64,000 bases of DNA, from NCBI GenBank assembly GCA_947627625.1, contig CANQWR010000001.1, positions 62,001 through 126,000 on the forward strand. Direction: 5' to 3'. Origin of the DNA: an uncultured Ruminococcus sp. Its GTDB lineage: Bacteria > Bacillota > Clostridia > Oscillospirales > Ruminococcaceae. The translations under genes and the position numbers were made by a program. Below are positions 1 to 64,000 of this stretch, in pieces (the stretch's first letter is position 1; each line of letters opens with the position of its first letter). The notes beneath the pieces were generated by a model. That model ran no database searches. It saw nothing but the letters and a program-made list of their open reading frames with translations, and was not told the origin of the DNA.

Positions 1-350
1 CAAAATATATGGAAAAGGGAGTTATAGAAGTCGCTCCGCTTGCCTATATGAGGGGAAGAACTCTTGACGAGGCTTTTATTATCCTTGACGAGGCACAGAA
101 TACGACTTCCGAACAGATAAAAATGTTCCTGACAAGACTCGGCAACGAGAGCAGAATGGCTATAACAGGCGATATAACTCAGACAGACCTCCCTGCGGAC
201 AAAAAATCGGGTCTTGTTGAGGCTATGAAAGTCCTGAGAGGAGTACCCGATATAGCTATACACAGGTTCACGGAAAAGGACGTTGTGAGAAACAGTCTTG
301 TTCAGGATATTATAAGGGCGTATGAAAAATATAGTGAAAGGAAAAAATAA
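1..350 (+). CDS. phoH: PhoH-like ATPase, C-terminal part (5' end outside window)
   Basis: This is the last ~115 codons of a PhoH family P-loop ATPase. The reading frame is open to the window edge (codons in phase with position 3), so the ATG at 9 is internal. The Walker B region is visible as [12 protein letters not shown], preceded by [13 protein letters not shown], both hallmarks of PhoH. The Walker A region must lie upstream. PhoH proteins are cytosolic NTPases or RNA helicase-like proteins of unsettled role that are often next to ybeY, as here; ybeY follows after 5 bp. That neighbourhood supports a role in RNA or ribosome metabolism (inference). Confidence 0.93.
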
Positions 351-355
351 AAATT

Positions 356-868
356 ATGTTGAAACTGAAAGTATATGTAAAGAACAACCAGACGGAAGTA
401 AAAGTTCCCGTGGGGATAAGACTGCTGATAAGAAGATGTTGTCAGGCAGTCCTTATAACCGAAAATTTTGACAAGTCGGCAGAAGTGAGCGTGTCTTTTG
501 TGAGTAATGAAGAGATAAAGAATCTCAACAAGATATACCGCAAAAAGGACGCTGTTACGGACGTTCTGTCGTTCCCGCTGACGGGTGAGGACGGCAAGGA
601 GGAGATAAATCCCGAAACAGGTGCGATACAGCTCGGCGATATAGTCATATCTCTGGAGACCGCCGTCAAACAGGCACAGAATTTCGGTCACTCCCTTGAG
701 AGGGAAATCGGTTTTCTGACGGTACACTCAATGCTCCATCTGCTCGGATACGACCACGAGACAAGCCAGCTTGACCAGAGAATAATGCGTGAGAAAGAGG
801 AGTCTGTCCTTGAAGAACTCGGAATATCAAGAGATGTGACGTTTGTAAATCAGGGGGACGGCGAATAA
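356..868 (+). CDS. ybeY: Endoribonuclease YbeY (rRNA maturation factor)
   Basis: A 170-residue protein with the zinc motif HSMLHLLGYDH (HxxxHxxGxxH) about 50 residues from the C terminus, plus the family core RKKDAVTDVLSFPL and GDIVIS. YbeY is a metal-dependent single-strand RNase involved in 16S rRNA 3'-end maturation and ribosome quality control. It lies directly behind phoH, and its TAA overlaps the ATG of era by one base (TAATG), so the three are probably cotranslated. The dgkA and cdd genes often found between ybeY and era are absent here; cdd is at 22.9 kb. Confidence 0.95.
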   Translation: MLKLKVYVKNNQTEVKVPVGIRLLIRRCCQAVLITENFDKSAEVSVSFVSNEEIKNLNKIYRKKDAVTDVLSFPLTGEDGKEEINPETGAIQLGDIVISLETAVKQAQNFGHSLEREIGFLTVHSMLHLLGYDHETSQLDQRIMREKEESVLEELGISRDVTFVNQGDGE

Positions 869-1758
869 TGTCAAGAACAGCGTTCATAACGATCGCAGGC
901 AGGACCAATGCGGGAAAATCTTCACTTCTCAATGCGATAGTGGGGGAGAAAATAGCGTCTGTCAGCAGTAAACCCCAGACCACAAGGACACGCATAACAG
1001 GTATAAAAAATATTGACGATGTACAGCTTGTGTTTTTTGACACTCCCGGTCTGCACAAGCCCGTCAATAAACTAAGCAGTCATATGCTTGATACGGTCAG
1101 GGAGTCTGTCAGCGATATTGACGGTGTTGTCTTTGTGAGCGACTGCACAAGGGAGATAACACAGCAGGAGACTGAACTTCTCGGATCTGTGAGCAAATCG
1201 GGAATACCCGTGATACTCGTCCTGAACAAAATAGATTTGCTGAAAAGCATGAGCGACATTGCCCCCGTTATATCCGAACTCACGGAAAAATTTAATTTTG
1301 AAGCGGTAATTCCCGTGAGCGTCAAGGAAAAAAACGGCGTGGACATAGTTATAGACGAGATAATGAAACTCTCCAGCGAATCAGTACACTACTTCCCCGA
1401 TGACATGATTACGGACCAGCCCGAGAGGGTGCTTGCGGGGGAGATGATAAGGGAGAAACTTCTTGAGCTTCTGCGTGATGAAGTACCCCATGGAATAGCT
1501 GTCGGAGTTGAGAAGATGTCCGAGAGGGAGAACAGCGACATTCTTGACATATATGCGGTCATATATTGCGAGAGGGAGTCCCACAAGGGAATAATAATTG
1601 GGAAAGGCGGTAGTATGCTGAAAAAAGCCTCCACACAGGCGAGACTTGAACTTGAAAAATTTTTCGGCATAAAGGTGAACCTTAAGTGTTGGGTGAAAGT
1701 CAAGGAGGACTGGCGGAACAGAGAGGGAATAATCAGGAGTTTCGGTTTGTCGGAATAA
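868..1758 (+). CDS. era: GTPase Era
   Basis: A 296-residue Era-type GTPase that binds the 3' end of 16S rRNA during 30S assembly. The G1 loop reads GRTNAGKSS where most Eras have GRPNVGKSS; G3 is DTPG and G4 is NKID. The C-terminal KH domain carries GIIIGKGGSMLKKA, followed by the usual family end with W and K residues. Length matches the family (about 300). The start overlaps the ybeY stop. A repeat element begins directly after the stop and separates era from yqzL-recO. Confidence 0.96.
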   Translation: MSRTAFITIAGRTNAGKSSLLNAIVGEKIASVSSKPQTTRTRITGIKNIDDVQLVFFDTPGLHKPVNKLSSHMLDTVRESVSDIDGVVFVSDCTREITQQETELLGSVSKSGIPVILVLNKIDLLKSMSDIAPVISELTEKFNFEAVIPVSVKEKNGVDIVIDEIMKLSSESVHYFPDDMITDQPERVLAGEMIREKLLELLRDEVPHGIAVGVEKMSERENSDILDIYAVIYCERESHKGIIIGKGGSMLKKASTQARLELEKFFGIKVNLKCWVKVKEDWRNREGIIRSFGLSE

Positions 1759-1771
1759 ACCCCAAAGCCCC

Positions 1772-1990
1772 GAATTAAATCGATAGAATAATTATGGGGG
1801 GTTCGGGGGGATGCTTCCCCCCGACGGGGGTTTGGGGGCAGAGCCCCCAATGGGGGTTCAGGGGGCAACGCCCCCTGCCTCCTGTCGTTCTAAACTAAAA
1901 AATATTAAATCTCTAAAAAAATATAATTTTAATAAAATTATTTTTTGGGGGAAGAATCCCCTCGCCCCCATGATGGGCTACTGTTTTAAT
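1772..1990 (+). repeat. Composite intergenic repeat, copy 1 (A + B + inverted A end)
   Basis: This fills most of the 343-bp gap 1759-2101. Module A (about 1794-1893) has three hairpins: GGGGGGATGCTTCCCCCC, GGGGGCAGAGCCCCC and GGGGGCAACGCCCCC. It is followed by module B, an AT-rich inverted repeat at about 1913-1950. The right end (about 1947-1991) is the A left end in inverse orientation: its reverse complement reads GAATTAAAACAGTAG then CATGGGGG, against GAATTAAATCGATAG then TTATGGGGG on the left. The copy therefore has imperfect inverted ends of about 28 bp. No protein is supported here; the remaining 1991-2101 is AT-rich. Confidence 0.88.
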
Positions 1991-2101
1991 TCTGTGCAAA
2001 CAATTTCCGCTTATAACAGGACATTTTGTGAGAAAAATATAGTTATAATAAAATAAAAATATAATTATTATAATAAAAATATATCGGGAGATGTTTTGTA
2101 T

Positions 2102-2266
2102 ATGGCACAAGATCACGACAAAAAAAGCAGTCTGAATGCCCTGTGGAACAAGTTCACGGCTACGGGTTCGGTGGCGGATTATCTCGCTTATTCTGCTCTC
2201 AGAGGTGAAAATTATGACGATAGTGGACGGAATAGTCCTGAAAGAGCGTACTGTAGGGGAACATGA
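2102..2266 (+). CDS. yqzL: YqzL family small protein
   Basis: A 54-residue reading frame starting MAQDHDKKSSLNALWNKF and containing ATGSVADYLAYSALRG. The LWxxFxxTGSVxDYL core and the position between era and recO match the YqzL family (about 45-55 residues, function unknown). GGGAG precedes the ATG at about 2094. The last 53 bp overlap the recO start in another frame; the recO ribosome binding site lies inside yqzL, which implies translational coupling. Confidence 0.8.
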   Translation: MAQDHDKKSSLNALWNKFTATGSVADYLAYSALRGENYDDSGRNSPERAYCRGT

Positions 2267-2975
2267 CAAATTTGTTGACATTCTCACAAGGGATAGCGGA
2301 GTTGTGGAGGCTGTCGTCAGGGGAGTCAAAAAAATAAACTCAAAGACGGCAAGCTCTTCACAGCTCTTTGCCTATTCACGTTTCTGTCTGCAAAGCCGTG
2401 GAAAATATATTTACATAAACAGTGCCGAACCTGTACACATTTTTTACAAGCTGAGAAATTCCCTGTCGAAAGTCTCCCTCGCCTGCTATTTTTCGGACGT
2501 TGTGAGATACTGCGTGCAGGAGAACACCGACAGCGAAAATGTCCTGAGACTTCTGCTTAATACGCTTTATTTTCTTGAAAACGACAGGCGTGGTGAGGCT
2601 ATGCTGAAAAGCATATTTGAGGTGCGGTTTATGGCGGAGACAGGTTTTATGCCCGATATTCTCGCCTGTCACAGGTGCGGACGCTTTGAGCCCGAGGAAC
2701 TTTTTATAGGCACTTCCGACGGCGTTTTTTACTGTAAAGACTGCTTTTCGGGTGAGAGTGAGAATTTTATGAAAGTAAATGCGGGTGTCCTGTCGGCAAT
2801 CAGACACATAGTTTTTTCGGAGTTTGAAAAGCTGTATAACTTCCGTGTCTCGGAGAGGACACAGAAAAGTCTCTCGGATTTTTCGGAGAGATACATTCTC
2901 AGCCGTACGGAGAGAAGTTTCAGAACTCTCGATTTTTACAAATCACTAATTACTTCAAAAGGGAATTTAATATGA
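2214..2975 (+). CDS. recO: DNA repair protein RecO
   Basis: A 253-residue RecO. The N-terminal OB fold begins MTIVDGIVLKERTVGEHDKF. A C-terminal zinc site is visible as CHRCGR then YCKDC (four Cys), as in Gram-positive RecO. It acts in the RecFOR pathway, annealing strands and loading RecA on SSB-coated DNA. I chose the ATG at 2214 because AGAGGTGA lies 6 bases upstream and the product then begins like the family; the longer frame from 2136 has no family similarity. The stop overlaps mutS2 (ATGA). Confidence 0.94.
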   Translation: MTIVDGIVLKERTVGEHDKFVDILTRDSGVVEAVVRGVKKINSKTASSSQLFAYSRFCLQSRGKYIYINSAEPVHIFYKLRNSLSKVSLACYFSDVVRYCVQENTDSENVLRLLLNTLYFLENDRRGEAMLKSIFEVRFMAETGFMPDILACHRCGRFEPEELFIGTSDGVFYCKDCFSGESENFMKVNAGVLSAIRHIVFSEFEKLYNFRVSERTQKSLSDFSERYILSRTERSFRTLDFYKSLITSKGNLI

Positions 2976-5365
2976 ACAAATATCTTAAAACACTTGAACT
3001 TGACAAAATTCTTGAGAGACTTGCACAGCACGCCTCAAATGACGAGACAAGAAAAATGGCACTTGCACTCCGTCCCGACAGTGACCTTGAAAGAGTGAGA
3101 TACGAAAATATAAAGACAAATCAGGCTCTTGAACTGTCTGTCAGGTTCGGAACGCCTCCTTTTACGGATTTTAAGGACATTTCCTCCGCCTGTGCAAGGG
3201 CGAAGTCGGGGGCAGTCCTTTCGCTCCGTGATTTGCTTGACATTGCGGGAATGCTCCGTCAGGTACACGACCTGCACAGGTGGTACGGCTCTTGTGAGAA
3301 CGTTGAGACCGAACTGAGCTATCTGTTTTCACAGCTTTCGCCTAACGACTATCTTCTTGACAGGCTTGAAAATTCGATAGTTTCCGAAAACGAGATAGCC
3401 GATTCTGCAAGTGCGGAACTTGCTACTATAAGAAGAAAAATAAACAGGGCAGAAATGCACCTGAGAGACACTCTTGACAAGATGGTGAAAAACAGGACTA
3501 CTCAGCAGTATTTGCAGGAGACAAGTGTCACAATGAGGGACGGCAGATTTGTACTTCCTGTAAAATCGGAGTACAGAAATCAGGTCAGCGGTCTTGTGCA
3601 CGACACATCGTCAACGGGGCAGACCATTTTTATCGAACCTATAGCGGTAGTCGAAGCTAACAACGATATAAGAATACTACAAGGTCAGGAGCAGGACGAA
3701 ATTGAGAGGATAATCCGTCAGCTTTGCAGGGAGTGCGGAGATAATGCCGACAGTATCATTTCAAATTACAGGACTTGTGCGGAACTCGATCTGTATTTTG
3801 CAAAGGCGAATTTTGGTGCGGTCCTGCACTGCACAATGCCCGAAATAGCTGATGACGGTGTTATAGATCTCAAAAAAGCCCGCCATCCTCTTCTTGACAG
3901 GGAAAAGGCAGTTCCGATAGATATATCGCTCGGGAAGAGCTATCAGGCTTTGATCATAACAGGACCGAACACGGGCGGAAAGACTGTCGCACTGAAAACA
4001 ACAGGGCTTCTGTGTGCAATGACTATGTGCGGACTTCTTATCCCCGTTGCGGAGAGGAGCAGGATTTCGGTTTTCAGGCATATTCTTGCGGACATAGGTG
4101 ACAGCCAGAGTATTGAACAGAATCTGTCCACTTTTTCCGCACACACAAACAAGGTCATAGAAATCATAAATACAGCCGACAAAAATTCTCTGATTTTGCT
4201 TGACGAACTCGGTTCGGGTACTGATCCCGTGGAGGGTTCTGCACTTGCGGTTGCGGTCATAAACAGGCTTATTGACAGTCAGGCTAAACTCATGGTGACA
4301 ACACACTATCAGGAGTTAAAAGTTTTTGCTATAGACAGTCCGTATGCGGAAAATGCGTCCTGTGAGTTTGACGTGGAGAATTTCCGACCTACTTACAGAC
4401 TTATAACATGTTCTCCGGGAAAGTCAAACGCCTTTGCAATATCCGAAAATCTGGGAATGCCTGCGGACATAATCATTGACGCAAAATCAAGAGTTAGCCG
4501 TGAGAACAGCCGTCTTGAAGAGGTCATAGAGAAGCTGGAGACTGCGAGAATTGAACTTGAACGCACACGGGAGGAAGTGAGAAAACTTGAAGTCCTTGCA
4601 AGGGAACACGAGGAGGAACTCCGAAAAGAGCGTGAGAGACTTGAAAATTCAAAGGCGGACGAACTCGAAAAGGCGAGAATACGTGCTATGACTATCATTG
4701 AACAGACAAAAGCGGAGTCCAATGAGCTTATAGGCGAACTTGAAAAGCTGAGGCGTGAAAAGGAGAGAGAGTCTTTTTCAAAGGACGTTTCGGGCATGAA
4801 GTCAAAAATAAGGCAGAGTTTCAGGAGTATGTACGACACTGCAAACCCTCTTGACGTTGGCAGCGGATATGATGAGGACTATGTACTGCCGAGGGAACTC
4901 AAAAAGGGCGACAGGGTTTATGCGGTTGACCTTAAAAGAGAGGGAGTTGTCAGCGGAGAGCCCGACGGAAGCGGTTTTGTGATGGTACAGATGGGTTCAA
5001 TGAAAACCAAGCTGAACGTCTCACGGCTCAGGCTTGACGAGACACCTGTTAAAAAAGCTCCGACCGAAAAACGTCCCGTCAGGAGAAACACCGGAAAAGT
5101 AGGCGTAAAGACGGAGAGAAGGGGAAGTCTCGAACTGGACATAAGGGGCTGTACCTGTGATGACGGCGTATATCAGCTTGATTCGTTCATAGACAGTGCA
5201 GTGATGTCGCATATTTCGACTGTAACCGTCATTCACGGCAAGGGTACGGGGCAACTCCGCAAGGCGGTACATCAGAGACTTGCAAATCACCCGTCCGTCA
5301 AAAAATTCAGGCTTGGCGTTTTCGGTGAGGGCGAGGACGGCGTGACGATAGTTGAATTAAAATAA
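2972..5365 (+). CDS. mutS2: Endonuclease MutS2
   Basis: A 797-residue MutS2: N-terminal core and clamp, an ATPase domain with Walker A GPNTGGKT (about residues 331-338) and LILLDELGSGTDP, a long charged coiled coil (about 515-620), and a C-terminal Smr nuclease domain with LELDIRG and VIHGKGTGQLR. MutS2 acts on recombination intermediates and stalled or collided ribosomes rather than mismatch repair. Its ATG overlaps the recO stop by 4 bases. An A/T-only linker (5366-5405) follows, then the tRNA promoter. Confidence 0.96.
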   Translation: MNKYLKTLELDKILERLAQHASNDETRKMALALRPDSDLERVRYENIKTNQALELSVRFGTPPFTDFKDISSACARAKSGAVLSLRDLLDIAGMLRQVHDLHRWYGSCENVETELSYLFSQLSPNDYLLDRLENSIVSENEIADSASAELATIRRKINRAEMHLRDTLDKMVKNRTTQQYLQETSVTMRDGRFVLPVKSEYRNQVSGLVHDTSSTGQTIFIEPIAVVEANNDIRILQGQEQDEIERIIRQLCRECGDNADSIISNYRTCAELDLYFAKANFGAVLHCTMPEIADDGVIDLKKARHPLLDREKAVPIDISLGKSYQALIITGPNTGGKTVALKTTGLLCAMTMCGLLIPVAERSRISVFRHILADIGDSQSIEQNLSTFSAHTNKVIEIINTADKNSLILLDELGSGTDPVEGSALAVAVINRLIDSQAKLMVTTHYQELKVFAIDSPYAENASCEFDVENFRPTYRLITCSPGKSNAFAISENLGMPADIIIDAKSRVSRENSRLEEVIEKLETARIELERTREEVRKLEVLAREHEEELRKERERLENSKADELEKARIRAMTIIEQTKAESNELIGELEKLRREKERESFSKDVSGMKSKIRQSFRSMYDTANPLDVGSGYDEDYVLPRELKKGDRVYAVDLKREGVVSGEPDGSGFVMVQMGSMKTKLNVSRLRLDETPVKKAPTEKRPVRRNTGKVGVKTERRGSLELDIRGCTCDDGVYQLDSFIDSAVMSHISTVTVIHGKGTGQLRKAVHQRLANHPSVKKFRLGVFGEGEDGVTIVELK

Positions 5366-5418
5366 TATTAAAATAATAAATTAAAATATTAAAATAAATA
5401 AAATTTTTGGAAAACCCC

Positions 5419-5447
5419 TTGACAAATCGGAAATTATGTGTTATAAT
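5419..5447 (+). promoter_or_regulatory. Sigma-A promoter for tRNA-Leu
   Basis: A perfect consensus: TTGACA (5419-5424), 17-bp spacer, TATAAT (5442-5447), 13 bp ahead of the tRNA. This fits a strong constitutive stable-RNA promoter. Confidence 0.9.
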
Positions 5448-5460
5448 GGAATACGTTGAT

Positions 5461-5547
5461 GCGGATATGGCGGAATAGGCAGACGCGCATGGTTCAGGTC
5501 CATGTGAACGCAAGTTCATGCAGGTTCAACTCCTGTTATCCGCACCA
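5461..5547 (+). tRNA. tRNA-Leu (anticodon CAG)
   Basis: An 87-nt class II tRNA. The acceptor stem pairs GCGGATA with TATCCGC, with ACCA encoded at the 3' end (5544-5547). The anticodon stem CATGG/CCATG encloses TTCAGGT, giving anticodon CAG. The long variable arm is TGAAC-GCAA-GTTCA, and the T loop is TTCAACT. It reads CUG leucine codons. It stands alone between mutS2 and tyrA behind its own consensus promoter. Confidence 0.97.
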
Positions 5548-5586
5548 TGTATTTTAGTAAAAAAATAATAATATACACGCCCTGTA

Positions 5587-5615
5587 TTGACTTCTTTGCT
5601 GTAAAGTGGTATACT
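5587..5615 (+). promoter_or_regulatory. Sigma-A promoter for tyrA
   Basis: TTGACT (5587-5592), 17-bp spacer, TATACT (5610-5615), 40 bp before the tyrA ATG. Confidence 0.8.
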
Positions 5616-5654
5616 TTACTGCGGAAGATATGATTTTGAAAGGCGTGTTTTTTT

Positions 5655-6506
5655 ATGAATATACTCGTTGCAGGTCTTGGTCTGATAGGCGGTTCGATTT
5701 GTAAGGCTCTCAAAAAGTACACAGGTCACACCGTCACGGGCTTTGACATAAACCACGATATTGAGGAGTCCGCTATGCGTGACGTTGCTCTGGACAGCGT
5801 TTTTGACGGCAGTTTTTCGGGGCTTGACATTGTTATAACAGCACTTTTCCCCGATGCTTCCGAAAAATTTTTCCGTGAGAACATAGCGAAAATGGACAAA
5901 AATACTCTCCTGACGGACGTTTGCGGAATAAAGGGCGATTTTTCACGAAGAGTGAGAGAGCTTGCAGTCGGAAACGGTATGCGTTACATAGGCATTCACC
6001 CCATGGCGGGAAAGGAGTTCGGCGGTTATCACAACAGCACGCCGAACCTTTTCAGGGGTGCGAATTTTATTGTCACACCAACGGAGCAGGACAGTCGGGA
6101 GGACGTTGAAATCCTGAAAAATTTAGCTGTCGAACTCGGTGCGGGAAAGATAGTCGTGACCTCCCCCGACAACCACGACAAAATGATTGCCTACACCTCA
6201 CAGCTTGCACATATAGTCTCAAGTGCGTATGTAAAGAGTCCCGAATTACTGCTTGAATGCGGTTTCAGCGGGGGAAGTTTTCAGGACATGACCAGAATCG
6301 CCACTATGAACGAAAAAATGTGGACTGAACTTTTCATGCAGAACAGGGAAAATCTTCTGTTTGAACTTGACACTCTTCTCGAAAATCTCAGAAAGTACAG
6401 GGATGCACTCGAAAACAGCGATTATGAAACTATGTCGGGACTTATAGCGGAGGGCAGGAAACTCAAAGAGGACAACATAAGGCACAGGGTCGGACAGCCT
6501 AATTAA
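5655..6506 (+). CDS. tyrA: Prephenate dehydrogenase
   Basis: A 283-residue TyrA-type NAD(P)-dependent dehydrogenase converting prephenate to 4-hydroxyphenylpyruvate for tyrosine synthesis. The Rossmann motif GLGLIGGS begins at residue 7. The substrate region shows GIHPMAGKEFGG, with the catalytic His and the conserved HPMAGxE, and the C-terminal half includes TSQLAHIVSSA. No ACT or chorismate mutase domain is attached, so it is a single-function short form. It has its own promoter and converges on the pseudouridine synthase gene with a 16-bp gap. Confidence 0.92.
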   Translation: MNILVAGLGLIGGSICKALKKYTGHTVTGFDINHDIEESAMRDVALDSVFDGSFSGLDIVITALFPDASEKFFRENIAKMDKNTLLTDVCGIKGDFSRRVRELAVGNGMRYIGIHPMAGKEFGGYHNSTPNLFRGANFIVTPTEQDSREDVEILKNLAVELGAGKIVVTSPDNHDKMIAYTSQLAHIVSSAYVKSPELLLECGFSGGSFQDMTRIATMNEKMWTELFMQNRENLLFELDTLLENLRKYRDALENSDYETMSGLIAEGRKLKEDNIRHRVGQPN

Positions 6507-6522
6507 GATAGATTAAAATATT

Positions 6523-7467
6523 TTAATTAAAATATTTCTCAAACCCGTCGTCACATTTGATTTCAATATTGTTAAGATATTTAAGGGGAGAGTTTTCCCC
6601 GAATCTGAATTTCAGACTGCACGCACAGAGGGCTTGTGTGAAAACGCCGTGACGCTTGTTTGCGGATATATCGCCGTATTTTCCGTCACCGAGTACGGGA
6701 CAGCCAATGTGTGCGAGGTGAGCCCTTATCTGGTGGGTTCTGCCCGTGTAGAGCGTCACTTCAAGGAGATAAAGCCCCGATCTTTCTTTGAGAACTTTAT
6801 AGCCCGTCTTTATTTCCCTGAAACCGTCAAGAGGAGTGTCGGAGATTTTCACGATATTTCTGTTTTCGTCCTTGTGGTGGTAGGCGGTCATTATAGCTGA
6901 ATTTTCGGGGGGAGCGGAGACAGTTATACAGTGGTAGATTTTTTCTGTAAGACCGTTTTTTATTGCGGAGTTTATCTCACGGAGAGACTGGGCATTTTTT
7001 GCGGTGAGGACTATCCCCTCTGTGTTTCTGTCGAGACGGTTGCAGAGTGCAGGGGAAAAAGAGTTTTCCGAATCGGGGGAGTACTCACCCTTTTTATACA
7101 GGTACAGCTTTACACGGTCAATTAGGGTGTCGGAACTGCTTTGCTGATTGGAGTGGCAGTCGAGCCCTTTCGGCTTGCGGACTGCTATCAAATTTTCGTC
7201 CTCATAGACTATTTCGGGAATATTTCCCGCACCAAAAAAAACGGTGTCGGGAGACTTTTTGCCCGAAAGGTCATCGGGGACGTAAATTTTCACGGTGTCG
7301 CCCTCTTTGAGAATATCGGAGACGGAACAGCGTTTGCCGTTTATTTTTATGTCCTTTTTTCTTATGAGCCTGTACATCATACTCTTGGGCATTTCGGGCA
7401 TCGCTTTGAGGACAAACTTGTCAATTCGCTGTCCTGCGTCATTTTTACCTATAAAAAACTCTCTCAT
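6523..7467 (-). CDS. RluA family pseudouridine synthase
   Basis: A 314-residue RluA/RluC-type rRNA pseudouridine synthase. It has an N-terminal S4-like RNA-binding domain (GQRIDKFVLKAMPEMPKSMM) and a catalytic domain with NRLDRNTEGIVLTAK, where the HRLD signature is NRLD (Asp is the catalytic residue), and GRTHQIRAHLAHIG. The frame stays open upstream to 7737, but the ATG at 7467 is preceded by AAAGGAGTG and begins the S4 domain, so the 90-residue extension is rejected. The target uridine cannot be told from sequence. It is divergent from the GH25 gene. Confidence 0.92.
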   Translation of the reverse strand: MREFFIGKNDAGQRIDKFVLKAMPEMPKSMMYRLIRKKDIKINGKRCSVSDILKEGDTVKIYVPDDLSGKKSPDTVFFGAGNIPEIVYEDENLIAVRKPKGLDCHSNQQSSSDTLIDRVKLYLYKKGEYSPDSENSFSPALCNRLDRNTEGIVLTAKNAQSLREINSAIKNGLTEKIYHCITVSAPPENSAIMTAYHHKDENRNIVKISDTPLDGFREIKTGYKVLKERSGLYLLEVTLYTGRTHQIRAHLAHIGCPVLGDGKYGDISANKRHGVFTQALCACSLKFRFGENSPLKYLNNIEIKCDDGFEKYFN

Positions 7468-7579
7468 ATCAGGTACACTCCTTTTATGTATATATTCAAC
7501 AAAAAAAATATTTATTTCTGTGCATTTGTGACGAAAACCAAAGTTTTTAATTAAATAAAAAATAAATTTGTCTGAGGGG

Positions 7580-7608
7580 TTGAATTTATGCACGGTTTGT
7601 GTTATAAT
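7580..7608 (+). promoter_or_regulatory. Promoter for the GH25 gene
   Basis: TTGAAT (7580-7585), 17-bp spacer, TATAAT (7603-7608). It gives a leader of about 75 nt before the ATG at 7692. Confidence 0.75.
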
Positions 7609-7691
7609 GATTTTCGGATTGTAATAAATTTGTAATTTTTGTTTAAGATTTGTTTCGCAAGACCAATATTTCAAAAGAAGGGAAAATAATA

Positions 7692-9359
7692 ATGAATTTA
7701 TCAAAAAAATTACTCTCTGCGTTTCTGGCGTGTGCATTTGCGTGTGTGTCGGCAGTTCCGTCTGTGGCAGTCGTGAATGTCTCCGCCGTATCTTATGATA
7801 ACACAGAAATCACGGAAAGTAAAGAGGGAAGTTTTTCGGAGTGGGCTGACCCTGACATAGGTGACACTTACGAGACCCCGTTTAACGTATTTGAAATTTA
7901 CGATGCCTACAAAGAGCAGACCGTTGTGACAACAGCTCCCGTCGTGACGACAACGGTTGCACCGACAGTGACGACGACTGTTACAACGACTGAACCTCCT
8001 CAGACGACAACGGCAGCTCCTGCATCAGACCCTCTCATGAAAGAGACTTGGGGAATAGATGTCTCACAGTGGCAGGGAAATATAAATTGGAGTGCGGTGA
8101 AGCAAGCGGGGGTTGATTTTGCGATAGTCCGTGCGGGATATGGACGTTCCGCCTCTCAGGAAGACCCCTGTTTTGACGTGAATGTCCGGAACGCAAAGGC
8201 AAACGGAATTAACGTCGGTGTATACTGGTACAGTTACGCAAAGACTGTCGAGGACGCAAAAAAGGAAGCGGAAGTTTGTTATTCGGTCATAAAGGACTAC
8301 AGTTTTGAGTTCCCGATTTATTTCGATATAGAAGACCCCTCACAGGAGTATCTCTCGACGGCTACTATTTCCGCAATGGTTGACGCTTTCTGTTCAACTC
8401 TTGAAGCAAAGGGCTATTATGTAGGCGTTTACAGTTCGGCTTTTTTCCTGTCGAGTAAAATCTACCAGAATGTACGTGACAAGTATTCGATATGGGTTGC
8501 ACATTTCGGAGCATCAAGTCCTGCTTACGGAAGTGCATACGGAATATGGCAGTATTCAAGCACGGGCAGAGTGAGCGGAATAAGCGGTAACGTTGACCTG
8601 AACCACTGTTATTTTGACTACCCCGCTGTAGTCGCACCAAATCCCCACACGGCGGGGGCTGTCACGACTGCACCCCCACAGACTGCTGCTGTCCAGACCA
8701 CACAGACGACTGCCGCAACGACTCTCCCCGCTCTTCCTCTGAGGGGAATAGATGTCTCTGAAAACGACGGCGACATAGATTGGAAGACGGTCTCACAGGA
8801 CGGAGTTCACTACGCCATAGCAAGACTTGGTTACACGGGTGAAGACGGCACTCCCACACTTGACACGGCTTTTGAAAAAAATCTCTCGGAAATAAAGTCG
8901 GCAGGTCTCGGAGTAGGTGCTTACTGGCAGAGCAAAGCTGTCACAACAGAGGCTATGCAGGCAGAGGCGGAGTATTTCTACAGCAAGATAAAGGACACTA
9001 AATTTGATTACCCCGTATATCTTGATATGACGGACAGTGTTTACTCCAATATGACTCCCGAGCAGACGGCACAGCTTGCTAAAACTTTTTGCAGTTACAT
9101 AGAGGGAAATAAGTTTTTTGTGGGAATACGTGCAAGCGAGAACCTCTTCAAGTACAACATGGACCCGTCCGTATTTGAGCTTTACGATGTCTGGATAGTC
9201 AGCTACGGCGACCAGAAGCCCTCATTTTTCCGTGACTACGGAATGTGGCAGTATGCCGATGACGGAAGTGTCGCAGGAGTTGAGGGTACAGTCGGAGAGA
9301 GTGGCTGTTACAAGCGTTATCCCTCGATAATGACATTTAATCATCTTAACAATTTCTGA
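7692..9359 (+). CDS. Secreted protein with two GH25 (lysozyme-type) domains
   Basis: A 555-residue exported protein with a signal peptide (residues 1 to about 32), then Thr/Pro linkers rich in TTT (about 78-112 and 323-346). These separate two glycoside hydrolase 25 domains starting GIDVSQWQG (121) and GIDVSENDG (352). Domain 1 keeps the catalytic DxE as FDIED (D212, E214), consistent with N-acetylmuramidase activity on peptidoglycan. Domain 2 reads LDMTD (D445, T447), so the catalytic Glu is gone; it may bind peptidoglycan rather than cut it (inference). The ATG at 7692 is preferred over the frame start at 7650 because the signal peptide begins there and AGAAGGGA precedes it. Likely roles are cell-wall turnover or attack on other bacteria. 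Confidence 0.93.
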   Translation: MNLSKKLLSAFLACAFACVSAVPSVAVVNVSAVSYDNTEITESKEGSFSEWADPDIGDTYETPFNVFEIYDAYKEQTVVTTAPVVTTTVAPTVTTTVTTTEPPQTTTAAPASDPLMKETWGIDVSQWQGNINWSAVKQAGVDFAIVRAGYGRSASQEDPCFDVNVRNAKANGINVGVYWYSYAKTVEDAKKEAEVCYSVIKDYSFEFPIYFDIEDPSQEYLSTATISAMVDAFCSTLEAKGYYVGVYSSAFFLSSKIYQNVRDKYSIWVAHFGASSPAYGSAYGIWQYSSTGRVSGISGNVDLNHCYFDYPAVVAPNPHTAGAVTTAPPQTAAVQTTQTTAATTLPALPLRGIDVSENDGDIDWKTVSQDGVHYAIARLGYTGEDGTPTLDTAFEKNLSEIKSAGLGVGAYWQSKAVTTEAMQAEAEYFYSKIKDTKFDYPVYLDMTDSVYSNMTPEQTAQLAKTFCSYIEGNKFFVGIRASENLFKYNMDPSVFELYDVWIVSYGDQKPSFFRDYGMWQYADDGSVAGVEGTVGESGCYKRYPSIMTFNHLNNF

Positions 9360-9388
9360 ATCTCTTTCTTTGGAGAGTGAGGTGGAAC

Positions 9389-9430
9389 AAAAGCACATAC
9401 CGCAGATAATTTGGGTATGTGCTTTTGGTT
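9389..9430 (+). terminator. Rho-independent terminator after the GH25 gene
   Basis: A 13-bp stem (AAAAGCACATACC pairing with GGTATGTGCTTTT) with an 11-12 nt loop and a T-rich 3' arm, 30 bp after the stop. Confidence 0.85.
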
Positions 9431-9439
9431 ATAATGCGG

Positions 9440-9760
9440 GACGACAGGGGCTTTGTCTCAAAAAATAATTTTCTTAAAATTATATTTTTTTGGAATTTTA
9501 GTATTTTATTTTAGGACGATAAGGGGCAGGGGGCTTTGTCTCAAAAAATAGTTTTCTTAAAATTATATTTTTTTGGAAGTTTCTTTGATTTGCGGACTGT
9601 TGGGGACTTCTTGCAAATTTTAATTAGAACGACAAGGGGCAGGGGGCTTTGCCCCCTGAACCCCCATTGGGGGCTCTGCCCCCAAACCCCCGTCGGGGGG
9701 AAGAATCCCCCCGAACCCCCCATGACAATCTTCTACTGTTTTAATTTTGGGAGTCAAGGG
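9440..9760 (-). repeat. Composite intergenic repeat, copy 2 (inverse, two B modules + A)
   Basis: This occupies most of the 477-bp gap 9360-9836. Two B modules (inverted repeats at 9457-9494 and 9540-9577, about 83 bp apart) are followed by a full A module (about 9625-9723), all in the opposite orientation to copy 1. The A outer end CATG is followed by TACTGTTTTAATTTTGGG (about 9735-9750), as in other copies. The rest up to 9836 holds a degenerate GGGACAGCGTCCC hairpin and the addB ribosome binding site (AAAGGAG). Confidence 0.88.
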
Positions 9761-9836
9761 GGTCTGTGGGACAGCGTCCCTCAGTCATAAGAGGGGCAAC
9801 GCTCCCGTCTAAAAATTTAATTATAAAGGAGAAAAT

Positions 9837-12800
9837 ATGGTAGAATTTATAACAGGCGGTTCGGGAAGCGGAAAGACCACGCTTATGTTCGAGAGAATAA
9901 AGAAAAATTCGGCAGGCGGAAAAAAACAGCTTGTCCTCGTGCCCGAGCAGTACTCTTACGAATTTGACAAAACACTCTACTCTTTTCTCGGAGCAGAGAA
10001 TTTCAACAGAATTTTGTCCCTGACGTTCACGGGTTTTGCAAGACAGATTTTCCAGAGTTACGGCGACTGTTTCCGCAGGGGAGAGTTTGCGGGACAGCTT
10101 GAATCCGTGATACTGATACATCAGGCTATAGAGACGGTCAGAAAAAATCCCGACTCCCTCCGCTGTTTCCGCAAGCAGAGCGTGAGGAACGGTTTTGCGG
10201 AGGACGTTCTGAAGCTGATAAAAGACCTGAAGCGTTCGGGAACAGACCCTGTTGAACTCATGCAGAAGTCCGACCAGATGGACAGAAAACTCGCCGACAA
10301 GACCAGAGATATTGCGGAAATATACCTTGAATATGAGAGACTTATGAACGAGTACGGTTTCAAGGACCACCTTGAAAATGTACGCATTGCATCAAAAATT
10401 GCCGTTGAGAACAGGTATTTTGACGGATTTGACGTTTATATTGACGAGTTTGACAGCTTTACGGGCGACCAGACAGATATGCTCAGAGCGATAATAGAGT
10501 CCGCCGACAATGTGGTCATTACACTGAAAACGGAAGATATTCATGCGGGGGAGTTCACCCTTTTTGAGACAGTAAACCGCACTTTCAGGAGTATTGCCTC
10601 AATATGCCGTGACTGTCAGACAGATTTCAAGGTGACAAAGTGCGAAAAAATCAGGCGTTTCAAATATAATGACCTTGAATATCTTAGCAAACACATCATG
10701 CGAAATTTCAGGTACAAGCCTGAGACTGCCCCCGAACCCGAAAATATAAAAATTTTTGAAGCGAGGGATATGTACAGCGAGACAGAATATGTCTGTGCGA
10801 GTATAAAGAGAATGATATACGCCGACGAGACTTTGCACTACAGGGATATTGCGATACTTGTCAGTGACGTTTCGCCATATGCGGACGTTCTGAAATCAGC
10901 GTTTGCAAGGTATGAAATACCCTATTTTCTGAGTTCCGAAAAGCCCGTCACGCACACTTCCGTCATGGTGTTTTTCAGTTCTCTTCTGGAAATTCTGTCG
11001 TCAACAAGAATACGCTCCGAACAGATATTCAGATTTCTGAAATGTGGAGTAATAGGTGTCGGCGTAACGGAAGTGTCGCTCCTTGAAAATTACTGCTACA
11101 AATGGAGTGTAGAGGGTGAAATGTGGCTCTCACCGTTCACGGCTGAGGACGAAAATCTTGAATTACTTGAAAAAATACGTCTTGAAACGGTAATGCCTGT
11201 AATGGAACTTAAAAACAAGTTGGGCGAGAGCAAGACGGCAATTGAAATATGTACTCTGATATATAACTATCTCTGTGATTGCAGTGCTGAGCAGAATATT
11301 GCACTTCTTATGGAGAGTTTAATAAGGCAGAACAGGGATTACTACGCTTCTGAGCTTAAAAAGCTGTGGGCTTGTCTTATGGACATTCTCGACAGTATTG
11401 CACAGACACTTGATTGTCAAGAGGTGACTTTTGCGGAGATTTCGTCAATAATGAAGTCCATGATGGGTACAGTGACCTATTCCGTACCGCCACAGACTCT
11501 TGATTCTGTCATAGTAGCCTCCGCACGCACAGCGAGACTTAACGCTCCGAGAGTAGTATTTGTTATGGGTTGTACGGACGGAGATTTCCCGAACCGTGTA
11601 CAGCTTTACGGGCTTTTTTCGGAGACCGACAAGCAGAAACTCTATGAGAACGAAATAGAAGTCTCACGTCCCCTGTCGGATTTGATTGCATCGGAGAGAC
11701 TTATAGTTTACAAGTCGCTGTCATCGGGTTCGGAAAAATTATTCGTGACCTATCCGCTGTCGGATTTGTCGGGACAGGCTAAGTATCCCGCACAGGTCAT
11801 AGACCAGATATTTAAGATGTTCGGGAGCACCGATATGCGGACGACTGAGGGTCAGCTTGAACCCGATTTCTATGCGGTCACACTACACTCCGCTTTTTAC
11901 CACTATATGCAGAATTTCCGCATGAACAGCAGTTCTGTGTCTTCAATAAGAAAAATACTGCTTGAAAAGCCCGAATACAGCAAGAGAGTGGAAGCTGTGC
12001 TGAAAAAGACGAACTTTGCACAGGAGTACCACATAGACAGATATGTAATGCAGAAACTCAAAAAATTTTCACCCCTGTCAATATCCCCGACAGCTTTTGA
12101 AAATTACAACAAGTGTCACTTTATGTATTTCTGCCACAGTTGCCTTGGACTTCGTGTGCGTGAGAAAGTAAAGCCCGACAGCAGAATTGCGGGTGATCTG
12201 ACGCACGACTGTCTGCACCACATTCTCGAAAATCACACAAAGGACGAGTTTATAAACATGAGTCCTGAGCAAATCAGGAGGGAGATAATTTCCTGTGCGG
12301 ATATTTACAAGAGCAAAAATCTCGGTGGAAATTTCGGTAAAACTCCGAAATTCGGACTGATATTCAACAAGCTGATTGACAGTATATTGAGTGTTGTACT
12401 CCACACTCAAAAATCGCTCACAGTGACGGACTTTGTTCCCGATAAGTTTGAACACGACCTGACAAAGAGTACGCCTGTTGTCTTGCCGTTTGCGGACGGA
12501 AATATTCTAAACTTCGGCGGAATAATCGACAGGGCGGACGTTTGTACGATAGACGGCAGAAAATATGTCAGAATAATCGACTACAAGAGCAACAAGAAAT
12601 TTATAAATAAAATTACTCTCGCATCGGGAATAAATATGCAGATGTTGTTATATCTCTTTGCTGTCACCGAGAAAAACGGTCTTTTCGGGGACTGTCTCCC
12701 CGCAGGCGTACTCTATCTGCCTGTACAGTATTCAGATGTCAGCACGGAGGACATAAAGGACACTAAAAAGAGTATGGAGGATATATCTCTCAAAGCTACC

Positions 12801-13196
12801 GGACTTCTCCTGAGCGACAAGGAAGTGTTGAGAGCAATGGGTGCGGACAGTGAGGGGAAATTCATTCCCGCACAGTTCAGCAAGGACGGAAGTATAAGCG
12901 GAAAATCGAGCTGTATATCGTCCGAGGGAATGGACAGGCTAAAAGATTTCACATACAGGAAAATTATAACAATGGCAGAAGGTCTCTGGGAAGGCAATGC
13001 GGAAGCCGTGCCAATGGTGAACGGCAACGACAGTCCGTGCAATTACTGCCAATATGGACACATATGCAACAATGCGGACATAGGAGCAAAACGCTCTCCT
13101 GACGAAAACGAAATGCGGGAGGCTGAAGAGATACTCAACATGAAAAGCAGTTCCGAAAAGGATAAAACAGAGAGAGGAGACGAAAATCAAAAATGA
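9837..13196 (+). CDS. addB: ATP-dependent helicase/nuclease subunit AddB
   Basis: A 1119-residue AddB, partner of AddA in double-strand-break end resection (the Gram-positive RecBCD equivalent). The N-terminal Walker A is GGSGSGKTT (residues 7-15). The C-terminal RecB-type nuclease shows RIIDYKS. The four iron-sulfur cysteines of the family can be assigned: one in NKCHFMYFC, and the final CNYCQYGHIC with Cys at relative positions 1, 4 and 10. AAAGGAG precedes the ATG. The stop overlaps addA (ATGA), so the two are translationally coupled. Confidence 0.96.
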   Translation: MVEFITGGSGSGKTTLMFERIKKNSAGGKKQLVLVPEQYSYEFDKTLYSFLGAENFNRILSLTFTGFARQIFQSYGDCFRRGEFAGQLESVILIHQAIETVRKNPDSLRCFRKQSVRNGFAEDVLKLIKDLKRSGTDPVELMQKSDQMDRKLADKTRDIAEIYLEYERLMNEYGFKDHLENVRIASKIAVENRYFDGFDVYIDEFDSFTGDQTDMLRAIIESADNVVITLKTEDIHAGEFTLFETVNRTFRSIASICRDCQTDFKVTKCEKIRRFKYNDLEYLSKHIMRNFRYKPETAPEPENIKIFEARDMYSETEYVCASIKRMIYADETLHYRDIAILVSDVSPYADVLKSAFARYEIPYFLSSEKPVTHTSVMVFFSSLLEILSSTRIRSEQIFRFLKCGVIGVGVTEVSLLENYCYKWSVEGEMWLSPFTAEDENLELLEKIRLETVMPVMELKNKLGESKTAIEICTLIYNYLCDCSAEQNIALLMESLIRQNRDYYASELKKLWACLMDILDSIAQTLDCQEVTFAEISSIMKSMMGTVTYSVPPQTLDSVIVASARTARLNAPRVVFVMGCTDGDFPNRVQLYGLFSETDKQKLYENEIEVSRPLSDLIASERLIVYKSLSSGSEKLFVTYPLSDLSGQAKYPAQVIDQIFKMFGSTDMRTTEGQLEPDFYAVTLHSAFYHYMQNFRMNSSSVSSIRKILLEKPEYSKRVEAVLKKTNFAQEYHIDRYVMQKLKKFSPLSISPTAFENYNKCHFMYFCHSCLGLRVREKVKPDSRIAGDLTHDCLHHILENHTKDEFINMSPEQIRREIISCADIYKSKNLGGNFGKTPKFGLIFNKLIDSILSVVLHTQKSLTVTDFVPDKFEHDLTKSTPVVLPFADGNILNFGGIIDRADVCTIDGRKYVRIIDYKSNKKFINKITLASGINMQMLLYLFAVTEKNGLFGDCLPAGVLYLPVQYSDVSTEDIKDTKKSMEDISLKATGLLLSDKEVLRAMGADSEGKFIPAQFSKDGSISGKSSCISSEGMDRLKDFTYRKIITMAEGLWEGNAEAVPMVNGNDSPCNYCQYGHICNNADIGAKRSPDENEMREAEEILNMKSSSEKDKTERGDENQK

Positions 13197-16100
13197 AATG
13201 GACTAAGCAACAGAATGATGCGATATGTGCGAGAAATTCGTCACTGATAGTGTCGGCAGGAGCGGGAAGCGGAAAGACAGCGGTGTTGACAGAGAGGATA
13301 GTCGGACTTCTCTCCGATGCCGAATCGGGAGTGCGTGCGGACAGGATAATTGCGGTCACTTTTACAAATGATGCGTCTGCCGAACTGAAAAAGCGTCTTG
13401 ACAGCAAGCTGAGGGAGAGGATAAATGAAGACCCGACAAACAGTTACCTTATAAAACAGCAGACACTTCTACAGAGTGCGAAAATATCTACAATAAATGC
13501 TTTCTGTTTTGAACTTCTGCGTGACAACATATCGGAACAGGGTATCACTTCGGGTTTCAGCGTGCTTGACGAGTCCGACGAAAACGTCCTGAAAAGGCAG
13601 GCTATGGACGATTTACTTGACTGGTACAGTAAAGAGGAGTATGACAAAATATCGCTCCTGTATGACAAATTCTGTGTGAAAAACGAGGAGAGTTTAATAG
13701 AAGCTGTAAGAAATCTGGACAATTTTTTGTCATCAGTGGCATTCCGTGACAGGTGGCTTGACAGTGCAGTTCAAAGCTACAGCGAGAGTTTTGAAAAGTC
13801 ACCCTATTTTGAACCGTTTCTGAATATGTGTGCAGGAAAAGCGTCCGAGGCTTTCAGGCTTGCACAGCAGAATTTGTCGCTGATACCGCACATAATTCCC
13901 GATTTTTCCAAAGTGAAGAACGCAAAAAAATTTCTTGAACAGTGTACGGCAGAGGGAAATTCTATAAAAATTTTGGAGGACATTTTCCTAAGCGGGAGGC
14001 TTCCCGACGACAGTGAACTAAAAACGGCAGTCTCTTTCAAGACCAGAACAAGGCTTTCGGAGTCCGAGTTTATCAACGGCGAACTGCTTGAAATTTACGG
14101 CAAGAACAGGGATAAAATTAAAAAAATTATCAAAAACATAGCGATGATGGTTCCGAGGGCAGAGAGTGACTATCTTGAATCTGTCGAAGTCATGGGACTT
14201 CTTGCGGAGGTCGTCAGAAAGTATCAGGAGTTCGTCTGGGAGAGAAAAGTCGACAGGAATGCTCTTGGTTTCGAGGACGGCGAGAGACTTGTCCTTGAAA
14301 TGCTTGCCGATATAGACAGTGACGGAAAAGTCGGACAGAGCGAAACGGCACGGCGTATAGCCGAATATTATGACATGATAATGGTCGACGAGTATCAGGA
14401 CTCAAACAACAAGCAGGACATGATATTCAAACTTATCTCAAAAAATTTTCACTATGACGAAAATAATCAACCTATGTACGGCGACAACGTTTTTACGGTG
14501 GGGGACGTGAAGCAGTCCATATACGGTTTCAGACTTGCAAACCCCAAAAATTTTATGTCCACACTGAAATCTTCGTCGGTTTACGACAGTGAGAGCGACA
14601 GCAGAAATCAGGTGGTATATTTAAGTAAAAATTTCAGAAGTTCGGAAGAGACCGTAAATTTTATAAACTCTTTTTTCACCGAAATAATGAGAAAAGACTA
14701 CATCGGTATGGAGTACGACGAAAATGAAAAGCTGGTATTTGGTGCGGAATTTTACAGGGCGAACGAGGAAAATCTGCCACAGATAACTTTTATAACGGGT
14801 GATGATTCAGAGGACGACAACAGCAATATCAATGTTGAGGCACAGTATACCGCACAGCAGATTCACCGAATGATACAGGAGAAAACTCCCGTCATTCTTG
14901 GTGACGGCACACAAAGACCCTGTACAGCGTCGGATTTCTGTATACTCATAAGAGGACACAAATTCTCAAAATACTACGTCTCCGCACTTGAAAACATGGG
15001 AATATCCGCAAGAGGAAGTGAGGAGAGGGGTTATTTGGAGTCAAGAGAGATTTCAGTCCTGATAAATCTGCTCAGAATAATAAACAACCCTCTGCTTGAC
15101 GTTCCCATGACTGCCGTGATGACTTCGCCCATGTACACATTCAAGATTGCAGATATAGCATATATAAAATCTTTTGACAATAAGAGACCTCTCTTTGCGG
15201 TACTCCGTGACATATCGGCAAATGAACTTGCGGGATTCGGTGACGGTGAACTTGCACTAAGGTGTAGGAATTTTCTTGAAAGTCTGGACAAATTCCGCCT
15301 TGATTCGGTGACACTGACTGTCGGGGAACTGATAAATTCAATCTACGATGCAACGGACTTTATTCCCGTAATGCAGTTGTATGCGGACGGTGAGAGGAAA
15401 AAGGCAAATCTCCGCACACTTATACAGCACGCTCAGAGTTATGAGGAAGTCTCGTCATCGGGGGGAGGTCTCAACGGTTTTCTCAGGCACATAGACAGGG
15501 TTCTCGAAACACAGGACTACAGACAGGGAAAAGTCTCCGCATACTCGGGAAACTATGTCACGATACAGACATTTCACGCCTCTAAAGGTCTCGAATACCC
15601 GTTTGTGTTCATAGCGGAGACAGATGTCAGATTCAGGTTTGACTCACCGAAAGTCATATGTTCTCAAGACGGCAGAGCAGGCTGTATTCTGTACGACAGG
15701 GAACTTGTAAAAAAATATAAGACTTCACAGTACAGCGTGATTTCATCGGAGAGAAACCTTGAAACGGTCAGTGAGGAAATGCGTCTGCTCTATGTGGGAC
15801 TTACAAGGACAAGACAGAAGTTGTTTATAAATATCAGGTGCGGCGAAAAGGAGCTTGAAAATCTTGAATTAAAACTGATGTCGGGACGTTCCTCAATGCT
15901 CTGGAGTGCTGGAAGTTTTGCGGACTGGCTGTGGTATTTTCTGACGGACAGGGCTGAATTTCCCGAAATTGCAAAGTCTGTCGGGATAGGAGATTTTTCT
16001 GCACAGATGGTTTCTCCGTCGGAAATATCGGGCGAAAAGCTGTTTAATTGGAGTGTGTGGGATAAAAAGAGTGCAGAACAGTCCGAAGAGGACAGCAAAT

Positions 16101-16798
16101 TTGTCCCCGCACTTCCCGACCCAAAGACCGTGAACGAACTGACGGCTATAATATCACATTTCTATGACAAGTCGCTGTCCGAAATGCCCTCAAAGCTGAG
16201 TGTCACGCAGATTACTCAAAAAATGGCGACAAAAAATATAGACCTTAGACTTCAAAGACCCAAGTTTATATCGGGAATACGCAGGCTCACAGGTTCCGAG
16301 AGGGGAACGGCTCTCCACACTTTTTTCCAGTACTGTGATTTTGAAAAAGCGTCTGTCTCCCCAACGGAGGAGCTTGGGAGACTTCTTGAACTCGGCTACA
16401 TCACAAAAGCACAGGCTGATTCCATACACGAGAGCAAAATAAAAGCGTTTTTCAACAGCGAACTCTATGAACGGATAATGTCTGCCGAATCTTACGAGAG
16501 GGAGAAAAAATTCATGGTATCGGTGAGAGACCTTTATATTGACAGCGATATTATGGAGAAACTCAAAAAGTCGGACGGAATGATAAAGGGAATAATAGAC
16601 CTTATGTTCCACGAAAAAGACGGCACTGTGATAATAGACTACAAGTCCGACAGGGGTGTGACGGCACAACAGTTAAAAGAGAGATATTCGTCACAGCTAC
16701 GCCTTTACAAGAGTGCTGTGGAGACGGTAATGGGCAGAAAGGTAAAAGAGGCGAGTATATACTCAATAGAACTGAGAAAAACCATACGGGTGATATGA
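13193..16798 (+). CDS. addA: ATP-dependent helicase/nuclease subunit AddA
   Basis: A 1201-residue UvrD-like superfamily 1 helicase with a RecB nuclease domain. Walker A is SAGAGSGKTAVL (about 22-33), motif II is MVDEYQDSN, motif V/VI regions include QTFHASKGLEYPFVF and LLYVGLTRTRQK, and the C-terminal nuclease has GIIDLMF and VIIDYKSDRG. With AddB it processes broken DNA ends for RecA-dependent repair. It starts inside the last codon of addB. The 170-bp gap after the stop holds the promoter of the next gene. Confidence 0.96.
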   Translation: MKWTKQQNDAICARNSSLIVSAGAGSGKTAVLTERIVGLLSDAESGVRADRIIAVTFTNDASAELKKRLDSKLRERINEDPTNSYLIKQQTLLQSAKISTINAFCFELLRDNISEQGITSGFSVLDESDENVLKRQAMDDLLDWYSKEEYDKISLLYDKFCVKNEESLIEAVRNLDNFLSSVAFRDRWLDSAVQSYSESFEKSPYFEPFLNMCAGKASEAFRLAQQNLSLIPHIIPDFSKVKNAKKFLEQCTAEGNSIKILEDIFLSGRLPDDSELKTAVSFKTRTRLSESEFINGELLEIYGKNRDKIKKIIKNIAMMVPRAESDYLESVEVMGLLAEVVRKYQEFVWERKVDRNALGFEDGERLVLEMLADIDSDGKVGQSETARRIAEYYDMIMVDEYQDSNNKQDMIFKLISKNFHYDENNQPMYGDNVFTVGDVKQSIYGFRLANPKNFMSTLKSSSVYDSESDSRNQVVYLSKNFRSSEETVNFINSFFTEIMRKDYIGMEYDENEKLVFGAEFYRANEENLPQITFITGDDSEDDNSNINVEAQYTAQQIHRMIQEKTPVILGDGTQRPCTASDFCILIRGHKFSKYYVSALENMGISARGSEERGYLESREISVLINLLRIINNPLLDVPMTAVMTSPMYTFKIADIAYIKSFDNKRPLFAVLRDISANELAGFGDGELALRCRNFLESLDKFRLDSVTLTVGELINSIYDATDFIPVMQLYADGERKKANLRTLIQHAQSYEEVSSSGGGLNGFLRHIDRVLETQDYRQGKVSAYSGNYVTIQTFHASKGLEYPFVFIAETDVRFRFDSPKVICSQDGRAGCILYDRELVKKYKTSQYSVISSERNLETVSEEMRLLYVGLTRTRQKLFINIRCGEKELENLELKLMSGRSSMLWSAGSFADWLWYFLTDRAEFPEIAKSVGIGDFSAQMVSPSEISGEKLFNWSVWDKKSAEQSEEDSKFVPALPDPKTVNELTAIISHFYDKSLSEMPSKLSVTQITQKMATKNIDLRLQRPKFISGIRRLTGSERGTALHTFFQYCDFEKASVSPTEELGRLLELGYITKAQADSIHESKIKAFFNSELYERIMSAESYEREKKFMVSVRDLYIDSDIMEKLKKSDGMIKGIIDLMFHEKDGTVIIDYKSDRGVTAQQLKERYSSQLRLYKSAVETVMGRKVKEASIYSIELRKTIRVI

Positions 16799-16901
16799 CG
16801 GGAGCATATTGTGATAATACACAAATATTGCCACTTAATTCTGTGCATTGTTACAAAAACGCCGAAATTGGTGATAAATTCGTGATATTCGGATTTTTGT
16901 C

Positions 16902-16930
16902 TTGAATGTTTTGAATTGTTGTGATATATT
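16902..16930 (+). promoter_or_regulatory. Probable promoter for the LTA-synthase-like gene
   Basis: TTGAAT (16902-16907), 17-bp spacer, TATATT (16925-16930), 38 bp before the ATG. Confidence 0.6.
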
Positions 16931-16968
16931 TATATTAGAAAATATCATTACAGGAGCAGGTGATAACA

Positions 16969-18852
16969 ATGTCGGAAGTACAGGAGAAAAGTACGGAAAA
17001 TCAGGAAAAAAACAAACTCACCCTTTTGGAGCGACTAAAAAAATTCAACGAAAGACGGGATAAAAATTCTGAGAAGTTCAGAGGTCTCGGCTTATTCCTC
17101 ATGATATTTTTCCCGTTTTTCATAATAGGTATGGCGGAGACAAATCAGTTCAAGGGAGCAGGAAAATTTTTCGGCTTTGTAGTTGACAGACCTATGGTAG
17201 TGGTTTTTGACGCAGTTGTTGCTATGGTAGTTTTTCTGTTTCTTCTCGCACTGTTCCGAAAAGTCTGGATAGCCGTTGCGGTCCAGAGTGTTATTTACAT
17301 GGCACTCAGCATAACGGAGCTGTTTAAGTACGGCACAAACGGCAATCACCTTATACTGTCCGATATGAAACTCTTTCGGAGTGTCAAAAGTCTTAAATCA
17401 TTTGCCTATATAAAAATAACTCCGCACCTTGTTTTGTGTTGTCTTGTGGTACTTGTTTTTATTTTTCTGGTGTTCTATTTCAACCCGAAAATACCAAAAA
17501 TATCTCCCCTTAAGAGGACAGCGGTTGCACTTTGTTGTGTGACGGTTGGTGTCTGCACGGTTGTCTCGCCGTCATTTTACAACCCCGTCTACAATTTTTT
17601 CAGTCTTGATACGACATCAGCGACAAACGCTTTCTTGCTAAATGAAAAGTTCACAAAGAACAGTTTTCTTGCGTTCATAATAGAGACAGCGTCGGAGAGT
17701 TTTGCGAACAGGCTTGTTGAACCCGACAACTATACGGAGGAGTACGTTGAGGACATAACGGACGTGGACGTTGAAAAGACGGAGGATTTCAACGGCGGTA
17801 AAAAGCCGAATGTGATAGTTATAATGAGTGAATCGTATGCGGATTTCCGTGCCTTTGACGAGCTTGACGTTGACGACGATGTTTACAGCGAATTTGACAG
17901 TGCAGTTGCGGAGGGTTGCGGGGGAATTGCGATAACTCCCACTTACGCAAGCTGGACGGTGCGTTCGGAGTTTGAACTTCTCTTCGGACTTCCTGTCAGG
18001 GGAATAAATACTCCCAATATGCCGCAAAGAGAGCTTGCGGAGCGTGAACAGCCTGCACTTGCACAGTATTATAAAAGCTGGGGTTACGACACAGCCTATG
18101 TCCACCCTTTTCAAAAAACTTTTTACAACAGAAACAGGATATACAGCCAGTTTGGATTTGACAGAATGATTTTCCACAACGATTTGACGGGTGAAAGCGA
18201 TTTTACTGTACCCGTTGAGCATTACGGCACTTATGTGGACGACAGCACGGTTTTTAATCAGCTTCTTGATTTGATAAAAAACGATGATACCCCTATGTAC
18301 ATACACACCACCACTATGCAGAATCATCAGCCTTACAATCAGGGTGAGAACCCCGATGACGAGTTTGGAAACTATCTTCAGTGGATAAAGCACAGCAACG
18401 AGGGTCTGGGCGATTTCCTTGGAGAACTTAAAAAACTTGACGAGCCGACACTTGTCTTTTTTGTGGGAGACCATTTCCCGTCCATGAGGGGCGAGACGAG
18501 TGTTTACGCACAACTCGGCATAAACGGCGAAAACTGCGATATACTCTATCAGCAGAGATATTTCATATGGAGCAATTACGATGCGGACTACTCACAAGTT
18601 CCGAAAAATGAAGTGTCATTTTTCTATATGCCGTATGTGCTGATGAATATAATAGACGCTCCGCACGATGAATTTATAGAAAAAATGATGAATTTTATGG
18701 AGACTCTGCCGGTGTATTCGAGCGACTACGACAGCACTACTCCCGACAACGAGGAGCTTGACGTACTCACTTATGACCGTGTTATCGGGGAAGTGATGTC
18801 GCCGTGTCCGATACCGGAGGGGGAACTCACAAGCAGTGAGCAGGAAGAATAA
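16969..18852 (+). CDS. LTA synthase family membrane sulfatase-fold enzyme
   Basis: A 627-residue protein. The N-terminal ~225 residues hold five or so membrane segments; an extracellular alkaline-phosphatase-superfamily domain follows. Metal and catalytic landmarks are VIVIMSESYADF (metal-binding Glu), SWTVRSEFELLFGLP (the nucleophile Thr position of LtaS), HTTTMQNHQPYN and FFVGDHFPS. Such enzymes move glycerol-phosphate from phosphatidylglycerol to teichoic acid or glycans; the exact acceptor cannot be read from sequence. The ATG at 16969 is preferred over the upstream GTG (16960) because AGGTGA sits 5 bases before it. The next gene follows after 57 bp containing a TAA microsatellite. Confidence 0.87.
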   Translation: MSEVQEKSTENQEKNKLTLLERLKKFNERRDKNSEKFRGLGLFLMIFFPFFIIGMAETNQFKGAGKFFGFVVDRPMVVVFDAVVAMVVFLFLLALFRKVWIAVAVQSVIYMALSITELFKYGTNGNHLILSDMKLFRSVKSLKSFAYIKITPHLVLCCLVVLVFIFLVFYFNPKIPKISPLKRTAVALCCVTVGVCTVVSPSFYNPVYNFFSLDTTSATNAFLLNEKFTKNSFLAFIIETASESFANRLVEPDNYTEEYVEDITDVDVEKTEDFNGGKKPNVIVIMSESYADFRAFDELDVDDDVYSEFDSAVAEGCGGIAITPTYASWTVRSEFELLFGLPVRGINTPNMPQRELAEREQPALAQYYKSWGYDTAYVHPFQKTFYNRNRIYSQFGFDRMIFHNDLTGESDFTVPVEHYGTYVDDSTVFNQLLDLIKNDDTPMYIHTTTMQNHQPYNQGENPDDEFGNYLQWIKHSNEGLGDFLGELKKLDEPTLVFFVGDHFPSMRGETSVYAQLGINGENCDILYQQRYFIWSNYDADYSQVPKNEVSFFYMPYVLMNIIDAPHDEFIEKMMNFMETLPVYSSDYDSTTPDNEELDVLTYDRVIGEVMSPCPIPEGELTSSEQEE

Positions 18853-18861
18853 TTTTTAATT

Positions 18862-18894
<33 letters not shown>

Positions 18895-18909
18895 TCAGGA
18901 GAATTTTTT

Positions 18910-19302
18910 ATGAGAGAAATTTCTACGGGAATAAAGGGCACGGCGGAAATTGCCGTCAAAAAGGAGAACCTTGCGGTTAATGTGGGCAGCGGAAGTCTTG
19001 AAGTCTTTGCGACACCCGCAATGGTGATGCTTATGGAGAAGTCGGCGTGCAACTGTCTTGCGGAGTACCTTGAGGGTGACGAGACTACTGTCGGTACGGA
19101 ACTCAATATAAAGCACGTTTCGGCAACTCCTGAAGGGCTTGAAGTCAGGGCGGAAGCTGAACTCACGGAGGTAAACGGCAGGGAATTTGTCTTTTCCGTC
19201 AGGGCTTATGACAGTGCAGGTCTTATCGGAGAGGGCTTGCACAAGCGTTTTCTGGTCTACGGGGAGAAATTCACGCAGAAAGCTTTGAGTAAAAAATTAT
19301 AA
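18910..19302 (+). CDS. FlK-like hotdog-fold thioesterase
   Basis: A 130-residue hotdog protein with the FlK family pattern: VGSGSLEVFATPAMVMLMEKSA near the N terminus (shown as two blocks, VGSGSLEVFATPAM and VMLMEKSA), HVSATPEG in the middle (catalytic His) and GLIGEGLHKRF near the end. Members hydrolyse acyl-CoA thioesters; FlK itself cleaves fluoroacetyl-CoA, but most bacterial members have unknown substrates. AGGAG lies 8 bases before the ATG. It is probably cotranscribed with the upstream membrane enzyme because no terminator lies between them. Confidence 0.85.
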   Translation: MREISTGIKGTAEIAVKKENLAVNVGSGSLEVFATPAMVMLMEKSACNCLAEYLEGDETTVGTELNIKHVSATPEGLEVRAEAELTEVNGREFVFSVRAYDSAGLIGEGLHKRFLVYGEKFTQKALSKKL

Positions 19303-19349
19303 TTTAGTACGGGGACGTTACTTTGTGGGTGGCTTTGTCCCCCTTGACC

Positions 19350-19640
19350 CCCAAAATTAAAACAGTAGAATTATCATGGGGGGTCTGGGGGGATACTTTC
19401 CCTCAGCGGGGGTTTGGGGGTGGAGCCCCTTGTGGGGGTTCAGGGGGCAAAGCCCCCTGCCCCTTATCGTTCTAATTAAAATACTAAATCTCCAAAAAAT
19501 ATAATTTTAAAAAAATTATTTTTTGGGAAAAGCCCCCTGCCTCTTGTCGTTCTAATTAAAATACTAAATTTCCAAAAAAATATAATTTTAAGAAAATTAT
19601 TTTTTGGGCAAAGCACCTGCCCCTAATCGTTCCCAATAAA
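19350..19640 (+). repeat. Composite intergenic repeat, copy 3 (A + two tandem B)
   Basis: This occupies the 495-bp gap 19303-19797. The left end CCAAAATTAAAACAGTAG then TTATCATGGGG starts at about 19350. A somewhat decayed A module runs to about 19475. Two tandem B units follow: each has CCTGCC, a CGTTCTAATTAAAATACTAAAT block and an inverted repeat (19492-19527 and 19572-19608), 80 bp apart. The remainder (19641-19797) is AT-rich with a TATAAT at 19748-19753 that may be the htrA -10 box; no convincing -35 is seen. Confidence 0.87.
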
Positions 19641-19797
19641 AAATCTTCCGAAAAAATTTCCAAAAACTTACACAAATTATAAACGCTATTGGTAAAACTA
19701 TTCTACAATTTTTCTATGGGCTATCATGAATTTATCACAAAAACGGGTATAATATTTTATAGATTTTAACGAGTCTATAGAAAGTGAGGATTGTTTC

Positions 19798-21180
19798 ATG
19801 CCAGATGATTTTAATTATTTCAGCGATGAAGTCCGTTTCAGTTCAGGCTCTGACGGCGATTCGGGAGACAAAAAGCCCTCTAAACACACGGGTCTCAAGA
19901 TAATAGTCTCAATTCTCTGTCTGGGAATAGTGGGCGGAGTAGTATATCAGGGCGTGAAGTTTATGAACGATACCCCTTTTGACATTGTGTCCGATGAGGA
20001 GGACAGTTTTGAGGAGAGTTACGCAACACCTAAAATTGACCACTCCGAGGAGGGGACAGAACAGCAGACGGAGGAAAATATTTCCCGTGAGAGTGTCTCC
20101 GATATACCAAGTCTTATAGATATAGCTTCAAGAAAGGACGCAAAGTATCTGCCCGACATAGTTGACGAGATAATGCCGTCTGTAGTGGGAATTTCGGCAA
20201 CGTTTGAGTATGTGAACAGGATAAGCCTGTGGGGTTGGGGAGGTATACAGCCCGAGGAGGAGCGAAAGGAAATGACGGGTACGGGCACGGGAATAGTTAT
20301 GACCGATGACGGATATATAGTGACAAATGCTCATGTTGTCTTTGATTCGAGTGATTACGACTGCGGGGAGGCAGTCACGGTTTCGGTGCTTCTCAGTGAC
20401 GAGACGGAACACGATGCCAAGATTATTGCCTATGATGTGGAGACCGATATAGCTGTTCTGAAAATAGACGAAACAGGTCTGAAACCTGCGGAGTTTGGCA
20501 ACAGTGACGATTTGCGTGTCGGGGAACTTGTCATAGCTGTCGGAAATCCTCTCGGCTTTGACCTTTTCGGCTCTGTGACGAGCGGGATAGTCTCCGCTCT
20601 TGACAGGGAGATTTCAATAAATGAGAGACAGATGAGACTCATTCAGACGGACGCTGCGATAAATTTCGGAAATTCGGGCGGTCCTCTGCTGAACAGCTGC
20701 GGGCAGGTCATAGGAATAAATTCCGCAAAGATGTCATCAAATTACGGTTCGGGAAGTGTCGAGGGGCTTGGTTTTTCGATACCGATAAACGAGGCGAAAG
20801 TCATAATAGACGACCTTATAAACAACGGTCACGTCACGGGAAGACCCCAGATAGGAATAGTCGCCGTTGACGTTACGGAGGCTTATTCGAGGTATCTGAA
20901 TATCCCAATGGGAATATACGTCCAGAGTGTTCAGGAGGGCGGTGCTGCCGAGATGGCGGGCATACAGATAGGTGACGTAATTATTGACATTGAGGACGAA
21001 CCCGTCACGACAAATGAAGAGCTGAACGCCGTCAAGAACAGGTACAAGGCGGGGGACACTATAACTCTCACGATTACAAGGGCGGGGCAGGATATGGATA
21101 TAGCACTCACTTTGCAGGACGAAAACGAAAATCTTGCGGAGAATGCCCTTGAAGATCCCGAAAATGCACAGCAGAATTGA
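19798..21180 (+). CDS. HtrA/DegP-type membrane-anchored serine protease
   Basis: A 460-residue trypsin-like S1C protease. A short acidic cytoplasmic tail is followed by one membrane segment (about 33-52) and an acidic linker. The protease domain has catalytic H179 (TNAHVV), D217 (ETDIAVL) and S293 (GNSGGP). One C-terminal PDZ domain (about 350-440) contains GAAEMAGIQIGDVI. It degrades or chaperones misfolded exported proteins at the cell surface. GTGAGG precedes the ATG. A bidirectional terminator separates it from the convergent HD hydrolase gene. Confidence 0.94.
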   Translation: MPDDFNYFSDEVRFSSGSDGDSGDKKPSKHTGLKIIVSILCLGIVGGVVYQGVKFMNDTPFDIVSDEEDSFEESYATPKIDHSEEGTEQQTEENISRESVSDIPSLIDIASRKDAKYLPDIVDEIMPSVVGISATFEYVNRISLWGWGGIQPEEERKEMTGTGTGIVMTDDGYIVTNAHVVFDSSDYDCGEAVTVSVLLSDETEHDAKIIAYDVETDIAVLKIDETGLKPAEFGNSDDLRVGELVIAVGNPLGFDLFGSVTSGIVSALDREISINERQMRLIQTDAAINFGNSGGPLLNSCGQVIGINSAKMSSNYGSGSVEGLGFSIPINEAKVIIDDLINNGHVTGRPQIGIVAVDVTEAYSRYLNIPMGIYVQSVQEGGAAEMAGIQIGDVIIDIEDEPVTTNEELNAVKNRYKAGDTITLTITRAGQDMDIALTLQDENENLAENALEDPENAQQN

Positions 21181-21208
21181 TTTTTTGATTTAATTAAACT
21201 AAATAATA

Positions 21209-21250
21209 AAAAACTGTACGGAGAGAGAAATTCCGTACAGTTTTATTTTT
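21209..21250. terminator. Bidirectional terminator between htrA and HD hydrolase gene
   Basis: The stem AAAACTGTACGGA / TTCCGTACAGTTTT has a short loop, with A-run and T-run flanks, between two convergent genes. Confidence 0.9.
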
Positions 21251-21253
21251 TAA

Positions 21254-21844
21254 TCAGGACTTCAGCCAACCTTTTTTAACAGCGTCCTCTATAACCTGCT
21301 TTATTACATCACCGAGTTCCGGAGCAGAGTCAAAATAGGCGAGATTTCTGTCAGTGACCTGTTTTTGTGATATATCGTGTTCCCTCCAAGAAATTCCCGA
21401 CTTTGAGTAATTGAGCAGAAGAGGCTGCAATCTGTCGAGGAGTGCGGCAAATTTTGCGTCGGGTGTCTGGCAGTCCTCAAACTCACGCCAAAGACCATAA
21501 AATTCCTGTCTCTGGTCGTCGGGGAGGAGTCCGAAAATACGCTGTGCGGACTTCTCCTCACGTTCGGCTTTTGACTTGTAACCCTCCGTGTCGTAGCAGT
21601 AAGTGTCCCCTGCATCAATTTCGACAACATCGTGCAGGATTACCATTTTCATGACGTGCGTAACGTCAACGGGTTCGCTTGAATACTCCGCAAGCATAAA
21701 AGCCATAAGTGACAAATGCCAGCTGTGTTCGGCATCGTTTTCCTTTCTGTCCTCGTGCAGGACGTAAGTCTGCCTGTAGAGATTTTTCATCTTGTCGAGT
21801 TCAATCATAAATTCAAGCTGTTTTTGAAGTCTGTCGCTTATCAT
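21254..21844 (-). CDS. HD domain hydrolase (YfbR/HDDC2-like nucleotidase)
   Basis: A 196-residue HD-superfamily phosphohydrolase. Metal ligands are visible as DAEHSWHLSL (His), then ILHDVVEIDAGD (HD) and a later Asp in LLDRLQPLL. This arrangement matches the YfbR/HDDC2 group, which includes dNMP 5'-nucleotidases; the substrate here is inferred only. The ATG at 21844 is preceded by GGGAGTG at a good distance; a GTG four codons upstream overlaps that site. It lies 48 bp downstream of the SDR gene and may share its promoter. Confidence 0.85.
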   Translation of the reverse strand: MISDRLQKQLEFMIELDKMKNLYRQTYVLHEDRKENDAEHSWHLSLMAFMLAEYSSEPVDVTHVMKMVILHDVVEIDAGDTYCYDTEGYKSKAEREEKSAQRIFGLLPDDQRQEFYGLWREFEDCQTPDAKFAALLDRLQPLLLNYSKSGISWREHDISQKQVTDRNLAYFDSAPELGDVIKQVIEDAVKKGWLKS

Positions 21845-21892
21845 AGAAAAAAACACTCCCTTTTTAATGTTTTTATTTTAATTTAACAAACT

Positions 21893-22600
21893 CTATATCA
21901 CCATTCCGCCGTTCACGGCTATGACCTGTCCCGTTATGTACTCCGCTTTTTCGGACGCAAGAAATGAGACTGTATCGGCTATGTGCTGTGGTTTCCCGAA
22001 CACACCAAGCGGAATATCTTCAAGAATCAAATTCAAATCCTCCCGAGAGAAATTTTTGTTCATATCGGTCATAATGAACCCCGGAGCTATGCAATTCACA
22101 CGGACACCCGACGGGGCGACTTCCTTTGCGAGAGCCTTTGTAAAGCCTATCACACCTGCTTTAGATGCGGAGTAGTCCACTTCACAGGAAGCACCGCACT
22201 GTCCCCACATGGACGAGATATTTATTATAACTCCCGATTTTTTTCTTATCATAGCGGGAATGACCGCACGGGAGCAGTTCAGCGTACCGACAAGATTTAC
22301 TCCCAATATTTTCCGTGAAATTTCGTCACTCACACGGTCAAAGAGTTCTATATGGGAGATACCCGCATTGTTCACAAGGAGGTCTAACCCGTCAACGCTG
22401 TTAAAAAATTCCCTGACCTGTGTACTGGCTGAGACATCAAATCTAACGGCTTTTCCGTGTATTTCGTCTGCAAGGGTTTCGGCTTTCTGTTTTGAGTTAA
22501 AATAATTTACATAGACAAAATAGCCGTCCCTTGCAAGCTGTCTGCAAACGGAACTGCCTATCCCTCCGCAGCCGCCTGTCACGAGAGCAGTTTTCTGCAT
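21893..22600 (-). CDS. SDR family oxidoreductase (FabG-like)
   Basis: A 235-residue short-chain dehydrogenase/reductase. The cofactor loop TGGCGGIGSS, NNAG, the catalytic Ser in NISSMWG and the YSASK Tyr-Lys pair are all present, with the GFIMTDM C-terminal region. It resembles 3-oxoacyl-ACP reductase, but it is not next to fatty-acid synthesis genes, so FabG function is unproven. GAGGGTG precedes the ATG. It is transcribed from its own promoter, which lies back-to-back with that of the UPF0291 gene. Confidence 0.88.
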   Translation of the reverse strand: MQKTALVTGGCGGIGSSVCRQLARDGYFVYVNYFNSKQKAETLADEIHGKAVRFDVSASTQVREFFNSVDGLDLLVNNAGISHIELFDRVSDEISRKILGVNLVGTLNCSRAVIPAMIRKKSGVIINISSMWGQCGASCEVDYSASKAGVIGFTKALAKEVAPSGVRVNCIAPGFIMTDMNKNFSREDLNLILEDIPLGVFGKPQHIADTVSFLASEKAEYITGQVIAVNGGMVI

Positions 22601-22625
22601 ATTTCTGCACCCTCTTTCTTAAAAT

Positions 22626-22654
22626 ATTATATCACACGCCGAAAAATAAATCAA
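22626..22654 (-). promoter_or_regulatory. Promoter for SDR-HD hydrolase genes
   Basis: On the minus strand: TTGATT (22649-22654), 17-bp spacer, TATAAT (22626-22631). Its -35 box lies 9 bp from the -35 box of the divergent promoter. Confidence 0.78.
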
Positions 22655-22663
22655 TAGCACACC

Positions 22664-22692
22664 TTGCAAAGATTTTTTATTTGTGGTATAAT
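22664..22692 (+). promoter_or_regulatory. Promoter for the UPF0291-cdd run
   Basis: TTGCAA (22664-22669), 17-bp spacer, TATAAT (22687-22692), 35 bp before the UPF0291 ATG. Confidence 0.75.
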
Positions 22693-22727
22693 TTCAGTGT
22701 GTAATTATTTTTATGGGGGAGTTAAAA

Positions 22728-22931
22728 ATGGACAAGAAAAAAATCGACAGGATAAACGAACTTGCGAGGAAGTCAAAGACAGAGGGCTTGACGGAGCAGG
22801 AAAAAGCCGAACAGACTGCCTTGCGGAACGAGTACAGGTTTGCGGTGACGGGAAATCTGAAATCAATTCTGGAGAATACATATATACAGACTCCCGACGG
22901 CAAGAGACACAAGGCTGAGAGAAAGAGGTGA
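22728..22931 (+). CDS. UPF0291/DUF896 small protein (YnzC-like)
   Basis: A 67-residue helical, highly charged protein starting MDKKKIDRINELARKSK, with the family core GLTEQEKAEQ, LRNEY and YIQTPDGK. DUF896 proteins such as B. subtilis YnzC are small cytosolic proteins of unknown function, some linked to SOS or translation. The ATG at 22728 is chosen because GGGGGAG precedes it; a frame start at 22713 lies upstream of that site. cdd follows after 6 bp. Confidence 0.88.
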   Translation: MDKKKIDRINELARKSKTEGLTEQEKAEQTALRNEYRFAVTGNLKSILENTYIQTPDGKRHKAERKR

Positions 22932-22937
22932 ACGATT

Positions 22938-23357
22938 ATGATGGACAACTCACAGCTTTATGAGATGGCAATAGAGGCTTCCGAAAACTCCTACAGCGGT
23001 TATTCGGGTTTCAGAGTGGGAGCGTGTCTGCTGACAAAGTCGGGAAAAATTTACACGGGGTGCAATATAGAGAACGTCTCCTATTCGCTGACGATGTGTG
23101 CGGAGAGGACTGCTGTATTCAAGGCGGTTTCGGAGGGAGAATCCGAGTTCAAGGCTATAGCTGTTGCGGGTACGGCGGGGGACAGTTACGACAAACCCTG
23201 TTACCCGTGCGGAGCGTGTTTGCAGGTTTTGAGCGAATTTTGCGGAGATGATTTCAGGATAATACTGTCGGACAGGGAGTACAAATTGTCGGAACTTCTG
23301 CCGTTCAGGTTCACGGAGGACACCATGGTTGAATCGGGAGGAAAAGACGATGATTAA
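22938..23357 (+). CDS. cdd: Cytidine deaminase
   Basis: A 139-residue tetrameric-type cytidine deaminase converting cytidine or deoxycytidine to uridine forms. The zinc site is TMCAERTA (Cys and catalytic Glu) with PCGACLQVL (two Cys). NIENVSYSLT marks the substrate region. The gene is sited outside its common era neighbourhood. The final 8 bp overlap the next gene. Confidence 0.95.
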   Translation: MMDNSQLYEMAIEASENSYSGYSGFRVGACLLTKSGKIYTGCNIENVSYSLTMCAERTAVFKAVSEGESEFKAIAVAGTAGDSYDKPCYPCGACLQVLSEFCGDDFRIILSDREYKLSELLPFRFTEDTMVESGGKDDD

Positions 23358-23934
23358 AAAAATAAACGCTGTCTACACGGAGGAGACTATAAGAGTATAT
23401 CAGGCTTTTAACGCAAAAATTGCGGACGAAGCTGTCAGACTGGGAAAATTCGGGAAGAGTTTCAGCAGGAGCAGAATGACCTGGATAAAACCGTCATTTT
23501 TGTGGATGATGTACCGCTCAGGTTGGGCTGAAAAGGAAAATCAGGAGAGAGTTCTTGCGGTGGACATTTCAAGAGAGGGTTTTGAGGAAATCTTAAAAAA
23601 CGCTGTTTTGTCCAGTTATCACGCCGAAAAGGGCGAATCCCGTGAGGAGTGGAAAGAGAGAGTTGAGAAGTCGCAGGTTCGTTGTCAGTTTGATCCCGAC
23701 AGGGATATTTACGGGAATCCTCTTGAAATCAGGGCTATACAGCTCGGTTTGCGTGGGGAATTTGTAAACAGATATGTTGACGAGTGGATAATAAATATAA
23801 CTGATATTACAGAGGAAGTTAAAAAATTGAAGAGTTTGAGAGACTCCGGACAGGCTGATATTATGGAACTGCCAAAAGAAACGGAGTATCCCGTCAGTGA
23901 CGAGATTAAGAAAATACTTTGCATGGGGGACTAA
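23350..23934 (+). CDS. DUF4291 domain protein
   Basis: A 194-residue protein of the DUF4291 family: INAVYTEETIRVYQAFN at the N terminus, then the strongly conserved SRMTWIKPSFLWMMYRSGW. Its function is unknown; no catalytic motif can be assigned with confidence. The start at 23350 (GGGAGG upstream, overlapping the cdd end) fits the family N terminus better than the frame start at 23329. It ends 2 bp before the TTG of the radical SAM gene. Confidence 0.82.
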   Translation: MIKKINAVYTEETIRVYQAFNAKIADEAVRLGKFGKSFSRSRMTWIKPSFLWMMYRSGWAEKENQERVLAVDISREGFEEILKNAVLSSYHAEKGESREEWKERVEKSQVRCQFDPDRDIYGNPLEIRAIQLGLRGEFVNRYVDEWIINITDITEEVKKLKSLRDSGQADIMELPKETEYPVSDEIKKILCMGD

Positions 23935-23936
23935 TT

Positions 23937-25793
23937 TTGCAGGAAAATATTAAAACAAAAATAGAAAAACATCTGCTTGAAGTGCAGAAGCCGTCAAGGT
24001 ACATAGGCGGTGAAGTCGGGAGCATAATGAAAGACAAGTCCAAAGTGGACGTGAGATTTGCCTTTTGCTTTCCCGACACCTACGACATAGGTATGTCACA
24101 TCTGGGCATGAAAATTCTCTATTCACTCACAAATCAGCGTGAAAATTACTGGTGCGAGAGGTGTTTTGCACCGTCTGAGGACTTTGAAAAGATAATGCGT
24201 GAGAACGACATACCGCTCTATGCACTGGAGAGCCTTGACCCTGTTAAAAATTTTGATTTCATAGGTTTCACCCTCCAATATGAACTGTGCTATACAAATA
24301 TACTGAATATGCTTGACTTGGCAGGAATACCGATACTTGCCAAACAGCGGACGGAAAAGCTCACGCAGATAGTGGTAGCAGGCGGACCGTGCGTGTGCAA
24401 TCCCGAACCCCTTGCGGATTTCTTTGACATTTTCATAATCGGTGAGGGCGAGGAAGTAAATCTTGAACTCATAGACTTGTACCTTGAAATGAAAAAACAG
24501 GGTGCAAACAGGAGAGAATTTCTCCGCAGGGCATCGCAGATAGAGGGAATTTACGTCCCCGAATTTTATGGTCCCGTATATAATCCGAATGGGACTATAC
24601 TCCGAATCGAAACCGAAAAGGGTGTTCCCGAGACTGTACGCAAGAGAATTATAGACGATATGGACAGCGTTTACTATCCAGAAAATTTTGTAGTGCCGTT
24701 TACGGAGATAGTCCACGACAGAGCGTCCGTTGAGGTGCTGAGGGGTTGCATAAGGGGTTGCAGGTTTTGTCAGGCGGGATTTATCTACAGACCTTTCAGG
24801 GAAAAATCCGTTGAAAAAATTTATAAGCAGACAAAAAATCTCTGTGAGAATACGGGTTATGACGAAGTTTCGCTTATATCACTAAGCACAAGCGACCACT
24901 CCGATATTGACCCTATGCTGAATAAGTTAATAGATTATACAGTTGACGAAAAAATAAATCTCTCTCTGCCGTCGCTGAGGGTGGACAATTTTTCCGAATC
25001 ACTTGTTGAAAAAATAAAAAAAGTACGCAAGTCCGGGCTGACTTTCGCCCCCGAAGCGGGTACGCAGAGACTCCGTGACGTGATAAACAAGAACGTCACG
25101 GAAGAGGAGATAATGAACGCCTGCCGTGTGGCATTTGAGGGCGGTTATACGTCTGTAAAACTCTATTTCATGATGGGTCTGCCGACAGAAACAGACGAGG
25201 ATATTGTCGGCATAGCGGAACTTGCACAGCGTATAGTTGATCTATTTTACAGTATGGAGAACAGACCAAAGGGCAAGAGCGTACAGGTTTCTGTGAGTTG
25301 TGCGACATTTGTGCCGAAACCGTTCACGCCGTTTCAGTTTGAACCGCAGGACACCCGTGCGGAGATAGACAGAAAACAGAAACTTCTGCTTAGCTCCGTA
25401 AAGAGCAAGAAGATAAGAGTCAGCTATCACGACTCAAATATCAGTATGCTTGAGGCTGTACTCGCAAAGGGCGACAGGAGGCTCTGCAAAGTCATATACA
25501 GGGCTTGGGAGATGGGTTGTAAATTCGACAGCTGGAGCGAGTATTTTGACTTTGAAAAGTGGCTTGAAGCGTTTGAGGAGTGCGGTGTGAACCCTGAATT
25601 TTACGCAAACCGCAGAATTGATTATGATGAGATCCTGCCGTGGGATATTCTTGATTATCTGGTAGACAAGAAATTTTTTATCCGTGAGAATATGACGGCT
25701 CACAAAGAAAAGACTACTCCGAATTGCCGTGAGAGGTGTTCAGGCTGCGGAGTAAATAAAAAAGTAGGGAGAGAGTGTTTTTGCAAAGATTAA
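23937..25793 (+). CDS. Radical SAM protein, TIGR03960 family
   Basis: A protein of about 618 residues with an N-terminal B12-binding-like region (FCFPDTYDIGMSHLG) and a radical SAM core with CIRGCRFC at about residues 271-278. A Cys-rich tail CRERCSGCGVNKK ends the chain. TIGR03960 proteins are paired in Clostridia with the DUF2344 protein that follows here; their reaction is not established, though the fold resembles tRNA or ribosomal methylthiotransferase-like enzymes. I favour the TTG at 23937, since GGGGGA lies 6 bases upstream and the family begins near LLEVQKPSRYIGGE; the ATG at 23919 lies inside the previous gene. Confidence 0.88.
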   Translation: MQENIKTKIEKHLLEVQKPSRYIGGEVGSIMKDKSKVDVRFAFCFPDTYDIGMSHLGMKILYSLTNQRENYWCERCFAPSEDFEKIMRENDIPLYALESLDPVKNFDFIGFTLQYELCYTNILNMLDLAGIPILAKQRTEKLTQIVVAGGPCVCNPEPLADFFDIFIIGEGEEVNLELIDLYLEMKKQGANRREFLRRASQIEGIYVPEFYGPVYNPNGTILRIETEKGVPETVRKRIIDDMDSVYYPENFVVPFTEIVHDRASVEVLRGCIRGCRFCQAGFIYRPFREKSVEKIYKQTKNLCENTGYDEVSLISLSTSDHSDIDPMLNKLIDYTVDEKINLSLPSLRVDNFSESLVEKIKKVRKSGLTFAPEAGTQRLRDVINKNVTEEEIMNACRVAFEGGYTSVKLYFMMGLPTETDEDIVGIAELAQRIVDLFYSMENRPKGKSVQVSVSCATFVPKPFTPFQFEPQDTRAEIDRKQKLLLSSVKSKKIRVSYHDSNISMLEAVLAKGDRRLCKVIYRAWEMGCKFDSWSEYFDFEKWLEAFEECGVNPEFYANRRIDYDEILPWDILDYLVDKKFFIRENMTAHKEKTTPNCRERCSGCGVNKKVGRECFCKD

Positions 25794-26437
25794 GAGCAGT
25801 ATTTGAGAAATGCGGGAGAGCAAAATATATATCACATCTTGACCTGAACCGCTGTATGCTTAGGACTTTCAGGCGGTCAAAACTGCCGATATGGTACACG
25901 GAGGGCTTCAATCCGCACCCGTATTATAGTTTTCCGCTTGCCTTGTCACTGGGATTCGAGAGTTCCTGCGAAATAATTGATTTCAACATAACGGACGACA
26001 ATATGACACACGAGGAGATTCAGAACCGCCTGAACGAGGTAATGCCCGAGGGAATGCGGATAGTATCAATTTCGGAGCAGGTGAGGAAAATAACCGCCAT
26101 AACAAAAGCAGAATACAGTTTTTCACTTGTTTCGGAAGATTCAACGGAAATATATGACGCTGTTATGGAACTCCTTGCAGAGCCTGAAATTTTAGTTGAA
26201 AAAAGAACAAAGAAAGGCGTTAAAACAATTGACATAAGCGGTGATGTGGAAATCGTATCATGTGAACTCACAAGCGGTTCAGTTGATATGGTGATACGCT
26301 TGCCTGCGGGAACTCAGACAAACTATAATCCGATGCTTTTCATTGACGCACTGAAAAAAGTGTCGGCTATTCCTTTTGAAACGGCTAAAATACGTCGTAT
26401 AGGAATTTTCTGCGGAGACGGTAAAAGATTTCACTGA
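25781..26437 (+). CDS. DUF2344 (TIGR03936) radical-SAM-linked protein
   Basis: A 218-residue protein with the family opening VFEKCGRAKYISHLDLNR and YTEGFNPHP. It is found almost always with, or fused to, the TIGR03960 radical SAM protein and overlaps it here by 13 bp. Its function is unknown. AGGGAGAG sits 7 bases before the TTG at 25781; the GTG at 25775 is too close to that site but cannot be excluded. Together with the upstream gene it probably forms a two-protein enzyme (inference). Confidence 0.84.
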   Translation: MQRLRAVFEKCGRAKYISHLDLNRCMLRTFRRSKLPIWYTEGFNPHPYYSFPLALSLGFESSCEIIDFNITDDNMTHEEIQNRLNEVMPEGMRIVSISEQVRKITAITKAEYSFSLVSEDSTEIYDAVMELLAEPEILVEKRTKKGVKTIDISGDVEIVSCELTSGSVDMVIRLPAGTQTNYNPMLFIDALKKVSAIPFETAKIRRIGIFCGDGKRFH

Positions 26438-26454
26438 AAAATTTCTTGTTTCCA

Positions 26455-26615
26455 TCACAGGGGGTTCGGGGGATACGTCCCCCCGACGGGGGTCTGGGGG
26501 CAGAGCCCCCTGCCCCTTATCATTCTAAAAGGGGTTTGGAGGCGGAGCCCCCAACAGTGCGGGAGACAACTGCCCCTAATCTTTCTAACGGGGGCTTGGG
26601 AGTGAAGTCCTCAGT
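26455..26615 (+). repeat. Degenerate composite repeat, copy 4
   Basis: Shortened A-type pieces include GGGGGTTCGGGGGATACG, GTCTGGGGGCAGAGCCCCC with CTGCCCCTTATCATTCTAA, and two further decayed GGAGGCGGAGCCCCC-type pieces. They lie in the 487-bp gap 26438-26924; the rest of that gap holds the rplS promoter and leader. Confidence 0.75.
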
Positions 26616-26760
26616 GCCTTTCTGTACAGAAAACGAAAAGCGAGAGTTATATTATATAGCAAAAATCCACAAAAAAATATTTTTTGACGAAAAATTTTTT
26701 ACGGAATTTTCAACGGTTCTGCCGTTTCGGAAAATCATGAAAAAAATTTCTGAAAAACAC

Positions 26761-26789
26761 TTGCAATTTTCGGAAAAGTGTGTTATTAT
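26761..26789 (+). promoter_or_regulatory. Promoter for rplS
   Basis: TTGCAA (26761-26766), 17-bp spacer, TATTAT (26784-26789). Transcription would start near 26796, giving a leader of about 130 nt. Confidence 0.75.
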
Positions 26790-26795
26790 ATAAAG

Positions 26796-26924
26796 GCATT
26801 TGAAATCCGCTTGCTTTTTACAAGGCAGGTGAGAGTTAATGCCGTAAGACATTAAATCGGACAGTCCTCTGCATATTATCTCACAAATTGCAAGAATGTT
26901 CGGAAATTTTAGGAGGAATTAAAA
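26796..26924 (+). ncRNA. Putative L19 mRNA leader (autoregulatory)
   Basis: The leader ahead of rplS can fold with an outer stem GGCATT/AATGCC (about 26794-26845) enclosing CTTG/CAAG, followed by single-stranded sequence and AGGAGG. Position and length fit the ribosomal-protein L19 leader known in Firmicutes. I could not run a covariance model, so the identity is an inference. Confidence 0.5.
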
Positions 26925-27275
26925 ATGGATGCACTCAAACTAATAAGCCAGTCGAGCATGAAGGAAAATGCTCCGAAATTTGACGTTGGCGACACCGTAA
27001 AGGTACACGTTCAGATTAAAGAGGGCGACAACAAGTCTCGTATACAGGTATTCGAGGGTACTGTTATCGCAAAGAAACACGGCGGTATCAGTGAGACTTT
27101 CACGGTAAGGCGTGTAGCACACGGCTGTGGTATCGAGAGAGTTTTCCCCGTTCACTCTCCCGCTGTTGACAAGGTAGAGGTCATAAGACACGGTAAAGTA
27201 CGCCGTGCAAAGCTCTACTACCTCAGAGACAGAGTGGGCAAGGCTGCAAAGGTAAAGGAACAGATTCGCAAGTAA
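26925..27275 (+). CDS. rplS: 50S ribosomal protein L19
   Basis: A 116-residue L19 with the conserved [46 protein letters not shown] and [14 protein letters not shown]. It sits at the 30S-50S interface. AGGAGG precedes the ATG. It stands alone rather than with rimM-trmD, and it is followed by a terminator, but it is succeeded on the same strand by lepB, rbgA and rnhB, the usual Gram-positive order. Confidence 0.98.
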
Positions 27276-27297
27276 GAGGGTTGTCGGAAATTTTTTC

Positions 27298-27381
27298 GGG
27301 AACAGATGTCCGTCGGGACGTTCTGTTCGGAGCATCTGTTCCCTGCTTCTGCAAAATTACGGGACTTTTCGTCCCTTTTTT
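27298..27381 (+). terminator. Double hairpin with terminator after rplS
   Basis: A first stem of 11 bp (GGGAACAGATG / CATCTGTTCCC, 27298-27343) is followed by a compact GGGAC-TTTTC-GTCCC hairpin and T6 (27361-27381), a clear intrinsic terminator. Confidence 0.85.
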
Positions 27382-27407
27382 GATATAATATGAAAGGCGG
27401 TGCTGTT

Positions 27408-28139
27408 GTGGACGAGAATGAAAAGTCCGATGTCCTTGACGAGGAAGCGAAAGATACTCAGGAGACCGCAGAAGATGAAGATGAGGAGGACGAGGACTCA
27501 GGCGAAAAGGCACGGATAAGTTTCACAGACTTCATAGAAATTGTCGAGTCAACACTAATTACCATATTTGTGATAGTTATGATTTTCACGTATCTCCTGC
27601 ACCCTGTAAATATTGTGGGACACTCCATGTACCCCACTCTCAACAACTACCCTGACGACAAGAGTTCCGACAAAGTTTTCATGTCAACTGTCTACTTCGG
27701 GATAGACTACGGTGACATACTTGTAATAGACAACCACGAGACACATCTGATTGACGAAAACGGACAGGCTTACGTCCCCGACGATGTCACTCCGCTCAAC
27801 GAGTGTATAATAAAGAGAGTTATAGCGACAGGCGGACAGACTATAGATATAAAGGACAATCAGGTCATAGTGGACGGTGAAGTCCTTGAAGAACCCTACA
27901 TTGCAACAGGTTCGACTACTTATGACCTTGGTGCTTTTGACGGACAGTATCCGTTTACCGTTCCCGAGGGGTACTATTTTGTAATGGGCGACAACAGAAA
28001 TCACTCCTCCGACAGCCGTGATGCTAAAGTCGGACTTGTCAGCGAGAGTCAGGTTTACGGAAAGGCAATTGTGAGATACTCACCGATAGAGAGATTTCAT
28101 ATTTTAACTAATTCGTGGAAAGAGTCCGCAAATGACTGA
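27408..28139 (+). CDS. lepB: Signal peptidase I (first of two tandem copies)
   Basis: A 243-residue type I signal peptidase. A long acidic N-terminal cytoplasmic tail is followed by one membrane segment (about 52-68). Catalytic Ser lies in GHSMYPTL, Lys in IIKRVIATGG, and box E is MGDNRNHSSDSR. It cleaves signal peptides outside the membrane. The GTG at 27408 is favoured because AAAGGCGG lies 7 bases upstream; the ATG at 27390 has no site and directly follows TATAAT. It overlaps the second copy by 8 bp. Confidence 0.9.
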   Translation: MDENEKSDVLDEEAKDTQETAEDEDEEDEDSGEKARISFTDFIEIVESTLITIFVIVMIFTYLLHPVNIVGHSMYPTLNNYPDDKSSDKVFMSTVYFGIDYGDILVIDNHETHLIDENGQAYVPDDVTPLNECIIKRVIATGGQTIDIKDNQVIVDGEVLEEPYIATGSTTYDLGAFDGQYPFTVPEGYYFVMGDNRNHSSDSRDAKVGLVSESQVYGKAIVRYSPIERFHILTNSWKESAND

Positions 28140-28719
28140 TTCCGCAGGGAAGTCCAACTCAAAATTTTCAAGATTTTCGGAATTTACAGAGACACTCATC
28201 ATATCAATTTTCATTGCAGTAATGATTTTCACCTATATATTCAGTGTCGTGACGGTAAAGGGAGACTCCATGAGAGAAACTCTCTGTTCGGGCGACAGGG
28301 TTTTTGTCAATATGCTGTCGAGAGATTTTGCACAGGGCGACATAGTCATTATAAACGCCGAGCGTTCTTTTACTCTTGACGACAGCGGAAATCTGACCGA
28401 AAACAGGGGAATAGGTGAGACAATAGTCAAGCGTGTTATAGCTTCTGGCGGACAGTCCGTTGACATAGATTTCACAAGGGGGACTGTCCGTGTGGACGGT
28501 GTTGTCCTTGACGAAAAATATCTTGAAAACGGTCTGACACACATGGACGGCGGTGCTTTTACGGGACACTACCCCGTGACCGTCCCCGATGGATATTATT
28601 TTGTAATGGGTGACAACAGGAGCGGTTCAAAGGACAGCCGTTCGGCGGAGATAGGTTTTATCTCGGAGGACAGCATAGTCGGAGAGGTGATGTTTGTACT
28701 TTTCAGACCACACGAGTGA
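28132..28719 (+). CDS. lepB: Signal peptidase I (second tandem copy)
   Basis: A 195-residue paralogue of the preceding protein: a short N terminus, membrane segment (about 20-40), GDSMRETL with the catalytic Ser, IVKRVIASGG with the catalytic Lys, and MGDNRSGSKDSR. Both copies keep the same insert beginning near a DDSGN or DENGQ block, so they arose by local duplication (inference). Its ATG overlaps the first copy's stop. Two active signal peptidases may divide substrates. Confidence 0.93.
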   Translation: MTDSAGKSNSKFSRFSEFTETLIISIFIAVMIFTYIFSVVTVKGDSMRETLCSGDRVFVNMLSRDFAQGDIVIINAERSFTLDDSGNLTENRGIGETIVKRVIASGGQSVDIDFTRGTVRVDGVVLDEKYLENGLTHMDGGAFTGHYPVTVPDGYYFVMGDNRSGSKDSRSAEIGFISEDSIVGEVMFVLFRPHE

Positions 28720-28731
28720 ATGGGGGATGTT

Positions 28732-29613
28732 ATGGAAAATATTGACATGAAACCAATACAGTGGTTTCCCGGACACATGGCTAAGACAAGACGTGTTATA
28801 GCGTCAAATCTGAAACTTGTGGACGCTGTTGCGGAAGTGATAGATGCAAGAGTGCCAATGGGGAGCAGGAACCCCGAAATTGACTCTCTCACGGCAGGAA
28901 AGCCGAGAATACTCCTGATGAACAAGTGCGACCTTGCCGACCAGAATGCAACTTCAATTTGGATAAACTATTTCAGGAACAGGGGCATTTCTGCAATTCC
29001 TGTTGACTGCAAATCGGGAAAAGGTCTCAATAAACTAATGCCCACGCTCACAAATGACGTTCTCAGGGAACTGATGGAGAAGAGGAGTAAAAACCACATG
29101 ACGGGTATGCCTGTGAGACTTATGGTTCTGGGGATACCGAATGTCGGGAAGTCCTCACTGATAAACCGCCTTGCGGGTTCAAAGCGTGCGGAAGTGGGCG
29201 ACAGACCTGGTGTCACACGCACTAAGCAGTGGGTGAAGATAGAGAACAGCAACGCTGAACTTCTCGATATGCCTGGGGTGTTGTGGCACAAATTTGACGA
29301 CCAGAGTGTTGCACTGAAACTCGCTTTTACGGGTGCTATAAAGGACGACATTCTCGACACGGAAACCCTTGCTATGAAGTTGCTGCTTTTTCTTGCCGAA
29401 AAATATCCCGACTCTCTCACTACACGCTATAAAATTGAGATTTCAGGACAGGAGACAGGTCTTGAACTGCTTGAAAAAGTCGGCAGAAAAAGGGGTATGA
29501 TAATATCGGGCGGAGAGGTAAACACGGAGAGAGCTTCTATAACAGTCCTTGACGAGTTCAGGGGCGGTAAACTGGGGCGTATAACTCTCGAATTGCCTGA
29601 GAAGAGAGGTTGA
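28732..29613 (+). CDS. rbgA: Ribosome biogenesis GTPase YlqF/RbgA
   Basis: A 293-residue circularly permuted GTPase: G4 (MNKCDL, about 64) comes before G1 (GIPNVGKSS, about 135) and G3 (DMPG). The opening IQWFPGHMAKTRR is diagnostic. It acts in late 50S assembly. The ATG at 28732 follows GGGGGA; the ATG at 28720 lies on top of that site. Confidence 0.94.
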   Translation: MENIDMKPIQWFPGHMAKTRRVIASNLKLVDAVAEVIDARVPMGSRNPEIDSLTAGKPRILLMNKCDLADQNATSIWINYFRNRGISAIPVDCKSGKGLNKLMPTLTNDVLRELMEKRSKNHMTGMPVRLMVLGIPNVGKSSLINRLAGSKRAEVGDRPGVTRTKQWVKIENSNAELLDMPGVLWHKFDDQSVALKLAFTGAIKDDILDTETLAMKLLLFLAEKYPDSLTTRYKIEISGQETGLELLEKVGRKRGMIISGGEVNTERASITVLDEFRGGKLGRITLELPEKRG

Positions 29614-29617
29614 CCTG

Positions 29618-30250
29618 ATGAGTAAAACTGTACTGCACAGGGAGCTTTTTGATTTTGACAGCGAAATCAGGAGGGAGAACAAAATTATATGCGGTGTGGA
29701 CGAAGCGGGCAGAGGTCCTCTTGCGGGGGACGTTTACGCCTCGGCAGTCGTCTTTGAAGAGGGAGTTTTGATTGACTATCTCAACGACAGCAAAAAGCTG
29801 TCCGAAAAAAGGCGTGAGGAGCTTTTTGACACAGTAAAGGAAAAAGCCCTTGCGTACTGCATAGCGACAGCGAGTGTTGAGGAGATAGACAGGCTGAATA
29901 TTCTCGGGGCGACAATGCTTGCAATGAAGAGGGCAGTAGATGGTCTGGGAGTAGTTCCCGATATGGCTCTTGTGGACGGCAACAGGATCCCCGAAAATAT
30001 GCCGTGCAAAGTCATGTGCATAGTCAAGGGCGATTCAAAATCCGCATCGATTGCAGGGGCTTCCGTGCTTGCAAAAGTCGCAAGAGACAGGTATATGTGC
30101 GGACTTGCGGAGAAGTACCCCGAATACGGCTTTGAGAGACACAAGGGTTATCCGACAAAGTTTCACTATGAGATGATTGAAAAGCACGGCGTTCTTGATG
30201 TTCACAGAAAGACGTTTCTGAAAAAGATTCTTGGTGACAGCGATGACTAA
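29618..30250 (+). CDS. rnhB: Ribonuclease HII
   Basis: A 210-residue RNase HII that removes ribonucleotides from DNA. The active site is visible as GVDEAGRGPLAG (Asp-Glu), VDGN and KGDSKS, with the GASVLAKVARD block. It is separated from rbgA by 4 bp and overlaps yraN by 8 bp, the usual rbgA-rnhB-yraN order. Confidence 0.96.
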   Translation: MSKTVLHRELFDFDSEIRRENKIICGVDEAGRGPLAGDVYASAVVFEEGVLIDYLNDSKKLSEKRREELFDTVKEKALAYCIATASVEEIDRLNILGATMLAMKRAVDGLGVVPDMALVDGNRIPENMPCKVMCIVKGDSKSASIAGASVLAKVARDRYMCGLAEKYPEYGFERHKGYPTKFHYEMIEKHGVLDVHRKTFLKKILGDSDD

Positions 30251-30620
30251 TGCTGAGACAGGGAAAATTGGCGAGGAGTATGTTTGCGGGTATCTCAAAG
30301 AAATGGGGTACAGCATACTTGCGAGAAATTACCGCATAAGGGGCGGTGAGATAGACATAATCGCTGAAAATGACGAGTTTATAGCGTTTGTCGAGGTGAA
30401 GTCACGCCGTCCGGACAGCCTTGTCAGCGGTTTTGAAGCTGTCGGTGAGAGAAAAAAGGGACTTATAATAAAGACAGCCTGCGACTATTGCAGGAAAAAT
30501 CCTACGGATTTACAGCCGAGATTTGATATTGCACAGGTTACTGTCGGGAATGGGGTAGTTCTTGATATTGACTATATTTTTAATGCCTATGATACTACAG
30601 GCTATGATTTTATTTTCTGA
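30243..30620 (+). CDS. yraN: YraN family endonuclease-like protein (UPF0102)
   Basis: A 125-residue protein with the restriction-endonuclease-like core GEEYVCGYLKEMGY, GGEIDIIAE and FVEVKSR. Its function is unsettled; members are predicted nucleases. I chose the ATG at 30243 (GGTGA 5 bases upstream) over TTG 30231 and GTG 30234. It overlaps rnhB by 8 bp. Confidence 0.92.
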   Translation: MTNAETGKIGEEYVCGYLKEMGYSILARNYRIRGGEIDIIAENDEFIAFVEVKSRRPDSLVSGFEAVGERKKGLIIKTACDYCRKNPTDLQPRFDIAQVTVGNGVVLDIDYIFNAYDTTGYDFIF

Positions 30621-30629
30621 GGTGATTCT

Positions 30630-32123
30630 ATGTTCTACAACAGCACAAGGAACAACAGCGTTAAAGTTACGTCCGCAGAGGCGATTATACAGGGAATTTC
30701 GTTTGAGGGCGGACTGTTTGTGCCGGACAGCATTCCGAAACTTACAGCCGATGATATAAAAAAGATAGGTGATATGAAGTACGCCGACAGGGCTTTTTAT
30801 ATCTTTTCAAAGTACCTGACGGATTTTTCGGAGACTGAAATACACTACTGCACCGATAACGCCTATTCGACAAAAAATTTTGACACGGAGAATATAGCCG
30901 AACTTGTAAAGCTCTTTGACGGGGCGTATATGCTCGAACTGTGGCACGGTCCGACCTGTGCGTTCAAAGACATGGCTTTGCAGATACTCCCGTATTTTCT
31001 GACGACTTCCGTCAAAAAGACGAAACTTGACAAGAAGATAGTGATACTCGTTGCGACTTCAGGCGACACGGGAAAGGCTGCACTTGAGGGCTTCAAAGAC
31101 GTTGAGGGAACTTCAATTCTGGTTTTCTATCCGCAGGACGGAGTAAGCCCCATGCAGAAGAGACAGATGAAAACTCAGGAGGGTTCAAACGTCGGAGTAT
31201 GTGCTATAAAGGGCAATTTTGACGACTGCCAGAACGGAGTAAAGGCGATTTTCACGGATTCGGAGGTCAAAGAGACTCTAAGCAGTAACGGCATGATGTT
31301 TTCGAGTGCAAACTCAATAAACTGGGGCAGGCTTGTACCGCAGATAGTTTATTATGTGTCGTCCTATGCGGAACTCCTGAAAAAGGGCGAGATTTCGGAG
31401 GGCGAGAAGATAAACATAGCCGTACCCACGGGGAATTTCGGAAACATTCTTGCGGGCTACTACGCAAAGCACATGGGAGTACCCGTGAACAAGCTGATAT
31501 GTGCGTCAAATATAAACAAAGTTCTCACGGACTTTATAAATACGGGTGTCTACGATAGAAACAGGGAGTTTTACACGACTGTTTCGCCGTCTATGGACAT
31601 TCTGATTTCGAGCAACCTGGAGAGACTTCTCTATCTCCTGACAGATAAAAATGATTCCCTTATAAGAGAGTGGTTCGGAAAACTGAGTACAGAGGGCAGA
31701 TATGAAGTGAGTGAGAGTGTCAAAGAAAAGCTGTCGGAGGAGTTCTGGGCAGGTTTCTGTGACGACACCGAGACAAAAAAGACTATTCACGACATATACG
31801 AGAAGTATTCCTACACTTGCGATACTCACACAGCCGTTGCGGTGAAAGTGTACGGGGACTACGTTGCACAGACGGGCGACAGGACAAAGACTGTCATAGC
31901 GTCAACGGCAAGCCCCTACAAGTTCAGCGACACAGTTCTTGAAGCTATAGAGGGCGGGGAGACTGTTGCGGACGAGTACGGAAAAGTAGACCGCATAGCG
32001 AAACTTTCGGGGATACCTGTCCCCACGTCACTTTCCGAATTAAAAGACAAGCCTGAGAGATTCAGCGACTCAATAGACAAGTCGGAGCAAAAAGAGTACG
32101 TCCTCGGAAAACTCGGAATATAG
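30630..32123 (+). CDS. thrC: Threonine synthase
   Basis: A 497-residue PLP enzyme converting O-phosphohomoserine to threonine. The PLP lysine is in CAFKDMALQ (about residue 113) and the phosphate-binding loop is AVPTGNFGN. Length and the N-terminal FEGGLFVPDSIP fit the long (yeast/E. coli-like) class. GAGGTGA precedes the ATG. It is in line with yraN (9-bp gap) but has no other threonine genes beside it. Confidence 0.95.
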   Translation: MFYNSTRNNSVKVTSAEAIIQGISFEGGLFVPDSIPKLTADDIKKIGDMKYADRAFYIFSKYLTDFSETEIHYCTDNAYSTKNFDTENIAELVKLFDGAYMLELWHGPTCAFKDMALQILPYFLTTSVKKTKLDKKIVILVATSGDTGKAALEGFKDVEGTSILVFYPQDGVSPMQKRQMKTQEGSNVGVCAIKGNFDDCQNGVKAIFTDSEVKETLSSNGMMFSSANSINWGRLVPQIVYYVSSYAELLKKGEISEGEKINIAVPTGNFGNILAGYYAKHMGVPVNKLICASNINKVLTDFINTGVYDRNREFYTTVSPSMDILISSNLERLLYLLTDKNDSLIREWFGKLSTEGRYEVSESVKEKLSEEFWAGFCDDTETKKTIHDIYEKYSYTCDTHTAVAVKVYGDYVAQTGDRTKTVIASTASPYKFSDTVLEAIEGGETVADEYGKVDRIAKLSGIPVPTSLSELKDKPERFSDSIDKSEQKEYVLGKLGI

Positions 32124-32126
32124 TCC

Positions 32127-32819
32127 ATGAGTTTGTATGCAATAGGGGATTTGCACCTGTGTTTCGGCGTGCCGTCAAAGACTATGAGTATATTTTCGGG
32201 TTGGGAGGACTATCAGGAGCGTATTGAGGAGAACTGGAAAAAGACTGTCAAGGACGGTGACACGGTAGTCATTGTCGGAGATTTTTCTTGGGGAATGTCT
32301 CTTGAGCAGGCTCTGCCCGACTTTGAGTTTATAGAAAAACTTCCGGGCAGTAAAATAGTCCTGAAAGGCAATCACGACTACTGGTGGACTACTAAAAAGA
32401 AGATGGAGGATTTTTTTGCACTCCACAACATAGAGAGTGTAAAAATTCTCCACAACAACCACTACAGATATGAAAATATCGGCATATGCGGTACAAGGGG
32501 CTGGGTGAGCATATCGGGGGAGGTTCAGGACGAAAAAGTTCTGAAACGTGAGGAGCAGAGACTTGAGTGTTCCATAAATTCGGCACTTGCGGAAAATCTT
32601 GAACCCGTCGTCTTTATACACTATCCGCCTGTTTTCGCATCGGGTGTGAATTACGGAATACTCGACATACTCTACAAATACGGCGTGAGCGACTGTTACT
32701 ACGGTCATATACACGGGCGTTCCGCACACAACCTGTGCGTGACGGGCAGTTCCGACGGCTTGAATTTTCACCTTGTTTCAGGTGATTATTTACAGTTTGT
32801 TCCCGAAAAAGTCAAATGA
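32127..32819 (+). CDS. Calcineurin-like metallophosphoesterase
   Basis: A 230-residue metallophosphoesterase with all metal motifs: GDLHL near residue 7, GDFSWG, GNHDYWW, HYPP and GHIHG. The YWW form after GNHD marks the clostridial cytosolic subgroup of unknown substrate. It starts 3 bp after thrC with a weak ribosome binding site, so it probably depends on coupling. Confidence 0.88.
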   Translation: MSLYAIGDLHLCFGVPSKTMSIFSGWEDYQERIEENWKKTVKDGDTVVIVGDFSWGMSLEQALPDFEFIEKLPGSKIVLKGNHDYWWTTKKKMEDFFALHNIESVKILHNNHYRYENIGICGTRGWVSISGEVQDEKVLKREEQRLECSINSALAENLEPVVFIHYPPVFASGVNYGILDILYKYGVSDCYYGHIHGRSAHNLCVTGSSDGLNFHLVSGDYLQFVPEKVK

Positions 32820-32916
32820 GATTGTGCAAAATGCAGAACTCGTAAATTTTTGTGGAAATATTTTTTTGAATGTGGTATAATATACCAAGTATGTTATATA
32901 ATAATGGAGGATTATC

Positions 32917-34266
32917 ATGAGCTTAAAATCATCAAACAAGACAGATGTAAACACAACCGAACTGGTTATGACTATTGATGCGGAGACTTTCGAGAAGGCA
33001 GTCGAGAGGGAGTATCAGCGTCAGAGGAGAAATATCGTTATCAAGGGCTTCAGAAAGGGTCACGTATCCAGAAAGCTCGCAGAGAGGACTTTCGGAGAGG
33101 GTGCTTTTTATGAGGGAGCAATAAATTCACTCGTAGGTCCCGAGATAGACTCCGCAGTCAGGGAGACAGGTCTCAACCTTGTTGACAGACCGAGCGTTGA
33201 GGTCAATTCAATAGACAAGGAAAACGGTGTTGAATTTAAGGCGATATGCGTGACAAAGCCCGAGATAGAGATTTCCGACTACAAGGGAATGATAGTTCCC
33301 AAGAGAAGCGTCAAGGAGATTACCGATGCCGACATTGACGAGCAGATAGATATAATCAGAAAGAAAAATGCAAGGATAGTTTCTGTTGACGACAGACCCG
33401 CACAGATGGGCGACGAAGTTGTCATAGATTTTGAGGGATTTTTCGGGGACGAGCCTTTTGAGGGCGGTAAAGGTGAAGACCACCCCCTCCGTCTGGGAAG
33501 CGGTCAGTTTATTGCAGGCTTTGAGGAGCAGATAGTCGGACACAATGTCGGTGACAATTTTGACGTTAATGTCACTTTCCCCGAGGACTACCAGATGACT
33601 GACTATGCAGGAAAAGACGCTGTTTTCAAGTGCAGTCTCAAAGAGATAACATATGAGGAACTCCCCGAGATAGACGACGAACTCATAAAGGATGCTACCG
33701 ACTTTGACACTGTTGAGGAGTACAGAGCTGACATAAGGACAAAGCTTGAGGAGTCCGCAAAGAGACAGTCCGAGTCCGCATTTGAGAGTGCAATTCTTGA
33801 AAAACTCATAGAGAAAGTTGACGCACCTATCCCGAACTGTATGTTTGAGCAGAGAATAGACGCTCTTGTAAATATGTTTGACCAGCAGCTCCGTCAGCAG
33901 GGCATGGACTTAAAACTCTACTACCAGTACACGGGTATGGACGAGGATTCGTTCAGAGACACCTACAGGGAGAGGGCAGTAAGTGAAGTCAAGCTGAGGC
34001 TTGCTCTTGAAAAGATTGCTGAACTTGAAAATATAGAGATCTCTGAGGAGGAACTCAACAAGGGACTTGAGGAAGTCGCAGCTGCAAACAATGTCGACGT
34101 TGAGACAATCAAGAGGTTTATCCCCATTGGCGACTACACAGAGGATTTGAGAGTGCAGAAAGCTGTTGAACTTGTGAAAGAGAACGCCGTTGCGGAGATA
34201 CCCGTTGAGGAGGAAACTCCCGCTGAGGAGGGAACTCCTGCTGAGGGTACAGAAAACGCTGAATAA
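32917..34266 (+). CDS. tig: Trigger factor
   Basis: A 449-residue ribosome-bound chaperone. The N-terminal ribosome-binding domain has GFRKGHV (usually GFRxGxxP; the Pro is missing here). An FKBP-type prolyl isomerase domain (about 160-240) has GDEVVIDFEG and GSGQFIAGFEEQ, followed by a long helical C-terminal domain and an acidic Pro/Glu/Thr tail. AATGGAGG precedes the ATG, and a TATAAT lies at 32876-32881. tig-clpP-clpX is a classic order that links folding of new proteins with their degradation. Confidence 0.96.
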   Translation: MSLKSSNKTDVNTTELVMTIDAETFEKAVEREYQRQRRNIVIKGFRKGHVSRKLAERTFGEGAFYEGAINSLVGPEIDSAVRETGLNLVDRPSVEVNSIDKENGVEFKAICVTKPEIEISDYKGMIVPKRSVKEITDADIDEQIDIIRKKNARIVSVDDRPAQMGDEVVIDFEGFFGDEPFEGGKGEDHPLRLGSGQFIAGFEEQIVGHNVGDNFDVNVTFPEDYQMTDYAGKDAVFKCSLKEITYEELPEIDDELIKDATDFDTVEEYRADIRTKLEESAKRQSESAFESAILEKLIEKVDAPIPNCMFEQRIDALVNMFDQQLRQQGMDLKLYYQYTGMDEDSFRDTYRERAVSEVKLRLALEKIAELENIEISEEELNKGLEEVAAANNVDVETIKRFIPIGDYTEDLRVQKAVELVKENAVAEIPVEEETPAEEGTPAEGTENAE

Positions 34267-34274
34267 TCAAATCA

Positions 34275-34307
34275 GGACTGCCGTCTTTGAAACACTAAAC
34301 GGCAGTC
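34275..34307 (+). terminator. Hairpin between tig and clpP
   Basis: A 9-bp stem (GACTGCCGT / ACGGCAGTC) with a 14-nt loop and only a short T-run. It may partly terminate or stabilise mRNA rather than separate the operon fully. Confidence 0.5.
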
Positions 34308-34350
34308 TTTGAAAATAATGAGAATTACAGAAAGAAAGGGCGATATATGT

Positions 34351-34941
34351 ATGAGTTTGGTACCTTACGTTGTTGAACAGACAGGTAGGGGTGAGAGGTC
34401 CTATGACATATTCTCACGCCTGCTGAATGACAGAATAATCATGCTCTCGGAAGATGTGAACAGCACTACGGCAAGTCTTGTCGTGGCACAGCTTCTCTAT
34501 CTGGAGAGTCAGGATTCCGAAAAAGATATTTCGCTTTATATAAACAGTCCGGGCGGTTCGATAACAGACGGAATGGCTATTTACGACACTATGAACTATA
34601 TAAAGTGTGACGTTTCCACGATCTGTATCGGTATGGCTGCATCTATGGGAGCGTTTCTGCTCTCCTCCGGAACAAAGGGAAAACGTATCGCCCTGCCGAA
34701 CAGTGAGATAATGATCCATCAGCCCCTTATAGGCGGAGGGGGACTTTCGGGACAGTGTACCGATATAAAGATACACTCAGACCACCTTCTCAGAACACGC
34801 CGTAAGATGAACGAGATACTCTCTGCCAACACGGGAAAACCTTTGGAGCAGATTGAACAGGACACAGAGCGTGACAACTATATGACCGCACAGCAGGCAC
34901 TTGAATACGGTCTTATAGACAAGGTTATCGAAAAGAGGTAA
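34351..34941 (+). CDS. clpP: ATP-dependent Clp protease proteolytic subunit
   Basis: A 196-residue ClpP serine protease. Catalytic Ser is in [11 protein letters not shown], His in MIHQPL and Asp in ERDNYMT. It forms the 14-subunit degradation chamber used with ClpX and ClpC, both encoded downstream. The start at 34351 gives the family N terminus [28 protein letters not shown] lies upstream, so the frame extension from 34309 is rejected. Confidence 0.97.
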
Positions 34942-34949
34942 TCCGATAG

Positions 34950-36212
34950 ATGGCTGGAAATAAAAAGTCGTGCAGTTTTTGCGGAAAGAGTGAGGACAAG
35001 GTAAGAAATATGTTCTCAGCAGGGGAGAACAACATCTGTGATGAGTGTGTGTGCTACTGCTTTGAACTTCTCTATGGTCCTGCATATGCGAAAGCCCAGA
35101 AAAAAGCCTCAAAGCCGACAGACAAACAGCAGTCGGGAGATATAAGGCTTCTTAAACCTGTCGAGATAAAGCAGTTTCTTGATGAGTATGTAATAGGTCA
35201 GGACGATGCGAAAATATCGCTCTCTGTAGCCGTTTACAACCATTACAAGAGAATAATGAGCCAGAGCGAGCCGAAAGACGGCAAGGGAGACGGTGTTGAA
35301 CTCCAGAAGAGCAACGTTCTTTTGCTCGGACCTACGGGAGTGGGAAAGACTTTTCTCGCACAGACACTTGCTAAAATTTTGAACGTTCCGTTTGCGATAG
35401 CGGACGCAACGACGATAACCGAGGCAGGATATGTGGGCGATGACGTTGAAAACGTACTTTTGAGACTTATTCAGGCTGCCGACTACGATATAAAGGCGGC
35501 TGAAAAGGGAATAATTTATATTGACGAAATAGACAAAATCGCAAGAAAGTCCGAAAACACTTCTCTCACTCGTGACGTAAGCGGTGAGGGAGTACAGCAG
35601 GCACTTCTTAAGATAATCGAGGGAACTGTCTCTAACGTACCTCCGCAGGGTGGCAGAAAACACCCGAATCAGGAGGTTCTGCAAATAAACACTAAGGACA
35701 TTCTCTTTATATGCGGTGGAGCTTTTGACGGTCTTGAGGCACAGATACAGAAGAGGATAGGAAAAGCACCGATAGGTTTCGGCGGTGAAGTAAAGGCAAG
35801 CACTGAGGAAAAGAAAAACATTTTCCGTCAGGTTGTCCCGAAAGATTTGGTAAAATTCGGAATGGTCCCCGAATTTGTGGGCAGACTGCCCGTTATAACG
35901 GTTCTGGACGAACTTGACGAGGACTCACTTGTAAAAATACTCACAGAGCCGAAAAATGCCCTTGTAAGGCAGTACAGAAAGCTTTTCAGCTACGACAAGA
36001 TTGAGCTTGAAGTACAGGACGATGCACTGATTGAGATAGCGAAAAAAGCTATTGCACAGAAAACGGGTGCGAGGGGACTCCGCTCCATAATGGAGGGAAT
36101 ACTCATGAAGTCCATGTACAACGTGCCATCCGATGACAGCATAGAGAGAGTAGTTATAACAGCGGACTGTGTTGTGAACGGTACAGAACCCGAACTTGTG
36201 AGAGACAGGTAA
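34950..36212 (+). CDS. clpX: ATP-dependent Clp protease ATP-binding subunit ClpX
   Basis: A 420-residue AAA+ unfoldase. The N-terminal zinc finger has CSFCGK then CDECVCYC, Walker A is GPTGVGKT, Walker B is [10 protein letters not shown] and the ClpP-binding loop IGF is in [10 protein letters not shown]. It delivers tagged proteins to ClpP. It follows clpP by 8 bp. A/T-only sequence and a strong terminator come after it. Confidence 0.97.
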
Positions 36213-36272
36213 TTAAGATTTAATTAAATTTAATTAAAATTAAATTTAATTAAAATAAAAATAAAAAATTAA

Positions 36273-36331
36273 AACCGTACACCGACTGAATCTGTTTCAA
36301 GACGGAGACAGTCGGCACACGGTTTATTTTT
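36273..36331. terminator. Bidirectional terminator after clpX
   Basis: A long stem of AAACCGT + ACACCGACTG pairing with CAGTCGGCACACGGTTT is followed by T-runs. It sits between clpX (+) and the small Cys-rich gene (-). The 60 bp before it (36213-36272) is almost pure A/T built from TTAATTAAA units. Confidence 0.88.
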
Positions 36332-36367
36332 TTACCTGTTCACTGTGTCAGCGATGTCACAGTCAAG

Positions 36368-36517
36368 TCAGCATCCGCAGCCGCAGTCGTTGTTGTTGTT
36401 ATTGCAGCCACAGCCACAGCCGTTGTTGTTTCCGCAGCACGAGGAGAGGATGATGAACAGGAGGATGAGGAGGATTATCCAACAGCAGCTATTTCCCTCA
36501 AACATATTGTTGCACAT
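36368..36517 (-). CDS. Small Cys-rich single-pass membrane peptide (49 aa)
   Basis: This short minus-strand frame encodes 49 residues: a head MCNNMFEGNSCCW, a hydrophobic stretch of about 12 residues (IILLILLFIIL), then a tail of CC, Asn runs and GCGCGC / DCGCGC repeats. Eleven of 49 residues are Cys. AAAGGAG lies 10 bases before the ATG, and the gene faces a terminator at 36273-36331. The strong ribosome binding site and low-complexity but in-frame pattern support a real gene. I do not recognise a named family; the layout recalls tiny sporulation or coat peptides of Firmicutes, or metal-binding peptides (inference only). Confidence 0.72.
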   Translation of the reverse strand: MCNNMFEGNSCCWIILLILLFIILSSCCGNNNGCGCGCNNNNNDCGCGC

Positions 36518-36771
36518 AGTAAAAAACTCCTTTGATAATGTATTTGAAACGCTGAAAAATGGGTTCGGAGAACTTTTTCTGTCGTTTCATAGTACATAAT
36601 ATGTCAAAGCAAAAAAAGTGTTACAATTTTTTTGTCGCTTATTTATTTCGACTGTTATCGCATATCAATAGTGGCATAATAATTAACATAGGACAAAACA
36701 AGAGGAAGTTGAAATAAATGGACGTATAAATTTCTGCAACATTTTTGGAACATGGGAGAGGAGTTTTTACG

Positions 36772-39123
36772 ATGATAAACACAGAGAAGTTTACCAAAAA
36801 GGCGGTCAGGATAATAAACGGTGCTATAGGTGCGGCATCTGAACTTGGTCACACCTATGTCGGGAGCGAACACCTTCTGCTGTCTGTTTCGGGAGACGGT
36901 ACAACAAATGCATCTGAGATACTGATAGAGAACGGCGTTTCATATGACGAGTTGAGGAGAGAGATAATACAGCTTGTCGGACAGGGTTCGCCGTCAATTC
37001 TGAATCAGCGTTATCTCACGTCATCTGCAAAAAAGATACTTGAAAATTCTTATGAAATTGCGGTGAGCGACAACAAGAGACAGGCTTCTGCGGAACACAT
37101 TCTTGCGGGGATAATAAATGAACCGTCATGCAGTGCGTGTACGATAATAAAAAAAGTCGGGGGAAGTCTCGTCGGCATATGCAGCGGACTGAATATAATA
37201 TCGTCCGAACAGGTAGCCGACAGGTTATATGAAGCGGTAAAGCCGAAACCTTCAAATCTGCCGAACCTTTTCAAGTACGGAAAGAACCTGACAGATATGT
37301 CGCTGATAAAGAAAAATGATCCTCTGATCGGCAGAAACAAGGAGATAGAGAGAGTTTTGCAGGTGCTTGCAAGGAGGAACAAGAACAACCCGTGTCTGAT
37401 AGGTGAAGCGGGAGTGGGAAAGACCGCTATAGTAGAGGGTACGGCGGAACTTTTTGTGAGAAATCTTGTGCCGGATTCTCTGAAAAATAAATTCATATTT
37501 TCGCTTGATTTTACGGCACTTCTGTCGGGAGCGAAGTACAGGGGAGATTTTGAGGAGAGAGTAAAGGCGTGCATAGAGGAAGCCGTCAACGCAGGAAATA
37601 TAATTTTATTTATTGACGAAATACACACAATTGTCGGAGCGGGTGCGGCAGAGGGTGCTATAGACGCTGCAAACATAATGAAACCACAGCTTGCAAGGGG
37701 AGAACTTCAGGTCATAGGTGCGACAACTTTTGAGGAGTACAGCAAATCAATTGAAAAAGATTCCGCACTTGAGAGGAGATTTCAGCCTATACAGGTCAGC
37801 GAACCCGATGTGGAGGGTTGTGTCAAGATAATAAAGGGACTGAAAGAGAATTACGAGAGTTACCACGGCGTGGAGATACCCGACAATATTATAGAACTTG
37901 CGGTCAAGATGTCGGTGAGGTATATACCCGAGAGGTTTCTGCCCGACAAGGCTATAGATGTCATTGACGAAGCCTGTGCGAGGGCTAAAATAAGGAGAAA
38001 TTCGGGGATAACTTCTTGTGAGTCGGAACTTATAAGATTTGGAAATTCCCATTCGAGACTGAGCAATTTGAGTAAAATAATAAACAGGACTGAACACACT
38101 CCCGTGACGGAAGAGGACGTAATATCGGTACTCTCAATAAAGACAGGTATACCGCTGAGCAGGATAAATATTCGTGAAGCGGAACAGCTCAGTCTGCTTG
38201 AAAAGAGACTTTCGGAGAGAATAGCAGGTCACAGCACGGCAATAAAGAAAGTCACATCAGCGGTTTGCAGGGCTAAGTCGGGGCTGAGAGCAGGCAACAG
38301 ACCTATGGCATCTTTTCTGTTCACAGGTCCTACGGGAGTGGGAAAGACTGAACTTGCAAAGGCACTTGCTGAACTTGTATTCGGTTCAGAGGACAATCTT
38401 ATAAGACTTGATATGTCGGAGTACATGGAAAAGCATTCGGTGTCAAAGCTGATCGGAGCACCTCCCGGGTATGCGGGTTACGAGGAAAAGAGCGGATTTT
38501 GCGAGAAAATAAGACGCAGACCTTACTCTCTTGTCCTGTTTGACGAGATAGAAAAAGCTGATTCGGACGTTCTGAACATACTCCTACAGATTCTTGATGA
38601 GGGCATTTTGACGGATTCCTCAATGCGAAAAATCAGTTTCAGGAACGCTATAATAATAATGACTTCAAATGTTGGTGCGGAGGAGATAAGCACACGCACT
38701 TCCCTTGGCTTTGGCGGCAATCCCCACACGCAGGAGAGCGAGAGAGTCCTGTCACGGGTACACAGCTGTTTTACTCCCGAGTTCACAAACAGAATTGACG
38801 AGATAGTCATATTCGGGAAACTGTCGTCGGAGGATTTAATAAAAATAAGTGAGAGGACACTTGAAAATCTGAGAGTCAGGGCTATGGCACTGGGGATAGA
38901 GATTGAATATTCAAGAGAAGTGGTTGAGAAAATAGCTTCTGCAAGGGAGACCGAAAAATATGGTGCAAGACCCATAAGGAGGAGGGTCACGGACTTGATA
39001 GAGAACGAGCTTGCGAGAATGATAATCAGTTCGGGGATAAAGAAGGGGGAGAAGATAAAGATAGACGTGTCGGGGGAGAAAATAGTTTTTTCGGGGGGAG
39101 TGACCGTTGCGGACGTGAAGTAA
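36772..39123 (+). CDS. clpC: Clp protease ATP-binding subunit ClpC
   Basis: A 783-residue Hsp100 unfoldase. It has an N-terminal Clp-N double repeat (about 1-145), AAA+ domain 1 with GEAGVGKTA and IILFIDEIHTIVGAG, a middle region, and AAA+ domain 2 with [10 protein letters not shown] and VLFDEIEKAD. The C-terminal domain carries KYGARPIRR. It works with ClpP. ctsR, mcsA and mcsB are not adjacent, so this is a stand-alone copy. The ATG at 36772 follows GGGAGAGGAG; upstream in-frame residues are rejected. The middle domain looks short, so substrate adaptor use may differ from B. subtilis ClpC (inference). Confidence 0.93.
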   Translation: MINTEKFTKKAVRIINGAIGAASELGHTYVGSEHLLLSVSGDGTTNASEILIENGVSYDELRREIIQLVGQGSPSILNQRYLTSSAKKILENSYEIAVSDNKRQASAEHILAGIINEPSCSACTIIKKVGGSLVGICSGLNIISSEQVADRLYEAVKPKPSNLPNLFKYGKNLTDMSLIKKNDPLIGRNKEIERVLQVLARRNKNNPCLIGEAGVGKTAIVEGTAELFVRNLVPDSLKNKFIFSLDFTALLSGAKYRGDFEERVKACIEEAVNAGNIILFIDEIHTIVGAGAAEGAIDAANIMKPQLARGELQVIGATTFEEYSKSIEKDSALERRFQPIQVSEPDVEGCVKIIKGLKENYESYHGVEIPDNIIELAVKMSVRYIPERFLPDKAIDVIDEACARAKIRRNSGITSCESELIRFGNSHSRLSNLSKIINRTEHTPVTEEDVISVLSIKTGIPLSRINIREAEQLSLLEKRLSERIAGHSTAIKKVTSAVCRAKSGLRAGNRPMASFLFTGPTGVGKTELAKALAELVFGSEDNLIRLDMSEYMEKHSVSKLIGAPPGYAGYEEKSGFCEKIRRRPYSLVLFDEIEKADSDVLNILLQILDEGILTDSSMRKISFRNAIIIMTSNVGAEEISTRTSLGFGGNPHTQESERVLSRVHSCFTPEFTNRIDEIVIFGKLSSEDLIKISERTLENLRVRAMALGIEIEYSREVVEKIASARETEKYGARPIRRRVTDLIENELARMIISSGIKKGEKIKIDVSGEKIVFSGGVTVADVK

Positions 39124-39207
39124 AATTTTTTCTTGCCTTTTATGACAGGTATTGCCATGATAATTTGGATATTATGCACAAAAATCAATTTCAATATATC
39201 GGATTTA

Positions 39208-39236
39208 TTGATTTTCAAATTGAAAAGTGATATAAT
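39208..39236 (+). promoter_or_regulatory. Promoter for the LRR gene
   Basis: TTGATT (39208-39213), 17-bp spacer, TATAAT (39231-39236). A TTATGCACA box lies just upstream at 39172-39180. Confidence 0.75.
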
Positions 39237-39278
39237 TATAATTGAAATATTTTTTTAGAACATTACGGGGTGATATAT

Positions 39279-40592
39279 GTGAAAACGACAGACGAAAACA
39301 AGCCTGTTAAGGTAAAGGCAGTAAAAGTCAAAGTGGCAAAGACGGCTGATAAGACGACAAGCGGCAAGGTGCAGGAGACTCCCGCAGAGCTCGCCGATAT
39401 AATAATGAACGCAATTCCCGAAGATATGCGTGGGAAGTTCAGCAGTATCGAAGATGTTATGGCTGAGCTGAGCAGGGAGAGGGAGAACGGTCAACAGAGT
39501 GCGGAGAGTGAAACTCCCCAAATGCCTGTTGCGGATATGTGCGGTATTGAACCCGACACCTCTCCGCTTGAGCTGTCGGAATCTTTTCTGAAAGCTCCTC
39601 AAATTCCCTCACTTGGGGACGGCTTTGAAAAATCGGGTTCTATGATTGAGGACATAGCTTTTCCCGAAATTGACAGGGAAAAGGCTGTTGCGGATTTGAA
39701 AAATATGTTCAAAGAGGAGAACATCGAAATTGAAGAGGCTTTTGAGATTGACGACACAAACAACATGGCAGTCGGAAAAAACAGCACTCTGATAAAATAT
39801 ATAGGTTCGACGGAAATAATAATGATACCCGACAATATAACTTCAATAGGAAAATACGCTTTCAGGGGCAACGAGACCGTCAAGAAAATAATAATGTCCG
39901 ACTCCGTTAAAATGATTGACAAATTCGCATTTGCACACTGTCCGAATCTGGAGGAGATAATATTTTCAAGAAATCTGGAGACCATAGGTGACAACGCCTT
40001 TTTGAAGTGTCAGAAGCTCAAAGAGGTTAGTTTCCCCGACTCTCTGAAAAATCTCGGAAAGGGAGCGTTTGGAAAGTGCGTAACGTTGAAAAGGGTGATT
40101 TTCCCGAAAGACCTGAAAAAAATAAGTGACCTGTGCTTTTTTTCGTGCAAAAGTCTCTCACGGATAATGATACCGAGTTCCGTTGAGATAATAGGAAATT
40201 CAGCGTTTTCGGAGTGCTACGGTCTGAAAAAAGTCACAATAAAAAATTCGGTCACGTCAATAGGGGAGAGTGCATTTTCGTGGTGCAAATCTCTTGAGGA
40301 GATAGTCATACCGTCCTCTGTCAGGACGATAAACAGCTGGGCTTTTTACGGCTGTCAGAGCCTTGTCACGGTGACGATAAGTCTGACTACAAGAGACATA
40401 CGGGAGGACGCTTTTTCGGGGTGCGAAAATATTTACAACGTCAAAATAGCCGAATTTGAGGGAGATGAACATTTAAGCCCCGATGCGGAGAGGAAAGGTC
40501 ACAGACTGACATATAAAATTTTCAGGCAGGTCAACAGGCAGAAAGCCGAACGCTATGCGAGGGAACACAACCTGAACACTCTGTTTATTTAG
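39279..40592 (+). CDS. BspA-type leucine-rich repeat protein without signal peptide
   Basis: A 437-residue protein. The first ~165 residues are charged (Lys-rich start, then acidic), followed by about eight LRR_5 (BspA) repeats of ~23 residues with the pattern IPxSVxxIGxxAFxxCxxLxxV (for example SIGESAFSWCKSLEEIVIPS). Such repeats usually mediate surface binding, but no signal peptide or membrane anchor is visible here. The GTG at 39279 is chosen (GGGGTGA 5 bases upstream); the GTG at 39270 overlaps that site. Function unknown. It converges on the binding-protein gene, with a shared terminator. Confidence 0.86.
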   Translation: MKTTDENKPVKVKAVKVKVAKTADKTTSGKVQETPAELADIIMNAIPEDMRGKFSSIEDVMAELSRERENGQQSAESETPQMPVADMCGIEPDTSPLELSESFLKAPQIPSLGDGFEKSGSMIEDIAFPEIDREKAVADLKNMFKEENIEIEEAFEIDDTNNMAVGKNSTLIKYIGSTEIIMIPDNITSIGKYAFRGNETVKKIIMSDSVKMIDKFAFAHCPNLEEIIFSRNLETIGDNAFLKCQKLKEVSFPDSLKNLGKGAFGKCVTLKRVIFPKDLKKISDLCFFSCKSLSRIMIPSSVEIIGNSAFSECYGLKKVTIKNSVTSIGESAFSWCKSLEEIVIPSSVRTINSWAFYGCQSLVTVTISLTTRDIREDAFSGCENIYNVKIAEFEGDEHLSPDAERKGHRLTYKIFRQVNRQKAERYAREHNLNTLFI

Positions 40593-40626
40593 AATTTCAG
40601 AATTTTATAATTTTAGAATAAAAAAC

Positions 40627-40660
40627 AAAAAGTCGGAGTTTTTTGAGAACTCCGACTTTT
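40627..40660. terminator. Bidirectional terminator
   Basis: A 13-bp perfect stem (AAAAGTCGGAGTT / AACTCCGACTTTT) lies between two convergent genes. Confidence 0.92.
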
Positions 40661-40666
40661 GTCTGT

Positions 40667-42088
40667 CTATTTTTTCTCACTGAGATAAACTTCAATGCGG
40701 GTTTGGAGTGCTTCTATACACTCACTTCCCGTGTGTTCGCCGCTTACGACCGCCTGACACTCCTCGTCAACAATGCTGCTGACAGTGTAGTCGCTATATG
40801 GGTCAAAATCCACGCTGAGAATGTAGTCATAGAGCTGTTGAGCCTTTTCGTCCGACACGGGTATATTTCTCTTCTCCTCAGAGAGGTTTTCATTTGGATT
40901 CAGATAATAGAAAGATACAGGATCATCAGTGTCCTTGTAGTTGAGATACTCGTCAAGAAATTTTTTCAGAACGGGCAAACCCGATGTGGTTTCGTTGCAT
41001 TCGTGCTGATAGTCCTCGTCCGTCAGCATAAATTCAATGAAATCCCACGCTCCCTCTTTTACGGGACTGTTTTCCGAAATGCCGTACATCCACCTGCAAC
41101 CCGTGACAGCACCACAGCCGTTTGTTGAGGGATAGCCGACATAGGTTATATCTTCACCGCCGAAATCCCAGTTTATCTGGTTTGCAATTCCCTGTTCAAA
41201 ACCGTTTATTCCTACGGTACGCACAACAGTCCTGTTTGTTGCGTATGTGGAGGTCAGACCGTAGTTGTCAAGAAGGCTGTCGTCAGAGTTGTACTGGTAA
41301 TCCTGCATATTGTCCTGTAGGTACTGCTGTACAAAATCGAGTGCGGAGACAAGAGTGGGGTTGCTGAAATCGCAGGAGTAGTTTTTTAAGTCAACACAGT
41401 CGGAGTAGAGTTTTCCTGTGATAAAGTCGCAGATTCTCTCAGGTGCGTTTTCTGCTCTGGCATCTAAAAGCCTTGTGCCTTCGGGGAGACTGTCACAGAG
41501 GGCGACTAAATCCTCAAAAGTCCAGTTTTCAGCGTCACCGACAAATTCTTTTTTTGCAACAGCAGTCCCTATGTCAAAATTCGGCGATATTGCGGGAATT
41601 TTGCCGTCCACTTCAAAGCCCTCTATCACGTTCGGCAGAAAGTCATCTGTGCTGATACTTCCGTACTCGTCCATCAGGGAGTACATATCGGCGAACATAC
41701 CGTTCTGGATATAGTTGGACATATATGTGGGTGCGACAGCTATTATGTCGGGTGCTTTTCCTGCTGCTATGTCGAGATTGAGCTGATTGACAGCCCTGTC
41801 GGACACACCATTTGTTTCTTCACCCACAATTTCGGAATAGTCCACTATCTTCAGTTCGTACTTGTCCTGACTGTTGTTGAACTTGCTGATTACCGATATG
41901 ATAAGTTCATTTTTTCCGGGCATACCGACAGTCACGACAATTTTTCCCTGTTCGGTGTACTCAATTGCGGAACTCTCCGTGACGGAAGAACTGTCGCTCT
42001 CGCTGTCGCTGTTGTTGTCCACTTCTGCACAGGACACCAGAGCCGAGAGGAGTATTGTCGGGAGTATGATTGATAAAAATTTTTTCAT
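40667..42088 (-). CDS. Extracellular solute-binding lipoprotein (family 1)
   Basis: A 473-residue ABC-type binding protein. The lipoprotein signal sequence ends LLSALVSC, with Cys about residue 20 as the lipid anchor, followed by a Ser/Asp-rich linker. The mature part shows IVVTVGMPGKNELIISVISKFN-like family-1 openings (VTVGMPGKNE) and WTFEDLVALCDSLPEG, typical of sugar or oligosaccharide binders. No permease or ATPase gene is adjacent, so it is an orphan; the ligand is unknown. The ATG at 42088 follows AGGAGG; the longer frame to 42193 crosses a poly-A tract and is rejected. Confidence 0.9.
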   Translation of the reverse strand: MKKFLSIILPTILLSALVSCAEVDNNSDSESDSSSVTESSAIEYTEQGKIVVTVGMPGKNELIISVISKFNNSQDKYELKIVDYSEIVGEETNGVSDRAVNQLNLDIAAGKAPDIIAVAPTYMSNYIQNGMFADMYSLMDEYGSISTDDFLPNVIEGFEVDGKIPAISPNFDIGTAVAKKEFVGDAENWTFEDLVALCDSLPEGTRLLDARAENAPERICDFITGKLYSDCVDLKNYSCDFSNPTLVSALDFVQQYLQDNMQDYQYNSDDSLLDNYGLTSTYATNRTVVRTVGINGFEQGIANQINWDFGGEDITYVGYPSTNGCGAVTGCRWMYGISENSPVKEGAWDFIEFMLTDEDYQHECNETTSGLPVLKKFLDEYLNYKDTDDPVSFYYLNPNENLSEEKRNIPVSDEKAQQLYDYILSVDFDPYSDYTVSSIVDEECQAVVSGEHTGSECIEALQTRIEVYLSEKK

Positions 42089-42149
42089 AAAAATTCCTCC
42101 TTTTTGAGTTTCTATAAACAAGTGACGGCAGAGACAAAAAAAGACGAAG

Positions 42150-42167
42150 TTTTTTTTTTTTTTTTTT
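42150..42167 (-). repeat. Poly(A)18 tract upstream of the binding-protein gene
   Basis: Eighteen consecutive T on the plus strand (A on the coding strand), 62 bp upstream of the ATG. The tract is long enough to slip during replication. Confidence 0.97.
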
Positions 42168-42210
42168 GTAGGAATGCACAAATATATTCGCATATTATTG
42201 TGAGAGTTTA

Positions 42211-42247
42211 CAAAAAATCCCCCGACAGGAAATCAGAGGATTTTTAT
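42211..42247 (-). terminator. Probable terminator after asnA
   Basis: On the minus strand AAAAATCC and GGATTTTT form an 8-bp stem with a loop that can add GG/CC pairs, ending in a T-run; it lies 34 bp after the asnA stop. Confidence 0.6.
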
Positions 42248-42280
42248 TTATAAATTTTTATAAAAAATATAAAATTTTTA

Positions 42281-43291
42281 TCAGAGAAGTGTTATGCCGT
42301 TTTCCGCACACTTTTTTGTCATATCGTCACTCCATATAGAGGACTGTACTTCACCGATGTGTGCCTTTTCGAGAAGCAACATACATATTCTGGACTGTCC
42401 TATTCCACCGCCTATTGTGAGCGGAAGAGTGCCGTCCGAAATTAGTTTGTGGTAGTCGTACTGCATTCTGTCCTCAGCATTGCACTCTTTGAGCTGTCTT
42501 GCAAGGGAATCGCTGTCCACTCTTATACCCATAGAGGAGACTTCAAGAGCGTTGTCGAGAACGTAGTCCCAGACAAAAATATCGCCATTGAGACCCCAGT
42601 CGTCATAGTCGGGAGCTCTGCCGTCGTGTTTTTCACCGCTTGCGAGTTTACCGCCGATCTGCATAATAAACACAGTCTTGTGTTCTTTGGTGATAAGTCT
42701 CTCACGCTCACGGGGCGTTTTGTCGGGGTACATATTTTCGAGTTCCTGAGTTGTTATAAAAAATACGTCCTCACAAATCGGCATTTTCAGACATGGATAG
42801 CGGAGACTCACTTTTCTCTTGACAAATACTATCGCTTTCACAATGTCTTTTACAGTATTTTTCAGAAATTCAACGTTTCTCTGTTCACGGGTTATGACTT
42901 TCTCCCAGTCCCACTGGTCTACAAAAACGGAGTGGGTGTTGTCGGTGTCATCGTCACGGCGTATAGCGTTCATGTCGGTGTAGATGCCCTCACCCGCACT
43001 GTAGCCGTACCTGTACAGAGCCATTCTCTTCCACTTTGCGAGAGACTGCACAACTTCGGCAGTCTCACCCGTCTCTTTTATATCAAAGTCAACTTTTCTC
43101 TCAACACCGTTCAGGTCGTCATTTATGCCGTTGCCGTGCCTTACTATAAGCGGAGCGGACACACGGTCGAGAGTGAGAGCGAACGAGAGAGCCTGTTGAA
43201 ACACGTCTTTTATGTACTTTATGGCGTGCTGAGTCTCCCTCAGAGAGAGTGCAGACTTGTAATTTTCGGGAATATAGAGTGAACTTGACAT
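42281..43291 (-). CDS. asnA: Aspartate-ammonia ligase
   Basis: A 336-residue AsnA that makes asparagine from aspartate, ammonia and ATP. The class II synthetase-like fold is marked by LSLRETQHAIKYIKDVF, WDWEKVI, GGKLASGEKHDGRAPDYDDW and GGGIGQSRICMLLL. It lies 42 bp behind asnS on the same strand, so asparagine synthesis and its tRNA charging are probably co-expressed. The ATG at 43291 has AAGGA at proper spacing; the ATG at 43300 is too close to it. No T-box leader is visible ahead of the pair. Confidence 0.96.
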   Translation of the reverse strand: MSSSLYIPENYKSALSLRETQHAIKYIKDVFQQALSFALTLDRVSAPLIVRHGNGINDDLNGVERKVDFDIKETGETAEVVQSLAKWKRMALYRYGYSAGEGIYTDMNAIRRDDDTDNTHSVFVDQWDWEKVITREQRNVEFLKNTVKDIVKAIVFVKRKVSLRYPCLKMPICEDVFFITTQELENMYPDKTPRERERLITKEHKTVFIMQIGGKLASGEKHDGRAPDYDDWGLNGDIFVWDYVLDNALEVSSMGIRVDSDSLARQLKECNAEDRMQYDYHKLISDGTLPLTIGGGIGQSRICMLLLEKAHIGEVQSSIWSDDMTKKCAENGITLL

Positions 43292-43333
43292 AGGAATCAT
43301 TCCTTTCTTGTTAAAATAATTTATAATAAAATT

Positions 43334-44704
43334 TCAGCGTATAGAGCCGACAGTCCTCGGGTAGAGTATCACATCACGGATATTTGACATACCTGTTGTG
43401 TACATGATAAGTCTCTCAAAGCCCAGACCGAAACCGCCGTGCGGAACAGAGCCGTACTTTCTCAAATCGAGATAGTCGGAGTACAGATCAAGATTCATGT
43501 TTCTCTCTTTCATAGCGGAGACAAGTTTTTCATAGTCCGCCTCACGCTCACTACCGCCTATGATCTCACCGACTTCGGGGACGAGCAGGTCAACGGCAGC
43601 GACAGTCTTTCCGTCGGGGTTCTGTTTCATGTAGAAGGACTTTATTTCTTTCGGGTAGTCCGTCACAAAAACAGCCTTTTTGAAAACTTTTTCGGCAATA
43701 TACCTCTCATGTTCGGTCTGCAAGTCACAGCCCCACTCAACGGGATAGACAAAATTTTCACCCGAATTTTTGAGAAGTTCAATAGCTTCGGTGTAAGTAA
43801 CTCTGCCGAAATCGTGGGAAATCAGGTCCTCAAGCTTTTTTCTTAAACCCTTTTCAAAGTGAGCCTCAAAGAAGTCCACTTCATCGGGACACTTTTCAAG
43901 AAAAGTCTTTATGACCGATTTGATCATATCTTCGGCTATCTCTATAACGTCATCAAGCTCGGCAAAAGCGACTTCGGGTTCAATGTGCCAGAACTCCGCA
44001 AGGTGCTTTTGAGTGTTGCTGTTCTCTGCACGGAAACTCGGTCCAAAAGTGTAAATTTTTCCCATAGCCATAGCGGAGACTTCACCCTCAAGCTGACCCG
44101 AAACCGAAAGTCCTGCTTTTCTGCCGAAAAAGTCGTTTGAATAGTACTCCTCTTCGGTTTTGAAATCGGGGTTAAAGCCGACAGTAGTCACCTGAAACAT
44201 CTCTCCCGCACCCTCACAGTCGCTACCCGTGATAAGAGGGGTGTTCACATATATATAATTATTTTTCTGGAAATATGAGTGTATCGCATCGGCAAGCACG
44301 GAACGCACTCTCCAGACGGCGTTAAAAGTGTTTGAACGACCTCTTAAATGCGGTACGGAGCGGAGAAATTCAAGGGTGTGACCTTTTTTCTGTAGAGGAT
44401 AGTCTGTCGGACAGTCACCGAGTACGGTTATACTGTCGGGGTTGGTGTTTATTTCGGCAGTACCGTTTCTGCCCTCCACAATTTTTCCGCTGACTTTCAG
44501 GGACATTCCCACTCTTGGTTCTTTGTAGCCCTCTGTCTTGTCAATGACTATCTGGATATTTTTAAGGCAAGTGCCGTCATTTAGTTCAACAAATGCGACA
44601 CTCTTTGAGTTTCTGGAAGTCCTCACCCAACCGCAGACAGTGACCTCCTTTCCGAGCCACTCCTGCGGAGATTTGACTATCTCTTTTATGTCGGTGTGTT
44701 TCAC
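43334..44704 (-). CDS. asnS: Asparagine-tRNA ligase
   Basis: A 456-residue class IIb synthetase. The N-terminal OB fold is KEVTVCGWVRTSRNSK; motif 2 is FRAENSNTQKHLAEFW and motif 3 is GGFGLGFERLIM. It charges tRNA-Asn. The start is GTG with AAAGGA 10 bases upstream. It follows nfo by 36 bp and precedes asnA by 42 bp. Confidence 0.96.
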   Translation of the reverse strand: MKHTDIKEIVKSPQEWLGKEVTVCGWVRTSRNSKSVAFVELNDGTCLKNIQIVIDKTEGYKEPRVGMSLKVSGKIVEGRNGTAEINTNPDSITVLGDCPTDYPLQKKGHTLEFLRSVPHLRGRSNTFNAVWRVRSVLADAIHSYFQKNNYIYVNTPLITGSDCEGAGEMFQVTTVGFNPDFKTEEEYYSNDFFGRKAGLSVSGQLEGEVSAMAMGKIYTFGPSFRAENSNTQKHLAEFWHIEPEVAFAELDDVIEIAEDMIKSVIKTFLEKCPDEVDFFEAHFEKGLRKKLEDLISHDFGRVTYTEAIELLKNSGENFVYPVEWGCDLQTEHERYIAEKVFKKAVFVTDYPKEIKSFYMKQNPDGKTVAAVDLLVPEVGEIIGGSEREADYEKLVSAMKERNMNLDLYSDYLDLRKYGSVPHGGFGLGFERLIMYTTGMSNIRDVILYPRTVGSIR

Positions 44705-44740
44705 ACAAACCAGTCCTTTCTTTCACAATTTCGGTGAGAT

Positions 44741-45571
44741 TTACTTATAATTTTCCCTAAGAAATTTTATCTCACGGGCATAGCCGTCCATATCGTTGGG
44801 AGTTTCGAGAATAAACGGGAGTTTTCTCAGTGCGGAGTGATTTATAATTCTCACAAGAGCCTCCGAGCCTATGTGACCCTCACCAATTCTTGCGTGTCTG
44901 TCCTTGTGGGAGTTGCACGGGTTGAGACTGTCATTTAAGTGGACAGCTTTTAGTTTTTCAAGACCAATAATTTTGTCGAACTCCTCAAGAACTTTGTCAA
45001 GAGAATTTACTATATCATAACCGCCGTCCCAGACGTGGCAGGTGTCGAGACAGACACCGAGTTTGTCTTTCAGCTCAACTCTGTCGATTATGTCTCTTAT
45101 CTCCCGAAAATTTCCACCGATTTCGGAACCTTTTCCCGCCATAGTTTCAAGCAGTACTATAGTGGACTGCTTTTCGGTGAGTACGCTGTTTAGTTGCTGT
45201 GAAATAAGTTTAACACCCGTCTCAACGCCCTGTTTAACATGGGAGCCGGGGTGGAAGTTGTAATAATTTTCGGGGAGATTTTCGAGTTTTTGAATGTCCT
45301 CCCGCAACGCCTGTTTTGAAAAGTGGCGTACTTTTGCATCGGCAGAGCAGAGATTCATAGTATAAGGTGCATGGGCGACGAGTTTGCCGAAATTATTTTC
45401 AATCAGAAATTTTCTGCAATTTTGAATATCCGCAAGGTCTATTGACTTTGTGGAACTGCCCCTCGGATTTCTGACAAAAAATGCGAAAGTGTCCGCACCT
45501 ATGCTCTGAGCCTGACGAGCCATTGACAGAAAACCTCCCGAGACGGACAGGTGACAGCCTATACAGAGCAT
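44741..45571 (-). CDS. nfo: Endonuclease IV
   Basis: A 276-residue TIM-barrel AP endonuclease for base-excision repair. Zinc ligands appear in [35 protein letters not shown] and [10 protein letters not shown]. Length is normal. GGGGAGAG lies 7 bases before the ATG. It is 18 bp downstream of ppiB in a minus-strand run starting at the promoter near 46.68 kb. Confidence 0.96.
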
Positions 45572-45589
45572 TTTCAGTCTCTCCCCTCT

Positions 45590-46063
45590 TTAATCAGTTA
45601 TATAAGCCCTTTTTATGACCTGTGGCAGGACGGGGTTGTCATTGACATCGGTTCTGACAGATGCGATTTCGTCCACAACGTCCATACCCTCAACGACTTT
45701 TCCGAAAGCGGCGTACTGACCGTCAAGATAGGGTGCATCAGCGTGCATTATAAAGAATTGAGAGCCTGCGGAGTTCGGGTGACTTGCCCTTGCCATAGAC
45801 ACAACGCCCCTTGTGTGTTTGAGATTATTTTCAACACCGTTTGCGGAGAACTCTCCCTTTATAGTCCAACCCGGACCGCCTGTGCCGTTACCCTTTGGAC
45901 AGCCTCCCTGAATCATAAAGCCTGAAATGACCCTGTGAAAAGTCAGACCGTCATAGAAGCCGTCTTTCACAAGCTTTTCAAAATTTTCGCACGATATGGG
46001 TGCGATTTCGGGATAGAGTTCGATTTTTATCTGTCTGCCGTTTTGCATTTCAATTATTACCAT
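45590..46063 (-). CDS. ppiB: Peptidyl-prolyl cis-trans isomerase (cyclophilin)
   Basis: A 157-residue cyclophilin with no export signal. Active-site blocks are FHRVISGFMIQGG, GPGWTIKGEF and AGSQFFIMHADAPYLDGQYAAFG (given as AGSQFFI and LDGQYAAFG). It catalyses proline isomerisation in the cytosol. GGAGG precedes the ATG. It is 29 bp downstream of the anchored hypothetical gene. Confidence 0.95.
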   Translation of the reverse strand: MVIIEMQNGRQIKIELYPEIAPISCENFEKLVKDGFYDGLTFHRVISGFMIQGGCPKGNGTGGPGWTIKGEFSANGVENNLKHTRGVVSMARASHPNSAGSQFFIMHADAPYLDGQYAAFGKVVEGMDVVDEIASVRTDVNDNPVLPQVIKRAYITD

Positions 46064-46092
46064 AGTTTACCTCCGAATTTTCAATCACAAAT

Positions 46093-46623
46093 TTAGTCAA
46101 GAACTATTGAGAAGTCCGACGGGACAGTCGCATCTTCATAGCTGTTGACCTTGCTTTCCGATTTGTCAGAGTGGTTGAAACCGCTTATTTTATTATTGCC
46201 GTTTTCCTCTTTGTTTTCATGGTACTGTTCAAGCACGGATTTTGTCTCAGTCTCGGTCTCTATTCCGGGAATATACTGTTCAACTATTTCACCGTTTTCG
46301 TCTGTCACGGTGACGACATTGACGACAGTTCCGTCGGGATAGACTGCACCGACAACGTTTCCCTCCTCGTCGTACACATACTGCAAACTCTGTTCGGCGG
46401 ACGTGGTTTCCTCCTCGGCAGAGACCTGATTTTCGGAATTATTTTTCCGAGCGTCACCATTTTCGGCAGAGGGGGTCTGCTTTACATATTCGGGAGTACG
46501 CAGAGGAGGAGTATTATTTTTGATTTTTGCGTCCTCGGTGCAACTTTTTCCCGCCATAATGACGAGCAAACCTGCTATGACCGCCATAGCGAGCGAGGCA
46601 ATTCTCATCTTTTCCAAAGCCAA
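46093..46623 (-). CDS. Hypothetical N-terminally anchored protein
   Basis: A 176-residue protein: a hydrophobic segment SLAMAVIAGLLVIMAG (about residues 10-25) followed by CTE, then a hydrophilic Asn/Glu/Thr/Ser-rich domain. That domain contains YVYDEEGNVVGAVYPDGTVV, a short beta-rich block. The GKSC before the Cys does not fit a lipobox, so a membrane anchor or signal peptide is more likely. A TTG at 46623 has AGGA at suitable spacing; the ATG at 46608 is 19 bases from any site. I recognise no family. It heads the ppiB-nfo-asnS-asnA run behind a good promoter. Confidence 0.7.
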   Translation of the reverse strand: MALEKMRIASLAMAVIAGLLVIMAGKSCTEDAKIKNNTPPLRTPEYVKQTPSAENGDARKNNSENQVSAEEETTSAEQSLQYVYDEEGNVVGAVYPDGTVVNVVTVTDENGEIVEQYIPGIETETETKSVLEQYHENKEENGNNKISGFNHSDKSESKVNSYEDATVPSDFSIVLD

Positions 46624-46653
46624 TCAACCTTTCCTGATTTATCAGATAGAAAT

Positions 46654-46682
46654 ATTATAAACCATGCCGAAAAAAAAGTCAA
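46654..46682 (-). promoter_or_regulatory. Promoter for the hypothetical-ppiB-nfo-asnS-asnA run
   Basis: On the minus strand TTGACT (46677-46682), 17-bp spacer, TATAAT (46654-46659), about 30 bp before the TTG start. Confidence 0.85.
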
Positions 46683-46736
46683 GAGTTTATTATATTTTTA
46701 TTGCTTTGGTTTTTGGGACTGTGTGGGGGGAGACAC

Positions 46737-46940
46737 TGTCTTTCGGTTCACCAAAATTAAAAAAGTGGGCTATCATGGGGAGTCCCCCGTTCAGGGAGCA
46801 AAGCCCCCTGCCCTTATCGTTCTCTTTTAATCGTTCACCCTGATATTTTCTTTTGTGGGAATAATCATGGGGGGTGGGGGGTGACCCCCGTTCAGGGATT
46901 TAGGGGGCGGAAGCCCCCTGCCCCTTATCGTTCCCAAATA
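46737..46940 (+). repeat. Composite repeat, copy 5 (two shortened A modules)
   Basis: This occupies most of the gap 46624-46960 (337 bp) together with the promoter above. It holds two internally deleted A modules. One starts CCAAAATTAAAAAAGTGG then TATCATGGGG and ends CCCTTATCGTTCT (to about 46822). The other starts GTGGGAATAATCATGGGG and ends CCCCTTATCGTTC (about 46856-46934). Both keep the first and last segments but lack the middle hairpin. Confidence 0.82.
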
Positions 46941-46960
46941 AAAAGTCCAAAAAATTAAAT

Positions 46961-48253
46961 TTATTCTCCTGATTTTATTTCAACAGCTCCCACGGGTCTT
47001 ATATTCAGAATTTGACAGCTGTTTTCGCCAAAAACGGCGTTCATTTCATCGGCGTAATATTCGGCGAGATAAGTCGGCACAAACGCCTGAACCGCTCCCG
47101 CAAAGCCGTTTCCGTGGACTCTTACCGCACCGCTCCCGCCAAGCCTTCTCTTACTGAGCATAATTGCAAGCGGAATTTGCTGATTTTCGGGGTTTTTGGA
47201 CGAGTAGAGATTCTGGAGCATTATTGCAGACGATTCGCCCGATTCGTTCATAAGACGGAAAAATTCCTCCGTGTCACCCACTTCAAGAGCTTCCGCCTGA
47301 GCAGTCACACGTCTGTTTTCGGCAAAGAAGTGTGCAGTCCTGAGAATAGCCCTGTCGGAACAGGAGCGTCTCAGTTCGGGAAGTCGGAAATAAAATTCGT
47401 CCTCATCGGCATCACGGAGAGTTTCCCTGCCCAAAGCTGTCGCAACAGAACGCATTTCTTCAGAGATAGATATGTACTCCTCACTGAAATCTGTATCTGT
47501 ACTCTTTGTGTCGGTGATACAGAGGGAGTAGCCCGATTCGGAGAAGTCAAACCTGACAGGCTCTATACTTGGATTTGACGGATTGTAGAAGTCAATGCAG
47601 ACAAATCCTCCCACCGAACACACCATCTGATTCATTAAACTTGTCGGCTTGCCGAAGTAGACGTTTTCCGCAAACTGGGCAATTCTCGCTCTCTCTTCTG
47701 CACTTGATTCACCATTGTTAAAAAGATTGTCAATTATCAGAGTTATCAGCACTTCAAAGGCGGACGAGGACGACAGTCCGCAGCCGCTGTTTATCTCCGA
47801 GACAGCATAGACGTTAAAGCCCTTTACGTCTATTCCCGACTGTATAAATGCAGATGCAATTCCCCTTATCAGTGACGCAGATGTACCCTTTTCGGAGTCG
47901 TCTATATCGAGTTTGTCAAGGGATATTTCGTCAGAGCGATAGCCCTCCGACCTCACTCTTATCACGTTGTCGTCATTGGGGGAGGCGAATGCGATTATGT
48001 CGAGATTTACAGCCGAGACGAGTACACAGCCGTGCTGACGGTCTGTGTGGTTTCCGCCGACTTCCGTCCTTGCGGGTGACGAAAATATAAATACTTCACC
48101 GTTTTCGGGGTAGAGTTTTGAAAATTTTTCGGCACAGCTCATATATCTGACTTTCTGCCTGAGCAGTTCTTTTTCGGACTTTCCGTAAAGAGTCCTCATC
48201 TGAGTGTCGAAACTGCCGTTTGATATACCGTTTATAAATTCCTGAATAAGCAT
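46961..48253 (-). CDS. Galactokinase-like GHMP family protein (atypical active site)
   Basis: A 430-residue GHMP kinase-fold protein closest to galactokinases. Motif 1 reads SPARTEVGGNHTDRQHG; in galactokinases this is GRxNLIGEHTDYN, so the sugar-binding Glu is Asn (N68). Motif 2 is GCGLSSSSAFE (ATP loop, intact) and motif 3 is HGNGFAGAVQAF. The catalytic segment, normally CGxMDQ, reads TSLMNQM, so the catalytic Asp is Asn (N208). ATP binding seems kept, while galactose phosphorylation is doubtful; a regulator or a kinase with other chemistry is possible. GGAGA precedes the ATG. No galT or galE lies nearby. Confidence 0.8.
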   Translation of the reverse strand: MLIQEFINGISNGSFDTQMRTLYGKSEKELLRQKVRYMSCAEKFSKLYPENGEVFIFSSPARTEVGGNHTDRQHGCVLVSAVNLDIIAFASPNDDNVIRVRSEGYRSDEISLDKLDIDDSEKGTSASLIRGIASAFIQSGIDVKGFNVYAVSEINSGCGLSSSSAFEVLITLIIDNLFNNGESSAEERARIAQFAENVYFGKPTSLMNQMVCSVGGFVCIDFYNPSNPSIEPVRFDFSESGYSLCITDTKSTDTDFSEEYISISEEMRSVATALGRETLRDADEDEFYFRLPELRRSCSDRAILRTAHFFAENRRVTAQAEALEVGDTEEFFRLMNESGESSAIMLQNLYSSKNPENQQIPLAIMLSKRRLGGSGAVRVHGNGFAGAVQAFVPTYLAEYYADEMNAVFGENSCQILNIRPVGAVEIKSGE

Positions 48254-48290
48254 TAAAAATTCTCCGTTCTTTAATTTTTGAAAAGCAAAC

Positions 48291-48735
48291 GTCTGCCTTA
48301 CGGCATTGGGATTTGGGGGGCTTTGCCCCCCAAGCCCCCCACCAAAGGGGGAAACCCCCTTTGGAAACCCGTGATTAAATATTTTTAGTTTTGCGACTAT
48401 TCAAGTTTATTGGAGCCGAGAGTGTCTCCTCCGTGGGAATAATCATGGGGGGTTCGGGGGGATTCTTCCCCCCGACGTGGGTTTGGGGGCAGAACCCCCA
48501 ATGGGGGTTCAGGGGGCGAAGCCCCCTGCCCCTAATCGTTCTAACGGGGGGTGGGAGGTATCTCCTCTGTGGGAATAATCATGGGGGTCTGGGGCGGGGT
48601 ATGGGGTGTCCCCATTTTCAAATCTCCCCCCAGCGGGGTCAAGGGTCAGAGCCCCCAATGGGGGTTCAGGGGGCAAAGCCCCCTGCCCCTAATCGTTCTA
48701 ACGGGGGTTTGGTGGCGAAGCCCCAAATGAATCGT
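48291..48735 (+). repeat. Composite repeat, copy 6 (C + A + rearranged A)
   Basis: This lies in the 698-bp gap 48254-48951. Module C (48291-48408) has a GGGGGGCTTTGCCCCCC hairpin, then CCTTTGGAAACCCGTGATTA and GTTTTGCGACTATTCAAGTTT-type sequence. A full A module follows (about 48433-48545). A second, rearranged A follows at about 48565-48702, with another GGTATGGGGTGTCCCC hairpin inserted. Both A units begin GTGGGAATAATCATGGGG. Confidence 0.87.
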
Positions 48736-48951
48736 TTGCTTCTCTTATTATAAACTATTTTCCGAAAAAAATCTACAGTTTTTGGAAAATTTTTGTAAAG
48801 AATTTATGCACAGCGACAGAAATAGGGCGGTCCGAATTATTTTTGGAATTTTTAAGACTATTTTAAGAAACGTAAACTATAATCATAACCGCAGTAAACA
48901 AAAAGCTGTTAAATGAAAATGAATAAATATTTTTGATAAGGAGTTTTAACT
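48736..48951 (+). promoter_or_regulatory. AT-rich upstream region of the dockerin gene
   Basis: This holds TTATGCACA at 48804-48812 and TATAAT at 48878-48883, without a well-spaced -35. AAGGAG lies 9 bases before the ATG at 48952. No other gene is seen here. Confidence 0.45.
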
Positions 48952-51900
48952 ATGAAAAAACTGAGCAGAAAAATAATCGCAGGAATTTCGTCGGTGTGCG
49001 TACTGACATCGGCAGTACCGTCAATCACGGGCGGTGTGTACGCCGCTGACACGGCAAAGACGGAGACTGTCTATGGTGACACAAATCTTGACGGTGAAGT
49101 CACAATTGCCGACTCGGTCGCAATCCTCCAATACCTCGCAAATTCGGACGAATATGGTCTCTCGGCACAGGCTCTTGACAACGCTGATGTTGAGCTGAGG
49201 GGAAACGGTGTCAACACAAGCGACGCACTCGCAATACAGAAACTTGATGCGAAAGTTATAGAGACACTCCCCGAGTCGTGGGCTGACGGCGGACAGACGG
49301 GTACAGGCACTACAACAGGCGGTTCGGGAACTGCCACAACTACAACAGATTCGGACACTCCACAGGCTGATATAACGTACATTCACCTTGCTGACGGAAA
49401 GACGACAGTGGACGGCAACAACGCTACGGTGTCGGGAGACGTTGTGACTATAATCCATTCGGGAACTTACTACCTTGACGGCACTCTCTCGGACGGTCAG
49501 ATAAAAGTGAGTGTCCCCGACGAAACTGTTGACGCTGAAACAGTGAAAATTTATCTCAACGGTGTGAATATAACGGGAAAGTCCGCACCTGCTATATATG
49601 TAGAAAACGCTGAAAACACTTCCATAAACCTTGTTGACGGCACGGAAAATAAACTCTCTGACGGCGATACTGCCTATTCGGGAGACTGGCTTGAATGTGC
49701 GGTAATCGAAGCAAAGGACGATATAACAATAAAAGGCGGTACAGAGGGTACAGGCACCCTCAACATAACTGCAAATACACAAGATGGCATTGTCTGCAAC
49801 AATGATATTAAATTCACAGGCGGTATCACGACAATAACTACTCTCAACACTGTTGACGAAAATAACGCTGTAAAGGGCAAGAAGTCCGTGACTGTAAAAG
49901 ACGGTACTCTCAACATTGAAGCAGAGGGTGACGGAATTAAGTCGAGCAAGGGAAATGTAGCGGTTCAGGGCGGTCTGCTGAACATAAAAGCAGGTAACGA
50001 CGCAATACAGGCGGAGACTACTATAGACATTTCTGGCGGTACTGTAATTGCAGGCGGTGACGAGGGTCTGACTTCCGTGACGGGTACTAACATAACAGGC
50101 GGTACGGTAATAGCTACTGCAACGGACGAACAGACCGATTTAACACTCATGTCGGGAACTACACAGGGTACAATGCTCCTGAACTGCATTGAGTCCTCCG
50201 AGACAGACGGTTGTTGGAAAAAGGCTGAATCCATCACAACGGGAGACATAAAAGCGTACAAGTGGATGAAGAAGTACAGATATGTAATTCTCAGTGACGC
50301 AAGTATAAAGTCGGGAAGCAAGTACACACTCACGAACCAGTCAAGCGGTAATTCCGTACAGCACAGCGGTGGAGCGGAGTTTTCACAGACAGACGTTGTG
50401 ACGGTCTACAATGAAGTGAATCCCGCAGGCGTTTCGGGTTCAACAGGTGGAAACACCGACACCCCGACAGGTGCAAACGCTATAGCACTTTCGGGTACTT
50501 CAATAAGCTCTTCTGCTGACGGAGTTACGGTAAAAGACGGTGTAGCGACTATTTCAAAGGCGGGAGTTTATGAAGTTTCAGGTGAGGCAAAGAATGTCCA
50601 GATAGAAGTAAACGTTGACAAGACTACATATCCCGATGCTGTTGTTGAACTTGACTTTGTTGGTGCGGACATCTCAAACGACACGACTGCACCTATATAT
50701 GTATCTTCAATAGGTAACGAAGTGCAGATAGTCGCAAAGAGCGGCACGGAGAACGCTATTTCGGACGGCACTTCCCACACGCAGACTTACACCGATTCGG
50801 ACGGCAATACAAACACCGTTGAGGGTGCAGTCTTTGCCCGTGATGATATAAAATTCAAGGGTACGGGAAATCTCACGATAAACGGCAACACGGACGACGC
50901 TGTGGTATGCAAAAATGATATAAAGATATACAACGGCAATATAACGGTGAACGCTGTCAATGACGGCATAAGGGGCAAGGACAGCGTTATAATAGGCAAT
51001 GACGAAAAAGCTGACGGTTCTGCTGTGGACTACAGCACGCTCAAACTCACTGTCAACACAAAGAGCGGTGACGGCATAAAGTCCACTTCCGACGAGGAGA
51101 GTACCGCCGAAAAAGCAGAGGGAGAAGTTGAAATAAACGGCGGAACTGTCAATATAAATTCCTATGCGGACGGCATTCAGGCAGAACAGGAGTTTGTCAT
51201 GAACGGCGGAGACGTTACAATATATACCTATGAGGGTTCAACCTTTGGCGGTACGGTAGGCGGTTCAACAGGCGGAAACCAGTTCGGCGGATTTGGCGGA
51301 GGTTTCGGCGGTGGAATGCAGGAGGGCAATTCCAACAAGTCTGAAATTTCTGCAAAGGGAATAAAAGCTGTCGGAGTTTACGACTCAACGGGTACAACAT
51401 GGCAGGACGGCGGAGACATTGAAATTCTCGGCGGAAATCTGAAGATAGACTCCTCCGACGACTCAATTCACGCAGGCGGTGAAATTGAAATTGAGGGAGG
51501 AAAGCTGTTGCTCGCCTCGGCAGACGATGCTGTCCACTCCGACCACGACCTTACTCTCGGTGAAGAGGGCGGTGCGAACAGTGATTTTGAAATTTACGTC
51601 ACAAAGTGCTATGAGGGCGTAGAGGGAAATAATATTTACCAGTACAGCGGTACTGTAGTGGTAAAATCGGACGATGACGGCTATAACGCTGCCGGCGGTG
51701 CTGATAACTCAGGCTCAGGAAATAACATGGGCTGGGGACAAGGCGGGTTCGGCGGAGGAATGGGCGGTTCAAGCGGAAATATCCTCCAAATTGACGGCGG
51801 TGTCGTAATTGTGCAGTCCGCAAGCGGAGACCATGACGGCATAGACTCCAACGGAAACGTGAACATCACAGGCGGTATCGTAATCGCAAACGGTCAGGAG

Positions 51901-52257
51901 ACTATTGACTGCGGAGACGGCTACAGCGAGAATATAACAGGCGGTACTATCGTTGAGTGTTCGTCACAGGGAGCAGGTTCAATTCAGGCGGGTACACAGT
52001 TCACAGTCGCTGACGAATCGGGAAATGTGATTGTCTCGTTCACAACTATGCAGGCTATGGGTTCACCGTCGATGAATAACACAAGTCTCAAATGCTACAC
52101 AGGCGGTACGATTTCGGGCGGTGCTGACCTGATCACCACCGATGACTCTATGGAAGTCTACACAAACGGCACTATTTCGGGCGGTACTGCCGTATCAGCG
52201 GGAACTTCAAGCGGAAATCAGGGCGGTTTCGGAGGTTTCGGCGGTAGAAGTTTCTGA
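48952..52257 (+). CDS. Secreted N-terminal dockerin protein with duplicated Cthe_2159-like (DUF4353) beta-helix domains
   Basis: A 1101-residue exported protein. The signal peptide (1 to about 31, VYA-A) is followed at once by a type I dockerin (about 40-105). Its first calcium loop is DTNLDGEVTIAD; the second, DVELRGNGVNTSD, is one residue longer with Arg at a ligand position, so it is degenerate. A Thr/Gly linker leads to two DUF4353-type regions (about 124-420 and 505-1090) full of short beta-helix rungs such as GDGIKS, DAIQAE, DDAVVC and DDSIHAGG. The second has Gly-rich inserts (GGFGGGFGGGM and similar). Cthe_2159, the founding member, binds polygalacturonate and cellulose. The dockerin would attach the protein to a cohesin scaffold, giving a cellulosome-borne carbohydrate-binding or processing part (inference). 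Confidence 0.87.
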   Translation: MKKLSRKIIAGISSVCVLTSAVPSITGGVYAADTAKTETVYGDTNLDGEVTIADSVAILQYLANSDEYGLSAQALDNADVELRGNGVNTSDALAIQKLDAKVIETLPESWADGGQTGTGTTTGGSGTATTTTDSDTPQADITYIHLADGKTTVDGNNATVSGDVVTIIHSGTYYLDGTLSDGQIKVSVPDETVDAETVKIYLNGVNITGKSAPAIYVENAENTSINLVDGTENKLSDGDTAYSGDWLECAVIEAKDDITIKGGTEGTGTLNITANTQDGIVCNNDIKFTGGITTITTLNTVDENNAVKGKKSVTVKDGTLNIEAEGDGIKSSKGNVAVQGGLLNIKAGNDAIQAETTIDISGGTVIAGGDEGLTSVTGTNITGGTVIATATDEQTDLTLMSGTTQGTMLLNCIESSETDGCWKKAESITTGDIKAYKWMKKYRYVILSDASIKSGSKYTLTNQSSGNSVQHSGGAEFSQTDVVTVYNEVNPAGVSGSTGGNTDTPTGANAIALSGTSISSSADGVTVKDGVATISKAGVYEVSGEAKNVQIEVNVDKTTYPDAVVELDFVGADISNDTTAPIYVSSIGNEVQIVAKSGTENAISDGTSHTQTYTDSDGNTNTVEGAVFARDDIKFKGTGNLTINGNTDDAVVCKNDIKIYNGNITVNAVNDGIRGKDSVIIGNDEKADGSAVDYSTLKLTVNTKSGDGIKSTSDEESTAEKAEGEVEINGGTVNINSYADGIQAEQEFVMNGGDVTIYTYEGSTFGGTVGGSTGGNQFGGFGGGFGGGMQEGNSNKSEISAKGIKAVGVYDSTGTTWQDGGDIEILGGNLKIDSSDDSIHAGGEIEIEGGKLLLASADDAVHSDHDLTLGEEGGANSDFEIYVTKCYEGVEGNNIYQYSGTVVVKSDDDGYNAAGGADNSGSGNNMGWGQGGFGGGMGGSSGNILQIDGGVVIVQSASGDHDGIDSNGNVNITGGIVIANGQETIDCGDGYSENITGGTIVECSSQGAGSIQAGTQFTVADESGNVIVSFTTMQAMGSPSMNNTSLKCYTGGTISGGADLITTDDSMEVYTNGTISGGTAVSAGTSSGNQGGFGGFGGRSF

Positions 52258-52261
52258 AATT

Positions 52262-52660
52262 ATTAAGGCTTACGCCTTTGGTGTTGGGGGGACTCCGCCC
52301 TCCACCCCCGTCAAAATGGGACTCCTCCTTTGGAAACCCGTGATTAAATATTTTTGGTTTTGCGACTATTCAAGTTTTTGTTTATCATGGGAGTGTCTCC
52401 CCTGTGGAATAATCATGGGGGGTTCGGGGGGATGCTTCCCCCCGACGGGGGTCCAGGGGGCGAAGCCCCTGCCTCTTATCGTTCAAATATTTAGAGGGAA
52501 CTGCATCCGTTCGACTATTATTTTGATAGAAAAATTTCCAAAAAAATATAATTTTAAGAAAATTATTTTTTGGGCAAAGCCCCCTGCCCCTAATCGTTCT
52601 AATTAAATTTCAGAGGGCAACACCCCTGTCTTCTATCGTTCTAATAGGGGACAACTTCCC
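52262..52660 (+). repeat. Composite repeat, copy 7 (C + A + B + decayed A)
   Basis: This sits in the 574-bp gap 52258-52831. Module C (52262-52377) is nearly identical to copy 6 over its last 51 bp (one mismatch). An A module follows (about 52414-52485), then AT sequence and a B inverted repeat (52537-52573), and decayed A ends with TATCGTTCTAA at about 52632-52650. The rest of the gap holds a terminator and the spoIIGA promoter. Confidence 0.86.
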
Positions 52661-52694
52661 CCTGAACGTCTTATAAAAAAAGTCCACTAAAAAG

Positions 52695-52720
52695 CCACAG
52701 GTTTCAAAGCCTGTGGATTT
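52695..52720 (+). terminator. Intrinsic terminator upstream of spoIIGA
   Basis: CCACAGG-TTTCAAAG-CCTGTGG followed by A and T8. It would end transcripts from the dockerin gene and its repeat before spoIIGA. Confidence 0.9.
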
Positions 52721-52740
52721 TTTTTGCCTGTCTCCAGAAT

Positions 52741-52773
52741 CTGACATATTTTGCACAAGCTGTGCATTATAAT
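52741..52773 (+). promoter_or_regulatory. Wide-spacer promoter and palindrome for spoIIGA
   Basis: CTGACA (52741-52746) and TATAAT (52768-52773) are 21 bp apart, not 17. The spacer contains the palindrome TGCAC-AAGCT-GTGCA (52752-52766). B. subtilis spoIIG has a similarly over-spaced sigma-A promoter that needs Spo0A; TCTGACA (reverse TGTCAGA) here resembles a 0A box loosely. Spo0A control is an inference. Confidence 0.55.
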
Positions 52774-52831
52774 TAAACAGGACGGGTGAGGGACATATAG
52801 TCCCAAGCCCCGATTAAAAAGGAGGTGTTCT

Positions 52832-53644
52832 GTGCGGACCATATATATAGATGTCCTGATAGTGCTGAATATCTACATAAACTACTTTCTGCTCCTCACA
52901 GTTTCGCAGTTTACCCACACGCCGCTCCGCAAGAGGAGGTGTATTCTTGCATCGGCTTACGGGAGTCTGTTCTCACTACTCATACTTGCACCGCAGTTAA
53001 ATACTTTTTTGAATTTATTTATAAAGACGGTCGCTTGCGTGAGTATAACAGCGGTTGCGTTCGGGGTGAAAAGTCTGAAAGGACTGTTAAAAAATACGCT
53101 TGTGTTTCTGGGAGTGAATTTCATATTTGCAGGTGCAGTCTATGCGGTTTACTCCTGTTTTGAACCCGAATTTCTCTACACGTCAAATTTTGGGGTCTAC
53201 ATTGACTTCTCAATGACGGTCCTGATAATTACAACTGCACTTCTCTATTTTCTGATAAGTATACTGAAATATTTCTTTTCGGGGAGAGATATTCAAGAAT
53301 GTACAGTAATTGTCCGCTATGACGGCAGGGAGAGAGTTATGAACGGACTTGCCGACACGGGAAATTCGCTAAGAGACTATTTTACGGGAGTGCCTGTAAT
53401 GATATGCAGTCGGGAGGACTTTTCCTCTTTAACAGGCTACAGCGGAGACGGTGACAGTGTGCCGAGGGGGTTCAGACTGTTGCCCTGTTCGACCGTCTCA
53501 GCAGATGGATTGATACCTGTTTTTCGTCCTGACGAGGTGACAATCAGGAACAATCTGACGGGCGAGACAAAAAAGGTGAACGTCATGCTTGGTGCGGGGA
53601 ACAGCAACGGTAGAGCAATATTCAATCCCGAGATATTGCTTTGA
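52832..53644 (+). CDS. spoIIGA: Sporulation sigma-E factor-processing peptidase SpoIIGA
   Basis: A 270-residue membrane aspartic protease. Five hydrophobic segments span residues 5-145, followed by a cytoplasmic protease half with the single DTG motif NGLADTGNSL (D175) and a final GAGNSNGRAIFNPEILL region. It cleaves pro-sigma-E in the mother cell during sporulation. The start is GTG with AGGAGGTG ideally placed. sigE follows but is 205 bp away because a repeat element lies between them. Confidence 0.93.
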   Translation: MRTIYIDVLIVLNIYINYFLLLTVSQFTHTPLRKRRCILASAYGSLFSLLILAPQLNTFLNLFIKTVACVSITAVAFGVKSLKGLLKNTLVFLGVNFIFAGAVYAVYSCFEPEFLYTSNFGVYIDFSMTVLIITTALLYFLISILKYFFSGRDIQECTVIVRYDGRERVMNGLADTGNSLRDYFTGVPVMICSREDFSSLTGYSGDGDSVPRGFRLLPCSTVSADGLIPVFRPDEVTIRNNLTGETKKVNVMLGAGNSNGRAIFNPEILL

Positions 53645-53675
53645 TTTGGAACGGGGGAGCGTTATCCTCAAGCTC

Positions 53676-53805
53676 CCAAAATCAGAACAGTGGACTATCA
53701 TGGGGGGTTCGGGGGGATTCTTCCCCCCGACGGGGGTTTGGGGGCAGAGCCCCCAATGGGGGTTCAGGGGGCGAAGCCCCCTGCCCCTCATCGTTCTAAT
53801 AAAAA
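53676..53805 (+). repeat. Composite repeat, copy 8 (complete A module) between spoIIGA and sigE
   Basis: The cleanest A copy: left end CCCAAAATCAGAACAGTGG then CTATCATGGGG, three intact hairpins (GGGGGGATTCTTCCCCCC, GGGGGCAGAGCCCCC, GGGGGCGAAGCCCCC) and right end CCCCTCATCGTTCTAA. No B module follows. Confidence 0.92.
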
Positions 53806-53849
53806 AGTTTCAAAAAATCACATAACAAAACAAGAATGGAGAGATAGAA

Positions 53850-54548
53850 ATGAATATCAGAAAAATAATCGAGACTATAAAAAAAGTCCTCCTGAAAAAG
53901 GAGGTATATTACATAAACGGTTCGGACACACTTCCCCCACCGCTGACACGTCAGGAGGAAGAGGAGGTTTTCAGCCGTCTTGGTTCGGACGACAGAGATG
54001 CGAGAAATATGCTGATAGTGCATAACTTGAGACTTGTCGTGTACATAGCGAAAAAATTTGAGTCAACGGGGATAGGCATTGAAGACCTTGTTTCTATTGG
54101 CACAATCGGGCTTATAAAGGCTGTGAACACGTTCTGTCCGACTAAAAATATAAAACTTGCAACATATGCGTCACGCTGTATTGAAAACGAAATACTCATG
54201 TTTTTGAGGAAGTCCTCACAGTACAGGAATGACCTGTCCATTGACGAGCCTTTGAATATAGACTATGACGGCAATGAACTGCTTCTGTCGGACGTTCTCG
54301 GCACTGATGACGATATAGTCAACAAGGGCATTGAGACCGAAGCGGAGAGGGAAATTCTCTTGGGGGCAATATCGGAACTGTGCGACAGGGAGCGTGAGAT
54401 AATGGAAATGCGTTTCGGGCTGATTGACGGCAAGGAGAAGACGCAAAAAGAAGTCGCAGAGATAATCGGAATATCGCAGTCCTACATATCACGGCTTGAA
54501 AAGAAGATAATCAAGAAGCTGAGAGTGAAACTTGAGAGTATAACGTGA
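53850..54548 (+). CDS. sigE: RNA polymerase sporulation sigma factor SigE
   Basis: A 232-residue sigma-70 family factor. The N-terminal pro-region ([24 protein letters not shown]) would be removed by SpoIIGA. Region 2 has [27 protein letters not shown] and [16 protein letters not shown]. Region 4 has [11 protein letters not shown] and a helix-turn-helix [19 protein letters not shown]. It drives early mother-cell genes. sigG, which normally follows sigE, is instead at 58.4-59.2 kb on the other strand. GGAGAG precedes the ATG. It converges on hemW with an 18-bp A/T gap and no visible terminator. Confidence 0.95.
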
Positions 54549-54566
54549 AATTAAATCAAAATTAAA

Positions 54567-55694
54567 TTAAATAAAAATTAAATTTAGATTATTAAAAATA
54601 ATACGGCTTATAAGCTCATTTGAGACCAGAAAGCCCTTTGGTGTCAGGGAGACTGTATTATTTTTTAACTCAACAAATCCCTCTCTTATATAGGGGGGGA
54701 TTTTTTTGAGTATATCGTCTTTGTGTTCGGGGAAATCGTCAAGGCACAGCCCCTCGGCAAGTCTTAACCTCAGCATGGCGATTTCCTCAAAAGTACAGGG
54801 GTTTTCGTCCGTTATGAACGTATTTTGCACAGGACTTTCAATGAAGTCCTGAATATCGGGCTTTACGGCAAATCTCTTGCCGTTCAGACAGGAGTGTGCA
54901 GAGGGACCTATGCCGATATAGTCGAGACATTTCCAGTAACGGCAGTTGTGACGGCTCTCAGATCCATTTTTTGAAAAATTGGAAATTTCGTACTGTGAAA
55001 AGCCGTTTGAGCTGAAAATATCGACCATATCGGTATAAAAAGAGGCGGTCACGTCGTCATCGGGGAGAATGTCCTGAATATTTTCGGAGAAAAAGGGCGT
55101 ATTTTCCTCAACTTTCAAAATATATGCGGAGATATGCCTTATAGGCAGACGACATATTTTTTCTGCGGAGTATCTCAGCTTTTCGGCGGTCTGGTTCGGG
55201 AGTGCGATCATAATGTCACAGGAAATATTTACAAATCCCGCTGAATACACATCGAGTACAGCTTTTACAGCCTTTTCGGGGGAGTGAGTTCTTCCGAGAA
55301 ATTCAAGTTCCTCCGCAACAAGGGACTGCACCCCGATTGAAATTCTGTTTACGCCTGCTTTAAGAAAATTTTCGAGCTTTTGAGGGTTCACGGTGTCGGG
55401 GTTTACTTCAAGAGTTATTTCGGGAATGTCGCTGAGATTGTAATATTTTTTTATATTGGACACTATTTCGGCAATTTGCAGGGGAGTGAGGAGCGAGGGA
55501 GTGCCCCCGCCAAAGTAAACAGTGTCGGTAACTCTTGATTTGTCGGAGTAATGTTTCAGATTTCTGACAACCGCCCTGACATACAGTTCGAGGAGCTTTT
55601 TGGAGTATCCCACGGAATAGAAGTCGCAATATCTGCACTTTCTCAGGCAAAAGGGAACGTGTATATATATTCCGAGAGTATTTTTTTCGTCCAT
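54567..55694 (-). CDS. hemW: HemW-like radical SAM protein (coproporphyrinogen III oxidase-like)
   Basis: A 375-residue radical SAM protein. The cluster motif is CLRKCRYC near residue 17, followed by DTVYFGGGTPSLL and EVNPDT, RISIGVQS. A HemW-type C terminus completes it. HemW is a heme chaperone, not an oxidase, in characterised cases. The ATG at 55694 follows AAGGAG; the 78-residue upstream extension is in the frame of the preceding gene region and is rejected. The start overlaps the previous stop (TGATG). lepA-hemW is a frequent Gram-positive pair; two small genes separate them here. Confidence 0.92.
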   Translation of the reverse strand: MDEKNTLGIYIHVPFCLRKCRYCDFYSVGYSKKLLELYVRAVVRNLKHYSDKSRVTDTVYFGGGTPSLLTPLQIAEIVSNIKKYYNLSDIPEITLEVNPDTVNPQKLENFLKAGVNRISIGVQSLVAEELEFLGRTHSPEKAVKAVLDVYSAGFVNISCDIMIALPNQTAEKLRYSAEKICRLPIRHISAYILKVEENTPFFSENIQDILPDDDVTASFYTDMVDIFSSNGFSQYEISNFSKNGSESRHNCRYWKCLDYIGIGPSAHSCLNGKRFAVKPDIQDFIESPVQNTFITDENPCTFEEIAMLRLRLAEGLCLDDFPEHKDDILKKIPPYIREGFVELKNNTVSLTPKGFLVSNELISRIIFNNLNLIFI

Positions 55695-56044
55695 CAGTGC
55701 GGACTCCTTATAGCAGGGGCAAGCCTGAAAAAGAAGGCGTTCACCAGTTTCGGCACGACAAAATAGGACACTATAAGTCCCATATTTATATATAGTTCGT
55801 AGACATCTATCCAGCTGTAGGCAGTACCCGCAGTTTTGGGTGCGTTGAGGTATATTATAATTATAAGTGCGAATACAATTACAGAATATACCGCATTGAA
55901 AATAGTCGCACCTTTTCCGTTCACGCACCGTCTTCCGCAGTTCATGCAGACTTTTCCGGGGGAGTTTAGCTGTCCGGCAAAAGCCTTTTTTATCGGGTTG
56001 AAAGTCTTCTCACCGCAGTGAGGACATTTGTATATACTGTCCAT
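55694..56044 (-). CDS. Small zinc-ribbon membrane protein
   Basis: A 116-residue protein with an N-terminal zinc ribbon (CPHCGE, then CMNCGRRC) and two hydrophobic segments (about 48-67 and 85-105). I recognise no named family; such proteins are often membrane sensors or assembly factors. AAGGAG precedes the ATG. The stop overlaps the hemW ATG by one base, indicating coupling. Confidence 0.75.
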   Translation of the reverse strand: MDSIYKCPHCGEKTFNPIKKAFAGQLNSPGKVCMNCGRRCVNGKGATIFNAVYSVIVFALIIIIYLNAPKTAGTAYSWIDVYELYINMGLIVSYFVVPKLVNAFFFRLAPAIRSPH

Positions 56045-56061
56045 ATTTTTACATTATCTCC

Positions 56062-56433
56062 TTACTCACATTTTTTGCAGATTTTCGTCTCGGGGAGAAT
56101 TTTTGCAAGTCCCGATTTTCCGCACTCTTTCGTTATTTTTTTAGTGTAATTCACAGTCTTTGCCCTGTTTCTTATGGCTTTTAATTTCAGAGATTTTTTG
56201 ATGTGAAAAAACCTGTCGGCACGGAAAATTACACAGCACACAAGCACGATAATTATTGAAATTATCAACGCAAACGGGAACGGTATATTCAGAGTTTGCA
56301 GAAATACGTCTGTCACCGCCACCGCAACAAAAGCGACTGCAAGCAGAATGTACTCACGGCGTTGTCTGAAAATCTGTGAAAAAATTGCGACGATCAGCAA
56401 AATTTCCGCTATATACAGCAATTTTATATCCAT
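56062..56433 (-). CDS. Small membrane protein, unknown
   Basis: A 123-residue protein with about three hydrophobic segments in the first 75 residues, then a Lys/Arg-rich tail ending CKKCE. No family recognised. The ATG at 56433 has AGGAAG 12 bases upstream; a GTG at 56454 overlapping the lepA stop (GTGA) is the alternative. It lies between lepA and the zinc-ribbon gene in one run, so all four genes are probably cotranscribed. Confidence 0.68.
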   Translation of the reverse strand: MDIKLLYIAEILLIVAIFSQIFRQRREYILLAVAFVAVAVTDVFLQTLNIPFPFALIISIIIVLVCCVIFRADRFFHIKKSLKLKAIRNRAKTVNYTKKITKECGKSGLAKILPETKICKKCE

Positions 56434-56450
56434 ATTGAAAATCCACTTCC

Positions 56451-58259
56451 TCACGAATCAGAGTCAAGGCGTAGGACACTCATAAAAGCCTCCTGCGGTA
56501 CTTCCACGGTTCCGAGCTGTCGCATACGCTTTTTGCCCTCTTTCTGTTTTTCGAGGAGTTTCTTCTTTCTGGTTATGTCACCGCCATAACACTTTGCGAG
56601 AACGTCCTTTCGCATAGCTTTTACGGTCTCACGGGCTATAATTTTTCCGCCAATGCAAGCCTGAATAGGCACTTCAAACAGCTGTCTGGGGATATTTTCT
56701 TTTAATTTTTCGGCAATCTTCCTTGCACGTCCGTAAGCCTTGTCGGAGTGAATTATAAAAGACAGAGCATCGACTATTTCACCGTTGAGCATTATGTCGA
56801 GTTTCACGAGTTTGGAGGGAGCATAGCCGAGCATTTCATAGTCAAACGAGGCATAGCCCCTTGTGCGGGATTTGAGTACATCAAAGAAGTCATAGACTAT
56901 TTCGTTGAGGGGGAGTTCATATTCAAGTTCAACCCTTGTGTCATCGAGGTACTTCATATCTTTGAAAACTCCACGCCTGTCCTGACAGAGTTCCATAATA
57001 TTGCCCGTAAACTCAGAGGGTGACATGATACTTGCCTTGACAACAGGTTCTTCCGCACACTGTATAACGGCAGGGTCGGGGTAGTTTGTAGGATTGTCAA
57101 TATATTTTACTTCACCGTTCGTGAGCGTGACTTTATATATAACGGACGGTGCAGTAGTAATCAGGTCAAGGTTGTACTCCCTTTCAAGACGTTCCTGAAT
57201 AATTTCCATGTGGAGAAGTCCCAGAAAACCGCACCTGAAACCGAATCCGAGAGCGATAGAAGTCTCAGGTTCAAAGGAGAGCGAAGCGTCGTTGAGTTGC
57301 AATTTTTCAAGAGCATCACGCAAATCGCCGTACTTTGCACCGTCAGCGGGGTAAATTCCCGAAAACACCATCGGGTTTACTTTTTTGTAACCCGCAAGCG
57401 GTTCGTCACAGGGGTTTTCGTCATTTGTAACAGTGTCTCCGACACGTGTGTCCCCTATACTCTTTATAGATGCAGTTATATAGCCGACTTCTCCCGCTGT
57501 GAGTACGCCGTTGTTCACAAGTGAAACAGCATCCATGTAGCCTGCCTCCGTGACCGTGAAAACCGCACCCGTTGACATAAGCCTTATATTGTTGCCGACT
57601 TTTACCGTACCCTCTTTTATTCTCACATAGATTATAACGCCTTTGTAGGAGTCATAACAGCTGTCAAAAATCAGAGCTTTCAGAGGTTTTTCGGGGTCTC
57701 CGTCGGGGGCGGGAATGTCCGTGACAATCCTTTCGAGGACTTCCTCTGTGTTTATACCCATTTTTGCGGAAATTCTGGGAGCGTCCTCCGCAGGTATGCC
57801 TATTATGTTTTCAATCTCCGCACAAACTCTGTCTGGGTCGGCAGAGGGCAGGTCTATTTTATTTATTACAGGCAGAATCTCCAGATCGTTTTCAATTGCG
57901 AGATAGGTATTTGCGAGAGTCTGAGCCTCAATGCCCTGAGAAGCATCAACGACAAGCACAGCACCCTCACAGGCTGTCAGGGAGCGTGATACTTCATAGT
58001 TAAAGTCAACGTGACCTGGAGTGTCGATAAGATTGAAAATATAGTCCTCACCGTTATTTGCGGTGTATTTAAGTCGCACCGCACGGGCTTTTATAGTTAT
58101 ACCCCTCTCCCTTTCGAGTTCCATATTGTCAAGAAGCTGGTCTTCCATGTCACGGATCGCCACAGTCTCGGTCTTTTCGAGAATCCTGTCCGCAAGAGTA
58201 GATTTGCCGTGGTCTATATGTGCAATTATGCAGAAATTTCTGATTTTCTCGTTAGCCAA
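56451..58259 (-). CDS. lepA: Elongation factor 4 (LepA)
   Basis: A 602-residue translational GTPase. G1 is [10 protein letters not shown]3 is DTPGHVDF, G4 is NKIDLP, and the LepA C-terminal domain holds [19 protein letters not shown] (as [12 protein letters not shown] and [14 protein letters not shown]). It back-translocates or remodels stalled ribosomes. The start is a TTG with GGAGG 7 bases upstream; no ATG is near. Confidence 0.97.
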
Positions 58260-58296
58260 AGCTATTCCTCCGTTTCTTTTTTCTTACTATATAATT

Positions 58297-58325
58297 ATTA
58301 TAACAGATTTTGTCCGACTTGTAAA
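58297..58325 (-). promoter_or_regulatory. Promoter for lepA
   Basis: On the minus strand TTTACA (58320-58325), 17-bp spacer, TATAAT (58297-58302), 38 bp before the TTG. Confidence 0.82.
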
Positions 58326-58359
58326 GTATATTTTTTACACCGTGACAAGCTGACGGAAT

Positions 58360-58393
58360 AAAAAAACTGTCGGGGAAGTCCGACAGCTTTTTG
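58360..58393. terminator. Terminator after sigG
   Basis: The stem CTGTCGG/CCGACAG with a 6-nt loop is flanked by A and T runs, 21 bp beyond the sigG stop. It is symmetrical enough to work both ways. Confidence 0.9.
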
Positions 58394-58394
58394 T

Positions 58395-58412
58395 TTATTA
58401 TTATTATTATTA
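58395..58412. repeat. (TTA)6 microsatellite after the sigG stop
   Basis: Six TTA units (TAA on the coding strand) directly follow the sigG TAA stop codon, similar to the (TAA)10 tract at 18863. Confidence 0.95.
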
Positions 58413-58413
58413 T

Positions 58414-59190
58414 TTATTGTACACTCTTTTTTATTCTCGTTATTGCACTCTTCTCAATTCTTGAAACCTGTGCCTGTGAGATACCTATTTCCTCGGCGAC
58501 TTCCACCTGAGTTTTCCCTTTCAGAAATCTTAAATATAAAATATTTCTCTCACGCTCGTCAAGTTTTTTAATTTCGTCCCGTATGGTGAGTTCGTCCATC
58601 CAGCTTTCAACGTCATTTTTGTCACCAATCTGGTCCATAATGTAGAGAGTGTCCTCGGAATCGGAGTAGACGGGTTCATAGAGCGAAACAGGGTCACTTA
58701 TGCTTTCAAGAGCAATAACAACGTCCGAACGCTTTTCGCCTATTTCCCTTGCAATTTCATCAATATTCGGTTCACGCTGATTAAGAAAAGTCAGTCTCTC
58801 CTTAGCCTGAATGGCTTTATAGGCGAGGTCACGCAGGGAACGGCTAACTTTTACATGGCTGTAGTCACGCAGGTGACGGCGGAGTTCCCCCGTGATCATG
58901 GGAACGCAGTAAGTCGAGAATCTGACTTCTTTGGATAGGTCAAAATTGTTGATAGCCTTGATAAGTCCGACAACACCTATCTGAAACAAGTCGTCAATAT
59001 CCTCTCCACGCCCCGTGAAACGCTGTATGACACTCAGCACAAGCCGCAGATTTCCCTTTATAAGTTTGTCCCGAGCCTCTTTGCTGTTGGTTTTTTTAAT
59101 TTCTTTCAGGAGTTCAATTTTCTCCTCCTCTTTGAGAACGGTGAGTTCGGAAGTATTTATACCCGAAATAACAACTTTATTGTACGCCAT
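58414..59190 (-). CDS. sigG: RNA polymerase sporulation sigma factor SigG
   Basis: A 258-residue forespore sigma factor beginning MAYNKVVISGINTSEL, the SigG signature. Region 2 is NLRLVLSVIQRFTGRGEDIDDLFQIG and region 4 ends VEVAEEIGISQAQVSRIEKSA (given in parts: VEVAEEIGISQ, AQVSRIEK). The ATG at 59190 follows GGGAGATATT; the upstream extension is rejected. It is not in the usual spoIIGA-sigE-sigG cluster, being 4 kb away on the other strand behind lepA. Confidence 0.95.
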   Translation of the reverse strand: MAYNKVVISGINTSELTVLKEEEKIELLKEIKKTNSKEARDKLIKGNLRLVLSVIQRFTGRGEDIDDLFQIGVVGLIKAINNFDLSKEVRFSTYCVPMITGELRRHLRDYSHVKVSRSLRDLAYKAIQAKERLTFLNQREPNIDEIAREIGEKRSDVVIALESISDPVSLYEPVYSDSEDTLYIMDQIGDKNDVESWMDELTIRDEIKKLDERERNILYLRFLKGKTQVEVAEEIGISQAQVSRIEKSAITRIKKSVQ

Positions 59191-59272
59191 AAATAATATC
59201 TCCCATAAAATGTCTATAGGGATATTATTACCCGTAACAAAGCCGATAATCAGATGTAAAATATGGGAAAAC

Positions 59273-59312
59273 AAAAAAACAGATTCCCCGTTTTTAATTC
59301 GGAGAACCTGCC
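59273..59312 (-). terminator. Terminator after the phosphohexomutase gene
   Basis: On the minus strand CAGGTTCTCCG pairs with CGGGGAATCTG (11 bp including two G-T pairs), followed by T7; it separates the mutase gene from sigG. Confidence 0.82.
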
Positions 59313-59334
59313 TGTTTTGCGTATTTAAGATTTT

Positions 59335-61044
59335 TTATTTGAAACTCTCTGCAAAATCGTCGTGGAGTTTTTTCTCAAGAACTTCCGCTTCTGCACGTGT
59401 GGGAGCTTTTGCGGTGAAGTAAATCTTGATTTTCGGCTCTGTACCCGAAGGTCTCACAATAGCCTTTGAACCGCCCTCAAGGAAAAAGGCGAGAACGTTC
59501 GACTTGGGCAGAGTTATTTCGGTCTCCTTGCCGTTTGAGATGTCTTTGGAGACACTCGTCTTGTAGTCGTCAAAGCGTACGACTTTCAGACCGCCCACAG
59601 ATGCGGGGGGATTATCTCTCAGCCCCGTCATAATGGAGTCCATTTTGATCATACCGCTTTCGCCCTCAAAAGTAAAGCTGTATAGTGTCTGGTAGAACAT
59701 ACCGTATTTTTTGTAGAGGTTTTCCCTTGCCTGAATGAGGGTTATACCCTGTGTGCGGTAGTATGCAGCCATTTCGCATATCAGCATGGAAGCGTTCACA
59801 GCGTCCTTGTCTCTGACATAACCGCCCGACAGATAGCCGTAACTCTCTTCAAAGCCGAAAATGTATCTATCTTGTTCGCCTTTCTGTTCAAGGAGTAAAA
59901 TCTGTTCGCCTATGAACTTGAAACCTGTGAGGACGTCAATAATCTCAACACCGTACTCTTTTCCGATGGCGTTCACCATATCTGTTGTTACGATAGTCTT
60001 GACAGCTATGGGCTTTTCGGGCATAGTACCCTTTTTTATCCTCTGTGTGCAGATATATTCGAGCAACATTGCACCGACTTCATTTCCCGTAAAAAGAGCG
60101 TAATTGTCACCGTCCGGTACTGCTATTCCCACACGGTCACAGTCGGGGTCTGTGGCGAGAAGCAAATCGGGCTTGACTTCATTGCAGTATCTCAGACCCA
60201 CTTCGAGAGCCTCTCTTATTTCGGGGTTAGGATATGGACAAGTTGTAAAGTTTCCGTCAGGGTTCTCCTGCTCTTTTACGACAGTAACGTCCGTAATTCC
60301 TATTCTCTTCAGAATTTCACGGACAGGCTTGTTGCCCGTGCCGTTGAGAGGAGTGTAGACCACTTTAAGACCGCTTGACGCACACAAATCGGTGTTTATG
60401 CCCTCAGCGAGAACGTGCTGATAGAAGGACTCTATAACGTCCTGACCGATATAATTTATATTTCCCTTTGCGAGTTCTTCGTCAAAATCAGCCGACTTGA
60501 CATCATTGAACATATCGAGGGAATTTATCCTGTCGAGGATAATCTGTGCACCTCTCAGAGTAATCTGACAGCCGTCCTCACCGTAGACCTTGTAGCCGTT
60601 GTATTTTGCAGGGTTGTGGCTTGCCGTCACCATTATACCGCCCTGACATTTCAGGTTTCTGACGGCAAACGAGAGACACGGAGTAGGCATAAGTTCGGAG
60701 TAGATATGTACTTTTATGCCGTTTGCGGAGAGGACTTCCGCAACAGCCTTTGCAAAGACATCCGATTTATTTCTGCTGTCGTAAGATATGGCAGCCGATG
60801 GATTTTTGTACTCCTGATTCAGATAGTCGGCAAACCCCTGTGTGGCACGCTTTACCGTGTAAATATTCATGCGGTTTGTACCTGCACCAATTACACCTCT
60901 CAGACCGCCCGTACCGAATTCAAGGTCCTTGTAAAATCTGTCCTTGACCGCTTCGGTGTCATCTCCGATACTCTCAAGTTCCGCTTTGAGTTCGGGGTCC
61001 TTGACATTTTCGAGCCAGAGGTTATAAAGTTCAGTTTCTTTCAT
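59335..61044 (-). CDS. Phosphoglucomutase/phosphomannomutase family protein
   Basis: A 569-residue alpha-D-phosphohexomutase. The active Ser is in TASHNPAKYNGYK, the magnesium loop is DPDCDRVG, the sugar loop is FEESYGYLSGGYV and the phosphate loop is RPSGTEPKIK. Length and GYLSGGYVRDKDAV suggest the PgcA-type phosphoglucomutase/phosphopentomutase group. It interconverts hexose 1- and 6-phosphates for glycogen or cell-wall precursors. AGGAGG precedes the ATG. Confidence 0.93.
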   Translation of the reverse strand: MKETELYNLWLENVKDPELKAELESIGDDTEAVKDRFYKDLEFGTGGLRGVIGAGTNRMNIYTVKRATQGFADYLNQEYKNPSAAISYDSRNKSDVFAKAVAEVLSANGIKVHIYSELMPTPCLSFAVRNLKCQGGIMVTASHNPAKYNGYKVYGEDGCQITLRGAQIILDRINSLDMFNDVKSADFDEELAKGNINYIGQDVIESFYQHVLAEGINTDLCASSGLKVVYTPLNGTGNKPVREILKRIGITDVTVVKEQENPDGNFTTCPYPNPEIREALEVGLRYCNEVKPDLLLATDPDCDRVGIAVPDGDNYALFTGNEVGAMLLEYICTQRIKKGTMPEKPIAVKTIVTTDMVNAIGKEYGVEIIDVLTGFKFIGEQILLLEQKGEQDRYIFGFEESYGYLSGGYVRDKDAVNASMLICEMAAYYRTQGITLIQARENLYKKYGMFYQTLYSFTFEGESGMIKMDSIMTGLRDNPPASVGGLKVVRFDDYKTSVSKDISNGKETEITLPKSNVLAFFLEGGSKAIVRPSGTEPKIKIYFTAKAPTRAEAEVLEKKLHDDFAESFK

Positions 61045-61080
61045 AGAAAAAATACCTCCTGTGGGGAAAAATATAGTACA

Positions 61081-61109
61081 ATTATAACATTTTTTTCTGA
61101 ATTTGAAAA
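61081..61109 (-). promoter_or_regulatory. Probable promoter for the phosphohexomutase gene
   Basis: On the minus strand TTTTCA (61104-61109), 17-bp spacer, TATAAT (61081-61086). The -35 is weak. Confidence 0.6.
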
Positions 61110-61200
61110 GAGTATTTGAAAATTTTTCACAATTTCGCTATATCTTTTGGCACTATGCACAAAAACAAAATGAAAAAACAGTGCATATTGACGTGAGATA

Positions 61201-62277
61201 TTATTCAAGAAAATCTTTTACTTTTTTGCTCCTGCTCGGGTGACGGAGTTTTCTGAGAGCTTTTGCCTCAATCTGTCTTATTCTCTCCCGTGTGACATCG
61301 AAACGCTGTCCGACTTCTTCAAGTGTACGGGACTTGCCGTCCTCAAGACCAAAACGCAATTTCAGGACTTTCGCCTCACGGTCTGTGAGAGTATTAAGGA
61401 CTTCATTAAGCTGTTCTTTTAGAAGTGTGTGGGAAGCGGCTTCAGCGGGAGCAGGAGCATCGTCATCGGGGATAAAGTCGCCGAGATGGCTGTCCTCCTC
61501 CTCACCTATGGGAGTTTCAAGCGAAACAGGATCCTGTGCGACACGCATTATCTCACGCACCTTGTCAACGGGCATACCGAGTCTCTCGGCTATCTCTTCG
61601 GGACTTGGGTCGTGACCGTTTTCGTGTAGAAGCTGACTTGACACTTTCTTGACTTTAGTTATGGTCTCAACCATGTGGACGGGTATTCTGATAGTCCTTG
61701 CCTGGTCGGCAATAGCCCTTGTTATAGCCTGACGTATCCACCAAGTTGCATATGTTGAAAACTTGAAACCCTTTGTGTAGTCAAATTTTTCAACAGCCTT
61801 TATGAGACCCAAATTTCCCTCCTGAATCAGGTCAAGAAACTGCATACCTCTTCCGACATATTTCTTAGCTATGCTGACAACAAGTCTCAGATTGGCTTCA
61901 GAGAGCCTCTTTTTGGCGTTTACATCTCCCTCAGCCATTCTCTGTGCGAGTTCAATTTCCTCGTCTGTTGTCAGGAGGGGGACACCGCCTATCTCTTTGA
62001 GATATATTTTAACAGGGTCGTCAATGGCAATTCCCTCCGTAGAGAGAGCCATTTCGAGGTCATTGGTGAGATTGTGTTCAATGTCCTTATCGCCGTCGGA
62101 GTTCACATCATCTATGATTTCAATGTTCAGGTTTTCGCACTTGTCGTAGAAACTGTTCAGCTGGTCGACATCGAAATCGAGTTCCTCAAGTGCATCGGAA
62201 ATTTCCTTTGTCGTGAGTTTTCCCCTTGTCTTTCCCTGTTCGAGCAGGGCGTCGATAGTATTCTTTTTTGAATCCAT
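61201..62277 (-). CDS. rpoD: RNA polymerase primary sigma factor (SigA/RpoD)
   Basis: A 358-residue housekeeping sigma factor. Region 1.2 is [16 protein letters not shown], region 2 has [17 protein letters not shown] and [13 protein letters not shown], region 3 is present, and region 4 ends with [21 protein letters not shown] (given as [15 protein letters not shown]). The short N terminus is typical of Firmicutes SigA. AAGGAGG precedes the ATG. It follows dnaG by 12 bp, the conserved dnaG-rpoD operon. Confidence 0.98.
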
Positions 62278-62289
62278 CTTTGTTCCTCC

Positions 62290-64000
62290 TTAAAGTTTTC
62301 CTTTTTTTCCTGATTTTGAATTGAAAAGGGAACGAAGTTCCTCATTGGAAATATCTGCATTCTTTCCGTCTGCACTGTATAAGTTTCTCTTCCTCAGCAT
62401 CTCTGCACAGTGCAGAAATGTCTGCCGTTCGCATTTTTTAGTCTCTATTCCGCTTATTCTGCCCAGTTCGGCGGGAGAAAATTCGTCATCAAGGAGAGAG
62501 AGCGAAAAATTTCCGAATTTTTTTATTCTGTCGACAATTGCCGTGTAGACTTTTCTGTTGAACGGGTCTGTAAAATTAGCTGGGGGGGACTCCCTCTCTA
62601 TTTCCGAAACGCTTGACGGGTTTGAGATAAGAAATGATATTATCATCTTTTCTAAGTCAACATCGGGGTAGTTATCCCGATATTCCCGATTGTCAAATTC
62701 GGTCACGCCATAATTTTCGGTACGGAGCGGTCTGTCCGACTTCCGTACGCTCTCAACTCTCGCATTCACGGCATCTCTAAGAGTGTGGGAGGGTATTCCG
62801 CACCTGTCCGCACATGACGATATGTAGACATCTCTTGCAACGGGTGATTTTATCTCGGCTATTATTTCCGAAACTTTCCTAAGATAATTTATTTTTCCGT
62901 ATTCGGAGGACATATCAATTTCGTCCTCGCACTGTCTCAGCATATGCACAACAGCGTCCTCCGACTCCTCAAGCAGTTTTCCGAAATTCTCACTCCCGTA
63001 TTTTTTTATAAATTCATCGGGGTCTTTTGCACCTTTCACAACGAGAACCTTTGAAAATACGTCATATTCGGAGAGATACCTGACGGCTTTTCTGACAGCC
63101 TGCTGACCTGCACTGTCGTTGTCGTATGCAATAATGACTTCCCCCGCAAACCTGCTTATAAGTTTTGCCTGCTGTGGAGTTATTGCAGTGCCAAGAGTTG
63201 CGGTTGCGTTTTCAAATCCCGCCTGATTTACCGCAATTACGTCCATATAGCCCTCACAAAGGATTATATTTTTCATTCCCGATTTTTTCACAAAATTCAT
63301 TGAGTAGAGATTTGTACCCTTTTCAAATACGGGTGTCGTGGCAGTATTGAGATACTTAGCCCTTTCGGTGTCCTTCAGAGCCCTCCCGCCGAAACCTATC
63401 ACTTTTCCGTTCAGATCGACTATCGGGAACATAATTCTGTCTCTGAAAATGTCGTAGAGCCTGCCGTTTTTCTCGGACTTTGCCGACAGCCACGCACTTG
63501 TTATTTCCTCCTCCGAGTAGCCCTTTGACAGGAGATAGTCCGTCAGCAAATTCCACGAATCGGGGGCGTAGCCGAGACCGTATTTTTTAGCGGTCTCAGC
63601 CCGTATTCCCCTCTTTGTAAGATATTCCGCACCTGCAGTGTTCTCTCTGCTGTAGAGATTTTTGTAGAAAAAATTCGCACTCAGACGGTTCAGTTCATAT
63701 ATTACCTCTTTTTTCTTGCTGAGTAACTGTTCTTTTTTGCTGTACACGGGCATTTGAAGCCCCGAACGCCTTGCAAGTTCGGTGATTGTCTCCTTGAAGT
63801 CGAGACCGCTTATCTCCTGAACAAAATTTATAACGTCACCTCTTTTTTGACAGCCATAGCAGAAAAATCTGTTTTCATCGGGGTATATGGCGAGGGACGG
63901 CGTGTCGTCACCGCCGTGGAAAGGACAACTGCACCAGTACAGACGACCTTTTTTTTCGGTTTTACAGTAAGAACTTATGACTTCCTCAATGGGGTTTGCC
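62290..64000 (-). CDS. dnaG: DNA primase (5' end outside window)
   Basis: The frame runs open to the window edge, so about 569 residues are present and only roughly the first ten are missing; the ATG at 63753 is internal. The N-terminal zinc-binding domain is visible (CPFHGGDDTPS then FFCYGCQKRGDVINF). The TOPRIM core shows ILCEGYMDVIA, AYDNDSAGQQA and the KGAKDPDEF block. A C-terminal helicase-binding domain follows. It makes RNA primers for replication and is cotranscribed with rpoD. Confidence 0.96.
   Translation of the reverse strand, partial: ANPIEEVISSYCKTEKKGRLYWCSCPFHGGDDTPSLAIYPDENRFFCYGCQKRGDVINFVQEISGLDFKETITELARRSGLQMPVYSKKEQLLSKKKEVIYELNRLSANFFYKNLYSRENTAGAEYLTKRGIRAETAKKYGLGYAPDSWNLLTDYLLSKGYSEEEITSAWLSAKSEKNGRLYDIFRDRIMFPIVDLNGKVIGFGGRALKDTERAKYLNTATTPVFEKGTNLYSMNFVKKSGMKNIILCEGYMDVIAVNQAGFENATATLGTAITPQQAKLISRFAGEVIIAYDNDSAGQQAVRKAVRYLSEYDVFSKVLVVKGAKDPDEFIKKYGSENFGKLLEESEDAVVHMLRQCEDEIDMSSEYGKINYLRKVSEIIAEIKSPVARDVYISSCADRCGIPSHTLRDAVNARVESVRKSDRPLRTENYGVTEFDNREYRDNYPDVDLEKMIISFLISNPSSVSEIERESPPANFTDPFNRKVYTAIVDRIKKFGNFSLSLLDDEFSPAELGRISGIETKKCERQTFLHCAEMLRKRNLYSADGKNADISNEELRSLFNSKSGKKGKL

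Follow-up and report, generated by a model that had tools for sequence, protein, structure and literature searches.

The composite interspersed hairpin repeat of this uncultured Ruminococcus genome is a new family, found in a single species among the genomes searched. Its core is a non-coding unit of ~100 bp in which three G/C hairpins are separated by short G-rich spacers, with limits at ATCATGGGG (start) and ATCGTTCTAA (end). Interchangeable modules flank the core. On the left there are arms of several types, among them La (AAATTAAAACAGTAGA) and Lb (TGTGGGA). Further modules are PG and the tail modules, which combine an A/T hairpin with a third-hairpin end and stand in tandem at a spacing of 80-83 bp. 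The window (the whole stretch of 64,000 nucleotides analysed, C1:62001-126000) holds ten whole or partial cores across eight gaps, two of those gaps with two cores each (Table 1). An earlier note on this DNA had described the repeat in eight gaps and in both orientations, with three hairpins, a start at ATCATGGGG and an end at CCCCTTATCGTTCTAA. Profile matches and sequence confirmed all eight places and this make-up, with one core on the minus strand and the others on the plus strand. A tail module without a core gave the profile match at 52572-52606.

Table 1. Features of the hairpin repeat in the window. Core coordinates are from nhmmer profile matches and equal the C1 coordinate minus 62000.
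Feature	Position	Strand	Basis
Core copy, era-recO gap	1788..1898	+	nhmmer match
A/T-rich hairpin module 3' of core	1916..1950 (end approximate)	+	repeat family D5
Two A/T-hairpin tail modules, ~83 bp spacing	9447..9582	-	repeat family D6 and sequence
Core copy, inverse, gap before addB	9618..9729	-	profile match and sequence; gene domains checked
Left arm La (CCCAAAATTAAAACAGTAGA)	19350..19369	+	sequence; left-arm comparison
Core copy	19370..19481	+	profile match and sequence
Two A/T-hairpin and third-hairpin-end tail modules, 80-bp spacing	19494..19641	+	families D5, D8
Partial core, DUF2344-rplS gap	26453..26530	+	profile match, sequence, Pfam of neighbours
Partial core	46778..46827	+	profile match and sequence
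Partial core	46869..46941	+	profile match and sequence
PG module (G/C hairpin, CCAAAGG hairpin, A/T arm)	48308..48408	+	family D9 and sequence
Core copy with left arm Lb (GTGGGA)	48439..48544	+	profile match and sequence
Core copy, long first-hairpin allele, left arm Lb	48575..48701	+	profile match and sequence
PG module	52290..52377	+	family D9 and sequence
Core copy, one hairpin short	52409..52490	+	profile match and sequence
A/T-hairpin and third-hairpin-end tail module	52541..52607	+	family D5, profile match
Core copy, spoIIGA-sigE gap	53694..53805	+	profile match and sequence

A pattern for the third hairpin, scanned with up to 3 mismatches tolerated, found 352 sites in the host genome, whose assembly comprises 38 contigs with 2,041,636 bases and is 87% complete, and none when reversed as a control. 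At the same tolerance the pattern was absent from the other 124 genus genomes searched, and in a phylum sample of 398 genomes just one of the 397 others carried a single site, at 3 mismatches. The looser hairpin GGGGGCNNNGCCCCC occurs at 797 host sites versus 0 for its reversed pattern, which excludes chance as the origin. Among 59 other genus genomes it was missing from 55 and present in four (11 sites each in G005 and G017, 3 in G069 and 1 in G031). A blastn search of the core against 59 relatives gave short weak matches alone, in 3 of them, and the core was found neither among the plasmids or phages searched nor, as an exact pattern, in viral contigs. A profile scan of 781,514 bp (38% of the genome) returned 202 matches, 155 above 40 bits and 107 near-full, from which about 280 near-full copies are extrapolated genome-wide. 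The family extends far beyond the window (352 third-hairpin sites; 107 near-full copies in the 38% sample). The earlier note had named beforehand two outcomes that would speak against it, and neither came about; copies exist beyond the window, and no described family was matched in the searches. Copies also lie at contig starts (the first 60 bases of C7 and C8; C1:1-70). Assembly is therefore probably interrupted by the repeat, whose copy number may be underestimated.

The claim that the repeat avoids genes holds over the sample: with genes called by a simple caller (653 genes, 85.7% coding), 15 of 18,871 element bases fell inside called genes. Copies occupy 131 of 455 gaps (90/347 co-directional, 24/56 divergent and 17/52 convergent). 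They show no clear orientation to genes, with 41 same-sense and 59 antisense copies in co-directional gaps (binomial p 0.089). For such placement, a terminator or leader role is a poorer fit than insertions that are tolerated in the spaces between genes. An intrinsic terminator was rejected as a candidate, with no terminator-like site in the copies of the two gaps scanned and no fixed orientation to genes. In one copy left arm La reads TTGACC, 16 bp and TAGAAT; a promoter there was also set aside, as promoter-like sites with 3 mismatches or fewer were present in 10/121 copies versus 57/1210 shuffles.

Left arms, like the hairpin alleles, are reassorted from copy to copy. Among the 27 copies that fit the allele-combination pattern within 400 kb, all four combinations were seen for La/Lb with the first-hairpin allele, and again for the first-hairpin allele with the third-loop allele. 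The first and second hairpins are incompletely reassorted, the combination of first-hairpin cg with second-hairpin caa being absent from these 27 copies. Mean identity is 0.78-0.81 for the core, 0.50 for arm La and 0.53 for arm Lb. The other left flanks (44 of the 107 near-full copies) have a mean identity of 0.22 versus a shuffled baseline of 0.18, and these 44 copies have ATCATGGGG and ATCGTT as common borders, beyond which their flanks are unrelated. Since the core is more alike than its arms and these left flanks lie near baseline, we regard the core as a unit with its own borders.

Hairpin arms change together. The three hairpins are paired in 98.1% of cells in an alignment of 41 of 46 near-full copies, which leaves out five with a long first hairpin and in which four copies, off by one column in hairpin 1, were scored as unpaired there. 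Both sides of a pair had changed in 46 cells; shuffles gave 13.4 (sd 2.9) and every slid structure 0. Of five covariation measures, two fail to rise above shuffles, namely pairs changed on both sides (5 versus 4.7) and pair types (12 versus 12.7). Of 101 second hairpins, 98 have matching arms where independence would give 39.8; for the first hairpin the count is 113 of 122 (56.6 expected). These counts are no tally of independent events, since there is only a handful of distinct hairpin alleles.

As single-stranded DNA the core is predicted to fold into exactly three hairpins (z -3.8). As RNA its predicted fold reaches -66 kcal/mol (z -3.1), and the minimum-energy structure pairs the G- and C-runs differently from the three hairpins. 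The earlier note had counted six G-runs of at least five in the core; this is accurate for two of the five copies checked, and the other three have 5, 4 and 3. The competition between hairpins and G-quadruplexes that it proposed is predicted for three of five window copies folded as RNA, where allowing quadruplexes lowers the energy; in two it leaves the energy unchanged.

Gaps that carry a copy in the host are mostly short in relatives at the two orthologous sites compared. The spoIIGA-sigE gap measures 205 bp with its copy in the host versus 1-43 bp in 29 of 30 relatives; in the thirtieth it is 203 bp, with unrelated sequence at the start and no G-runs above 2. In all, 109 congener genomes gave a spoIIGA match; the set used here comprises the 29 best loci plus L055, which may duplicate a species among the 29. 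The era-recO gap is 377 bp in the host versus about 63 bp in G025 and G084, the nearest relatives by both era and recO. It was measurable at 21 of 29 loci (the other eight gave no usable gap), being 50-156 bp in 18 relatives and 287-391 bp in three, where it holds other, partly hairpin-rich sequence. SpoIIGA of the relatives is at most 58% identical to that of the host, a distance at which exact insertion points are unreadable from gap comparison.

Rare G/C two-hairpin units occur in the stretches examined of G069, G017, G031 and G005. They share a layout and similar spacers with the host core (C(C)GGGGTC, an AAGGG stem, GGGGGT, and AGGGGGC...GCCCCCT). They differ in lying inside longer elements with other hairpins and outside the 3-mismatch pattern. 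A cross-species alignment did not respect the stems. Common descent of the host core and the congener units is likely. Other hairpin families were seen in the genus. G025 (L227-L229) has a separate dispersed family of long hairpins (TTG[stem]...[stem]CAAG; arms GGGGGGCTTGGGGGGATAAAGCCGCC). Its inner stems change between copies and stay complementary, in a search that required five pairs and is therefore biased. Longer composite elements in G017 and G069 (L126-L133) carry CAGT-[stem]-[loop]-[stem]-CGG hairpins, which also vary by copy and stay complementary. The two-hairpin units and the G025 family suggest a rapid turnover of hairpin families within the genus.

The earlier note saw no transposase in the window, and a Pfam scan of 50 window proteins agrees; four of these matched no family, and the scan did not include the gene cut by the window end. 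The genome-wide transposase search covered Y1 families. The RAYT-like (Y1 HUH) transposase that the earlier note suggested looking for was not found in the host assembly: Y1_Tnp (PF01797) had no match, and an alignment search with ten congener RAYTs gave a best E of 0.249, interrupted by a stop. A RAYT driver in the host genome was dropped on these two results. No protein pairs with at least 70% identity were detected among the 653 genes of the 38% sample, and no multi-copy IS genes, which assemblies of this sort can lose. In the genus, Y1 matches are missing from 80 of 120 genomes. The congener RAYT-like genes (20 loci, L147-L166) lie directly before gyrB-like genes in 10 cases, before thrS-like genes in 7 and before others in 3, with one gyrB and one thrS checked with Pfam; we take argH and argJ to be names for RAYT neighbours. 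Four of the congener RAYTs have NF047646 as best match (E 6.7e-15 to 2.3e-18), under its 80-bit cut-off. In the host, the slot between a RemA-like gene and gyrB is assembled; an inverted copy of the repeat lies there in place of a RAYT (L188:1228-1500). A target-duplication test (800 offset tests with 25 shuffles each) reached a best z of 3.4 over 29 copies and 4.5 over 74 copies, values that arm linkage can also cause. Neither excision nor presence/absence differences among strains were seen. An outer stem of G-run and C-run is predicted, and the termini match poorly by eye.

We think it somewhat probable that this composite repeat family is a non-autonomous mobile element whose hairpin is read as single-stranded DNA and moved in trans by a putative enzyme. 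The hairpin would be exposed as single-stranded DNA and would be what the mover reads; the enzyme, acting in trans, would recognise and move it. Copies would arrive by insertion of the core, as the common borders with unrelated flanks (44/107) point to, and recombination between copies would keep the core alike while left arms drift. Mobilisation in trans, which we infer, was also the expectation of the earlier note. If this account is true, a small, otherwise IS-poor genome was colonised within one species' life. The coloniser would be non-coding and would lack the transposase by which REPs are explained in other genomes. The old question of how such repeats spread could then be put to a direct test by sequencing strains. 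Joint switching of the two arms of a hairpin offers a natural record of palindrome change. We also entertain, as a doubtful proposal, a class of mobile hairpin arrays needing no Y1/RAYT, in which each species has its own family and both arms of a stem are rewritten simultaneously through fold-back copying of the hairpin in single-stranded form. Hairpin alleles would then switch as a whole and new families would arise quickly. Fold-back copying of palindromes is an existing idea.

Three other explanations were weighed against a mobile element moved in trans. The repeat could be a relict of a RAYT/REP system, spread by a Y1 transposase that was then lost or lies in the unassembled part; we judge this unlikely. 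RAYT-like proteins do exist in the genus, mostly before gyrB-like or thrS-like genes, the gyrB slot of the host has a repeat copy in place of one, and at 87% completeness a RAYT may sit in the missing part of the assembly. PMC3733652 also reports that REPtrons are deletable while REPs remain. The motifs of the near-full copies argue against such a relict: no copy (0/107) has GTAG at its first-stem foot, 29/107 have it upstream of the first G-run at a distance of up to 25 nt, and the 20-nt tail has CGTC in 6/107 and CGTT in 88/107. The 80 genus genomes lacking a Y1 match mean that absence is common, and the Y1-bearing G069, G031 and G035 show 0, 0 and 1 tandem hairpin pairs (100 kb each) versus 36 and 15 in the host.

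Improbable in our view is an origin without transposition, in which recombination, replication slippage and fold-back copying would by themselves have spread the arrays and made them alike. Mosaic reassortment and the tandem tail modules 80-83 bp apart are consistent with such processes, as are the paired arm changes, which one fold-back copying event would give. Homologous recombination requires a first copy at each site, so the presence of the core in 131 of 455 sample gaps counts against this account, as do common borders amid unrelated flanks in 44 of the 107 near-full copies. We hold it very unlikely that the repeat is a regulatory RNA or DNA element under selection, acting as a terminator, mRNA-end stabiliser or protein-binding site. 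The predicted folds are very stable in both RNA and DNA and the arms covary, as might be expected of one, but the RNA minimum-energy fold is not the three hairpins and no Rfam family was matched at gathering score. The orientation bias is no stronger than p 0.089, copies are no rarer in divergent gaps than in the others, and the element is absent from the gaps of relatives. Inside the copies of the two gaps scanned there was no terminator-like site, and promoter-like left arms hardly exceed shuffles.

The earlier note knew of no description of this family, and none was matched in Rfam, plasmid/phage or literature searches. The sole Rfam match at gathering score over the window is a tRNA; in 53600-53920, six matches up to E 1 all fall under gathering (e.g., RAGATH-28, 24.3 of 45.3 bits). 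No paper describing the repeat family was found in the literature searched, which lay mostly outside subscription journals. By analogy, the repeat appears to work most like BOX, BIME or REPIN elements. PMC3049150 describes BOX of Streptococcus pneumoniae as built of boxA, a variable number of boxB, and boxC, and reports terminal inverted repeats and target duplications, neither of which was established for the host repeat. On that account, BOX and the host repeat are alike in their ordered modules with variable internal repeats, in being intergenic and structured, in being found mostly in one species and its nearest kin, and in having no clear mover of their own. In contrast to BOX, compared here by description alone, the host repeat has a G/C-rich core and interchangeable hairpin alleles.

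BIME/REP and REPIN elements, as described in PMC3733652 and PMC3116915, share with the host repeat high-copy extragenic palindromes in mosaics. Compensatory changes on both hairpin sides are reported for REPINs in PMC3116915, and both-sided hairpin changes are seen in the host repeat as well. Unlike REP/REPIN, the host repeat is without GTAG at the stem foot, has CGTC in few tails (6/107) and comes with no RAYT that could be found. It has three unlike hairpins in fixed order in place of a symmetric doublet. The earlier reading as REP- or MITE-like is supported in part, as to a dispersed, non-coding, high-copy element that occurs in both orientations and whose gaps are short in relatives. The support does not extend to REP proper, given the missing GTAG at the first-stem foot (0/107) and the lack of a Y1/RAYT match in the assembly. 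Of the features of a MITE, neither a target duplication nor clear terminal inverted repeats could be established. Elsewhere in the window (27930-28619), two signal peptidase I-like genes form an adjacent pair with a 68-bp stretch at 81% identity, a local duplication.
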